A stretch of DNA of 44,634 nucleotides from Pseudomonadota bacterium (lineage in GTDB: Bacteria; Pseudomonadota; Gammaproteobacteria; Steroidobacterales; Steroidobacteraceae). The position numbers and the translations under genes are program-made. Shown here in pieces: positions 1 to 44,634 of this stretch. The notes beneath the pieces were generated by a model. That model was not told where the DNA came from. It did no database searches and saw only the letters and a list, made by a program, of their open reading frames with translations. The stretch lies in NCBI GenBank assembly GCA_021792555.1, contig JAJYUL010000015.1:1-44634 (forward strand), read 5' to 3'. How positions within the stretch are numbered: position 1 is the first letter of the stretch; every line of letters starts with the position of its first letter.

Positions 1-348
1 CTGCATTACCCCACGGGCCGGGTGGCATTCGGCTGGGCCGCGCTCCTCGGCGTGGCGCTGCTCGCCGCCACAGCCGCGGCGGGCGAGCTCGCGCGGCGCA
101 TCCCCCGGGCCGCGGGCGTCGTGGCCGCGTTCGCGGCCGCATTCGGGGTCTACGAGGGCGTGCTCTGGGCGGTCAGCCGCATGGTGGGCGCCGCGCAGGG
201 CGCATTTACCGCCGGTATCCTGACCGAAGTCTTCGTGCTCAACGCGGTGACTTTCGCCGCCTTACTGCTGGTCGGGGCGCTCACTGCGCGCACCGCCGGG
301 CGCGCAGTGCGCCTCGATGCAGCACATGCGCCGCGCCGAGCGGCCTGA
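1..348 (+). CDS. Partial integral membrane protein, C-terminal part
   Basis: The frame is open from the first base of the window to a TGA at 346-348, so the true start probably lies upstream; a GTG at 22 is the first internal start codon. The visible part is about 115 residues with roughly three hydrophobic stretches (around residues 10-28, 38-58 and 77-94) and a basic, Arg/Ala-rich tail that is probably cytoplasmic. I recognise no family motif or catalytic residue. It converges on tesB, with a strong hairpin at 370-401 between the two genes. Function is unknown. The call rests on open frame, composition and hydrophobicity only. Confidence 0.6.
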   Translation: MHYPTGRVAFGWAALLGVALLAATAAAGELARRIPRAAGVVAAFAAAFGVYEGVLWAVSRMVGAAQGAFTAGILTEVFVLNAVTFAALLLVGALTARTAGRAVRLDAAHAPRRAA

Positions 349-369
349 TCCACATCCCGCCTGCTGAGC

Positions 370-401
370 GCTGCGCCGGCCGTCACAACGGCCGGCGCAG
401 C
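370..401. terminator. Bidirectional stem-loop between convergent genes
   Basis: A perfect 14-bp stem (370-383 pairing with 388-401) closes a CACA loop. It sits in the 59-bp gap between the converging membrane-protein and tesB stop codons. No T-tract follows on either strand, so it is terminator-like by position and strength rather than a textbook intrinsic terminator. Confidence 0.55.
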
Positions 402-407
402 ACCTGA

Positions 408-1277
408 TCACTCTCGCACAGGCTTGCGCACGCGCACGAGCCCTTCCTGCGCGGTGCTGGCGACCAGCCTGCCGTCGCGCGCATACACCCCTGCACGGGC
501 AAAGCCACGTGCGCCCGAGGCGCTCGGGCTCTCCACCGCATAGAGCAGCCAGTCATCCACCCGCAGCGGGCGGTGAAACCACATGGCATGGTCGATGCTC
601 GCCATGACCAGCGCGCCGCTGAAGGAGGTCTTGCCGTGCGGCAGCGTGGCCGTATCGAGCAGGAAGTAGTCCGACAGGTACGCGAGCAGTCGCCGGTGCA
701 GGCCCTCGTCGTCGGGCAGGCGGTCCACCGCCCGGAACCACACCTGGCGCGCCGGAGGGGCGCGGCGCGCCATGAGCAGCTCCATCGGCTGCACGAGGCG
801 GAATTCGAACGGCCGCGGCCGCTCGAGGAACCGCCGCACCGCCTGCGGCAGCCGCTCGAGCAAATCCGGCGGCGGGCGGCTCGCATCCGGCAGCGATTCC
901 GGCGGCGGCACATCCGGCATCTGGATCTGATGCTCGAAGCCCTCTTCGACGATCTGGAACGAGGCGGCCATGTTGAATATGGGCGCGCCGTGCTGGATGG
1001 CCACCACCCGGCGGTTGCAGAAGGAATGACCGTCGAGACTGCGGTCGACCTGGTAGACGATCGGCGCGTTGAAATCCCCGCGGCGCAGGAAATACGCGTG
1101 CAGCGAATGCACGATGCGCCCCTCGACCGTGGCGGCGGCAGCGGTGAGCGCCTGCCCCAGCACCTGCCCGCCGAAGACCTGCGGACTGCCAATGTCACGG
1201 CTCTCGCCGCGGAACAGATCGACCTCGAGCCGCTCCAGGTCGAGCAGTTTGATCAAATCGGCCAGACGGGGATCCAT
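408..1277 (-). CDS. tesB: Acyl-CoA thioesterase II (TesB)
   Basis: 289 residues, the usual TesB length (E. coli 286). TesB hydrolyses acyl-CoA to free fatty acid and CoA with a double hot-dog fold in the cytoplasm. Visible family motifs are FGGQVLGQAL near residue 35, HSLHAYFLRRGD near 58, SIDHAMWFHRP near 225 (carrying the catalytic Asp) and STAQEGLVR near 275 (carrying the catalytic Gln). The ATG at 1277 is chosen because it precedes the conserved N-terminus. The same frame is open much further upstream, but that is antisense-type read-through into the neighbouring reductase gene. It lies 29 bp downstream of the ferredoxin reductase gene on the same strand, so the two probably form an operon. 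Confidence 0.93.
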   Translation of the reverse strand: MDPRLADLIKLLDLERLEVDLFRGESRDIGSPQVFGGQVLGQALTAAAATVEGRIVHSLHAYFLRRGDFNAPIVYQVDRSLDGHSFCNRRVVAIQHGAPIFNMAASFQIVEEGFEHQIQMPDVPPPESLPDASRPPPDLLERLPQAVRRFLERPRPFEFRLVQPMELLMARRAPPARQVWFRAVDRLPDDEGLHRRLLAYLSDYFLLDTATLPHGKTSFSGALVMASIDHAMWFHRPLRVDDWLLYAVESPSASGARGFARAGVYARDGRLVASTAQEGLVRVRKPVRE

Positions 1278-1306
1278 CGGGGCTGCCTCCGCGCGCGGCG
1301 CGACGC

Positions 1307-2365
1307 TCAGTCGGGAACCCCCAGCCGCTGATGCATGATCGGACTGGTGGTGGTGTACTGCAGGAACTGGCGCTTCTCGGGATACAGGTGATGCTGGATG
1401 GCGAAGGCGGCCAGCGCCGCCTCGTGGAAGCCCGAGAGGATGAGCTTCTTCTTGCCCGGGTAGGTGTTGATATCGCCGACGGCGAACACCCCCGGCATGC
1501 TGGTCTGGAATTTCTCGGTATCGACCTTCAGCGCGCGCTTGTCGAGCTCGAGCCCCCAATCGGCGATCGGCCCGAGCTTCGGATGCAGGCCGAAGAACAC
1601 CAGCAGCTGCTCGGCCGGGAGCGGCTCGATGCCGCCGTCGGGCCGCTTCACGCGCACGCCGCTCAGGCGCGCCCCGTCCGTGAGCAGCGAGTGGGGCACG
1701 GCTTCGTAGCAGCGCATGCGTCCGGCGGCGACGAGCTCGCGCATCTTCACCACCGAGGCCGGTGCGGCGCGGAACTCGGCGCGCCGGTGCACCAGAGTGA
1801 GGCTCTTGGCCTTCCTCTCCAGCTCGAGCGTCCAATCGAGCGCCGAATCCCCGCCGCCGAAGATAACGATGTCCTTGCCTGCGAGCGCGGCGGCGTCTTT
1901 GACGCGGTACTGGATGGCGCCGCCCTCGAACGGCTCGGCGCCCTCGATGCCGATGCGGCGCGGTTGGAACGAGCCGACGCCGGCGGCGATCACCACGGCA
2001 CCGGCATTGAAGCGCGTGCCGGTCGCGGTGCGCACGTCGAACCGGCCGTCCTCGCGGCGCGTCAGACCCGTGACCTCCTGCCCCAGGTGGAACTGCGGGT
2101 TGAACGGCTTGATCTGCTCGAGCAGCCGGTCGATCAGTTCCTGGGCGCCACACACCGGCAGGGCCGGAATGTCATAGATGGGCTTTTCCGGGTACAGCTC
2201 CGTGCACTGCCCCCCGGGATGCGCCAGCGAGTCGACGACGTGCGCGCTGATCCCGAGCAGACCGAGCTCAAACACCTGAAAGAGCCCGCAGGGCCCCGCT
2301 CCGATGATCAGCGCGTCGGCATCGATGGGTGCGCCCGGCTGCGGCGCTGGATTTGGCGTGCTCAT
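1307..2365 (-). CDS. Thioredoxin-reductase-like ferredoxin/flavodoxin-NADP+ reductase
   Basis: 352 residues. A FAD/NAD(P)-dependent oxidoreductase of the YumC/TrxR-like FNR group, which passes electrons between NADPH and ferredoxin or flavodoxin. Visible are the FAD-binding GAGPCG near residue 20, the NADPH-binding GGGDSALDW near 170, and the second FAD motif FAVGDINTYPGKKK near 295 followed by the LSGFHEAALAAF helix. The CxxC redox pair of true thioredoxin reductases is absent, which favours the FNR assignment; GGQC near residue 50 is family-typical. ATG at 2365 is chosen; a GTG at 2374 would add three residues. It probably heads an operon with tesB. The electron-transfer partner is not in the window. 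Confidence 0.88.
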   Translation of the reverse strand: MSTPNPAPQPGAPIDADALIIGAGPCGLFQVFELGLLGISAHVVDSLAHPGGQCTELYPEKPIYDIPALPVCGAQELIDRLLEQIKPFNPQFHLGQEVTGLTRREDGRFDVRTATGTRFNAGAVVIAAGVGSFQPRRIGIEGAEPFEGGAIQYRVKDAAALAGKDIVIFGGGDSALDWTLELERKAKSLTLVHRRAEFRAAPASVVKMRELVAAGRMRCYEAVPHSLLTDGARLSGVRVKRPDGGIEPLPAEQLLVFFGLHPKLGPIADWGLELDKRALKVDTEKFQTSMPGVFAVGDINTYPGKKKLILSGFHEAALAAFAIQHHLYPEKRQFLQYTTTSPIMHQRLGVPD

Positions 2366-2432
2366 CTGGCTCACTTCGCCCCCATGGGGTGCAAAGTCGC
2401 CATTTTACCGAGCTTCAGCCCGCGGTGCGCCG

Positions 2433-2732
2433 CTACGCGCGGCCCGCGTTCGAGTCCGTCGGCGTATGGAAATATTCGCTCTCGGCGGCCAGCTGCTCGA
2501 TCAGGCGCTTCAGCTCCGCCATGCGCCCTTCGGCCGTGCTGATCGGCATGCAGTCCTGGCAGCGCGGATCGCCGCAGGGCTGGCGTGAATAGAGCCAATA
2601 CTGCAGAGCGCCGGCGAGCAGTCCGTCGGCGATGTCCCACAGATCGGCGTCCCGGTCCTTGTCCGCGATCTTGTTGCCCAGATCAACGGCCTTGGTGAAT
2701 GCAGAATCGAACGTATCAGCGATTTCGGTCAT
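2433..2732 (-). CDS. Small cysteine-cluster protein of unknown function
   Basis: 99 residues from an ATG at 2732 with a GAGG ribosome-binding site just upstream. The N-terminal half is acidic and helical. A tight cysteine cluster, CGDPRCQDC, lies near residue 53-61 (spacing C-x4-C-x2-C), suggesting metal binding or a structural disulfide, and the rest is a helical tail. There is no signal peptide or membrane segment, so it is probably cytoplasmic. I do not recognise a named family. It lies between glpQ and the ferredoxin reductase on the same strand, with 67 bp to the latter; a TATACT -10-like element at 2758-2763 suggests its own promoter. Reality as a gene is supported by the RBS and non-repetitive composition. 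Confidence 0.7.
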   Translation of the reverse strand: MTEIADTFDSAFTKAVDLGNKIADKDRDADLWDIADGLLAGALQYWLYSRQPCGDPRCQDCMPISTAEGRMAELKRLIEQLAAESEYFHTPTDSNAGRA

Positions 2733-2757
2733 GGGCCTCGTTCCCCCACAGGCCGCT

Positions 2758-2763
2758 AGTATA
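2758..2763 (-). promoter_or_regulatory. Candidate -10 element (TATACT) for the small cysteine protein
   Basis: TATACT matches the sigma70 -10 consensus at five of six positions and would place transcription start near 2751, about 18 nt before the ATG at 2732. No convincing -35 is present. Weak evidence. Confidence 0.3.
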
Positions 2764-2820
2764 CGGCAATAGGCCGCGCCACATGGGGGCTGCGGCCCGG
2801 CCGCGGCGGCGCGCTTCAGG

Positions 2821-3897
2821 TCAAGCCCGAGCGCCCCCCGACGGCGATCCTGCGGCCGCGGCACGCACGAACGCATCGCGGGCGCGCACGCCGATGTCGG
2901 GTTGGTCGGTGAAGAACCCGTCGATGCCGGCGGCGAGAAAGCGGCCGATTTCCTGCTCGAGGTCGCCCTGCTCGCGCTGCGCTCCCGCGCTGCGCGCCTC
3001 GACCGGCAGGAACGCGTTCTCCGCGCGAAACGTCCAGGGAATCACTCTCAGGCCCTGCGCATGGCTGTCCGCGACGAGGCGTGTCGGTCGGGCGAGCCGC
3101 CCGGCCGCATCGCGCGGGATCACGAGCGATTTCTCCGGACCGATCGCGGCGGCGTAGGCGGCCACCTCGGCCAGCCCCGAGGGCGTCGTGAGATCGGCAA
3201 AGGTGAGCGGGCGGCCGGCCGCGCGCGCGTCAAACGGCGCGCCCTCGGACTCGATCAGCTGCACCAGGGGCGCGCGGGTCAGCCCGCTCAGCGTGCGCAG
3301 GATGCCGGGCTCGAACGACTCGATGAACACTCCCGCCTCGGGCGCGGCGCACCCGTGCGCCTCGAGCACGCCGAGCAGCGCTTCGGCCATGGGCAGGCCG
3401 CACAGGGCAAAGTGCGTCGCGTGCTTCACCTCCGCATACAGACCGACCGGCGGGGCAGGCGGCAGGCCGAGCGCCGCGGCGCGCGCGCGCCGCTCGCGGT
3501 CGGCCGCGGCGCGCAGCAGCAGAATCTCCTCGAGCGTGGCGATCTCGAACTGTCCGTCGAAGCGCGTGTTGTGCGGGCGCAGCGCGGGGATGCGCTCGCA
3601 GGCGCGCAGGCTCTTCAGCTCCTCGAGCGTGAAGTCCTCGCTGAACCAGCCGGTCACCGGCTCCCCGTCGATGCGCTTGGTCACCCGCCGGGATGCGAAG
3701 CGCGGCCGGCGCGCGACATCGGTCGTGCCGCCGAGCTCGTTCTCGTGGCGCGCCACGAGAACCCCGTCCCGGGTCATGACCAGGTCCGGCTCGAGCGCGT
3801 CCGCCCCCTGCTGCAGCGCGAGGTAGTAGGCCGCCAGTGTGTGCTCGGGCAGATAGCCGCTCGCGCCGCGGTGGCCGATCACGACGGGCATTGGCAT
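2821..3897 (-). CDS. glpQ: Glycerophosphodiester phosphodiesterase (GlpQ-like)
   Basis: 358 residues. A GDPD-family TIM barrel that hydrolyses glycerophosphodiesters to sn-glycerol 3-phosphate and an alcohol. The N-terminus carries the diagnostic HRGASGYLPEHT, then EPDLVMTRDG and ARHE, which supply the catalytic His and metal-binding Glu/Asp of the family. Near the C-terminus FFTDQPD is the usual final strand. Length matches E. coli GlpQ, but there is no signal peptide: the catalytic HRG starts at residue 9, so a cytoplasmic location is likely. Two in-frame ATGs (3897 and 3891) are possible. It diverges from glgB with only 23 bp between start codons. Confidence 0.9.
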   Translation of the reverse strand: MPMPVVIGHRGASGYLPEHTLAAYYLALQQGADALEPDLVMTRDGVLVARHENELGGTTDVARRPRFASRRVTKRIDGEPVTGWFSEDFTLEELKSLRACERIPALRPHNTRFDGQFEIATLEEILLLRAAADRERRARAAALGLPPAPPVGLYAEVKHATHFALCGLPMAEALLGVLEAHGCAAPEAGVFIESFEPGILRTLSGLTRAPLVQLIESEGAPFDARAAGRPLTFADLTTPSGLAEVAAYAAAIGPEKSLVIPRDAAGRLARPTRLVADSHAQGLRVIPWTFRAENAFLPVEARSAGAQREQGDLEQEIGRFLAAGIDGFFTDQPDIGVRARDAFVRAAAAGSPSGGARA

Positions 3898-3920
3898 GAC
3901 GTGCTTGCTACACTCCGGGT

Positions 3921-5816
3921 GTGCTGCTCACCGAACATGACATTTACCTGTTTCGCGAAGGCACCCATGGCCGGGCCTACGAGAAACTCGGTGCGCATCT
4001 GCAGCCGGCGCTCGAGGGTCAGCCGGCGGGCACGCATTTCGCGGTGTGGGCGCCGAATGCCGCCTCGGTCTCGGTCGTCGGCGATTTCAACGGCTGGAAT
4101 AACCTCGCCCATCCGCTCACCCCGCGCGCGGACTCCTCTGGCATCTGGGAGGCGTTCGTGCCCGGCATCGGCCCCGGCACGCTGTACAAGTATCACATAA
4201 TCTCGCACCAGCAGGGCTACACGGTCGACAAGAGCGATCCGTTCGCCTTTCACTGCGAGACCCCGCCGCGCACCGCCTCGGTGGTCTGGGACCTCGGCTA
4301 CGCCTGGGACGATGCCGACTGGCGCGCGCGCCGCGCCGAGCGCAACGCGTTGAGCGCCCCCTGGTCGATCTACGAGCTGCACCTCGGCTCGTTCCGCCGC
4401 GTGCCCACAGAGGGCAACCGGCCGCTCAACTACCGGGAGCTCGCCGAGGCGGTCGCCGCGTACGTCACCGACATGGGCTTCACCCACGTCGAGCTGCTGC
4501 CGGTGATGGAGCATCCCTTCTACGGCTCGTGGGGCTACCAGGTGACGGGGTACTTCGCCCCGACCTCGCGCTACGGCACGCCGCAGGACTTCATGTACTT
4601 CGTCGATCACCTGCATCAGCGCGGCATCGGGGTCATCCTCGACTGGGTGCCCTCGCACTTCCCGGCCGACCAGCACGGGCTCGCCTTCTTCGACGGCACC
4701 CACCTGTACGAGCACGCCGATCCGCGCCAGGGGCATCATCCGGACTGGAAAAGCTCGATATTCAACTACGGCCGCGCCGAGGTGCGCAACTTCCTCCTGA
4801 GCAGCGCGCTGTTCTGGCTCGAGACCTATCACATCGATGCGCTGCGCGTCGATGCGGTCGCCTCCATGCTGTACCTCGATTACGCGCGCCGCCCGGGCGA
4901 GTGGATTCCCAACCGCTACGGCGGGAACGAGAATCTCGAAGCGGTGGAGTTCCTCAAGCAGATGAACCTCGCGGTGTACCGCGATCATCCCGACACCCAC
5001 ACCATCGCCGAGGAATCGACCGCCTGGCCCATGGTCTCCCGCCCGACCCATCTCGGCGGGCTCGGCTTCGGCATGAAGTGGAACATGGGCTGGATGCACG
5101 ACACGCTCAAGTACTTCGCCGCCGATTCGGTGTACCGCAAGTACCAGCACAACAAGATCACCTTCAGCCTCTGGTACGCCTTCAGCGAGAATTTCGTGCT
5201 GCCGCTCTCGCACGATGAGGTCGTGCACGGCAAGGGCTCGCTGATCGGCAAGATGGCCGGCGATGACTGGCAGCGCTTCGCGAACCTGCGTCTGCTCTAC
5301 GGCTACCTCTGGACCCACCCGGGCAAGAAGCTGCTGTTCATGGGCGGGGAGTTCGCGCAGCGAAGCGAATGGCAGCACGAGGGCAGCCTCGAGTGGCACC
5401 TGCTCGAGTTCGCGCCGCACCAGGGCGTGCAGCGCTGGGTGCGGGACCTGAACCGCCTGTACCGCTCGACCCCGGCGCTGCACCAGCGCGACTTCAGCGC
5501 CGAGGGGTTCGAGTGGATCGATTGCGACAACGCCGACGACAGCGTGATCGTCTACCTGCGCCGCGGCCAGAGAGCGCGCGATGTCGTGCTGGTCGCATGC
5601 AACTTCACACCCGTGCCGCGCGAGCACTACCGGGTCGGCGTGCCGCTCGCCGGCAAGTGGCTCGAGCGGCTGAACAGCGATGCGCCCGAGTACGGCGGCA
5701 GCGGCATCGGCAACCTGGGCATGACCGAAGCGCACGAGCACGCCTCGCACGGCCGGCCGTATTCACTCACGCTGCGCCTGCCGCCGCTCGCGGTGGTGGT
5801 ATTGACGCCCGAGTGA
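3921..5816 (+). CDS. glgB: 1,4-alpha-glucan branching enzyme (GlgB, short form)
   Basis: 631 residues, GH13. It forms alpha-1,6 branches in glycogen by cleaving and transferring 1,4-glucan segments. The protein starts directly in the CBM48 module ([17 protein letters not shown] near 43-59), so it lacks the extra N1 domain of about 100 residues found in E. coli GlgB. Catalytic motifs are intact: region I DWVPSHF (241-247), region II ALRVDAV with nucleophile Asp311, region III IAEEST with acid/base Glu364, and region [13 protein letters not shown] with Asp432. The start is a GTG at 3921 with no Shine-Dalgarno sequence; conserved sequence begins immediately after it. No glgA, glgC or glgP is nearby. 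Confidence 0.95.
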
Positions 5817-5896
5817 GACCTGAGCGCCGCGGTCAACCGGCAGACACCCGATGCGTTAGGCTCATCGGCAGGGGCGAATCGGAAGGAGCGTGGCCC

Positions 5897-6340
5897 ATGC
5901 GACACTCGATCAGACGACTGCTCACCGCGGCGCTGCCCGCCGCTGCGCTCGTGCTCGCGTCCTGCTCAGGCCTGCCGCTCGCCGAGCGTCAGGCTGCCCG
6001 GCTGCAGCGCTACGAAGCCTATGCCGGCAAGCCGGTCCGCGAGCTGCGGTGGTACACCGGCTACAAGCGCTGGTCGCCGCTCTCCGCGGACAAGCTGCTG
6101 GTGTGGACCAACCTCAATACCCCCTACCTGGTGACCGTCTATCACCCCTGCACCAATCTGCTGTTCGCCCACGGCATCGGCATCACCTCGACGGTCGATA
6201 TCGTGCAGGCGCGGTTCGATTTCGTCACCGCGGACGGCTGGCGGTGCATGATCTCGACCATTCAGCCCATCGATTACCAGCGCATGCAGCAGGACGAGCG
6301 CAAGGCGCACGCGGCCCGAGCGCACAGCGCTCAGCGGTAG
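5897..6340 (+). CDS. Small lipoprotein, DUF6491-like
   Basis: 147 residues with a strong GGAAGGAG ribosome-binding site at 5881-5888 and ATG at 5897. The N-terminus is a lipoprotein signal: basic MRHSIRR, a hydrophobic run, then the lipobox LASC near residue 22-25, so the mature protein is probably anchored in an envelope membrane. The mature part contains WYTGYKRWSP and LLVWTN motifs and two cysteines (YHPC and WRCM) that could form a disulfide. Short lipoproteins of this look are annotated DUF6491 in xanthomonads and relatives; that match is from memory and tentative. Its last 10 bp overlap the convergent ABC exporter gene. Confidence 0.8.
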   Translation: MRHSIRRLLTAALPAAALVLASCSGLPLAERQAARLQRYEAYAGKPVRELRWYTGYKRWSPLSADKLLVWTNLNTPYLVTVYHPCTNLLFAHGIGITSTVDIVQARFDFVTADGWRCMISTIQPIDYQRMQQDERKAHAARAHSAQR

Positions 6341-8181
6341 CCGCGGGCCTGCAGATCGAACAGCCGCGCATACAGGCCGTCCGCGCGCAGCAGCTCCTCG
6401 TGACTGCCCTGCTCGAGAATGCGGCCGCGCTCGAGCACCACGATCCGCTCGGCCGTGCGCACCGTCGAGAAGCGGTGTGAGATCAGAATGATCATGCGCT
6501 CGCGGCCGAGTTGACGGACGTGCTCGAACACCTCCGCCTCCGCCTGCGCGTCCATCGCCGCGGTCGGCTCATCGAGCACCAGCACGTCCGCGCTGGTGCG
6601 CATCAGCGCGCGCGACAGCGCCACCTTCTGCCACTGGCCGCCGGAGAGCTCCCGTCCGTCCTGAAACCACTTGCCGAGCTGGGTGTGATAGCCGGCGGGC
6701 AGCGTCTCGATGAACTCGCTCGCGCGAGCCTTGACGGCCGCCTCGCGCCAGCGCGCCTCCTCGTCGAAGGCTCGCTCGTCGCCCGCGCCGATGTTGTGGC
6801 CGACGGGCATCTGATAACGGGCGAAGTCCTGGAAGATGACCCCGATGCGCTCGCGCAGCCGCTGCTCGTCCCAGTCGGCCAGATCCGCCCCGTCGAGCAG
6901 GATGCGACCGGAGCTCGGGGCGTACAGGCGCGTCAGGAGTTTGATCAGGGTCGTCTTGCCCGAGCCGTTCTCCCCGACCAGAGCAAGCGTGCTGCCCGGG
7001 CGCAGGTGCAGCGTGATGTGCTCGAGCGCCGGGGTGTCCGTGCCCGGATAGACGAAGCTCACGTCCTCGAAGCGGATGCCGTCGTTCGGCTGCGGGCCGG
7101 CGCGCACCGTGCCGGGCGGCGGCGGCACGTAGGTATCCAGATACTCATAGAGCGTCGAGAGGTAGAGATTGTCCTCGTACATCCCGCCGACCGCCGAGAG
7201 CATCGCCGAGACGTCCGTCTGCCCCTGCCGGAACGCCGAGACGTACATGGTCATGTGCCCGAGCGTGATGACCCGCCGCACCGCGCTCAACGCGATCCAC
7301 GCATAGGCGGCGTACAGCGTGACGGTCGCCACCAGTCCGAGCAGGAAGCCCCATACGCCGCGCCGCAGCGTGAGCGCGCGGTCGGCCCGGTAGAGCCGGC
7401 GATAGATGTCGCGGTAGCGCTCGAGCAGACGGGGTCCGAGGCCGTAGAGCTTGACCTCCTTGGCATAATCCTCGCGCGCCAGCACGGTCTCGAGGTAGGT
7501 CTGCATGCGCGTCTCGGGCGAGCGCCAGCGGAACAGCCGGAACGCGTCCCCGGAAAACTTCGCCTCGGCGATGAACGCCGGCAGACCGGCCAGCAGCAAT
7601 GCGAGCACCGCCCAGGGGGAGAACGCGGCCAGCATGACGGCGAAGCTGATGAGGGAGATGCCGTTCTGCGCCAGGCCGAAGGTGCGCGTGACCAGGCTGA
7701 CGGGCCGGGTCGAGGCCTCGCGGCGCGCCCGCGTGAGCTTGTCGTAGAACTCGGAGTCCTCGAAGTGACGCAGCTCCAGCGTCACGGCTTTGCGCAGAAT
7801 CATCTCGTTGACGCGCTGTCCCAGCTGCACGCGCAGCAGCGAGCGCGCGAGCGCAAGGCCCCGCTGGGTGGCCGCCAGCGCCGCGACCAGCACGCCCTCG
7901 AGGATCACCCACTCGAGCACCGCGTGCACCCCTGACCCGCGGGCGCGGATCGCCGCCACGACCGCATCGACGACCCGCCCGGCGGCGTAGGTCACCGAGA
8001 CCGGCAATACCCCGGCAAGCAGCGTCAGGGCGGCGAACGCGCTGGTGAGCTTCCAGTTGGTCGACCAGACCAGCTCGACCGCGTGGCGGCTGTAGCGGAA
8101 CACGCCAAGAAAGGCGCGCAGCGTGAGCCCCTCGGGCGGCGGCGGAGCGGAGGGACGGCGGGCGCTGGCGGCGATGGGCAT
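6331..8181 (-). CDS. ABC exporter: fused permease and ATPase half-transporter
   Basis: 616 residues. An N-terminal six-helix ABC membrane domain (about 40-330) is followed by a nucleotide-binding domain. Visible motifs in order are Walker A GENGSGKTT, Q-loop VIFQDFARYQ, signature LSGGQWQKVALSRAL, Walker B VLVLDEPTAAMD, and the H-loop ISHRFSTVRTA. This is a type IV exporter half that would homodimerise in the inner membrane. The substrate cannot be told from sequence. It lies 45 bp downstream of the PYROXD2-like gene on the same strand, so the two may be co-transcribed. The stop codon overlaps the convergent lipoprotein gene by 10 bp. Confidence 0.9.
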   Translation of the reverse strand: MPIAASARRPSAPPPPEGLTLRAFLGVFRYSRHAVELVWSTNWKLTSAFAALTLLAGVLPVSVTYAAGRVVDAVVAAIRARGSGVHAVLEWVILEGVLVAALAATQRGLALARSLLRVQLGQRVNEMILRKAVTLELRHFEDSEFYDKLTRARREASTRPVSLVTRTFGLAQNGISLISFAVMLAAFSPWAVLALLLAGLPAFIAEAKFSGDAFRLFRWRSPETRMQTYLETVLAREDYAKEVKLYGLGPRLLERYRDIYRRLYRADRALTLRRGVWGFLLGLVATVTLYAAYAWIALSAVRRVITLGHMTMYVSAFRQGQTDVSAMLSAVGGMYEDNLYLSTLYEYLDTYVPPPPGTVRAGPQPNDGIRFEDVSFVYPGTDTPALEHITLHLRPGSTLALVGENGSGKTTLIKLLTRLYAPSSGRILLDGADLADWDEQRLRERIGVIFQDFARYQMPVGHNIGAGDERAFDEEARWREAAVKARASEFIETLPAGYHTQLGKWFQDGRELSGGQWQKVALSRALMRTSADVLVLDEPTAAMDAQAEAEVFEHVRQLGRERMIILISHRFSTVRTAERIVVLERGRILEQGSHEELLRADGLYARLFDLQARGYR

Positions 8182-8226
8182 CGTCTGTCGGACTTGGAGG
8201 CGCGCCCGGCCGATTGCAAGCTCGGC

Positions 8227-9861
8227 TCAGCGGCGCGGCCGCCCGCCCCGCCAGTCCGCGAGGATCTCGCGCGCGGCGTTGTGGCCCGGCGCGCCGGTGA
8301 CGCCCCCGCCCGGATGGGCTCCCGAGCCGCACATGTAGAGCCCAGCGAGCGGCCCGCGGTAGTGCGCGTGCCCGAGCATCGGGCGGGCTGAGAACAGCTG
8401 ATCGAGGCTGAGCGCGCCGTGGAAGATATCCCCGCCGAGGAGCCCGAAGGTGCGCTCCAGATCGAGCGGACTCATGATCTGCCGCCCGAGCACCGCGCGC
8501 TTGAAATTCGGCGCGTACGCATCGACGGTGTCGATCATCAGATCGGCGACCGTCTCGCGATGCGCATCCCATGACTGCCCGTCCGGCAGCTCGGGCGCCA
8601 CGTGCTGGCAAAACAGGCTCGCCACGTGCGCCCCCGGGGGCGCGAGCGTGTCATCGAGCGTGGACGGGATCACGAGCTCAACGATCGGGCGGCGCGACCA
8701 GCCGTGCATGCGCGCATCGAAGTACGCCTGCTCCATGTACCGCAGCGTCGGGGCGAGAATGATCCCGGCGGTGTGATGATCGGCGATGTCCCGCGCGGGC
8801 AGGCAGCTGAACTGGGGCAGCTCGGCTAGCGCGACGTTCATGCGGAAGGTGCCCGAACCGCAGCGCCAGCGGCCGATGCGCGCGCGGAAATCCTCCGGCA
8901 GCGCGCCCGGATCGAGCAGCTTCAGATACAGCAGCTTCGGATTGACGTTTGCGACGACCACGCGGGCACGCACCGCCTCGCCCGCCTCGGTGCGCGCGCC
9001 GAGCACCCTGCCCCGCTCGACGAGCAGCTCCCGCACGGGGCTCTCGAGCCGGATCTGCACCCCCCGCGCCTCGCAGCAGCGGGCCATGGCCTGCGTGATC
9101 GCGCCCATGCCGCCGATGGCGTGGCCCCACGCGCCCTTCTTGCCGTTCACCTCGCCGAAGGCGTGATGCAGCAGCACGTAGGCGCTGCCGGCAGCGTACG
9201 GACTGGCGTAGTTGCCCACGACACCGTCGAAGCCATAGACGGCCTTGATCGGATCGCTCTCGAACCAGCCGTCGAGGTAATCGCCCGCGGAGCTGGCAAA
9301 GAGCGTCAGCAGCTCGCGCCGCAGGGGCAAGTCCAGACGGCTCAGGCGCCCGCCGAGACGGGCGGTGCGCAGCAGCTCCGGCAGCGCCTCGCGCCAGCCG
9401 CCCTCGACCACGTTCGGCGGCGTGAGCAGCACCAGCTCGCGCAGCACATCGGCGATCGCCTCGAGCCGCGCCGAATAATCCCCGAGCCGCGCGGCATCGC
9501 GCGCCGAGAAGCGCGCGACCTCGGCGGCCGTACGGCCCGCTCCGACGGCCAGATAGCGGCCATCCTCGGTGGGCAGGAAATTGCCCAGGCGCCGCTCGAC
9601 GATGCGCAGCCCGTGCCGGGGCAGCTCGAGGTCGGCGATCACCTTGGGATTGAGCAGCGAGACGGTGTAGGAGGCCACGGAGTTGCGAAAGCCCGGATGG
9701 AACTCCTCGGTCACCGCCGCCCCGCCGGGCACCGCGCGCCGCTCGAGCACGGTGACGCGCAGGCCCGCCGCGGCCAGATAGGCGGCACAGACGAGCCCAT
9801 TATGGCCGGCGCCGATGATCAGCGCGTCGCAGTCGGGCGTGGCGGAAGGCGCAGCGCGCAT
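8227..9861 (-). CDS. FAD-dependent oxidoreductase, PYROXD2/phytoene-desaturase-like
   Basis: 544 residues, with an AGGGGA ribosome-binding site ahead of the ATG at 9861. The N-terminus has the dinucleotide-binding IIGAGHNGLVCAAYLA followed by TVLERRAVPGG, as in the phytoene-desaturase/amine-oxidase-like flavoproteins. The C-terminal GLYMCGSGAHPGGGVTGAPGHNAA is the second FAD motif and is characteristic of the PYROXD2-like branch. Length fits that family. The substrate is unknown; carotenoid biosynthesis is unlikely because no crt genes are present. It diverges from typA across a 149-bp gap and probably heads a two-gene operon with the ABC exporter. Confidence 0.85.
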   Translation of the reverse strand: MRAAPSATPDCDALIIGAGHNGLVCAAYLAAAGLRVTVLERRAVPGGAAVTEEFHPGFRNSVASYTVSLLNPKVIADLELPRHGLRIVERRLGNFLPTEDGRYLAVGAGRTAAEVARFSARDAARLGDYSARLEAIADVLRELVLLTPPNVVEGGWREALPELLRTARLGGRLSRLDLPLRRELLTLFASSAGDYLDGWFESDPIKAVYGFDGVVGNYASPYAAGSAYVLLHHAFGEVNGKKGAWGHAIGGMGAITQAMARCCEARGVQIRLESPVRELLVERGRVLGARTEAGEAVRARVVVANVNPKLLYLKLLDPGALPEDFRARIGRWRCGSGTFRMNVALAELPQFSCLPARDIADHHTAGIILAPTLRYMEQAYFDARMHGWSRRPIVELVIPSTLDDTLAPPGAHVASLFCQHVAPELPDGQSWDAHRETVADLMIDTVDAYAPNFKRAVLGRQIMSPLDLERTFGLLGGDIFHGALSLDQLFSARPMLGHAHYRGPLAGLYMCGSGAHPGGGVTGAPGHNAAREILADWRGGRPRR

Positions 9862-10010
9862 GGAATCCCCTGAAGACGCTCAGAGCTTGAACTGGGCGGC
9901 ATCATAGTGCGCCGCCGGGCCGGACGATACGCGAATCTGCCCGCACTGCCAGAACGTGCTAAGATTCGAAGTCTTTGTCACCCGGCCGCGATGCGGCCCC
10001 GCGGTCCCTC

Positions 10011-11849
10011 ATGAGCCAGCCCATCCGCAACATCGCCATTATTGCGCACGTCGATCACGGCAAGACCACCCTGGTCGACTGTCTGCTGAAGCAGTCCGGC
10101 ACCTTCGCCGCGCATGAGAAGCTCGCCGAGCGCATCATGGATTCGAACGACTTGGAGCGCGAGCGGGGCATCACCATCCTCGCCAAGAACTGCGCCATCG
10201 AATACCGCGGCACGCGCATCAATATCGTCGATACCCCGGGACACGCGGACTTCGGCGGCGAGGTCGAGCGCGTGCTGTCGATGGTCGACGGGGTGCTGCT
10301 GGTGGTCGATGCGGTCGACGGCCCCATGCCCCAGACCCGCTTCGTCACGCGCAAGGCGCTCTCGCTCGGCCTGAAGGCCATCGTCGTGGTGAACAAGATC
10401 GACCGTCCGGGCGCACGCCCCGACTGGGTCGTCGATCAGACGTTCGAGCTGTTCGACAAGCTCGGCGCGAGCGACGAGCAGCTCGACTTCCCGGTGATCT
10501 ACGCCTCGGCCCTGCAGGGGCGCGCCGGCACCGACCATGCCGCCCCGGGCGAGGACATGAGCGCGCTGTTCGAGGCGATCCTCGCGCACGTGCCGCAGCC
10601 TGCCGCGGACGAGGCGCTGCCGCTGCAGCTGCAGATCTCCACTCTCGATTACAACAGCTACGTCGGGCGCATCGGCATCGGCCGCATCCGCCGCGGCGTG
10701 ATCCGCCCCGGCCAGAGCGTCGCGCTGCGCTACGGCGCGCAGGAGCGCGGCGTTGCCCGCGTCGGCCAGGTGCTCACCTTCACCGGCCTGCAGCGCCACC
10801 CGGTCGAGGAGGCGTTCGCGGGCGACATCGTCGCGGTCACCGGCATCGAGGAGGTCAACATCGGCCTGACGGTGTGTGACAGCGAGTCCGCCGAAGGGCT
10901 GCCGCCGATCCGCGTGGACGAGCCGACGCTCGCCATGAACTTCCAGGTGAACACCTCGCCGTTCGCCGGCCGCGAAGGCAAGTTCGTCACCAGCCGGCAG
11001 CTGCGCGAGCGGCTGCAGCGCGAGCTGCAGAGCAACGTCGCGCTGCGGGTCGAGGACACCGACTCCCCGGACGTGTTCCGGGTGTGCGGCCGCGGCGAGC
11101 TGCACCTGACCATCCTCATCGAGAACATGCGCCGCGAAGGCTACGAGCTGGCCGTGTCGCGCCCGCAGGTGCTGACCCACCTGGTCGACGGGGAGGTGCA
11201 CGAGCCGTTCGAGGCGCTTACCGTGGACGTCGAGGAGGCTCACCAGGGCGCGGTCATGGAGGCCCTCGGCCGCCGGCGCGCCGAGCTCACCGACATGGCG
11301 GTCGACGGCAACGGGCGCGCCCGGCTCGAGTACCGCGTGCCGGCCCGCGGCCTGATCGGCTTTCAGGGGGAGTTCCTGACGCTGACGCGCGGCACGGGCC
11401 TGATGAGCCACATCTTCGACGGCTTCGCGCCGGTCAAGGGCGAGATCCCCGACCGCCGCAACGGCGTGCTGGTGAGCAACGAGCAGGGCGAGGCGGTCGC
11501 CTACGCGCTGTTCAATCTGCAGGAGCGCGGCCGGCTGTTCGTCTCCCCGGGCGAGAAGCTCTACGAGGGCATGATCATCGGCATCCACAGCCGGGACAAC
11601 GACCTCGTGGTCAATCCCATCAAGACAAAGAAGCTGACCAACATCCGCGCCGCCGGCAAGGATGATGCGATTCTGCTCACCCCGCCGATCGAGCTGACGC
11701 TTGAGTACGCCGTGGAGTTCATCGCCGACGACGAGCTGGTCGAGGTCACCCCGAACTCCATACGCATCCGCAAGCGGCACCTGAAGGAGCAGGACCGGCG
11801 GCGCGCGCAGCGCGACCCGAACGCCGACGCGCAGGCGCTCAGCGCTTGA
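10011..11849 (+). CDS. typA: Ribosome-binding translational GTPase BipA/TypA
   Basis: 612 residues. BipA is an EF-G-like GTPase that binds the 70S ribosome and supports ribosome assembly and stress or cold adaptation. G1 is AHVDHGKTT (about 11-19), the switch I region carries RERGITI, G3 is [14 protein letters not shown], and G4 is NKIDR. The C-terminal BipA-specific domain follows, with [13 protein letters not shown] and the family-typical [10 protein letters not shown]. The ATG at 10011 is chosen because conserved sequence starts there; an in-frame GTG at 9975 would add a non-conserved leader. The stop overlaps the convergent XRE gene by 11 bp. Confidence 0.97.
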
Positions 11850-12093
11850 GCAGGCGCTCCATGCGCGCCACGAGCGTCGAGGGTGAGAGCTCCAGCACGC
11901 GGGACAGTTTGAACAGGGTGGTCAGCGTCGGCTGACGGATGCCGCGCTCGATCTGGCTGACGAAGGTCCGGTCGACGTCCGCGTACAGCGCCAGCTGCTC
12001 CTGCGAGACGTTCTGGCGCCTGCGCTCCTCACGCAATACCCGGCCGAAAACGGCGGGAATCGGATTGACACTCGTGTGACGCGGCGCCTTCAT
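11839..12093 (-). CDS. Small XRE-family helix-turn-helix regulator
   Basis: 84 residues from an ATG at 12093 with AAGG about 6 nt upstream. Nearly the whole protein is one Cro/C1-type [23 protein letters not shown] (helices 1-2), the recognition helix in [12 protein letters not shown], then [17 protein letters not shown]. Only about 18 residues precede the domain, so there is no sensor domain; it is a stand-alone DNA-binding protein, probably dimeric. Target unknown. The longer open frame upstream to 12381 is low-complexity and rejected. The gene converges on and overlaps the end of typA by 11 bp. Its position upstream of the TonB receptor on the opposite strand makes a local role possible but unproven. 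Confidence 0.85.
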
Positions 12094-12462
12094 GCCGACC
12101 TTGCGCTTGGCCCTTCGGGCGGCGCGAAGATGCGGCTCGCTGTGGGATTTGGTCCACGGGATATAGTCGTCAGCCGGGCCCCGAAGCGCGCCCCGTCGTG
12201 CACCGCCCTGCCCCTTCGCGGCTCCCCGCGGCCCCGGGGCACGCCGCCGCCGCGGCGCATCGCCGACCGCACAGGGGCCTCGCCCGCTCCCGACCCGTCC
12301 CGCGCTGGCGCGGTGCGGCACGGGCCACCCAGGGGTCCGTAAGCCTCTGATAATGCTGAGCCCCTGACGGCAGCACACCACGCGTTGTGGTTTTGCAACA
12401 GAGAAAAACGCGCCCGTAAACGCTCGACGCGCACGCTATTGCGCTCGACGCCACAGCCGCTA
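12094..12462. other. Intergenic region upstream of the TonB-receptor promoter
   Basis: Together with the operator and leader, 12094-12846 is a 753-bp gap with no convincing gene. This left part is GC-rich until about 12420, then drops sharply in GC toward the promoter. No hairpin with a T-tract or clear promoter for the XRE gene was seen. Confidence 0.5.
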
Positions 12463-12491
12463 TTGCATTGAAATCATGACATCGATATCAT
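12463..12491 (+). promoter_or_regulatory. Sigma70 promoter for the TonB-dependent receptor
   Basis: TTGCAT (12463-12468) and TATCAT (12486-12491) are separated by exactly 17 bp. Start of transcription would be near 12498, giving a leader of about 350 nt. The operator dyad begins 13 bp after the first base of the -35 and covers the -10. The trehalase promoter has the same arrangement. Confidence 0.7.
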
Positions 12492-12507
12492 TTGTTATCG
12501 ATGTCAT
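12476..12507. promoter_or_regulatory. Inverted-repeat operator, site 1 (TonB receptor)
   Basis: Perfect 12-bp arms ATGACATCGATA (12476-12487) and TATCGATGTCAT (12496-12507) flank an 8-bp spacer. Each arm is centred on ATCGAT and, with the spacer, forms a near-palindromic unit of the form TGACATCGATAWCA with a central CG, as in LacI-family operators. The two ATCGAT centres are 16 bp apart. A weaker half-site-like TGACATCGGTCA lies downstream at 12523-12534. The site overlaps the promoter -10, implying repression. The same arms recur at 28334-28366. The regulator's identity is inference. Confidence 0.8.
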
Positions 12508-12846
12508 CGACCCTGCGGTGGCTGACATCGGTCATTTCAGCGGTATTTCGGGGGGGGACCGCCGTGCTCTGTCTACTCGGGCCTGCATCGGCCGCAGCCG
12601 GATCGCCTTGCGCGACGGTGCGCCCGGCGCACGCCCGTGAACACAACGCACGGCGGGGCGGCAGGGGGATATATACCGATGTGCCCGCGGTACACGACCC
12701 GGGCGCGCTGCCAGCCGCAGCGCACGGACTGACCAGTCCTCAGGCGCCGATTCCACTCACGGAGACTCCTTTGTTGCCGACGCGCGCGTCAGCCGGCGCG
12801 GCAATCCCAATCTGACACGTCCAGCTTTCCGATAGGAGGATCTTGC
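12508..12846 (+). other. Long 5' leader of the TonB-dependent receptor
   Basis: If transcription starts near 12498, this stretch is transcribed but untranslated. It has a run of eight G at 12550-12557 and a good AGGAGG ribosome-binding site at 12833-12838 for the receptor. I recognise no riboswitch fold and no convincing gene. Confidence 0.45.
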
Positions 12847-15507
12847 ATGAGAGTGAACCAGAAGAAGGCGCCCCGCGGGGGCGTCGGTCCGGCCCGGCGG
12901 ATGGCGGCTGTGTCCGCCGTGCGCGGCGGACAGCGAACCGCCGCCACCAACAGCGTCGCGGCGGTCGTCGCCGGCATTCTCGGCGGCGCCGCGGGGCTCG
13001 CCGTCGCGCCGGCCTACGCCCAGAACGCATCCACGCCGCCGCCGCAACCGACGATCAACGCGGCCGCCATCCAGAGCTCACAGAACCTCCAGGAAGTCGT
13101 GGTGACCGCAACGGCGACCCACATCAAGCTGCTGAACGCGAGCTACAACATCGTGGCCGCCAACCGGCAGCTGATCCAGGAAGCCAACCCGCTGAGCTCG
13201 GCCGACATTCTCAAGCTCTCCCCCGGCATCTGGCCGGAGTCCACCGGCGGGCAGACCGGCGCCAACATCGAGGTGGCCGGCTTCCCGAGCGGCGGCGATT
13301 CCCCGTTCTTCACCAACATGATCGAGGGCATGCCGCTCTACGGCACCCCGTCCCTGTCCTTCATGGACTCGAGCTCGCTGTTCCGCCTCGACGACACCAT
13401 CCAGCGCATCGAAGTCGTGCAGGGCGGCCCCTCGGCGATCTTCGGACCCGGGCAGATGGGCGCCACCGCCAACTACATCCTGCGCACCGGCTCCTCGACC
13501 CCGCGCGGCGAGGTCAAGGTCACCTATGGCGACCAGGGCCTGTGGCGCACCGACATGTTCTACGGCTTCCCGATCGCCCACGGCTGGTACGGCAGCGTCG
13601 GCGGCTTCTACCGTGTGTCCAAGGGCGTGCGCGCCCCGCAGTTCCCGGCCGACAACGGCGGACAGTTCACCGCCACCCTGAAGCATGACCTGCACAACGG
13701 CACACTCCTGTTCTGGACGCGCGTGCTCGACGACAAGAACCAGTTCATGGCGCCGTTCCCGCTCATCGAGAACTCGAGCGGCTCGTACACCCCCTACCCG
13801 GGCTTCAATCCGCTCACCGGCACCTACGGCAGCTACGCCATCCAGAACGTGACCGTGCCGAATCCCGCCGGGGGCTTCGAGCAGGCCAATCTCGCCAACG
13901 GCCGCGGCGGCAAGCTGTACTTCCTCGGCAGCGACTACGACCAGAACATCGACGGCTGGCGGCTGCACAACGGCTTCCTGATCGACGGCGGCGGACTCGA
14001 CACCAACGCGCTGTTCTCCGGCACCAATCCGCGGCCGCTCAGCTACTATCTGTACGGCTGCCAGGTGGCCGCGCCGGCCGGCTTCTGCAACGGCACGACC
14101 GCAATCGATGCCAACAACCTCGGCCCGAACGGCCAGGGGCTCCCGCTGAACTATGACGTGTCGGCGGTGTACGCCGGCACCGGCAATCCCGTGCCGATGA
14201 GCCAGAGCGTGATCTCGCAGGGCTGGTGGTACATCCAGAAATCCCTGCAGAGCATCACCGACGAGTTCCGCGTCACTCACAGCCTCTTCAAGGGCGATGA
14301 TCTGACGCTCGGGGTGTATCTGGCCCGCTACAGCATGAACGACAACTGGTCGCTCGGTAACCAGATGCTCATGACCAATCAGAGCAATGCGACGCCGATC
14401 CTGCTCAGCTACGTGCAGGGCGGACAGACCTACAATCTCACGAGCTCGCAGGGCTTCGTCAACGACAACAACAATTACAACATCCTCGAGCACGGTGACG
14501 GGCAGAATATCGCCGGCTACTTCTCGGATCAGTGGCGGCACGGCCCCTGGCTGATCGACCTCGGGGCGCGCCTGGAGAACGTCAACATTCACCAGCGCAC
14601 GTGCAACACGACGCCGCAGATGCTCTCCGGCCCCTACAACCTGTGGGACAACGCGGTGCCGGTCTGCAACGGCACATGGAACTACGAGCATTATGTGCGC
14701 ACCCGGCCGACGTTCACCGGCGGCATCAACTACGACTTCTCGTCGCACATGAGCGCCTACATCCGTCTGAACAACGGCGTGCACTACGACGACTTCGACA
14801 ACGGCATCCGGGGCGCGAACGGACACTTCGGCCCGCTGGAAGTGATCCACAACTACGAAGTCGGCTTCAAGTATCAGAACCCGTGGCTGTTCGCGGACAT
14901 CAGCGGCTACGAGCGCATCTTCGACGGCCTGCAGACCACCGCCACCAATGCTCAGGGCGTCGGCATCCCGGGCGATATCGTCACCTTCGGCGCCATCACG
15001 CACGGCATCGACTTCAACGGCTACGTGCGGCCGTTCAAGCACGCCACCGTGCGCGTGGTGGGCGACTGGATGCAGGGCCACTACCGCAACGCCAATTCCT
15101 GTGCCCCGTACTTCACCATCAACGGAGCGCCGGCCTGCGCCAACATCAGCGGCGCGCCGCTGCAGCGCCAGCCGGACTTCCAGATCCGCGTCACCCCGAG
15201 CTACGCCATCCCGACGAGCTGGGGGGTGGTGCAGGCCTGGCTCAACTATGAGTACGTCGGCCAGCGCTACGAGGACCTGGCGGGCCTGCAGCCGCTCGGC
15301 ACCTACAGCGATATCGGCGCCGGCATCCTCGCCGAGGTGGGCGAGCACTGGCAGTTCGCCGTGCAGGGCACGAACCTGACGAACACCATTGCGCTCACCG
15401 AAGGCAATGCGCGTCAGGCAGGCCGGTCCCTCGGCGTGAACAACGTCCTGCTGGGACGGGCGCTGTTCGGCCGGGAGATCAACTTCAGCGCCGAGTACAA
15501 GTTCTAA
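12847..15507 (+). CDS. TonB-dependent outer-membrane receptor, probably for an alpha-glucoside
   Basis: 886 residues. A long signal region ends at AYA/QN near residue 58. A TonB-box-like EVVVTAT follows at 83-89, then a plug domain (LSSADILKLSPGIW, IQRIEVVQGGPSAIFGPGQMG) and a 22-strand-type beta-barrel ending INFSAEYKF with the terminal Phe needed for barrel assembly. Receptors of this kind use TonB energy to import a ligand across the outer membrane. Strong AGGAGG RBS at 12833. The ligand is inferred from regulation: its promoter carries the same operator as the trehalase and glycosidase operon at 28.3 kb. The plug has no Fe-siderophore hallmark, which fits a carbohydrate ligand. A strong terminator follows at 15521. 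Confidence 0.92.
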   Translation: MRVNQKKAPRGGVGPARRMAAVSAVRGGQRTAATNSVAAVVAGILGGAAGLAVAPAYAQNASTPPPQPTINAAAIQSSQNLQEVVVTATATHIKLLNASYNIVAANRQLIQEANPLSSADILKLSPGIWPESTGGQTGANIEVAGFPSGGDSPFFTNMIEGMPLYGTPSLSFMDSSSLFRLDDTIQRIEVVQGGPSAIFGPGQMGATANYILRTGSSTPRGEVKVTYGDQGLWRTDMFYGFPIAHGWYGSVGGFYRVSKGVRAPQFPADNGGQFTATLKHDLHNGTLLFWTRVLDDKNQFMAPFPLIENSSGSYTPYPGFNPLTGTYGSYAIQNVTVPNPAGGFEQANLANGRGGKLYFLGSDYDQNIDGWRLHNGFLIDGGGLDTNALFSGTNPRPLSYYLYGCQVAAPAGFCNGTTAIDANNLGPNGQGLPLNYDVSAVYAGTGNPVPMSQSVISQGWWYIQKSLQSITDEFRVTHSLFKGDDLTLGVYLARYSMNDNWSLGNQMLMTNQSNATPILLSYVQGGQTYNLTSSQGFVNDNNNYNILEHGDGQNIAGYFSDQWRHGPWLIDLGARLENVNIHQRTCNTTPQMLSGPYNLWDNAVPVCNGTWNYEHYVRTRPTFTGGINYDFSSHMSAYIRLNNGVHYDDFDNGIRGANGHFGPLEVIHNYEVGFKYQNPWLFADISGYERIFDGLQTTATNAQGVGIPGDIVTFGAITHGIDFNGYVRPFKHATVRVVGDWMQGHYRNANSCAPYFTINGAPACANISGAPLQRQPDFQIRVTPSYAIPTSWGVVQAWLNYEYVGQRYEDLAGLQPLGTYSDIGAGILAEVGEHWQFAVQGTNLTNTIALTEGNARQAGRSLGVNNVLLGRALFGREINFSAEYKF

Positions 15508-15520
15508 GTCCGTGCGTTGC

Positions 15521-15556
15521 AGCCCTCGCGCCCGGCCGGGCGCGAGGGCTTTTTCT
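15521..15556 (+). terminator. Intrinsic terminator after the TonB receptor
   Basis: A perfect 15-bp-armed GC-rich palindrome (15521-15535 with 15536-15550; the central bases form the loop) is followed by TTTTTCTT. It starts 13 bp after the receptor stop codon. Two more hairpins follow, at 15566-15583 and 15596-15614, before the next gene. Confidence 0.85.
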
Positions 15557-15657
15557 TGCCCGCCCGGTCCGCCGGCGCGGACCGCACGGGGTGCTGCACG
15601 GAGGTCTTCCGTGCGAGAATTCCACTCCATGTCGACCCCGTCCGAACCGGCATCCCG

Positions 15658-17487
15658 GTGAGCGCCCCGCCTGATCTGCTCGAGGAGATGCGCGCCATCG
15701 GCGCGCTGCTGCAGGCGGGCCAGCTCGGCCCGGCACGCGAGCGGCTCGAGCGCGTGCGCGAGGCTCATCCGACCTACGTCGAAGGTCTGCGCCTGCTGGC
15801 CGGCACGCGCATGGCGCTCGGCGAGACGGCGGCGGCCGAGGCGCTGCTGCGCCACGCACTCGAACTCGACCCCAACTGGCCGCCCACTCTGACCACCCTC
15901 GCGGAGCTGCTGCTCGCGGGCGGCCGGGGCGATGAGGCCGAGCCTCTGCTGCGCCGCGCGGCCACCGGCTCACCGGCCGACCCGCGCGCCGCGTGGGTGC
16001 TCGCGCGCCGCTACTGCGATTCGGGTCAACCCGCGCAGGCCCTCCAGATCGTCGCGCCGTTCTGCGCCGGCGAGCGCCTCGACGGAGCGCTCGCCGCGCA
16101 GCACGCCGCTACGCTGGTTGCGCTCGGGCGCGCCCAGGAGGCAGTCGCTTTCTACCAGGCCCGCAGCGAGCGCTCGCCCGATGATCCCGCCGCGGCGCAG
16201 GCGCTCGCGATCTCGCTCGGCGCCACGGGACGGGCAGGCGATGCCGGCCGGGTCGCAGAGCGGCTGCTCAAGCGGGGCATCAGGAGCGCGCCGCTCTGGC
16301 TCGCCTACGCGCGCGGCCTGATGGCCGAGGGAGCCGAGGCGCGCGCCGAGGAGGCGCTGCGCGAGTGCCTGCGGCTCGATCCGCGCCTCCTCGAGGCGCA
16401 CAAGCACCTCGCGCAGCAGGTCTGGGTGCGCAGCGGGGAGCTGCGCCTCGCCACGGCCTCGCTGGATGAGGCGCTCGCGAAGTTCGCCGAGGACGACGCG
16501 CTGTGGGGCGCCAAGGCGGCGATCCTGCAGGGCGCTGGCGACGCGCGCGGCGCGTACGCGTGTCTCGCGCCGCGCACCGAGCGGCCGCACGCCTCGCCGG
16601 CTCTGCTGGTGCGCGCCGGCCTGGCCGCGCTCGAGTTCGATCCGGACGCGGCGCTCACACTGGCGGAGAAGGCGCTGCATGCCGACCCCGGCAGCGCCCC
16701 GGCGCGCACGCTCCTCGCGGCCGCCGAGCTCGGCGTGGGGCGCGCTCACTCGGCGCTCGAGCACTGTGAGCAGCTGCTGCAGGCGGCACCGGACGATCAA
16801 TACCTGATCGCGCTGTACACCATCGCCCTGCGTCTGCTCGGGGATGCCCGCTACGGCTCCCTCTGCGACTACGCCAACCTGGTGCTGCCGCTGACGCTGA
16901 GCGCACCGCCCCCGTGGACGGATTTGCCGCACTTCCTCGCCGATCTGCGCGCGGCACTGAACCGGCTGCACGATCCCAACGGCCACGCGCTGCTGTTCCA
17001 GTCCCTGCGCCGGGGGACCGAGACGACGCAGGATCTCACGCGCAGCCGTGACCCGGCGATCCAGGCGCTGTTCGGCGCGTTCCGCGCGCCGATCGAGCGG
17101 TACCTGCAGCACATCGGCCGCGGTGACGATCCGCTGCGCCGCCGCAACGGCGCGGGCTGGCGCTTCAACGGCAGCTGGTCGGTGCGCCTGCGCGACCGGG
17201 GCTTTCACATGAGCCACGTGCACCCGCGCGGCTGGATCTCCTCGGCCTGCTACATCGAGCTGCCGGACTGCATGGCCGAGGGGCGCTCGGACCAGGGGAT
17301 TCTCTCGTTCGGTCAGCCCGGCATTCTCACCTCCCCGGCGCTCGAGCCCGAGCACGCCGTGCGGCCCGAGCCCGGCATGCTGGTGTTGTTTCCGTCGTAT
17401 TTCTGGCACGGCACGGTGCCGTTCGAGAGCCCGCAGGCGCGGCTCACCGTGGCCTTCGATGCGGTCCCGGGGCGCTCGGCGCCCTGA
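15658..17487 (+). CDS. TPR protein with C-terminal 2OG-Fe(II) oxygenase-like domain
   Basis: 609 residues from a GTG at 15658. An earlier in-frame start would lie inside the terminator, so it is rejected. Residues about 5-400 are an array of TPR-like helical pairs (repeated ALE.LL..ALELDP, EEALRECLRLDP, AEKALHADP patterns). The last 150 residues resemble the 2OG-FeII_Oxy_5 type: HMSHVHPRGWISSACYIELP supplies an HxH pair in place of the usual HxD, LVLFPSYFWHG the distal His, and RLTVAFD the Arg for 2-oxoglutarate. No signal peptide, so cytoplasmic. Such proteins recur beside TonB receptors for carbohydrates, but their substrate is unknown. The C-terminal domain is homologous by eye to the enzyme at 20510-21151. 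Confidence 0.8.
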   Translation: MSAPPDLLEEMRAIGALLQAGQLGPARERLERVREAHPTYVEGLRLLAGTRMALGETAAAEALLRHALELDPNWPPTLTTLAELLLAGGRGDEAEPLLRRAATGSPADPRAAWVLARRYCDSGQPAQALQIVAPFCAGERLDGALAAQHAATLVALGRAQEAVAFYQARSERSPDDPAAAQALAISLGATGRAGDAGRVAERLLKRGIRSAPLWLAYARGLMAEGAEARAEEALRECLRLDPRLLEAHKHLAQQVWVRSGELRLATASLDEALAKFAEDDALWGAKAAILQGAGDARGAYACLAPRTERPHASPALLVRAGLAALEFDPDAALTLAEKALHADPGSAPARTLLAAAELGVGRAHSALEHCEQLLQAAPDDQYLIALYTIALRLLGDARYGSLCDYANLVLPLTLSAPPPWTDLPHFLADLRAALNRLHDPNGHALLFQSLRRGTETTQDLTRSRDPAIQALFGAFRAPIERYLQHIGRGDDPLRRRNGAGWRFNGSWSVRLRDRGFHMSHVHPRGWISSACYIELPDCMAEGRSDQGILSFGQPGILTSPALEPEHAVRPEPGMLVLFPSYFWHGTVPFESPQARLTVAFDAVPGRSAP

Positions 17488-17511
17488 GCCCCTCCTCGCA
17501 CTCAGTCAGGC

Positions 17512-18408
17512 TCACAGACCGCGCGTGCAGGCCTCGACGAAGGCGCGCAGCTTGGGCTGGTTGCGGCTCGCGCGCGGGAAATAGATGAAGATGCCGTCCT
17601 GGGCGGGCGAGTACTTCTCCAGGACCGGCTCGAGGGCGCCCTGCTCGAGGTCCGAGGCGACACTCAGCGTTGCCGTGTAGATCAGCCCCATTCCCTGCCT
17701 GGCGAGCGCGCGCAGCAGCGCCCCGTCGTTGACCAGTACAGAGCCCGGCGGGTCGATGGCGACCGCCTGCCCCTTGCGCTCGAACTCCCAGCGGTAGATG
17801 TCGCCGACCTCCGGCCTGCGGTAGCGAATGCACTCGTGCCGCGAGATGTCCTCCGGGACCTTCGGCCGGCCATGCGCCGCGAAGTAACTCGGCGCCCCGA
17901 AGACGAGCCAGCGAAACAGCCGCGAGACCCGCACCGCCACCATGTCGCGGTCGATGTACTCCCCGATGCGCACGCCCGCATCGTAGCCGGCGCCCACGAG
18001 GCTTCCGTGATCATCCTCGACGGTGATCTCGACACGCACCGCCGGATACGCGCGGCGGAACACCGGCAGCACGGGCTCGATGACGTACGCGACCGCGAAG
18101 CGCTGCACCAGCAGCCGCAGCGTGCCGCTCGGCTGTGCGCCCATCTGCAGCAGCTCATCGAGCGACTCGGTGATGGCATCGGTGGCCGGTCCCACCCGGC
18201 CGAGCAGGCGCTCGCCCGCCTCGGTGAGCGCGACCGAGCGGGTCGTGCGGTGGAACAGCGGCAGCCCGAGCCGCCGCTCCAGCGCCTGCACGGCCTGGCT
18301 CACGGCCCCCGGGGTGACGCCAAGTCCGTTGGCCGCCTTGCGGAAACTGCCGTAGCGGGCGACGGCGAGGAATTCGGACAGACCGACGAAGGCGTCATTG
18401 CGCGGCAC
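17512..18408 (-). CDS. LysR-family transcriptional regulator
   Basis: 298 residues, standard LTTR size. The N-terminal winged HTH is clear: LSEFLAVARYGSFRKAANGLGVTPGAVSQAVQALERRLGLPLFHRTTRSVALTEAG in several consecutive family-typical segments (about 10-65), followed by a two-lobe substrate-binding domain (about 92-295). The start is a GTG at 18408. It diverges from an aldo-keto reductase gene over 124 bp, the usual LysR layout, so it probably controls the AKR-SDR pair and itself. A candidate T-N11-A site lies at 18438-18452. The effector is unknown, and no link to the surrounding sugar operator was seen. Confidence 0.93.
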   Translation of the reverse strand: MPRNDAFVGLSEFLAVARYGSFRKAANGLGVTPGAVSQAVQALERRLGLPLFHRTTRSVALTEAGERLLGRVGPATDAITESLDELLQMGAQPSGTLRLLVQRFAVAYVIEPVLPVFRRAYPAVRVEITVEDDHGSLVGAGYDAGVRIGEYIDRDMVAVRVSRLFRWLVFGAPSYFAAHGRPKVPEDISRHECIRYRRPEVGDIYRWEFERKGQAVAIDPPGSVLVNDGALLRALARQGMGLIYTATLSVASDLEQGALEPVLEKYSPAQDGIFIYFPRASRNQPKLRAFVEACTRGL

Positions 18409-18437
18409 GGGCCAGTCCCGGCAGAAGGGACCGACAA

Positions 18438-18452
18438 TTTAGTCTGACTGAA
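18438..18452. promoter_or_regulatory. Candidate LysR-type binding site
   Basis: TTTAGTC-T-GACTGAA is a 15-bp near-perfect palindrome with one arm mismatch and contains the T-N11-A pattern of LysR boxes. It lies between the divergent LysR and AKR genes, about 30 bp from the LysR start. Confidence 0.5.
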
Positions 18453-18532
18453 CAGCGCATGCAATGAAAACTCACTTACGCAGAACAAAGCAAGGGTCTA
18501 GGCTATACGCATCCCGCTTCAGGAGACCGTCC

Positions 18533-19579
18533 ATGCGCTACCGGACACTCGGCAACACCGGCCTGCTCGTCTCGGAAATCTGCCTCGGCACCATGACCTT
18601 CGGCGGCCGCGGGTTCTGGTCGGCGATCGGCGGTCTCGACCAGTCGCTCGCCGACCGCATCGTCGGGCGCGCGCTCGATGCCGGAGTGAACTTCATCGAC
18701 ACGGCCGACGTGTACTCCGAGGGCCTCTCCGAGGAGATCACCGGCCGCGCGATACGCAACAGCGCCCGCTCCCGCAGCGACCTGGTGCTCGCCACCAAGG
18801 TGTTCGGCCCGACCGGCCCGGGGGCGAACGACCGCGGCGCCTCGCGCGGCCACATCATGGATGGGATCAAGGCGAGCCTGAAGCGCCTCGGCACCGACTA
18901 CGTCGACCTCTATCAGATCCACGCGCTCGATCAGATCACTCCCCTGGAGGAAACCCTGCGCGCGCTCGAGGACCTGGTGCGCCAGGGCCACGTCCGCTAC
19001 GTGGGCGTGTCCAACTGGTCGGCCTGGGCGCTCATGAAGGCCCTCGGCATCGCCGAGCGGCACGGCTGGGTGCGGCCCGCGATGCTGCAGGCCTACTACT
19101 CCATCGCCGGGCGCGATCTCGAGCGCGAGATCGTGCCGCTGCTCGAGAGCGAGCGGGTCGGGCTGATGGTGTGGAGCCCGCTCGCCGGCGGCCTGCTCTC
19201 GGGGAAGTTCACCCGCAGCGGCGAGGGTCCCGCCGGCGCGCGCCGCGCCAGCTTCGATTTCCCGCCGGTGAACCGCGAGCGGCTGTTCGACTGCGTCGAT
19301 GTCATGCGCAAGATCGCCGAGGCCCGCGGCGTCTCGGTGGCGCGCATCGCGCTCGCCTACGTGCTCGCCAAGCCGTTCGTGACCTCCGTGATCATCGGTG
19401 CGAAGACCCTGGAGCAGCTCGAGGACAATCTCGCCGCCGCCGCCGTGCGGCTGAGCGGCGCGGAGCTTGCCGAGCTCGACGCCGTGAGCGCGCTGCCGCC
19501 GGAGTACCCGGGCTGGATGATCGAGTTTCAGCATCAGCGCTCGCGGCTGCCGGAAGACAAGCCGCAGGAGAAGAAGTAG
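18533..19579 (+). CDS. Aldo/keto reductase
   Basis: 348 residues from an ATG at 18533 with AGGAG at 18521. A (beta/alpha)8 NADPH-dependent reductase of the YajO/PdxI-like bacterial AKR type that reduces aldehydes or ketones. The catalytic tetrad is complete: Asp56 and Tyr61 in FIDTADVYSEG, Lys89 in LATKVFG, and His130 in YQIHALD. The cofactor site near the C-terminus, SVIIGAKTLEQLEDN, is family-typical. It is followed after 48 bp by an SDR gene on the same strand, so the two probably form an operon controlled by the divergent LysR. The substrate is unknown. Confidence 0.93.
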   Translation: MRYRTLGNTGLLVSEICLGTMTFGGRGFWSAIGGLDQSLADRIVGRALDAGVNFIDTADVYSEGLSEEITGRAIRNSARSRSDLVLATKVFGPTGPGANDRGASRGHIMDGIKASLKRLGTDYVDLYQIHALDQITPLEETLRALEDLVRQGHVRYVGVSNWSAWALMKALGIAERHGWVRPAMLQAYYSIAGRDLEREIVPLLESERVGLMVWSPLAGGLLSGKFTRSGEGPAGARRASFDFPPVNRERLFDCVDVMRKIAEARGVSVARIALAYVLAKPFVTSVIIGAKTLEQLEDNLAAAAVRLSGAELAELDAVSALPPEYPGWMIEFQHQRSRLPEDKPQEKK

Positions 19580-19627
19580 CACGCACTCCGGCCGGTGCGC
19601 CCCGCCAGAGCCCAAGGAGGAAACCCC

Positions 19628-20476
19628 ATGACTCACGCAACGAAAGTCTGGTTCATCACCGGCGTCTCGCGCGGCTTCGGCAAAGCGCTCGCCGAGACTC
19701 TGCTCGCAGAGGGCGCAACCGTGATCGGCACGACCCGCAGCGGATCGGCGCCGATCGACCCCGCGCAGGGCGCTCTCACGGTCCTGCCGCTCGAGATCAC
19801 CGATCCGCGCGCCGTGCGGCAGACCATCGATGCCGCGTACCGGCTCGGGCGGGTCGACGTCATCGTCAACAATGCCGGCTACGGACTGCTCAGCTCCGTG
19901 GAAGAGGCGACGGAAGCGGACATCGCCCACCTGTTCGAGGTCAACTTCCACGGCCCCCGCCGCGTGATCCAGGCGGCGCTGCCCCATCTGCGGGCCCAGC
20001 GCTCGGGACACATCGTCAACATCACCTCGATCGCCGGCCTGGCGCCGTCGGCCGGCTCCGGCTACTACGCGGCGGCGAAGATGGCGGTCGAAGGCATGTC
20101 GCAAAGCCTCGCCCAGGAGCTCGCGCCGCTCGGTATCCGCGTGACTCTCGTCGAGCCGGGCGCATTCCGCACCGACTTCCTCTCGGAGCATTCGATCCGC
20201 CGCAGCGGCGGGGCGGGCCTGGCCGATTACGCCGCCACCGCAGGGGCCGCCCGGGAGCGTCTCGCGGCGATGGCCGGCAAGCAGCCCGGGGATCCGGCGC
20301 GCGCGGCGGCGGCCATCATCGAGGCGGTCCGCTCCGATGCGCCGCCTCTGCACCTGGTGCTCGGGCCGGACGCCTATCAGCGCACCCGCGAGATGCTCCA
20401 GGCCTTCTCGGCAACGCTCGAGGCGTGGAAGCACGTGAGCCTCGGCACGGATTTCGGGCGCGGCTCGGCGAGCTGA
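19628..20476 (+). CDS. Short-chain dehydrogenase/reductase
   Basis: 282 residues from an ATG at 19628 with an AAGGAGG ribosome-binding site at 19614. A classical SDR: nucleotide-binding TGVSRGFG (11-18), NNAGYG near 83, catalytic Ser in NITSIAG, and the YxxxK pair in GYYAAAKMAVEG. The Rossmann fold and PGAFRTDF segment are typical of the family that oxidises or reduces secondary alcohols with NAD(P)H. It is downstream of the aldo-keto reductase and converges with the minus-strand 2OG oxygenase across 33 bp. Specific substrate unknown. Confidence 0.93.
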   Translation: MTHATKVWFITGVSRGFGKALAETLLAEGATVIGTTRSGSAPIDPAQGALTVLPLEITDPRAVRQTIDAAYRLGRVDVIVNNAGYGLLSSVEEATEADIAHLFEVNFHGPRRVIQAALPHLRAQRSGHIVNITSIAGLAPSAGSGYYAAAKMAVEGMSQSLAQELAPLGIRVTLVEPGAFRTDFLSEHSIRRSGGAGLADYAATAGAARERLAAMAGKQPGDPARAAAAIIEAVRSDAPPLHLVLGPDAYQRTREMLQAFSATLEAWKHVSLGTDFGRGSAS

Positions 20477-20509
20477 CGGGGTGCGCCAGGGACTGAGGAT
20501 CGGCGCGGC

Positions 20510-21151
20510 CTAGGCTGCCTCGCCGCCGCTCGCCGCATTGGCATTGAAGGCGATGCAGATGCGCGGCTCATCGCCGCAGTGCGGCTCGACGTAATGCTCC
20601 ATCCAGCACGGGAACAACACCAGCAGGCCCTCGCTCGGGGCAAGCTGGATGTCGCAGTGGCCGTTCGGCACCGGACCCTTGACCGCGCTGTGCAGCACGC
20701 CCGGCCGCGGATCGCGGAACACCAGCGCGCCGGAGCCTCTCGGCACCCTGAGGTAGAACGACCCCGACAAGAGCGATCCCTCGTGCATGTGCAGGAAGTT
20801 GAATCCCCCGCGGTCATGCATGTTGATCCAGGACTGGAGTGTGAAGCGCTGCTTGCCGAGCCCCATCTCACCGAGCGCCCGCTCGCACGAGAGCGCGACC
20901 GCCTGGCGCAGCGGGGCGAGAATCGGCTGCTCGAGCACCGTCATGCCCTGACTGTTCCAGCCGCTGCGATTGGTGCGCCCCGCGGGCGTGGGCTGCTCGG
21001 CGCGCAACGCCTGCACCCACGCGACCCACTCGGCGAGCCGCGGCTGCAGCGCCACGAGGCGCGCCTGCCAGATCCGGGTCGGGAACAGATCGTAGGACTC
21101 GAGCGCGGCAGCGCCGCCGCCTGAGGCACCGCCCGGCGAGGTGGAACTCAC
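20510..21151 (-). CDS. 2OG-Fe(II) oxygenase, last gene of the glycosidase operon
   Basis: 213 residues from a GTG at 21151 whose GTGA overlaps the GH31 stop codon, so translation is probably coupled. The protein matches the 2OG-FeII_Oxy_5/TIGR02466 type: SWINMHDRGGFNFLHMHEGSLLSGSFYLRVP carries the HxH iron-binding pair (in separate segments, no HxD), then LVFRDPRP, then LLVLFPCWMEHYVEP with the distal His and ERICIAFN-like RICIAFN with the 2-oxoglutarate Arg. No signal peptide, so cytoplasmic, unlike the four exported hydrolases. Family members are hydroxylases of unknown substrate that often sit in TonB-receptor carbohydrate loci. Coupling to a GH31 lipoprotein gene is notable. Confidence 0.85.
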   Translation of the reverse strand: MSSTSPGGASGGGAAALESYDLFPTRIWQARLVALQPRLAEWVAWVQALRAEQPTPAGRTNRSGWNSQGMTVLEQPILAPLRQAVALSCERALGEMGLGKQRFTLQSWINMHDRGGFNFLHMHEGSLLSGSFYLRVPRGSGALVFRDPRPGVLHSAVKGPVPNGHCDIQLAPSEGLLVLFPCWMEHYVEPHCGDEPRICIAFNANAASGGEAA

Positions 21152-23928
21152 CGCCACGTGATCACCACCTCGTTGCGGATGCTGTGCGCCGGAACACGAA
21201 TGCGCGCCAGGCGGCGCGCGGCGTCCCAGCGGACCGCCTGCACGCTGCGTCCATCGATGGTGAGCGAAGAGGGCCGGTGCCGCGTATGGATGCCGAGCGC
21301 ATAGCCGCGCACCGCCAGCTGGCCCTGATACGTCCCGCGCGTCGGCCCGATGATCAGCCGGTGCCGCCCGCCCCGCGTGCGGTACACGATGGGCGTCAGC
21401 GCATACTGGCCCTTGCGGTAGTCGAACGACACGCCGTCGTCCTGGTACAGATCGAACCGCCCGCTGCCCGACCCGAACACCTGCAGCACGAGCGGATCGA
21501 GCGGCTTGGCATCGGAGTAGGCGCTCGGCTCCTGCTCGGGAATCACCGCGCCGGCGCGCACGAACACCGGAGTGTCGCTCACCCGGTAGCGCGCGGTGTA
21601 GGTCTTGCCGCCCGCGTAGTGCTTGCCCGTGAAGAACTCGAGCCACTTGCCCGGGGGCAGATAGACCGCGCGCACCCCGCTCTTGTCCAACACCGGCGCG
21701 ACGAGCAGGTCAGCGCCGAGGAAATACTCGTGCGGGTGACGGTAGGCCTGCGGACCCTGCACGCCCTCCAGATACAGCGGCCGCATGATCGGCAGGGCCC
21801 GCCGGTGCGCGACCCACGCGTAGGTGTAGAGATACGGAATGAGTTCGGTATGCAGCGTGAAGTACCGGCGCATCAGCGACACGCCGCGCGACCCGTAGGT
21901 CCACGGCATGCGCAGGTTGCCCTCGAACGGGTTCTCGTGCGCGCTGTGCATGCGCAGCAGCGGGCCGAAGGCGCCGAACTCGATCCAGCGCGCGTAGAGC
22001 GGGAAAGGAATCTTGCCGCCGTGGAACCCGCCGATGTCATGGCTGATGTAATCGATCAGCTCATTGCCGCCCCGGGCCGAGAAGGCGACCTCATACGCCA
22101 GCACCGGCCACTCGGAGTAGGTGTCGCCGGTGAAGAACCCCGGATAGCGCTCGCTGCCCCAGCCGCCGTAGCGCGCCAGGATGAACGCGCGCCCGCCCGT
22201 CTCGCGCTCGGTGGCGCGATAGTACAGCTCGTTGGTCCACAGCTGCGGATTCAGCCCCGGCATGCGCGCCGCGCCGCTGCCGCCGTCGACCCACCAGAAG
22301 TTCACGCCCTCGTGCACGAGCGGCGCATGCAGGTCGCGCATGAACACGCTCGCCTGCAGGTGGTTGGCGAGATTGAAGCGGATGGGCGGCGGCGGCGGGA
22401 CGTTGCGGATCGCGGTCGGCCCGAATAGCAGCCCGCCGCCGCGCGCTCCGGCCTGCACGCGCAAGGCGATCTCGTTGACCTTGCCGGGCGCGAGCGTGTT
22501 CGAGATGTCCGCGTAGGTAAGCCGCTGCGGCCACTGCACGTGGCTGTGCGGCACCCGCTTGCCGTTGACGAACAGCTGATAGGAGTGCTCCACGCCGCCG
22601 AGATACAGATACAAATGCCGCGGCATGGTGGCGGGCACCTGCACGGTGGCGCGGTACCAGGCGGTGCCGTTGCTCCCGCGCAGCAGCTGCGAGCGCCATG
22701 TGAATCCCACGCGCACCGGCCGCCAGCGCACCGCGCTCGCCTCGCCCGGCGTGTACGGGCCGGCGCTGAACTGCCACAGCCCGGACAGGTCGAGATCGAA
22801 GGTCGGCTGCGGCGGCAGCGGCCGGCCGAGATCGTGTAGCACCTCGGGCGCATGGCTGTCGTGGTAGGACAGGCCCGATTCCTCGGTGTTGGCGTAGCCG
22901 GGGTGGTCGTTCAGCGCGAGCTTGAAGCCATGGCCGTGCAGCCAGCGCATGAAGCGGCGCGGATGGGGGATGAGCGGACTCCAGTCGTAGCCGCCGTCCC
23001 AGCCATAGTTGTGCCAGCCGAAATCGAGCACCAGCGTGTCGACCGGAATGTGCTCGCTGCGCAGCCGCTCGAGCTCGCGTTTGATGTGCCGCTCGCCGTA
23101 GCGCGCGAAGGCCGGATTGCGCACCACGGGGGAGTCGGGGAAGTACTCGAAGTTCAGGTCCGTCACCATCGGCCCGAGCACGTAGCGCGGGATCATGGGC
23201 ACGGGCCCGCAGAGCTCGGCGTACTCGCGCAGCGCGCGCCGGTAATGCGCGCCGTAGGCGAACAGATACCAGTCCTGATCTTGGGCCGGCGCGCGCGGCT
23301 CGATCCAGGTGTGCTCGGCATTCCACACCGGCGTGCCGCTGTCGTTGATCAGCCCGTAGCCCGAGCGGCTGAGCAGCCCCGGCTGCGCGGGCGCGAGCGG
23401 CACATCAATCCCCGGAATGATGTCGTGCACGGGGCTCTCGAGGTCGGAGTTGCCGGGCGGCAGATTGGCCCGGCTCACGTTGTCGAGCGAGTAGGTCAGG
23501 CCGCCGAGGTTCAGCGGATCGCGCTGACCCGGGCGCCAGCTGTGCGCCGCGCCCGGCGCGCCCTTCCAGGTGACCTCGAGATTGCCCGGGGTGAAGCGGC
23601 CCGAATGCAGCCGGTAACGCACCGTCAGCGCATCGCTCGCGGCGAACATCCACCCGCCCTGCTGCCAGAGGCGCACCGTCACGCTCGGCCAGTGCCGCTT
23701 CTCGATGACCACCGAGGGGGCGTTGACGAACCGGCCGTCCGGCGAGTACTCCATGCGCACCAGCGAGGGGGTGAGGAATTCGAAGCGAGCCTTGCCGGCC
23801 ACGACCGCCGAGCCGTGCTGCACCGGTCCGCGCGCGCATGCCGCAAGCAGCAGTGCGGCCATGCCGGCCGCCGCGATGCCGAGGCTCCGCAGGCCGCCCA
23901 GAGTCGTTCGTTGCGCCGCTGCGCTCAT
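21148..23928 (-). CDS. GH31 alpha-glucosidase-like lipoprotein with inserted beta-sandwich domain
   Basis: 926 residues. A lipoprotein signal ends at the lipobox LAAC with Cys31, so it is probably lipid-anchored in the envelope. GH31 motifs: LDFGWHNYGWDGG near 301-313, FWWVDGG at 544-550 with the likely nucleophile Asp548, GDTYSEW at 601-607 with the likely acid/base Asp602, and SHDIGGF at 629-635. Between about 377 and 515 an extra domain (LSGLWQFSAGP, AWYRATVQVP, YLYLGGVEHSYQLFVNGKRV) resembles the sugar-binding sandwich of GH2 enzymes, which is unusual inside a GH31 barrel. The ATG at 23928 overlaps the GH65 stop (ATGA) and has GGAGGG upstream. It likely releases glucose from alpha-linked oligosaccharides. 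Confidence 0.9.
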   Translation of the reverse strand: MSAAAQRTTLGGLRSLGIAAAGMAALLLAACARGPVQHGSAVVAGKARFEFLTPSLVRMEYSPDGRFVNAPSVVIEKRHWPSVTVRLWQQGGWMFAASDALTVRYRLHSGRFTPGNLEVTWKGAPGAAHSWRPGQRDPLNLGGLTYSLDNVSRANLPPGNSDLESPVHDIIPGIDVPLAPAQPGLLSRSGYGLINDSGTPVWNAEHTWIEPRAPAQDQDWYLFAYGAHYRRALREYAELCGPVPMIPRYVLGPMVTDLNFEYFPDSPVVRNPAFARYGERHIKRELERLRSEHIPVDTLVLDFGWHNYGWDGGYDWSPLIPHPRRFMRWLHGHGFKLALNDHPGYANTEESGLSYHDSHAPEVLHDLGRPLPPQPTFDLDLSGLWQFSAGPYTPGEASAVRWRPVRVGFTWRSQLLRGSNGTAWYRATVQVPATMPRHLYLYLGGVEHSYQLFVNGKRVPHSHVQWPQRLTYADISNTLAPGKVNEIALRVQAGARGGGLLFGPTAIRNVPPPPPIRFNLANHLQASVFMRDLHAPLVHEGVNFWWVDGGSGAARMPGLNPQLWTNELYYRATERETGGRAFILARYGGWGSERYPGFFTGDTYSEWPVLAYEVAFSARGGNELIDYISHDIGGFHGGKIPFPLYARWIEFGAFGPLLRMHSAHENPFEGNLRMPWTYGSRGVSLMRRYFTLHTELIPYLYTYAWVAHRRALPIMRPLYLEGVQGPQAYRHPHEYFLGADLLVAPVLDKSGVRAVYLPPGKWLEFFTGKHYAGGKTYTARYRVSDTPVFVRAGAVIPEQEPSAYSDAKPLDPLVLQVFGSGSGRFDLYQDDGVSFDYRKGQYALTPIVYRTRGGRHRLIIGPTRGTYQGQLAVRGYALGIHTRHRPSSLTIDGRSVQAVRWDAARRLARIRVPAHSIRNEVVITWR

Positions 23929-26204
23929 AGCACCCTCCGTTTCAGCCGCACCGCACCGTTCGCGCCGCGCGTGAGAGTGATATCGAGGCGCCGGCCCCGA
24001 AAACTCACCTCACGCAGCGTCACGGATCGCCAGCCGCGCGGCAAAACCGGAGTGTACGCGTCCACGAGCCCTCTGGGGCGAATGCGCAGGCCCGTTAGGC
24101 CGTAGATCAGACTCTGCAGATAGCCGCCCGAGCCCGTCAGGAACGGCCCGACGTTATTGGTCGCCGTCTCGGTGCGCACGTTGAAAGGCGGTTTGAGCGT
24201 GCCGCCGGTCAGGTAGAGCGCCAGACGCCGTCCAGCCTCGGCGCCGCGACCGACCTCGGCGGCGGCGGCCACGCACGGCAGAATCCCCATGCTCACCGCA
24301 GCCACGCGGCTCGAGGGAATGGGCCTCACCGCGTAGTCGTAATCGCCCCGGGCGAGAGCTGCGGACAGGGGCAGATCGAGTGCGGGCAGGAACAGCAGCG
24401 GCAGCGGGCCGCCGCCGAAGGCCGTGCTGCCGGCCGCGGCGGCGGCGCGGGAGAGCTGATACGGCAGATGATGACCTCCGCCCGGAGCGAGCGGAATGTC
24501 CATCGCGCCGGCAATGCGGCGCCAGCGCGGATCGGCGCGCTTGCCGAGCACCCGCGCGGCAGAGGTGGCGATGCGCAGCGCCTTGGCCGCCACCATGTTC
24601 GTGAAGGTGTCGTTCGGTATGTCGCCGTGCGCCTCGGACACCGACGTCACGTGCAGGATGCCGTAGCGGCCGGTGCGCGCGTCATAGCTCGCACGGCTCG
24701 CAAAGAAACGGGCCACCGCGCGGATCACCGGCCAGCCGTGCGCACGCAGCCATGCTCGGTCGAGCGTGGCCAGGTAGTACTGCCATTGCGCGATCGCAAT
24801 CTCCGCGTTGACGTGGATCTCGCTTTCGGAGAGCGCGTACGCCGAGTACGGCGTCTGATCGCTGCCGTTGTACGGATCGGACTCCCAGGGATACATCGCC
24901 CCGGCGTAGCCATGCGCGCGGGCGCGCGCCTCGGCCGCCGCCAGCGTGCGCTCGCGGAACGCGAGCAGCGAACGGGCGCGCCGCGGATGCAGCAGCAGCA
25001 ACGCCGGATACACCCAGGTGTCACTGTCCCAGAACACGTGCCCGGCATAGCAGAGCGTCAGCCCGCAGGGGCCGACCGCCCAGCCCGTATCCGGCGTGGT
25101 ATTCGCCAACAGGTAGTAAAGCGCCGAGTGCGCCACCTGCTGGGCCTTGGGGTCACCGTCGATCACGATGTCCGCCCGCCACAGCCCGTGCCACGCGGCG
25201 CGCTGCTGCGCCCACAGCGCGGCAAAGCCCTGCGCGCGCGCGGCGCGCACGCGGCGCAGATCGCGGGCCGCGCTCCCGCCCCATCCTGCACGCGAGACGG
25301 CCGCGAACTTGGTGAACGTGTACGTCCGTCCCCGCTCGACCTGCAGGCTCACCTCGAGCGCGGGCCCTTGGCGGCCGTGCCGCACCCGCACCGCCGCGCC
25401 GGCGGGCAGCGCAACGGCGGCCGCCATGGCGACAGGCAGACTGTTGGCCGCTTTGCCCGCGAGCCACACCGTGCGCGCCGCAGCCGACCCGCCGCCGCAG
25501 CGTACGGCGACATAGCCCGGATACCACAGCGCGGCCCGATCAGGCGTGGCCGGCGGCCGGGGCGTGAGCGTCAGGCCGTGCGCGGCCAGCGCGCGATTGA
25601 CCTGCGGGCCGTCGAGGCGCGCGAGCGCGAAGCGCGGCGCATGCTCCGGCCAGACCGTCAGAGGGAAGGACAGTCTGACCCGTCCGCGGTATCGCGGAGT
25701 GATGCTCAGACGAATCACGCCGAGATGCGGTTCGGCCTCGCTGAGGAAGCTCACGACCCGCACCGCCGTCACCCGCGCATGATCGACATAACGGTAGCGT
25801 GTCGTCAGCGTCGCATCGCGCAGATCGAGCGTCTGCCGGTAGCGGCGGAAATGCGCCGCGCTGAGCGGCGCGCGGTTCAGCCACGCGGCCCCAGGGGGAT
25901 CAGGATTGAAATCGATCGCATTCCAGCCGGGCAGCAGCGCCGGACGGGCGATGTCCCCCGGCGTGCGGTCCATCAGCCCGACCATGAAGGCCTGCGTCGC
26001 AGCGGTGCCGCGCCGGGCGGTGAGTGTGGCGAGGTAACCGTTGCCGAGCATGCCCGGGAAGTAGCTCGCCAGCCCGGCGAACCCCACGCTCAGGCGGAAC
26101 CCGCCCGCGGCCCATGCGCTGCGGCCGCTCCCCGCGCAGAGCAGCGCCGCACAGACGGTTGCGCTCAGGCGGACGGGCCGCGGCCACCGGTCCGCGCGCG
26201 CCAT
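23925..26204 (-). CDS. Exported GH65-family glycosidase or phosphorylase
   Basis: 759 residues from an ATG at 26204, two bases after the previous stop. The N-terminus is a signal peptide ending near AWA/AGG (33). An N-terminal sandwich domain (about 35-300) is followed by an (alpha/alpha)6 barrel with FWDSDTWVYPALLLLHP at 391-407 and YPWESDP at 439-445. Glu524 in SVSEAHGD is the probable catalytic acid by position, followed by NDTFTNMVAAKAL. The pattern fits the GH65 hydrolase branch (acid trehalase/PGGHG-like). Because export puts it in the periplasm, hydrolysis is more plausible than phosphorolysis. It probably acts on a glucose disaccharide such as trehalose or kojibiose; this is inference. 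Confidence 0.85.
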   Translation of the reverse strand: MARADRWPRPVRLSATVCAALLCAGSGRSAWAAGGFRLSVGFAGLASYFPGMLGNGYLATLTARRGTAATQAFMVGLMDRTPGDIARPALLPGWNAIDFNPDPPGAAWLNRAPLSAAHFRRYRQTLDLRDATLTTRYRYVDHARVTAVRVVSFLSEAEPHLGVIRLSITPRYRGRVRLSFPLTVWPEHAPRFALARLDGPQVNRALAAHGLTLTPRPPATPDRAALWYPGYVAVRCGGGSAAARTVWLAGKAANSLPVAMAAAVALPAGAAVRVRHGRQGPALEVSLQVERGRTYTFTKFAAVSRAGWGGSAARDLRRVRAARAQGFAALWAQQRAAWHGLWRADIVIDGDPKAQQVAHSALYYLLANTTPDTGWAVGPCGLTLCYAGHVFWDSDTWVYPALLLLHPRRARSLLAFRERTLAAAEARARAHGYAGAMYPWESDPYNGSDQTPYSAYALSESEIHVNAEIAIAQWQYYLATLDRAWLRAHGWPVIRAVARFFASRASYDARTGRYGILHVTSVSEAHGDIPNDTFTNMVAAKALRIATSAARVLGKRADPRWRRIAGAMDIPLAPGGGHHLPYQLSRAAAAAGSTAFGGGPLPLLFLPALDLPLSAALARGDYDYAVRPIPSSRVAAVSMGILPCVAAAAEVGRGAEAGRRLALYLTGGTLKPPFNVRTETATNNVGPFLTGSGGYLQSLIYGLTGLRIRPRGLVDAYTPVLPRGWRSVTLREVSFRGRRLDITLTRGANGAVRLKRRVL

Positions 26205-26206
26205 GG

Positions 26207-28276
26207 CTAGCGGGCTGCGGCCCTTGACCCGGCCATTCCGGCCGGCGGTTTGATCGCCAGATACACGGTGCTCCACAGCTGCGCCGCATCGGCCTCCGAG
26301 GCATCCGAGCTCGCCGAGCCGAACGGACGGATGTGGTAATGGCCCCCCTGGTAGGTCCACGACCACAGCTCGGTGTTGGCCATCGAGCGGGTCGCGTGGA
26401 TCACCCGCCACAGCGTGCGCTCGGCCTCGCGCAGCTCGGCACGCACCGCGGGCGGCAGATCGGCCCGGCGCAGCTGCCGTGCGAGGCCGGCGGCGAGCAG
26501 CGCCTGCTGCCAGGACCATACGACGGTGCCGTGGTAGGCGTGACGCGTGAGCTCCTTCTGCAGAGTCGGCGGCGCGTAGGCGGGATTGGCGACCACCAGG
26601 CCGGCCCCCGTGATCAAGCCCGCGGGGAACGGGCGCATCAGCGCGCGAACCAGCCGGGCGAGATCCTGCGGGGCGGGCTTGCCGAACAGCAGCAGGTAGC
26701 CGACGTCCGATTGCATCACCGGGATCGGGCGGCCTGCGCGGCTCAGCGAGAGCGCCGGGAACTTCACCGGGCCGCGGCCGAGCGCATTGACCGCCGGCTG
26801 CGCGGGGATCCGATCGAGCGCGGCGTAGCGGCGCACGTCGCGCAGCGCTACCGCATGCGGCACCGTGACGGCGAACAGCTGCGGCGCGCGCCGGCTCCAG
26901 ACCTGCGCCATGTGAGCCGCTTGCGCAAACCAGGGCCGCTCTGCGGCCGTCAGATACGGAGAGAGCAGACCGCTCGCGTACAGCCGCGCGATCGCATCGA
27001 GCGCAGCCGGCACGAGCGCGGCGTTGACGTCGTAGGGATAGTATCCGCCGCCGAGACCGGTGTTGCTGTCGCGCCAGTCGCCGACCGGAACACCGGGCTT
27101 CAGCCCGATCAGATGCCCCACACGCGGATCGCGCGCGAACGGCGCGGCGCTCTGGAGCACGAAGCGCAGATTCTTCACGAGCGCCGCGCCGTGGCTGCCC
27201 TGGCGCTGCTCGGGGCCGCCGACGGGAGCGGCGAGGAACGCCGCCGCGTGCGCGCGCTCGCGCGCGCTCAACAGCCAGGCGGCCGCATCGGGCGCGAGCA
27301 TGTAGTTCTCGTCGATCATCAGGTAGGTGTAGCTCGGCGCGGCCGAGCGCACTCCGCGCTTGAGGTTCTCGAGCACGGCCTCCTCGCCGATGTCCTCCTC
27401 GTGCGCCACCTGCCCGTGCGGCGAGAGCCGGGCGAGCACCGAGTCGAGCGCGTCATCGATGGCGCCCGCGGTGAGCGCCGGCATGAGCAGCCGCACGCTC
27501 ATGAGCGTGTCGCGGCCGAAATAGGTGTCGAAGCGCCACGAGCCGGCGAGAAATTTCTGTCGGTACGCGAGGAACGTCAGTGTCTCGCGCGCCGCGCGGC
27601 TGCCCTGGTGGGGGTGGCGCAGCAGCTGCCGCCCGGAGAGGGGCGTCAGCGGCGGCTCGCCCGTCAGGCCCGTCACGCGCAGCCGGATGATCCCGGCGCG
27701 ATCGGCGAGAATGCTCGTGCCGTGCACGCGGCCGCGCAGCACCTGCAGCGTCAGCCGGTAGGCGGCGCCGCCATCGAGGCGCTCGCGTGACCAGGCGATC
27801 TCACGCGGACCGCTGCGCGGGGCCGTCGCGATGCCCGCGGGCAGCCGGCCGAGCGAGCCGTAATCGCGCAGCACCCGGATGCTCGAGAGCACCGCCTGGT
27901 GCACGCGCAGCGACGGATCGCCTGTGAGCTGCACCACGGCGGACAGGCCGTAGAGCGGACGGCCGTGCGCATCGTGCGAGCGGACCGGGTGCAGCCGCCC
28001 GAGCAGACGCCAGCGTGCCCAGTGCGGCTCGGAGGCAAACCAGACCCCCACTCCGCTGTCGCCGGCGGGAAACGCGACGATGAGACGCGGATGGGGTCCG
28101 GAGCGCAGCACCAGGTCGCCCGCGACCGGGCCCTGGCGCAGGAACGCGTTGAAGAAACGGCCCTGACGGACGGTAAAGGCCAAGGGGCGCGCGGCCGCAC
28201 CCGCCGGCGGGCAGGACAGGGCGGCACACAGCAACAGCGCAACCGAGCCGCTCCAGGCGGAGAGTCGAATTCTCAT
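26207..28276 (-). CDS. Exported glycogen-debranching-like six-hairpin glycosidase
   Basis: 689 residues from an ATG at 28276 with AGAGGA eight bases upstream; a GTG at 28282 is an alternative. A signal peptide (about 1-28) points to the periplasm. An N-terminal sandwich region (about 30-225) precedes an (alpha/alpha)6 barrel with WRFDTYFGRDTLMS at 247-260, HEEDIGEEA at 292-300, and VGDWRDSNTGLGGGYYPYDVN at 398-418. These resemble amylo-alpha-1,6-glucosidase/GH133-type motifs, but I cannot assign catalytic residues firmly. It is first in a four-gene operon read from the divergent operator region and is separated from GH65 by only two bases. Function as a debranching alpha-glucosidase is inferred. 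Confidence 0.78.
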   Translation of the reverse strand: MRIRLSAWSGSVALLLCAALSCPPAGAAARPLAFTVRQGRFFNAFLRQGPVAGDLVLRSGPHPRLIVAFPAGDSGVGVWFASEPHWARWRLLGRLHPVRSHDAHGRPLYGLSAVVQLTGDPSLRVHQAVLSSIRVLRDYGSLGRLPAGIATAPRSGPREIAWSRERLDGGAAYRLTLQVLRGRVHGTSILADRAGIIRLRVTGLTGEPPLTPLSGRQLLRHPHQGSRAARETLTFLAYRQKFLAGSWRFDTYFGRDTLMSVRLLMPALTAGAIDDALDSVLARLSPHGQVAHEEDIGEEAVLENLKRGVRSAAPSYTYLMIDENYMLAPDAAAWLLSARERAHAAAFLAAPVGGPEQRQGSHGAALVKNLRFVLQSAAPFARDPRVGHLIGLKPGVPVGDWRDSNTGLGGGYYPYDVNAALVPAALDAIARLYASGLLSPYLTAAERPWFAQAAHMAQVWSRRAPQLFAVTVPHAVALRDVRRYAALDRIPAQPAVNALGRGPVKFPALSLSRAGRPIPVMQSDVGYLLLFGKPAPQDLARLVRALMRPFPAGLITGAGLVVANPAYAPPTLQKELTRHAYHGTVVWSWQQALLAAGLARQLRRADLPPAVRAELREAERTLWRVIHATRSMANTELWSWTYQGGHYHIRPFGSASSDASEADAAQLWSTVYLAIKPPAGMAGSRAAAR

Positions 28277-28320
28277 GGGCACATTCCTCTGACAGCCTGC
28301 CGCCGGGCCGTTGGATCGTA

Positions 28321-28349
28321 TTGCAAGGCTTTCATGACATCGATATCAT
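28321..28349 (+). promoter_or_regulatory. Sigma70 promoter for the trehalase gene
   Basis: TTGCAA (28321-28326) and TATCAT (28344-28349) with a 17-bp spacer. The operator begins 13 bp after the first base of the -35, exactly as in the TonB-receptor promoter. Predicted start near 28356, leaving a leader of about 230 nt before the ATG at 28589. Confidence 0.7.
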
Positions 28350-28366
28350 GATGGTATCGATGTCAT
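28334..28366. promoter_or_regulatory. Inverted-repeat operator, site 2 (glycosidase operon and trehalase)
   Basis: Perfect 12-bp arms ATGACATCGATA (28334-28345) and TATCGATGTCAT (28355-28366), identical to site 1, flank a 9-bp spacer; a C/G pair extends each arm to 13 bp. It lies in the 312-bp gap between divergent genes and overlaps the -10 elements of both promoters. The two ATCGAT centres are 17 bp apart, against 16 in site 1. Confidence 0.85.
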
Positions 28367-28379
28367 GCCGGCGTCGCAA
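28351..28379 (-). promoter_or_regulatory. Sigma70 promoter for the glycosidase operon
   Basis: Read on the minus strand: TTGCGA (28379-28374), 17 bp, TACCAT (28356-28351). Its -35 also starts 13 bp before the operator arm, mirroring the plus-strand promoter. Predicted start near 28344, about 68 nt before the ATG at 28276. Confidence 0.65.
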
Positions 28380-28588
28380 CCGGCACCGACAAGAGAAGAT
28401 TCAGGGCGGTCCGCCGAGCGGCGGGCGCGGCGTGAACTTGGAACGAGAGGGGGATGGGGTGAACAAACCGGCAGAGCCGTCGCTTGAACCCGGCGAACTC
28501 ATCCTAACGCATTGATTCGAGGACAGCCCGCTCAACGCCGTGGGCAGACGGCGTGCGGGACGTCGTTTTCCCAAACCGACCGGTATCC

Positions 28589-30214
28589 ATGAGCATGCAA
28601 TCGAGGAATCCCATCCGGGGAATGCGCCGCGCGGCGGCGCTCGGGGCGGTACTGGCTCTGGCGGGCGCCGCCACAGCCGGCGCGACACAGGCCTTCTACG
28701 CGACCCCCGCGAAACTGTTCGGCCCGCTGTTCGTGCGCGTCCAGATGGATGCCGTCTTCCCCGACGGCAAGACCTTCGTCGACGCCGTGCCGAAGGCCCC
28801 GCCCCCGGTCATTCTGCGTCGCTTCCGCCGGAGCAATCCGCGCACCCGCGCGGCGCTGCTGCGCTTCGTGGAGCACAACTTCACGCTGCCGCCGCCCGAC
28901 CGCACGCGCGTTCCCAAGACCCCCACGCTGCGGGCGCACATCGCGGCGCTGTGGCCGCTGTTGACCCGTCCGGCGACGGTGCCGCCGCTGTACTCCTCGC
29001 TGCTGTACGTGCCCAAGCCCTACATCATCCCCGGCGGGCGGTTCCGGGAGTTCTACTACTGGGACTCGTACTTCACGATGCTGGGACTCATTCCCGACGG
29101 GCGCATGGCCAACGCACGGGACATGATCGATGACTTCTCCTACCTGATCCGCACGTACGGGCATATCCCCAACGGCACGCGCACCTATTATCTGTCACGC
29201 TCGCAGCCGCCGGTCTATTACCTGATGGTCGGGCTGCTCGACCCGCGCGATCCGGCCCACGCCTGGGCCGATCACCTCGCGACGCTGCGCCGTGAGTACG
29301 CGTACTGGATGCGCGGCTCGGCGGGGCTGCGCCCCGGGCAGGCCCGGCGCAACGTGGTGGCGATGCCCGACGGAGCCGTGCTCAACCGCTACTGGTCGGA
29401 GGCCGACACGCCGCGGGACGAGTCGTACCGCGACGACGTGCTGCTCGCACGCGCCTCGGGCAGGCCGCCGGCACGCGTCTACCGCGATCTGCGCGCGGCA
29501 GCCGAAAGCGGTTGGGACTTCAGTTCACGCTGGCTCGGCGACGAGCGGCACCTCAGCACCATCCGCACCACGGACATCGTGCCCATCGACCTCAACAGCC
29601 TGTTGTATGGGATGGAACGGGCGATCGCACGCGGCTGCGCCGCGCGGCACGATCTGGCGTGCGCGCGCAGGTTCACCGCGCGCGCCGCGCGGCGCCGACG
29701 GGCCATCGACCGGTATCTGTGGAACGCGCGCCGCGGCTACTTCTCCGATTACGACTGGCGCACCCGGCGGCAGACCGGTGAGCTCAGCGCCGCGACGCTC
29801 TATCCGCTGTTTGTCGGCCTGGCCGATGCGCGCCAGGGCAACGCCGTGGCCGCCGTCACGCGGGCGCAGCTGCTGCAGCTCGGCGGCATCGTGACCACCA
29901 CCATCGTGACCGGTCAGCAGTGGGATGCGCCGAACGGCTGGGCGCCGCTGCAATGGATCGCCGTGCAGGGGCTGCGCCGCTACGGCCATCCGCACCTCGC
30001 CTTTCGCATTGCGCGCCGCTGGGTCGCCACCGTGCGGCGCGTCTACCGGCACACCGGCAAGCTCGTCGAAAAATACAACGTCGAACGCGATCTGCCGGGT
30101 GGCGGCGGCGAATATCCGCTGCAGGATGGCTTCGGCTGGACGAATGGCGTGACCGAGGCTCTGCTCACGCTCTACCCGCGTCTGGATCACTCCGCGAGCG
30201 GCGGCGCACCGTAA
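28589..30214 (+). CDS. treA: Periplasmic trehalase (GH37)
   Basis: 541 residues. Trehalase hydrolyses alpha,alpha-trehalose to two glucose. A signal peptide (basic RGMRRAA, hydrophobic run, AGA/TQA near 33) predicts periplasmic location. Both trehalase signatures are present: PGGRFREFYYWDSY at 148-161 and QWDAPNGWAPLQW at 444-456, plus GGGGEYPLQDGFGWTNG at 504-520. Asp310 in SGWDFSSRW and Glu494 in VEKYNV align by spacing with the catalytic Asp312 and Glu496 of E. coli TreA. The ATG at 28589 is preferred; no clear Shine-Dalgarno is visible, and a GTG at 28553 or ATG at 28595 is possible. It is transcribed from the shared divergent operator. Confidence 0.95.
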   Translation: MSMQSRNPIRGMRRAAALGAVLALAGAATAGATQAFYATPAKLFGPLFVRVQMDAVFPDGKTFVDAVPKAPPPVILRRFRRSNPRTRAALLRFVEHNFTLPPPDRTRVPKTPTLRAHIAALWPLLTRPATVPPLYSSLLYVPKPYIIPGGRFREFYYWDSYFTMLGLIPDGRMANARDMIDDFSYLIRTYGHIPNGTRTYYLSRSQPPVYYLMVGLLDPRDPAHAWADHLATLRREYAYWMRGSAGLRPGQARRNVVAMPDGAVLNRYWSEADTPRDESYRDDVLLARASGRPPARVYRDLRAAAESGWDFSSRWLGDERHLSTIRTTDIVPIDLNSLLYGMERAIARGCAARHDLACARRFTARAARRRRAIDRYLWNARRGYFSDYDWRTRRQTGELSAATLYPLFVGLADARQGNAVAAVTRAQLLQLGGIVTTTIVTGQQWDAPNGWAPLQWIAVQGLRRYGHPHLAFRIARRWVATVRRVYRHTGKLVEKYNVERDLPGGGGEYPLQDGFGWTNGVTEALLTLYPRLDHSASGGAP

Positions 30215-30370
30215 CCCCCTCTGGGCGCCTCCGCCGGGCTCTCGGACAAGGATGTCCGCAGAGTCTCGAGCCGGACTCAACGGCTTACGACCCCGCCCTT
30301 GCGCGCGGCGGGATTGATCTTCCGATTCTGTCGTTCTGCCGATTATCGACTAGCTTGCCCAGGCAGGCAT

Positions 30371-30392
30371 CGCTAAGATCGATTGTCTAGCG
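30371..30392. promoter_or_regulatory. Inverted repeat upstream of the RND operon
   Basis: CGCTA (30371-30375) and TAGCG (30388-30392) flank 12 AT-richer bases, about 60 bp before the adaptor gene. It could be an operator, but no regulator gene is adjacent. The 238-bp gap 30215-30452 otherwise shows no clear promoter or gene. Confidence 0.25.
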
Positions 30393-30452
30393 CCCGATTG
30401 GCCGCAATGGAATCCGCGCCACTGACGTGGCTGGCATCTAGGAGTCCTACTC

Positions 30453-31658
30453 TTGCCCCCCGAGACGCATTTGTCAAGAAGTGCAAAGAAGTGCACGCCG
30501 AGCCCGCGGGGCCCGGCGAAGCGCTTTGCGCCTCTGCTCATCGCTCCCGCCGCCGTGTTACTGGCGAGCTGCGGCGCCTCGAATTCCAACAAGGCGCCGG
30601 CCGCCGCGCCGGTTGTGACCGTCGTCACCGTCGAGCCGCAGCAGGTGCCCCTGACGGCGCAGTTCGTCGGGAGGCTCTCGGCCTACCGCGAGGCGAACGT
30701 GTTGGCGCGGGTGGCCGGTGTGCTGCTGAAGCGCCGCTACAAGGAGGGCGCGCAGGTCAAGGCGGGCCAGCCGCTGTTCGAGATCGATCCGGCGCCGTAC
30801 CGCGCCGCCCTGGATGCGGCGCTCGCCGCCCTCGCCCAGGCCAAGGCCAACGCCGCGAACGCGGCCGTCACCGCGCAGCGCGACCGGGCGTTGATTCATG
30901 CGCACCTGGTTTCCGAGCAGCAGCTCGACACCGACGAAGCCGCCGCCCGCTCCACCGCGGCGCTGGTCAAGCAGGCCGAGGCGAACGTCGAGGCCGCGCG
31001 CATCAATCTCGGCTACACCAACGTCACCTCGCCGATCAATGGCATCGCCGGTGAACAGCAGGTCACCGAGGGAGCGCTGGTCGGCCAGGGAACCCCGACC
31101 CTGCTCACCACCGTCGATCAGATCAACCCGATCTACGTGAACTTCAACGAGCCGGCGTCGCAGCAGGAGGAGCTGACAGCCGCGGCTGAGGCCGGCCGCA
31201 TCACCCTGGCGGGCCCGCAGGCGCAAGTGCAGCTCACGCTGCCCGACGGCACGCCCTACGGCCAGCCCGGCCATCTCGACTTCCGCGCCGCGAGCGTCGA
31301 TCCGGCCACGGGCACCATTGCGCTGCGCGGGGTGATTCCCAACGCCGACCACCGTCTCCTGCCCGGAATGTTCGTGAACGTGCGCCTGAGTCTCGGCCGC
31401 GCGGTTCACGCCTTCCTCGTGCCGCAGGCCGCGGTACAGCGCGACAATTCCGGCAGCGCCTATGTCCTGACGGTGAATGCCGAGGACACGGTGGTGAAGA
31501 AGGCCGTGAAGACCGAAGGCACCTGGGGCACCGATTGGATCGTCTGGCACGGGCTCGCCCCGGGCGAGCGCATCATCGTGTCGGGCATCCAGAACGCCCA
31601 GACCGGCAAAAAGGTCACCCTCCGGGCCGAGACCGGCGCCGGGGGCGCAAGCCGCTAG
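30453..31658 (+). CDS. RND efflux periplasmic adaptor lipoprotein (AcrA/MexA-like)
   Basis: 401 residues from a TTG at 30453, supported by AGGAG at 30440-30444 and the absence of a better start before the signal. The lipobox LASC places the lipidated Cys at residue 40, after an unusually long basic n-region. The mature part has the membrane-fusion-protein order: beta-barrel strand, lipoyl half (RVAGVLLKRRYKEGAQVKAGQPLFEIDP in consecutive segments), alpha-helical hairpin (about 120-185), second lipoyl half (YTNVTSPINGIAG), barrel (HLDFRAASVDPATGTIALRG) and membrane-proximal domain. It pairs with the RND pump starting 9 bp after its stop. Confidence 0.93.
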   Translation: MPPETHLSRSAKKCTPSPRGPAKRFAPLLIAPAAVLLASCGASNSNKAPAAAPVVTVVTVEPQQVPLTAQFVGRLSAYREANVLARVAGVLLKRRYKEGAQVKAGQPLFEIDPAPYRAALDAALAALAQAKANAANAAVTAQRDRALIHAHLVSEQQLDTDEAAARSTAALVKQAEANVEAARINLGYTNVTSPINGIAGEQQVTEGALVGQGTPTLLTTVDQINPIYVNFNEPASQQEELTAAAEAGRITLAGPQAQVQLTLPDGTPYGQPGHLDFRAASVDPATGTIALRGVIPNADHRLLPGMFVNVRLSLGRAVHAFLVPQAAVQRDNSGSAYVLTVNAEDTVVKKAVKTEGTWGTDWIVWHGLAPGERIIVSGIQNAQTGKKVTLRAETGAGGASR

Positions 31659-31667
31659 GAGCCGCGC

Positions 31668-34600
31668 GTGCCGCAGTTTTTCATCGACCGCCCGGTGTTT
31701 GCCTGGGTCGTTGCGATTCTCATCTGCCTGGGCGGGGCCATTGCGCTCAGCCGCCTGCCGATCGACTCCTATCCCGACGTCGCCCCGCCGCAGGTGGTCA
31801 TCAGCGCCAGCTACCCCGGCGCGAACGCCAAGACCGTCGAATCGACGGTCACCCAGGTCATCGAGCAGCAGCTCACCGGCATCGACAACCTGCTCTACTT
31901 CACCTCCCAGTCGAGCTACGGCCAGTCGCAGATCACGCTCACCTTCGCCACCGGCACCAATCCGGACATCGCCGAGGTGCAGACCCAGAACCGCGTAGCG
32001 CTCGCCGCGCCCCTGCTGCCCGCGGAGGTCAACCAGCAGGGCATCAAGATCAACAAGTCGAGCGCCGGCTTCCTGGCGGTGCTCGCGCTGCGCTCGGGGC
32101 CGGGCGGACCGGACCGGGCGGCGCTCAATCACCTGGTGGCCGCGCACATCATCGACCAGATCGCGCGCATCCCCGGCGTCGGCTCGGCCAACCTGTTCGG
32201 CTCGGATTACGCCATGCGGATCTGGCTCAACCCGAACGCGCTGCACGCCTACGACATGTCCGCCTCGACGGTGCTGCAGGCCATTCAGGGCCAGAACCTC
32301 CAGGTCGCCACCGGCTCGATCGGCGCGGCGCCCGCGGTGCCCGGCCAGCAGACCACGGCCACCGTCACGACCCAGGGCTGGTTCAACACGCCGCAGCAGT
32401 TCCGCAACATCCTGCTGCGCACCAACCCCAACGGCACCTCGGTCTATCTGAAGAACGTCGCCCAGGTGCAGCTCGGGCTGCAGAATTACTCCTTCTCCGG
32501 CACGGTGAACACCACGACCGTGGCGCCCTTTGGCATCCAGCTGCTGCCCGGCGCGAATGCGCTGACGGTGATGAAGCTCGTCGAAGCGAAGATGCGCCAG
32601 CTGCAGAAGTCCTTTCCACCCGGGGTCACGTGGTTCGCGCCGGTCGACTCGACGATCTTCATCAAGGCGGCGATCAAGGACGTCGGACTGACGCTGCTCG
32701 AGGCGTTCGCGCTGGTCTTCGTGGTGATGCTGGTGTTCCTGCAGAGCTTCCGCGCCACGCTGGTGCCGATGCTGGTGGTGCCGACCGCGCTGCTCGGGGC
32801 GATGATCGGGGTGTACGCGCTCGGCTACTCGATCAACCAGCTGACGCTGTTCGCGCTGGTGCTGGCGATCGGCATCGTGGTCGACGATGCCATCGTGGTG
32901 GTGGAAGCCGTCGACCGCATCATGCGCGAGGAGCACCTGCCGCCCAAGGAAGCGACGCGCAAGGCCATGCGCCAGATCACCGGGGCGATCGTCGCGATCA
33001 CGCTGGTGCTCGCGGCCGTGTTCATTCCGAGCGCGCTGCAGACCGGCAGCACGGGCGTCATCTACCGCCAGTTCGCGCTCACCATCGCCCTGTCGATCGC
33101 CTTCTCGGCGATGCTGGCGCTATCGTTCTCGCCGGCATTGTGCGCCTCGCTGATGCGCCCCGAGCATCTGAAGGCCAATATCGTGTTCCGCAGTTTCAAT
33201 CGGGTGTTCGAGGGCACGCGCGCGGCGTACGTGCGGCGCGTCTTCCAGTCCGTCACGCACCTGCCGCGCTGGATGGCGGGCTTCGCGGTGATGCTTGCGC
33301 TCGGGGTGTTCCTGTTCGTCAAGCTCCCGGGCAGCTTCGTGCCCGACGAGGACCAGGGCGACATTATGGCGAGCGTGGAGCTGCCGGCGGGCGCGACGCT
33401 GCAGCGCACCGAGGCGGTGCTGCATCACTTCTATCAGATCATGATCAAGAACCCGGCGGTGCACGACGTGTTCCAGCTCGCCGGCAGCGGTTTCGCCGGC
33501 AACTCCGAGAACGCCGGCCGCGCGTTCATGCACTTGGTGCCCTGGAGCGATCGCTCCGAGACCGCCAACCAGGTCATCCGCTGGGCGAACGCGCAGGCCA
33601 AGAAGCACATCCACGATGCGCAGATCTCCGTCGTGAACAAGCCGACCATCCAAGGACTCGGCCAGTTCGGCGGCTTCGACTTCTACCTCGAGGACCGCGC
33701 CGGGCTCGGGCGCAAGGCGCTCAACGCGGCGGCCAACACCCTGATCGCCAAGGCCAACGCCGATCCGCGGCTCTACAACGTGCGCATCAACGGGCTCGCG
33801 CCCGAGCCGGAGCTGTACCTGCACGTCGACCGGGTGCAGGCCCAGTCGATGGGCGTGTCGGTCCAGCAGGCCTATCAGGCGCTGCAGCTGATGCTGGCGC
33901 CGGTGTTCGCCAACGACTTCATCTACGACGGACGCGTCGAGCAGGTGCTGGTGCAGGCGGCCGCGCCCTATCGCATGGGCACGCGCGACCTGCAGCAGTT
34001 CTACGTCGAGAGCTCCTCAGGCTCGATGGTGCCGCTGTCGGACTTCGTGCAGACGCGCTGGACGGTCGCAGCGCCCGCGCTGACCCGCTACGACGGATAT
34101 CCCGCGGTGGAGATACTCGGCTCGGCCGGCCAGGGCTACAGCTCCGGACAGGCGATGAGCGAGATGGAGCGGCTGGTCACGCGCAACCTGCCGAGCGGCT
34201 TCGGGTATGACTGGGCCGGCCAGTCGCTGCAGGAAATTTTCTCCAGCGCCCAGGCGCCGATGCTGTTCGCGCTGTCGATTCTCGTGGTGTACCTGGCGCT
34301 CGCGGCCCTCTATGAGAGCTGGAGCATTCCCGCCTCGGTGCTGCTCGCCGTGCCGATCGGGCTCATCGGCAGCGCCGCAGCGGCGACGCTGCATGGCCTC
34401 TCGAACGACGTTTTCTTCAAGATCGGACTGATCACCATCATCGGACTGACGGCGAAGAACGCCATCCTGATCGTGGAATTCGCCGTCGAGCAGCAGCGCC
34501 AGGGCCGCAACCTGCACCACGCCGTGCTCGAGGCGGCGCGCCTGCGTTTCCGTCCCATCATCATGACCTCGTTCGCGTTCATTCTCGGCGTGTTTCCGAT

Positions 34601-34790
34601 GGTGGTCTCGACGGGAGCGGGCGCCAACGCGCGGCACGATATCGGCACCTGTGTGGTCGGCGGCATGCTGAGCGCCGCGGTGATCGGCGTGCTGATCATC
34701 CCGCTGTGCTACGTGGCGGTGCGGCGCCTGCTCGGCGACAAGCTCGATGCACCCGAGCAGATCGGGGCTACGCCGCCGAGCGAGCCGTAA
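31668..34790 (+). CDS. RND multidrug efflux pump, inner-membrane subunit (AcrB/MexB-like)
   Basis: 1040 residues, normal for HAE1-type RND pumps. It exports hydrophobic or amphiphilic compounds using the proton gradient as a trimer with its adaptor and an outer-membrane channel. Twelve transmembrane helices and two large periplasmic loops can be traced. The TM4 proton-relay pair is Asp406-Asp407 in GIVVDDAIVVVE, and the TM10 Lys lies in GLTAKNAILIVEFA. The start is a GTG at 31668 with TAGGAG overlapping the adaptor stop, so the two genes are co-translated. No outer-membrane factor or local regulator is present. The stop overlaps the convergent permease gene by 23 bp. Confidence 0.96.
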   Translation: MPQFFIDRPVFAWVVAILICLGGAIALSRLPIDSYPDVAPPQVVISASYPGANAKTVESTVTQVIEQQLTGIDNLLYFTSQSSYGQSQITLTFATGTNPDIAEVQTQNRVALAAPLLPAEVNQQGIKINKSSAGFLAVLALRSGPGGPDRAALNHLVAAHIIDQIARIPGVGSANLFGSDYAMRIWLNPNALHAYDMSASTVLQAIQGQNLQVATGSIGAAPAVPGQQTTATVTTQGWFNTPQQFRNILLRTNPNGTSVYLKNVAQVQLGLQNYSFSGTVNTTTVAPFGIQLLPGANALTVMKLVEAKMRQLQKSFPPGVTWFAPVDSTIFIKAAIKDVGLTLLEAFALVFVVMLVFLQSFRATLVPMLVVPTALLGAMIGVYALGYSINQLTLFALVLAIGIVVDDAIVVVEAVDRIMREEHLPPKEATRKAMRQITGAIVAITLVLAAVFIPSALQTGSTGVIYRQFALTIALSIAFSAMLALSFSPALCASLMRPEHLKANIVFRSFNRVFEGTRAAYVRRVFQSVTHLPRWMAGFAVMLALGVFLFVKLPGSFVPDEDQGDIMASVELPAGATLQRTEAVLHHFYQIMIKNPAVHDVFQLAGSGFAGNSENAGRAFMHLVPWSDRSETANQVIRWANAQAKKHIHDAQISVVNKPTIQGLGQFGGFDFYLEDRAGLGRKALNAAANTLIAKANADPRLYNVRINGLAPEPELYLHVDRVQAQSMGVSVQQAYQALQLMLAPVFANDFIYDGRVEQVLVQAAAPYRMGTRDLQQFYVESSSGSMVPLSDFVQTRWTVAAPALTRYDGYPAVEILGSAGQGYSSGQAMSEMERLVTRNLPSGFGYDWAGQSLQEIFSSAQAPMLFALSILVVYLALAALYESWSIPASVLLAVPIGLIGSAAAATLHGLSNDVFFKIGLITIIGLTAKNAILIVEFAVEQQRQGRNLHHAVLEAARLRFRPIIMTSFAFILGVFPMVVSTGAGANARHDIGTCVVGGMLSAAVIGVLIIPLCYVAVRRLLGDKLDAPEQIGATPPSEP

Positions 34791-36141
34791 AGCGCCGCCA
34801 CAGGTAGTAGATCGGGATGCCGGCCACGATGACCAGCAGCGTCACGCCCGTGTCGCGCGGGTCGGTCACGAGCGCGTTCGCCAGCATGCCGAGCGAGGCG
34901 AGCAGAAACACCGCGGGCACGAGCGGATAGCCCCAGGTCCGGTACGGCCGGGGCAGATCCGGACGCGTGCGCCGCAGCACGAATACCCCCGCGACGGTGA
35001 GCACGTAGAAGGGCCACAGGCCGAGCACGAAGCGGTCGGCGAGCTGCGCGAAGTCGTTCTGCATCACGTAGACGCAGCCGAGCACGGTGGCAACCCAGAT
35101 CGCCACCGAGGGACTGTGGAACCGGGGCGAGACCCGCCCGACGCTGCGGAACAGCAGGCCGCGATCGCCCATGGCGAAGATCACCCGCGAGCCGGTCATG
35201 AGCGAGGCGTGCAGTCCGCTGAATGTCGCGAGCAGGACGATGGCGGCGATCACCGCCGCGTCGGCGCCGCCGATCAGCGGAATGTGCTGCGCCACCGTGG
35301 TCGCCACCAGCGGCGCGTGCGCGATCGCAGCGGCGGGCAGCGCGTACCAGAAGCCGAGGTTCACCACCAGGTAGACCAGCATCACGCAGCAGGTCCCGAT
35401 GATGAGGGCGAGCGGCAGCGTGCGCTGCGGCTCGGCGACCTCCCCGCCCATGAACGACAGATCGGCCCAGCCGTCGTACGTCCACATCACCGGCACCAGC
35501 GCGGTCGCGATCAGCGACAGCTGCGGCCCGCCCCGCCAGATCACCCTGTGATGCGCCGCGCCGGCGCCCGAGACCGCGGTGAACGCCAGCAGGCCGAGTA
35601 CGAGCAGCGCGCCGTATTTCGCCGCAGTGGCCGGGGTGAGCACCGCGACGGCGCGCTTGACGCCGACGTAGTTGATGGTGCCGACCACGAGGATGGTGGC
35701 GGCGGCCACCAGATGAACTTGCTCGGGGCTGAGCGGAATGAAGTAGCCGAGGTACTCGGCGAATATGGTCGAAGTGGCCCCGAGCGCCGAGGCGCGGATG
35801 ACCGCGAGCTCCGTCCAGCCGAACAGGAACGCCGGCAACCGCCCGTAACCCTCGAGCAGGTAGGCGAAAATGCCGCCCGAGCGCGGCATGGCGGCGGCGA
35901 GCTCGGCCACCGAGAGCGCCCCGGCAAGCGCCACGATGCCCCCGAGCGTCCAGCAGAGCATCGCCGGCCCCGGCGAATGCAGCATGCCGGCCACGGTGGC
36001 CGGCACGCGGAAGATGCCGCTGCCGACGGTGACCCCGACGAGCACCGCCACGGCGCTCCACAGTCCGACGGTGCGCGGCATGCGCTCACCCCAGGGATCG
36101 GCGGCGGCAGTCGATGATGGTTCGCCGGCGGGTGGCGCCAC
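34768..36141 (-). CDS. APC-family amino-acid permease
   Basis: 457 residues from a GTG at 36141 supported by GGAGG six bases upstream; ATG at 36081 would remove a 20-residue hydrophilic leader. An inner-membrane transporter with about 12 helices. The APC substrate-backbone motif GVTVGSGIFRVP is in TM1, followed by the family pattern AELAAAMPRSGGIFAYL. The sequence looks closest to the LAT-like/basic-amino-acid branch. The exact substrate is unknown. It stands alone on its strand, 58 bp downstream of the dacB stop, though read in a different unit. Confidence 0.9.
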   Translation of the reverse strand: MAPPAGEPSSTAAADPWGERMPRTVGLWSAVAVLVGVTVGSGIFRVPATVAGMLHSPGPAMLCWTLGGIVALAGALSVAELAAAMPRSGGIFAYLLEGYGRLPAFLFGWTELAVIRASALGATSTIFAEYLGYFIPLSPEQVHLVAAATILVVGTINYVGVKRAVAVLTPATAAKYGALLVLGLLAFTAVSGAGAAHHRVIWRGGPQLSLIATALVPVMWTYDGWADLSFMGGEVAEPQRTLPLALIIGTCCVMLVYLVVNLGFWYALPAAAIAHAPLVATTVAQHIPLIGGADAAVIAAIVLLATFSGLHASLMTGSRVIFAMGDRGLLFRSVGRVSPRFHSPSVAIWVATVLGCVYVMQNDFAQLADRFVLGLWPFYVLTVAGVFVLRRTRPDLPRPYRTWGYPLVPAVFLLASLGMLANALVTDPRDTGVTLLVIVAGIPIYYLWRRFTARSAA

Positions 36142-36199
36142 GAGGATCCTCCGGTAAATTCCGGCAGGATAGCAAACACTTCGGCGGCGCGGGCGCGCC

Positions 36200-37651
36200 T
36201 CAGTATCGGCGGGCGAGCGCCTCGATGTCGGACCGCTCGGCGCCGATCGCCTGATAGAGTGGCACGTGCCGCCAGCGCGGTCCGCCGTTGACGATGGCGG
36301 CGAAGGCGATCCAGCCGCCGTCGCGCTTGCGCAGGTAGCCGGCGATGCCGCACACCGAGCGCGGGTTGTCGAGCGTGCCGGTCTTCAACGCCACCCGGTT
36401 CAGCCACGCCGAGTTGCCCTGGCGCAGGAACAGAAACGGCGCATCATGCGGCGCGACGAGACCCGCATAGAACGCCGGGAAGCGGCGGGTGTCATGGTAT
36501 TCGTACATCAGCAGCCGGACCAGATCGTTCGCCGAGAGCCTGTTGTCCGTGGTGAGACCGCTGCCGCTGTAGAGCGGCGGCGGCCCCAGGTTCGGCGGAT
36601 CGCCGTACTCGGTGCGCGCGACGAAATCCGCCAACAGACGGCTGGCCGAGGCGAGCGTCTCGTGCGGCTGCGTCACCGCGCCCATGTCGAGCGTCAGCAC
36701 GTCGGCGATGTAGTTGTTGGAATACTGCAGCATCCGCCACAGCTGCTCGCGCACCAGCAGTCCGTCGACCCGCGCCAGCATGTGCGCATGCGCGGGCGGC
36801 TGCTCGAAGCGCACCACGACCGGGCCCTCGACCTGCACCCCGATCTCGCGCAGCGCCTCCTTCAGCAGCAGTCCTGTGCCGCGCGCCGGATCGGACATGG
36901 CGCGATAGACGCGCTGGCCGTCCCCCATGGGAACGTCTCCGCCCACCGCGATCGTGTCCTCGCCGTTTTGAGTGCGCCGCTCCACCCAGAACGTCTGGCG
37001 GTAGCCGCGCGGCACGGTGCGGATATGACCGATCACCGTGATCGGCAGATGCGTCACGCCGCAGCCGCCGACGCGGGCGTTCGTCCACGGCGCGGTGGGC
37101 ACGACCCGCACGCACCAGGTCCCGAAATCCACGCCGATCGCCGAGAGCGGTGCGTTGTAGGCATTGTCGCTGCGCACCAGCGCGGCGCAGCGGTCGTGAT
37201 TGGCGCAGGCCACCGTGCCGAAGGGCAGCGGATCGACGACGAGCGCCCCGGTGACCGTGTGCAGTCCGGCTCCGCGCGCCTCGGCCGCGAGCTCCCACAA
37301 GGACCGGTCGTCGAGCGACGGATCCCCTGCGCCGGCGAGCACCAGATCGCCCCGCAGCACACCGCCCTCAAGCGGCTGCGCCGACAGCAGACGGGTCTGG
37401 AACTGCTCGTTGGGCGGCCACTCCTGCAGCACCTCGGCCGCCGTGGCGAGCTTGGTGAGCGAGGCGGGCGTGAGGCGCTGGTCCGGATCGAGCTGCTGGA
37501 TCACCTTCCCGGTGCCCAGATCCACTGCCATTGCCGATACCAGCGCGCCCTGGCGCTGCAGGCGCGCCAGCGCGGCCCACTCGGCCCGGGCGGGCAGCGT
37601 GGCGAGCAGCGATACCGCCGCGAAGAGAAATGAGATGTGTCTCAGGCGCAT
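36200..37651 (-). CDS. dacB: D-alanyl-D-alanine carboxypeptidase/endopeptidase (PBP4, DacB)
   Basis: 483 residues, peptidase family S13. It trims peptidoglycan stem peptides or cuts cross-links in the periplasm. A signal peptide ends at ARA/EW near residue 23. Active-site motifs are in order: SxxK in PASLTKLA (Ser64, Lys67), SxN in YSNNYIAD near 315, and KTG in ALKTGTL near 425. The long insert between SxxK and SxN, typical of PBP4, is present (about 90-260). Length matches E. coli DacB (477). A -10-like CATAAT lies only about 9 bp upstream of the ATG, so the mRNA may be nearly leaderless. Confidence 0.95.
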   Translation of the reverse strand: MRLRHISFLFAAVSLLATLPARAEWAALARLQRQGALVSAMAVDLGTGKVIQQLDPDQRLTPASLTKLATAAEVLQEWPPNEQFQTRLLSAQPLEGGVLRGDLVLAGAGDPSLDDRSLWELAAEARGAGLHTVTGALVVDPLPFGTVACANHDRCAALVRSDNAYNAPLSAIGVDFGTWCVRVVPTAPWTNARVGGCGVTHLPITVIGHIRTVPRGYRQTFWVERRTQNGEDTIAVGGDVPMGDGQRVYRAMSDPARGTGLLLKEALREIGVQVEGPVVVRFEQPPAHAHMLARVDGLLVREQLWRMLQYSNNYIADVLTLDMGAVTQPHETLASASRLLADFVARTEYGDPPNLGPPPLYSGSGLTTDNRLSANDLVRLLMYEYHDTRRFPAFYAGLVAPHDAPFLFLRQGNSAWLNRVALKTGTLDNPRSVCGIAGYLRKRDGGWIAFAAIVNGGPRWRHVPLYQAIGAERSDIEALARRY

Positions 37652-37659
37652 GCGTGCCG

Positions 37660-37665
37660 ATTATG
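37660..37665 (-). promoter_or_regulatory. Candidate -10 element (CATAAT) of dacB
   Basis: Five of six match to the sigma70 -10 in an otherwise GC-rich stretch. It would place the transcript start about two bases before the ATG at 37651. The -35 is poor (TTCCTC at 16 bp). Confidence 0.3.
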
Positions 37666-37770
37666 GTAATTCAAAGTCGCCGAGGAAGGGTGCCGTCCAG
37701 CGCACAGATTGCGCGCCGGAACTCTCATTGCCGTGTTCCGGCCGGCGCTTGCATGCATTGCCGAGAGAAT

Positions 37771-37847
37771 TGGCGCGCCCGGAGAGATTCGAACTCCCGA
37801 CCTCATGGTTCGTAGCCATGCGCTCTATCCAACTGAGCTACGGGCGC
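37771..37847 (-). tRNA. tRNA-Arg (anticodon ACG)
   Basis: A full cloverleaf reads on the minus strand: acceptor GCGCCCG (37847-37841) pairs with CGGGCGC (37781-37775), discriminator G, and an encoded CCA at 37773-37771. The D-arm is GCTCAGTTGGATAGAGC, and the anticodon stem CATGG/CCATG closes the loop CTACGAA, giving anticodon ACG for CGU/CGC/CGA arginine codons after A34 deamination. The T-arm has GTTCGAATC. No integrase or duplicated 3' end was seen. Confidence 0.97.
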
Positions 37848-37939
37848 GCCGCAGACCGCCGCGGCATCCGCAGTCGCTTGCGCGAGGGTACTGAACGGCG
37901 GGGGCGCGCATCCTAGCACGGCTGCCGCCGCAGGCAAAA

Positions 37940-39226
37940 TCAATAAAGCAGGGCGATGGCCACGCCGGCCAGGGCCACGGCGAGCAGCGCCACGGCCGGC
38001 TTGCGGCAGGCCTTCATGCCCCCGAACGCCACGGCGTAGACCGCCTTGAGCACGTTGTTCGACGAGGCGGCGATCAGGATGGCGGCGGCGATGCTGCCGA
38101 GCGACATGCCCGCCACGCTGCCCTGGGCCAGATTGAGCACGAAGGGGTCGATGTCGGTCACGCCTGAAATCGCCGCCAGACCAAAGACCCCCGGCCGGCC
38201 GAACGTGGTGCGCACCCAACCGGAAGCCAGCGCGACGGCCACGAACAGCGCCGCGAACGTCACCGCCGCGAGCAGTTGCAGGGGATTGGCCACGGGCAGC
38301 TTGGCGGCCGCCTGCGCCGGAGCCGGCACGCGCCGCCACCACAGGACGGCCGCAATCGCCGCGGTCAGCCCGAACAGCGCCGCGGTCGGCGGCAACAGCA
38401 GCAGAGCCAATGGGCGATTGAACAGCGCCACGACCACATCGATCCGCAGGTACATGATGGCCGTGGCGACCACCATGCCGACCGTCAGCTCCGGCCGCTC
38501 CGTTGCCGCTTCGCGCTGCGCCCGCGCCAGCACCACAGTCGTGGCGGTCGAGGAATATGCGCCGCCGAGAATCGAGGGCGTCAGGGCGCCGCTCGCGGGC
38601 ACGTAGCGCTGCAGCAGATAGCTCAGGTACGACAGGCTCGAGACCGCCACCAGCGCCAGCCAGACCTGCAGCGGCGTGATCGGCGTCCACGAGACGACGG
38701 CATGGTCGGGCACAAGCGGCAGGACGATGCCGACCAGAATCAGGAACTTGCCGAGGGTGTAGACCTCATCGCTCGAGACCCGCTGCGCCAGCCGGTGCAG
38801 CGGACTGCGGCTCTCGACCAGCAGCACCGCCGCCACCGCGGCCGCCAGCAGCACCCAGGACGGCTGGGTGAGCGCCACCGGACCGAACGCGTAGGTCAGC
38901 AGGTTGACCGCCGGCACGACGAGCGTCGGCCGGTTGCCCCCGAGTGCGTACTCCCCGCGCAGATGCGCGAACAGCCAGAGGGCCACGGCCGCCAGGCCGA
39001 CGAGAAACGGTCCAAGCGAGGGGGTTTCGAGCAGATACAGCAGCGCACCGAGCAGCGTCAGCAGCGGGAAGGTGCGGATCCCTCCGGGCGGTGCGCTCGC
39101 CTCACGCTTGTAGACCCCTTCGAACGCCAGGCCGACGAACACCGCCATCGCCAGCGCCAGACCCAGATGGGTCGCCAGCATCAAGGGCGTGAAACCCTTG
39201 ACCAGAGGCGGCGCCGGCACGCTCAA
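37940..39226 (-). CDS. MgtC/SapB-type membrane protein with DUF4010
   Basis: 428 residues, about 12 hydrophobic segments, inner membrane. The N-terminal part resembles the MgtC/SapB helices (FVGLAFEGVYKRE, GGIRTFPLLTLLGALL) with the GIRTF motif near residue 47. The C-terminal two-thirds is DUF4010: GGAYSSTATTVVLARAQ near 222 and FGLAAISGVTDIDPFVLNLAQ near 355. Role unknown; MgtC-like proteins are linked to low-Mg2+ or cation stress. The start is probably TTG at 39226, whose TTGA overlaps the VOC gene's stop, implying coupling; GTG at 39220 is an alternative. Downstream on the same strand is tRNA-Arg. Confidence 0.85.
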   Translation of the reverse strand: MSVPAPPLVKGFTPLMLATHLGLALAMAVFVGLAFEGVYKREASAPPGGIRTFPLLTLLGALLYLLETPSLGPFLVGLAAVALWLFAHLRGEYALGGNRPTLVVPAVNLLTYAFGPVALTQPSWVLLAAAVAAVLLVESRSPLHRLAQRVSSDEVYTLGKFLILVGIVLPLVPDHAVVSWTPITPLQVWLALVAVSSLSYLSYLLQRYVPASGALTPSILGGAYSSTATTVVLARAQREAATERPELTVGMVVATAIMYLRIDVVVALFNRPLALLLLPPTAALFGLTAAIAAVLWWRRVPAPAQAAAKLPVANPLQLLAAVTFAALFVAVALASGWVRTTFGRPGVFGLAAISGVTDIDPFVLNLAQGSVAGMSLGSIAAAILIAASSNNVLKAVYAVAFGGMKACRKPAVALLAVALAGVAIALLY

Positions 39227-39672
39227 GGGCTCTCAGCCGGCCGGCCCGCGGCCTTCAGCTCGATGCCGTTGCCCTCGGGATCCTGCAGATACAGCGATGG
39301 GCCCTCGCCCTGTGCTCCGTAGCGCACGGCAACTTCTCCGGTCTGCACGCCCCGGTCGAGCAGATACGCGCGGATCTGCGCGGCCTCGAACGGCGAGATG
39401 AGCAGACACACGTGATCGAGGTTCGGCGCCGTGCCGCCGGCCTCGTCCGGCGCGCCGGCCAGCGCCTTGCGCGGTACCACGTCGATCAGACAGCGGCCTG
39501 CGCGCAGCTGCGTCAGGCCGATGTCGCTCCGCTCACGCTCCACCGGACAGCCCAGCACATCGCGGTAGAACGCGACGAGGCGGCCCGGATCGCGCGCTCG
39601 CAGCACGACGTGATCAATGCCCGTGATGGCGAACGGGACGGCGGAAGAGTCGAGCCCACTGCGCGTCGGCAT
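39223..39672 (-). CDS. VOC (glyoxalase/dioxygenase-fold) protein
   Basis: 149 residues from an ATG at 39672. Two beta-alpha-beta-beta-beta modules form one VOC domain. GIDHVVLRARD (His21) and NLDHVCLLIS give the conserved metal-binding His positions, and LYLQDPEGNGIELKA supplies the closing Glu. LAFYRDVLG-type VAFYRDVLGC is the usual helix. The family binds a divalent metal; members are glyoxalases, dioxygenases or resistance proteins, and the substrate cannot be told here. Its stop overlaps the DUF4010 gene start by four bases. The 203-bp gap on its upstream side (39673-39875) is AT-rich near 39780-39815 and may hold its promoter; no gene was seen there. Confidence 0.88.
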   Translation of the reverse strand: MPTRSGLDSSAVPFAITGIDHVVLRARDPGRLVAFYRDVLGCPVERERSDIGLTQLRAGRCLIDVVPRKALAGAPDEAGGTAPNLDHVCLLISPFEAAQIRAYLLDRGVQTGEVAVRYGAQGEGPSLYLQDPEGNGIELKAAGRPAESP

Positions 39673-39875
39673 GGTCGCATTGTAGGCCAGGCCCGGCCGC
39701 GCGCGGGCGCACCGATGCGCTGCCGTCGAGGCTCGATGCCGCCCGGCGCAGTATTCCGGCGGAGCACCCCAGCGGCCCGATCATTCGTATTCATTTGATT
39801 TTGCAGATATTTCACCAGGCGGACGCCGCAAGCGCGGCCGACCGCCGCGAGCCGGCCGCGGGATCTCTGCAGCGC

Positions 39876-41333
39876 TCAGCCGAGCCGCAGAAGCCGCTCG
39901 AGGGCCAGGGACTGCTCGAGCGTGTCGGCGAGCCGATCCAGCATGCGCTCGCGCCGTGCGGCGTGATCGAGCTGCACCGGCGAGTGCAGGCCCGCCCATC
40001 GCAGCAACGCAGCGCACGCACCCGGCGCCTCGAACACACCATGCACATAGGTGCCGAGGATCTGGCCGTCGGCGGACACGGCACCGTCGCAGCGGCCGTC
40101 ATCGAGCATCAGCAGCGGGCGCTGCAGCGCCGGGCCGCTGCTGCAGCCCATGTGAATCTCGTAGCCGCGGGCGTGGGCCTCCTCGAGCGTGAGCCGTCCA
40201 CTCACGTTGCGCAGCTGTTTCTCCCGCGCCAACACCGTGCCGAGCTCGAGCCAGCCGAACCCCGCGCTGCGGCCTGCCGGCCCCTCAATGCCCTCCGGGT
40301 CGTCGATCGTGTCACCGAGCATCTGAAAGCCGCCGCAGATGCCGAGCACCTTGCCGCCGTAGCGCAGGTGCCGCTCGAGATACTCGCCCCAGCCCCGCTC
40401 GCGCAACGTGGCCAGATCCGCGCGCACCGACTTCGAGCCCGGCAAAATCACCAGATCGGCCGCGCCGAGCGGGCGCGCCTCCTCGGCGTAGCGGAACTCG
40501 ATCTGCGGATGCAGCCGCAGCGGGTCGAAATCCGTGTGGTTGGAAATCCGCGGCGTGACGGGCACGAGCACGCGCAGCGCAGCCGGCGCGCCCGCCGGCT
40601 CGAGCGGTTCCCGGCTGATCCCGTCCTCGGCGTCGAGCTGCAGCCCTGCGAGGTACGGCAGCACGCCGAACACCGGCCTGCCGGTGCGCGCCTCGAGCCA
40701 CTGGAGTCCCGGCTCGAGCAGCGCCCGATCGCCGCGAAAGCGGTTGATAACGAAGCCGGCGACCCGGGCGCGCTCGGACGGCCCGAGCAGCGCCAGCGTG
40801 CCGATGAGCTGCGCGAACACCCCGCCGCGCTCGATGTCCGCGATCAGCGCCACCGGGCAATCGACCGCCTCGGCAAATCCCATGTTGGCGATGTCGTTGG
40901 CGCGCAGGTTGATCTCCGCCGGCGATCCGGCCCCCTCGACCAGAATGAACTCGTAAGCGGCGGCGAGGCGCCGGTAGGAACCGAGCACGGCATCGCGCGC
41001 AATACGCTTGTAGTCGTGATACTCGCTGGCCGAGAGCTGCCCCACCGGGCGCCCCTGAATGATGACCTGTGCGCCACACTCGCTGTGCGGCTTCAACAGC
41101 ACCGGGTTCATGTCGCTCGTCGGGGCGATCCCCGCCGCCTGCGCCTGCAGCGCCTGGGCGCGCCCGAGCTCACCGCCGTCGGCGCCCACCGCGCTGTTGA
41201 GCGACATGTTCTGGGGTTTGAACGGCGCGACACGCACGCCTCGGCGCTTGAGCACGCGGCACAGGCCGGCCACCAGCGTGCTCTTGCCGGCGTCGGATCC
41301 AGTGCCCTGGATCATGAGCGTGCGCGTCGTCAT
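39876..41333 (-). CDS. cobQ: Cobyric acid synthase (CobQ/CbiP)
   Basis: 485 residues. It amidates adenosylcobyrinic acid a,c-diamide at positions b, d, e and g with glutamine and ATP to give adenosylcobyric acid. The N-terminal dethiobiotin-synthetase-like ATPase has [10 protein letters not shown] (10-19) and [12 protein letters not shown]. The C-terminal class I glutamine amidotransferase has the nucleophile in GICGGFQML and the His in GTYVHGVF. Length is normal. The ATG at 41333 overlaps the stop of the BtuF-like gene (ATGA), so it is translationally coupled. It is the last gene of the corrinoid operon btuM-cobB-btuF-like-cobQ. Confidence 0.96.
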
Positions 41334-42166
41334 GATGCGCCGCTGCGCGATGAGCGAGCCATCGCATGCGCGCACCCGGCAATAATCGTTTGCAGCCGAT
41401 GCAGGCCGTCGGTCAGCGCCGCGGGCCCCGGCTGCAGAATCTCGCTGGAGGCAATCGCGAACAGCCGCCCGGCGCGCACCGCGGGGATGGCATCCCATCC
41501 CGCCCGCTCGCGCACGCGCTGCGGATTGAATTTCTTGCCGCACCACGAGGCGATGAGCACGTCCGGCGCGCGCCGCACCACCTCGAGCGGATCGGCAATG
41601 ATGCGCTCGCGTGCATGGGGGTGGACGGACAGCTCCGGGAAGCATTCCTCGCCGCCGGCGATCGTGATGAGCTCGGCGACCCAGCGGATGGCGGTGATCA
41701 GCGGCTCGTCCCATTCCTCGAAGTACACGCGCGGCCGGCAAGGCAGCCGCGCCGCCTCGCGCCGCGCGTCCGCGAGCGAGCGGCGCAGCCGTCCGATGAG
41801 TGCCTGCGAGCGTCGCTGCGCGCCGATCATGCGGCCGAGCATGCCCATGAACTGAAAGATCTCCTCGACACTGCGCTGATTGAAGATGTGCACGTCGAGT
41901 CCGGCGCGGATCAGATCGGTGGCGATGCCGGCCTGCAGGTCGGAGAAGCCGAGCACCAGGTCGGGCTTGAGCGCAACGATGCGCTCGATCTTGGCGCTGG
42001 TGAACGCCGAAACCTTCGGCTTCTCGCGGCGCGCCTCGGGCGGCCGCACCGTGAACCCCGAAATACCGACGATGCGGTCCTGCTCGCCGAGGAGGTAGAG
42101 CAGCTCCGTGGTCTCCTCAGTCAGACACACGATGCGACGCGGACCGATGGGGGCGCGGGCGCTCAT
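41330..42166 (-). CDS. BtuF-like cobalamin/corrinoid-binding protein without signal peptide
   Basis: 278 residues, periplasmic-binding-protein class III fold: [28 protein letters not shown] in consecutive segments at the N-terminus, [20 protein letters not shown] near 60, [16 protein letters not shown] near 90, and a C-terminal lobe with [14 protein letters not shown] and [13 protein letters not shown]. This fits the BtuF/FhuD family that binds corrinoids or Fe-siderophores. There is no signal peptide: the conserved core starts at residue 10, so cytoplasmic location is likely, which is unusual for this family. Operon position between cobB and cobQ (overlapping the latter) supports a corrinoid ligand. 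No clear RBS; ATG at 42166 is the first start. Confidence 0.85.
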
Positions 42167-42221
42167 ACCGCACAGTGCGCGCAGGAAAGGAGCGTGTCGC
42201 CGCGACGGGGCCAGTAGTGCT

Positions 42222-43520
42222 TCATGAGGTAAACAGCGCCGCCGCCGCCCTCGGGTTCGAGGGCCAGTAAAAGTGAATGTAACTCGCCGTCAGCGCATGC
42301 TCGCGGAACACCGCCTCCCCGCAGCCCCCGTGCTGCGTACGCCCCTGCCAGCGCGGCGCAAGCGCGGTGTGCAGACGCGAGTGATGGAAACTGTGTCCGC
42401 GCAGCTCGCCCTGCGGGAACTCGACGCTCTGCAGCGCGAGCGCCTGCAGCCGCGGTTGCATGACCGTCTCCCCGGGCAGCACACCCGCCATCGCGTGCCG
42501 CCGGCCATCGAGGTCGGTCAGCTGCTCGAACAGCAGCATCATGCCGCCACACTCGGCAAGCAGCGGCCGCCCACGCTCGATGTGGCGGCGCAGACTCTCG
42601 TGCAGCGGGCGATTCGCGGCGAGCCGCTCGGCGTGCAGTTCGGGGTAGCCTCCGGGCAGGTAGAGGGCATCGGCCGCTGGCAGCGCCGGATCGCGCAACG
42701 GAGAGAAGCCGACGATCGTCGCGCCCATGGTGCGCAGCAGATCGAGGTTCGCCGCGTAGAGGAAAGAAAACGCCGCATCCTGCGCAACCGCGATCCGCAT
42801 TCCCGCAAGCAGCGGCGGCGGCGCCTCGGGCGAGAGCCCGGTGCCGAACGGCACCCGCGGGATCTCCTCCAGGCGCACGCTCGCGGCAATCGCATCCGCC
42901 GCGCGATCGAGACGCGCGTCCAGATCCGCCACATCGTCGGCCTGCAGCAGTCCCAAGTGACGCTCGGGAATCGCGCACGCCGCATCACGCTCGAGCGCGC
43001 CGAGGAACCGGATATCGCGCGCCGGTCCGCAGAGGCTCTCGGCGAGCATGGCCGCATGCCGCGCGCCGCCGACGCGATTGGCCAGCACACCGTGCACCGT
43101 CAGTCCCGTGCGGTACGAGCACAGCCCGAGCGCGACGGCCCCGAACGTGCGGGCCATCGCGCCGGCATCGATGACCAGCAGCAGCGGCAGACCGAACTCG
43201 AGCGCCAGTTCCGCGCTCGAGGGCTCCCCGTCGTAAAGCCCCATCACGCCTTCAACCAGGATCAGATCCGCTTCGCGCGCAGCCTGGCGCAGCAGGTCGC
43301 GGCAATGGGCGCGGCCGCCCATCCACAGATCGAGCTGACCGACGGGCCGATGCGCGGCGCGCGCGAGAATCATCGGATCGATGAAATCCGGCCCAGTCTT
43401 GAACACCCGCACCCGCAGGCCCCGCCGCGCGGCATGACGGGCCAGCGCGGCCGTCACGGTGGTCTTGCCCTGACCGGAGGCGGCAGCGGAAACGAGCAGC
43501 GCAGGAACGGCCTGACTCAT
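42222..43520 (-). CDS. cobB: Cobyrinate a,c-diamide synthase (CobB/CbiA)
   Basis: 432 residues from an ATG at 43520; the longer frame upstream lacks conserved sequence. It amidates the a and c carboxylates of (hydrogeno)cobyrinate using glutamine and ATP. The P-loop is SAAASGQGKTT (about 10-20), followed by FKTGPDFIDP and EGVMGLYDG. The C-terminal glutamine amidotransferase has YLPGGYPE, the nucleophile in AECGGMM, and the His pair near YIHFYWP. Lies 25 bp downstream of the BtuM-like gene and 55 bp upstream of the BtuF-like gene, all on one strand. Confidence 0.96.
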   Translation of the reverse strand: MSQAVPALLVSAAASGQGKTTVTAALARHAARRGLRVRVFKTGPDFIDPMILARAAHRPVGQLDLWMGGRAHCRDLLRQAAREADLILVEGVMGLYDGEPSSAELALEFGLPLLLVIDAGAMARTFGAVALGLCSYRTGLTVHGVLANRVGGARHAAMLAESLCGPARDIRFLGALERDAACAIPERHLGLLQADDVADLDARLDRAADAIAASVRLEEIPRVPFGTGLSPEAPPPLLAGMRIAVAQDAAFSFLYAANLDLLRTMGATIVGFSPLRDPALPAADALYLPGGYPELHAERLAANRPLHESLRRHIERGRPLLAECGGMMLLFEQLTDLDGRRHAMAGVLPGETVMQPRLQALALQSVEFPQGELRGHSFHHSRLHTALAPRWQGRTQHGGCGEAVFREHALTASYIHFYWPSNPRAAAALFTS

Positions 43521-43545
43521 GAGGTCCGACAGCGCAAGGCGCGCA

Positions 43546-44130
43546 TCAACGCGCGCGCACGCGCAGAGCCCTGCGCGCCGGCGCGTAGCGGGTGACGACG
43601 ACATGACCCACCGCCACCAGCCCGACGTAGCTGCCGGTCACCAGCAGGAACCTGCCATACCAACTCGTGAAGTTCAGCCACCATCCCGCGGCGGTCGGGT
43701 CGCTGAGGCGGCCGCCCAGCCAGTAAAAGCTTCCCTGCGTCAGCAGGAAGCACACACTGAAGCTCGCCAGGAGACTCCCCACGAGGCGCGCCAGGTCGCC
43801 CGGACGGTGCTGGTAGCGGCTGCGCAGCCAGGCCCCGCCCAGCCACAGAACCGAGTAGGCCGGCACGATGAACCAGTACGCGAGCGTCACACAGTAGTCG
43901 CTCACCCCGTAGAAGCGGATCGCGGCGAAGTCGATGACGACGGCCTCGAGCAGCAGCGCCGCAAGCACCCAGGGGCGCTGAGCGGTCAGATAAAACCCCG
44001 CGGCGAAGAACACCGCCCAGGACGCATCGGGCGGCGCCCACGCGCTGCCGAGATGGCCGAAGCGCGTGGCCGCCATCGCCAGCGCCAGGGTGAGGTAGGT
44101 GCCTGCCTGCCAAAATTTTGACGATTGCAT
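43546..44130 (-). CDS. btuM: BtuM-like cobalamin transporter candidate
   Basis: 194 residues with about six membrane segments (about 9-25, 35-50, 53-72, 76-100, 112-132 and 150-185). As first gene of a corrinoid operon and by size it fits BtuM, the solitary B12 transporter characterised from Thiobacillus denitrificans, in which Cys80 ligates cobalt. Counting from the ATG at 44130, the only conserved-looking Cys in the first half (GVSDYC) is residue 80. That coincidence supports the assignment but is not an alignment. GGAG lies seven bases upstream of 44130. An in-frame ATG at 44190 has an even stronger GAGGTGATC and would add 20 hydrophilic residues, so the start is uncertain. Other possibility: an unrelated cobalt-transport membrane protein. 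Confidence 0.68.
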   Translation of the reverse strand: MQSSKFWQAGTYLTLALAMAATRFGHLGSAWAPPDASWAVFFAAGFYLTAQRPWVLAALLLEAVVIDFAAIRFYGVSDYCVTLAYWFIVPAYSVLWLGGAWLRSRYQHRPGDLARLVGSLLASFSVCFLLTQGSFYWLGGRLSDPTAAGWWLNFTSWYGRFLLVTGSYVGLVAVGHVVVTRYAPARRALRVRAR

Positions 44131-44283
44131 CGGATCACTCCCTCGAGCGCACTGCCGCGCCGGCGTGAACTTCGCATGGGTGTCGGACATGGATCACCTC
44201 TGTGGGTCTCAATGGCCGCAGGCGACGTCCGCGCGGAGAGGTTCGCCGCGGCAAACGGCCGCCCCCCGCCCTGGGCCGGGTGT
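44131..44283 (-). other. Upstream region of the corrinoid operon
   Basis: This 153-bp stretch holds the two alternative btuM starts' ribosome-binding sites and GC-rich sequence running into the tandem repeats. I looked for a cobalamin riboswitch (B12 box, CTGCCCCCGCAACTG-type core) on the minus strand and found no convincing match. Promoter not identified. Confidence 0.4.
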
Positions 44284-44634
44284 GCGGCACGGACAGGCAC
44301 AAAGAAGGGGCAGCGGCCGCGACGACGGCCGCAAGAGACCGCGCAGGGGCGGCACGAGCCCTGCCCCTGCCCTCAGGCCGCGGCGCATCAACAGTCGGAT
44401 GGTTCACCGGTCCACTCCTGCACGCGCTCCACGCACGTTGCGTCTGATGCGGAGCGGCACGGACAGGCACAAAGAAGGGGCAGCGGCCGCGACGACGGCC
44501 GCAAGAGACCGCGCAGGGGCGGCACGAGCCCTGCCCCTGCCCTCAGGCCGCGGCGCATCAACAGTCGGATGGTTCACCGGTCCACTCCTGCACGCGCTCC
44601 ACGCACGTTGCGTCTGATGCGGAGCGGCACGGAC
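44284..44634. repeat. Perfect 170-bp direct tandem repeat array reaching the window end
   Basis: Copies 44284-44453 and 44454-44623 are identical base for base, and a third begins at 44624 and is cut by the window end. Each unit carries three strong dyads (first-copy positions): GCGGCC/GGCCGC (44313-44318, 44327-44332); GCAGGGGC/GCCCCTGC (44343-44350, 44363-44370); and CGCATCA/TGATGCG (44384-44390, 44445-44451), extended past a 2x2 G-rich internal loop by GCCGC/GCGGC (44377-44381, 44454-44458). On the plus strand each unit is also open for 56 codons, with stop and next ATG overlapping as TGATG. Dyads suggest structured RNA or a cruciform-prone repeat. Coding is less likely. Confidence 0.85.

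Follow-up and report, generated by a model that had tools for sequence, protein, structure and literature searches.

According to sections of a survey of LacI-family regulators (PMC4052901), tandem sites precede about 20% of the regulated operons, autoregulation is common and the distances between neighbouring sites peak at 13, 22 and 32 bp; in these sections, double occupancy of close sites is not reconciled with the structures. In the parts of a study on Shewanella Mal and Tre pathways that are relevant here (PMC2996990), sites of a predicted LacI-type MalR stand before operons of a TonB-type receptor and of a glucosidase and glucose transporter. For the sux CUT locus of Xanthomonas, a description (excerpts of PMC1790865) reports derepression in a suxR mutant. 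Bidirectional promoters most commonly have 18 bp between their two starts, with 10 and 23 bp common too, as stated in portions of Warman et al. 2026 (PMC12825309).

The window, i.e. the whole stretch of 44,634 nucleotides that was analysed, carries a TonB receptor gene and a divergently arranged set of glycosidase and trehalase genes:

12847..15507, plus strand: TonB-dependent receptor, 886 amino acids, with Pfam Plug and TonB barrel
15517..17487, plus strand: TPR / 2OG-Fe(II) oxygenase-like gene that follows the receptor gene and may be cotranscribed with it
20510..21646, minus strand: 2OG-Fe(II) oxygenase-like ORF, last of the minus-strand cluster
21148..23928, minus strand: GH31 glycosidase
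23925..26210, minus strand: GH65 glycosidase, closest to kojibiose hydrolases; approximate start
26207..28276, minus strand: GHx, with a start that resembles a signal peptide by eye
28553..30214, plus strand: trehalase; the ORF starts with GTG at 28553, a later ATG is likely

The true start of the oxygenase-like ORF 20510..21646 is probably further in, because the ORF overlaps the GH31 gene. GHx has no match in Pfam or NCBIfam and is possibly an (alpha/alpha)-barrel glycosidase; its fold prediction has a mean pLDDT of 66.9, and the best Foldseek match, to a cellobionic acid phosphorylase (E 6e-4, TM 0.33), is too weak to name a family.

Paired palindromes at predicted promoters

The earlier note described identical 12-bp inverted arms with spacers of 8 and 9 bp and took each pair for one operator. 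The arms are real and exact: ATGACATCGATA and TATCGATGTCAT are present with zero mismatch both at 12476-12507 (site 1, spacer 8) and at 28334-28366 (site 2, spacer 9), with no such arm pair in 100 dinucleotide shuffles of the window, and a scan of the entire 3.5-Mb genome found the exact tandem dyad pattern in two copies, both inside the window. What needs amending is the single long dyad: each arm is one half of its own palindrome of 14-16 bp, and from its sequence each dyad is better read as two adjacent, ATGAYATCGATRTCAT-like palindromes and thus as two predicted operators per promoter region, with centres 16 bp apart at the TonB receptor and 17 bp apart at the glycosidase/trehalase divergon. 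TGACATCGATATCA and its partners are even palindromes with a central CG, as is typical for operators of the LacI family. The predicted elements are:

12463..12491, plus strand: receptor promoter; -35 TTGCAT (12463-12468), 17-bp spacer, -10 TATCAT (12486-12491)
12476..12491, no strand: predicted operator 1a, palindrome ATGACATCGATATCAT; contains the receptor -10
12492..12507, no strand: predicted operator 1b, TTGTTATCGATGTCAT; located at the predicted transcription start, with the centres of 1a and 1b 16 bp apart
28321..28349, plus strand: trehalase-facing promoter; -35 TTGCAA (28321-28326), 17-bp spacer, -10 TATCAT (28344-28349)
28334..28349, no strand: predicted operator 2a, ATGACATCGATATCAT
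28351..28366, no strand: predicted operator 2b, ATGGTATCGATGTCAT; centre 17 bp from 2a
28351..28379, minus strand: GHx-facing promoter; -35 TTGCGA (28379-28374), 17-bp spacer, -10 TACCAT (28356-28351)

The identity of the outer arms at both sites would also fit one long operator per dyad, to which a single regulator dimer (of LacI, GntR or another type) binds, but this reading is improbable: the inner half-sites are conserved too when sites of relatives are compared, five receptor promoters of relatives have both palindromes with 14 extra bp between them, and a lone palindrome stands before the regulator gene described below. In addition, the centre spacings seen across the clade of this regulator vary (14, 15, 16, 17, 21, 23, 24 and 30 bp; the LacI control for the spacing analysis was small, with 18 loci and 75 kb of one genome).

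The three predicted promoters lie where the earlier note had placed them, with all three -35s starting 13 bp before an arm and a spacer of 17 bp. For comparison, we used sites found via the dyad pattern, the window included; the dyad is therefore conserved in this set by the way it was selected, and the -35 is not. A TTG at the exact -35 place is present in 17/17 receptor sites of the 30-bp type, in all five of the 44-bp type and, at the divergon sites, in 13/13 on the plus and 11/13 on the minus strand. The sites of a second receptor have it in none of three cases (the best -35 there is at 18 bp), and in the Massilia group it is found in 8/14 sites on the receptor-distal strand and in 1/14 on the other. 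In the receptor set, conservation of a second TTG word makes a 12-bp spacer score higher than the 17-bp one (3.88 versus 3.24, out of 6). Site 1 indeed has only the receptor-facing -35, but the idea that its opposite side has lost one is unsupported, as a comparable -35 is absent from that side in 17 of the 17 receptor sites compared: the site is one-sided throughout this set. The possibility that a conserved leader protein is encoded between the dyad and the receptor was rejected: across the 14 leaders compared, neither the sequence nor the length nor the frame of the short ORF is constant.

LacI34, a candidate regulator on another contig

The 14-mer core of the palindromes occurs, at up to two mismatches, at 29 places in the genome: 19 lie in frames that are coding-like by GC3, four are the window's own, four are weak intergenic matches with two mismatches (L323, L326, L333, L054), one falls within a GH10 gene, in its signal-peptide region, and one lies between a LacI-family gene, lacI34, and the gene of an MFS transporter. 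Sorting these places genome-wide thus did not uncover many dyad copies unrelated to sugar genes, which the earlier note had named as evidence against its regulon. The GH10 place (C10:181119, one mismatch) was rejected as a regulon member, given its position within the signal-peptide region and another LacI-like site just upstream. Among 274 genomes that belong to the order but not to the genus, 38 also have a single exact 14-mer; a lone copy is therefore not diagnostic.

The regulator had been expected to be of LacI type, encoded outside the window and traceable through further operator copies, and lacI34 answers this description. The gene (G000:C34:7190-8200) is divergent from the MFS gene, and a single imperfect copy of the core (one mismatch) is positioned about 20 bp before it, between the two genes. 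LacI34 has an N-terminal LacI HTH and a sugar-binding region (PF00356, PF13377 and PF00532, all above cut-offs); among named NCBIfam equivalogs (e.g. TreR, MalI, GntR, CytR) the best is NF052440 with 155.7 bits, below the cut-off of 400. The MFS gene is divergent from lacI34 in 20/20 loci; upstream of the 20 lacI34 orthologues, the core is present with zero or one mismatch in 15 and degraded to two to five mismatches in five.

Presence of the tandem dyad follows presence of LacI34. Within the genus, 20 of 21 genomes with LacI34 have the dyad versus 4 of 37 in which LacI34 was not found (G304, G277, G298 and G313, with completeness of 91, 90, 88 and 62%, respectively). When receptor loci were fetched by protein alone (30 loci, from 57 match rows in 46 genomes), the dyad was present in 14/14 with LacI34 versus 0/16 without, counting as negative L315, which has a two-mismatch match inside the receptor gene. 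For GHx loci fetched in the same way the numbers are 13/14 versus 2/15 (29 of 30 listed loci, as L285 is without upstream region; nine further matches came without a locus); the exception with LacI34 is G161, which has its GHx gene without a dyad on another contig. The Fisher values calculated carry no correction for kinship. Outside the genus, 48 stretches have a tandem dyad: 21 adjoin a LacI of the LacI34 group, seven are next to other LacIs and for 19 no LacI was found nearby. In a phylogenetic tree of the group, from which LacI rows shorter than 280 amino acids were excluded (L096, L194, L197), 19 non-genus sequences and those of the genus form one clade with a support of 100/100. LacIs of this clade with a tandem dyad occur in Massilia-type bacteria, Nitrospirillum and sphingomonads.

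Another LacI of the same genome is quite unlikely to be the main regulator. There are eight LacI HTH matches in G000, and some genomes have other LacI types near similar sites, such as, in two congeners (L137, L142), a LacI 28-29% identical to LacI34 whose gene has the core in its upstream region. Against this, lacI34 is the only one of the seven full LacI genes of G000 with the core at up to one mismatch within 900 nt upstream (about 400 nt for the LacI gene on C27), and the recognition-helix word ITVSRA is common to the LacI34 clade and absent from the six others. Co-occurrence and tree favour LacI34 too, as does the congener G319, where the genes of the receptor and of a LacI34 homologue (61%) point away from each other, the site lying between them. 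On these comparisons, the missing regulator is very probably LacI34.

A model for the regulon

The two sites in the window resemble paired sites of one sugar-sensing repressor and one switch therefore probably controls uptake, enzymes and trehalase. Comparative evidence supports the proposed regulon of TonB receptor, glycosidase operon and trehalase; what had been missing is its third locus, lacI34-MFS. The targets are genes for sugar uptake and degradation: the TonB receptor (by its predicted role), GH65, GH31, trehalase and MFS. Comparison of sequences establishes the predicted operators, the promoter geometry, the identity of the candidate regulator and the content of this predicted regulon; repression, enzyme export, substrate and inducer are the parts that we infer. 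We are confident that LacI34 is a repressor that acts via paired operators at three promoters and joins receptor, glycosidases, trehalase and MFS transporter.

In the absence of inducer, a LacI34 dimer on each palindrome would cover the -10s and block RNA polymerase at the receptor promoter and at the two face-to-face promoters of the divergon. Bound to the single, weaker operator, LacI34 would keep down the expression of lacI34 itself and perhaps of the divergent MFS gene. An alpha-glucoside or its product in the cytoplasm would cause LacI34 to release the DNA, upon which the levels of the receptor, the exported glycosidases, the trehalase and the inner-membrane transporter would increase jointly: the receptor would bring the oligosaccharide into the periplasm, the enzymes would cut it and the MFS protein would import the product.

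That predicted operators overlap all three predicted -10s argues for steric repression and makes it very unlikely that LacI34 works in another way, e.g. by activation, or leaves some of the three promoters unrepressed, even though operator 1b is downstream of the -10 at the receptor site. More doubtful is how the paired dimers are arranged. We tentatively suggest that, around the -10 and the start, two dimers may hold the DNA like a clamp from almost opposite faces, with promoter-specific spacings of 14-17 bp (out of helical phase) and, elsewhere, of 21-24 and 30 bp; what sets the spacing would then be the promoter layout, for instance neighbouring -10s where promoters face each other, and not contacts on the same face.

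Near-identical inverted repeats at two places could stem from a mobile element, but non-regulatory dyads (mobile-element ends, RNA hairpins or terminators) are hardly credible, as the dyads recur at the same promoters across the genus despite changing flanks and, in three proteobacterial classes, next to homologous genes, the predicted starts are inside them and 12200-28700 has no Rfam match at gathering thresholds.

Comparison with described systems

What began as a guess from sequence alone now has a named candidate regulator and, in an uncultured genus, a regulon of three loci. The analysis also provides, within one regulator clade, a natural series of LacI operator pairs whose spacings run from 14 to 30 bp; since Massilia, Pseudoduganella and Nitrospirillum contribute named members to this clade, some of them cultured, the question of close-site occupancy raised in the survey sections (PMC4052901) is directly testable. 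Among the open-licence papers searched, none contains TGACATCGATGTCA, and none of those listed on LacI with TonB and sugar genes describes this regulon.

Xanthomonas sux, as described in the excerpts (PMC1790865), shares with the system here a TonB-dependent receptor, an MFS transporter, a sugar enzyme and a LacI/GalR-type regulator. It is one compact sucrose locus, whereas the system here has three separate loci and includes alpha-glucosidase and trehalase genes: unlike the genes of a CUT locus, its genes are not together, with regulator and MFS on C34 and the rest at two places on C22. In Pseudoduganella-type loci (L183), the LacI34 clade seems to have a compact locus of CUT-like form. The Shewanella Mal system (parts of PMC2996990) is alike in having secreted glucosidases followed by glucose import, with export inferred here; the Mal and Tre gene sets differ from those described here, and the likeness is one of layout. 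Like the bidirectional promoters described in portions of PMC12825309, the predicted divergon promoters point towards each other across a shared piece of DNA, with predicted starts about 12 bp apart. Bidirectional promoters, however, have divergent starts on either side of a shared -10 or within it; here two neighbouring -10s are predicted, one in each predicted operator, with none in common.

With the LacI regulons of the survey sections (PMC4052901), the system has in common even palindromes with a central CG, sites near promoters, tandem sites, predicted autoregulation and sugar genes as targets. It differs from the reported distance peaks of 13, 22 and 32 bp, with 16 and 17 bp here and 14 to 30 bp across the clade, and in a regulator that is unlinked to the receptor and glycosidase genes. 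A LacI sugar regulon is a familiar kind of control, of which this is a well-made example; less usual are the unlinked regulator and operator spacings of 14-30 bp inside one clade.

Tandem dyads and genes of the window

The features concerned are:
12476-12507, receptor site: tandem dyad (two adjacent palindromes, putative operators) before the TonB receptor gene
plus-lying neighbour of the receptor site: TonB receptor gene, then a TPR/2OG-Fe(II) oxygenase gene
minus strand: cluster with overlapping gene ends, made up of GHx (26207-28276), GH65, GH31 and an oxygenase-like ORF
28334-28366, divergon: tandem dyad between the GHx and trehalase genes
plus strand: trehalase gene, with HlyD and RND efflux genes next

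The inverted arms described in the earlier note are present at both sites with 0 mismatches; no such arm pairs occurred in 100 shuffles of the window, and the pattern TGACATCGATRN{4,22}YATCGATGTCA occurs twice in the 3.5-Mb genome, both times inside the window. Each arm makes up one half of a separate palindrome. Both sites share ATGACATCGATATCAT as left unit and differ in the right one (TTGTTATCGATGTCAT and ATGGTATCGATGTCAT); the centres are 16 bp (receptor site) and 17 bp (divergon) apart. The palindromes are separate units, since their spacing varies in relatives and the regulator gene is preceded by only one: five receptor promoters of relatives have 14 extra bp between the palindromes and retain both palindromes, -35 and -10, and centre spacing is 21 bp in Massilia-type loci and 14 bp in Nitrospirillum.

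Two congeners (G306 and G271; L293 and L294 at 4370) have a third near-complete palindrome at the receptor promoter, 31 bp from the second. A second receptor paralogue (~40% identical) in three others (G255, G142, G122; L173, L181, L229) has its own 29-bp tandem dyad, with centres 15 bp apart and the -35 at 18 bp, not 17.

GH65 is closest to kojibiose hydrolases, under the NCBIfam cut-off. GHx, present in 37/58 genomes of the genus, matched none of the Pfam and NCBIfam models; a weak sequence match to a debranching enzyme (E 0.0046) and a low-confidence model suggest that it may be an (alpha/alpha)-barrel glycosidase. Signal peptides were assessed by eye. The sugar genes are flanked by two 2OG-Fe(II) oxygenase-like genes (PF13759), at 15517-17487 and 20510-21646, of which one also has TPR repeats.

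The candidate regulator LacI34

The 14-mer core TGAYATCGATRTCA occurs at 29 places in the own genome with up to 2 mismatches. The earlier note proposed to look for a LacI/GntR-type gene near further copies. A LacI HTH match lies less than 1 kb away from just one of these places, C34:8220-8233 (1 mismatch): it is ~20 bp before lacI34 (C34:7190-8200), between this gene and a divergent MFS gene. Orthologues of LacI34 are found in 21 of the 58 genus genomes including the own one; 19 others are 85-98% identical and one 62%. The MFS gene is divergent in 20/20 loci, and the putative operator between the two genes has at most 1 mismatch in 15/20 (2, 3, 3, 5 and 5 in the remaining five).

Tandem dyads were found in 20/21 genus genomes with LacI34 versus 4/37 without (Fisher p 1e-10, kinship ignored). 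When loci were retrieved by protein, to avoid selection through the dyad, it preceded the receptor gene in 14/14 loci of genomes with LacI34 versus 0/16 of those without, and GHx in 13/14 versus 2/15, each among the matches listed. The exceptions are G161, which has LacI34 and whose GHx sits on another contig without a dyad, and G298 and G304, which have the dyad before GHx, yet no LacI34 was found. Congener G319 has its LacI34 homologue and receptor gene in divergent orientation, separated by a degenerate tandem site.

Promoters and predicted repression

All three promoters with 17-bp spacers proposed in the earlier note are as described. Among sites collected by the dyad pattern, the -35 TTG at 17 bp is retained in 17/17 and 5/5 receptor sites and, on the two divergon strands, in 13/13 and 11/13. 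None of 17 receptor sites has it on the other strand, nor do any of the 3 sites of a second receptor; in the Massilia group it is present in 8/14 on the receptor-distal strand and 1/14 on the other. At the divergon the mean -35 match peaks at 17 bp for either strand (4.08 and 4.15 of 6); among receptor sites, a 12-bp spacer outscores 17 bp (3.88 vs 3.24 of 6).

The predicted binding spans the -10 and the start and therefore argues for repression: a repressor on the paired operators would cover both and shut the promoters, and sugar would release it, as is usual for the LacI family and demonstrated for SuxR in PMC1790865. The enzymes point to alpha-glucobioses, e.g. trehalose or kojibiose, as a possible inducer class. 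The two predicted -10s of the divergon, adjacent rather than shared, face each other with 1 bp between, a layout like that of the bidirectional promoters in PMC12825309, and a repressor pair there would silence both directions simultaneously.

Between dyad and receptor gene (12539-12572) lies a conserved leader element, GCGGTATTTC-G6..8-ACCGCC[A/G]TG, consisting of a GCGGT/ACCGC stem, a G-run loop and a start-like codon; it is present in most receptor sites of genomes with LacI34, partly altered in some.

Distribution outside the genus and comparison with known systems

A scan of 84,980 species genomes returned 86 stretches, which were assigned by hand: 38 are from the genus, 21 adjoin a LacI34-group LacI (Oxalobacteraceae, Nitrospirillum, sphingomonads), one comes from a receptor locus of Azospirillum, seven adjoin other LacIs, and in 19 no LacI homologue was found. 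Stretches of the genus lack a LacI homologue because the regulator gene sits elsewhere. Overall, 28/86 have one, versus 0/18 control loci (75 kb, one genome). For the 21 LacI34-group stretches, the 8 kb fetched include a homologue of the receptor in 16 and of GH65 in 12. A tree of 78 LacIs places 20 genus and 19 dyad-adjacent sequences in one clade (support 100/100) that includes no other LacI of the own genome and shares the recognition-helix word ITVSRA. Two LacIs with ITVSRA at just 28-29% identity to LacI34, from a Chloroflexota MAG (L225) and Ottowia (L172), share a stretch with a tandem dyad; here the word is perhaps convergent.

The core alone does not suffice to identify the LacI34 clade: seven of the stretches have other LacIs as neighbours, in two congeners the core precedes a LacI gene of a different type, and beyond the genus 38/274 genomes of the order contain a single exact 14-mer. 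Sites resembling TGATACCGCTACCA / TGATATCGCTACCA lie near a GH10 xylanase gene (L046:9000-9130) and elsewhere (L046 and L047 are from contigs C10 and C51 of the own genome), and suggest a second LacI regulon there.

Pseudoduganella flava has receptor, divergent LacI, GH65 phosphorylase-like enzyme, beta-phosphoglucomutase and MFS transporter (52% identity with the MFS beside LacI34) in a single locus. We infer, as the simplest history, that a compact ancestral locus was split up in this genus while the operators were kept.

The system is very probably a LacI sugar regulon, an already known kind; unusual are the separation of the regulator from most targets and the series of operator-pair spacings. 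The survey in PMC4052901 has peaks of site spacing at 13, 22 and 32 bp, the closest described as difficult to square with structures, whereas the spacings of this clade include 14, 16, 17 and 21 bp.
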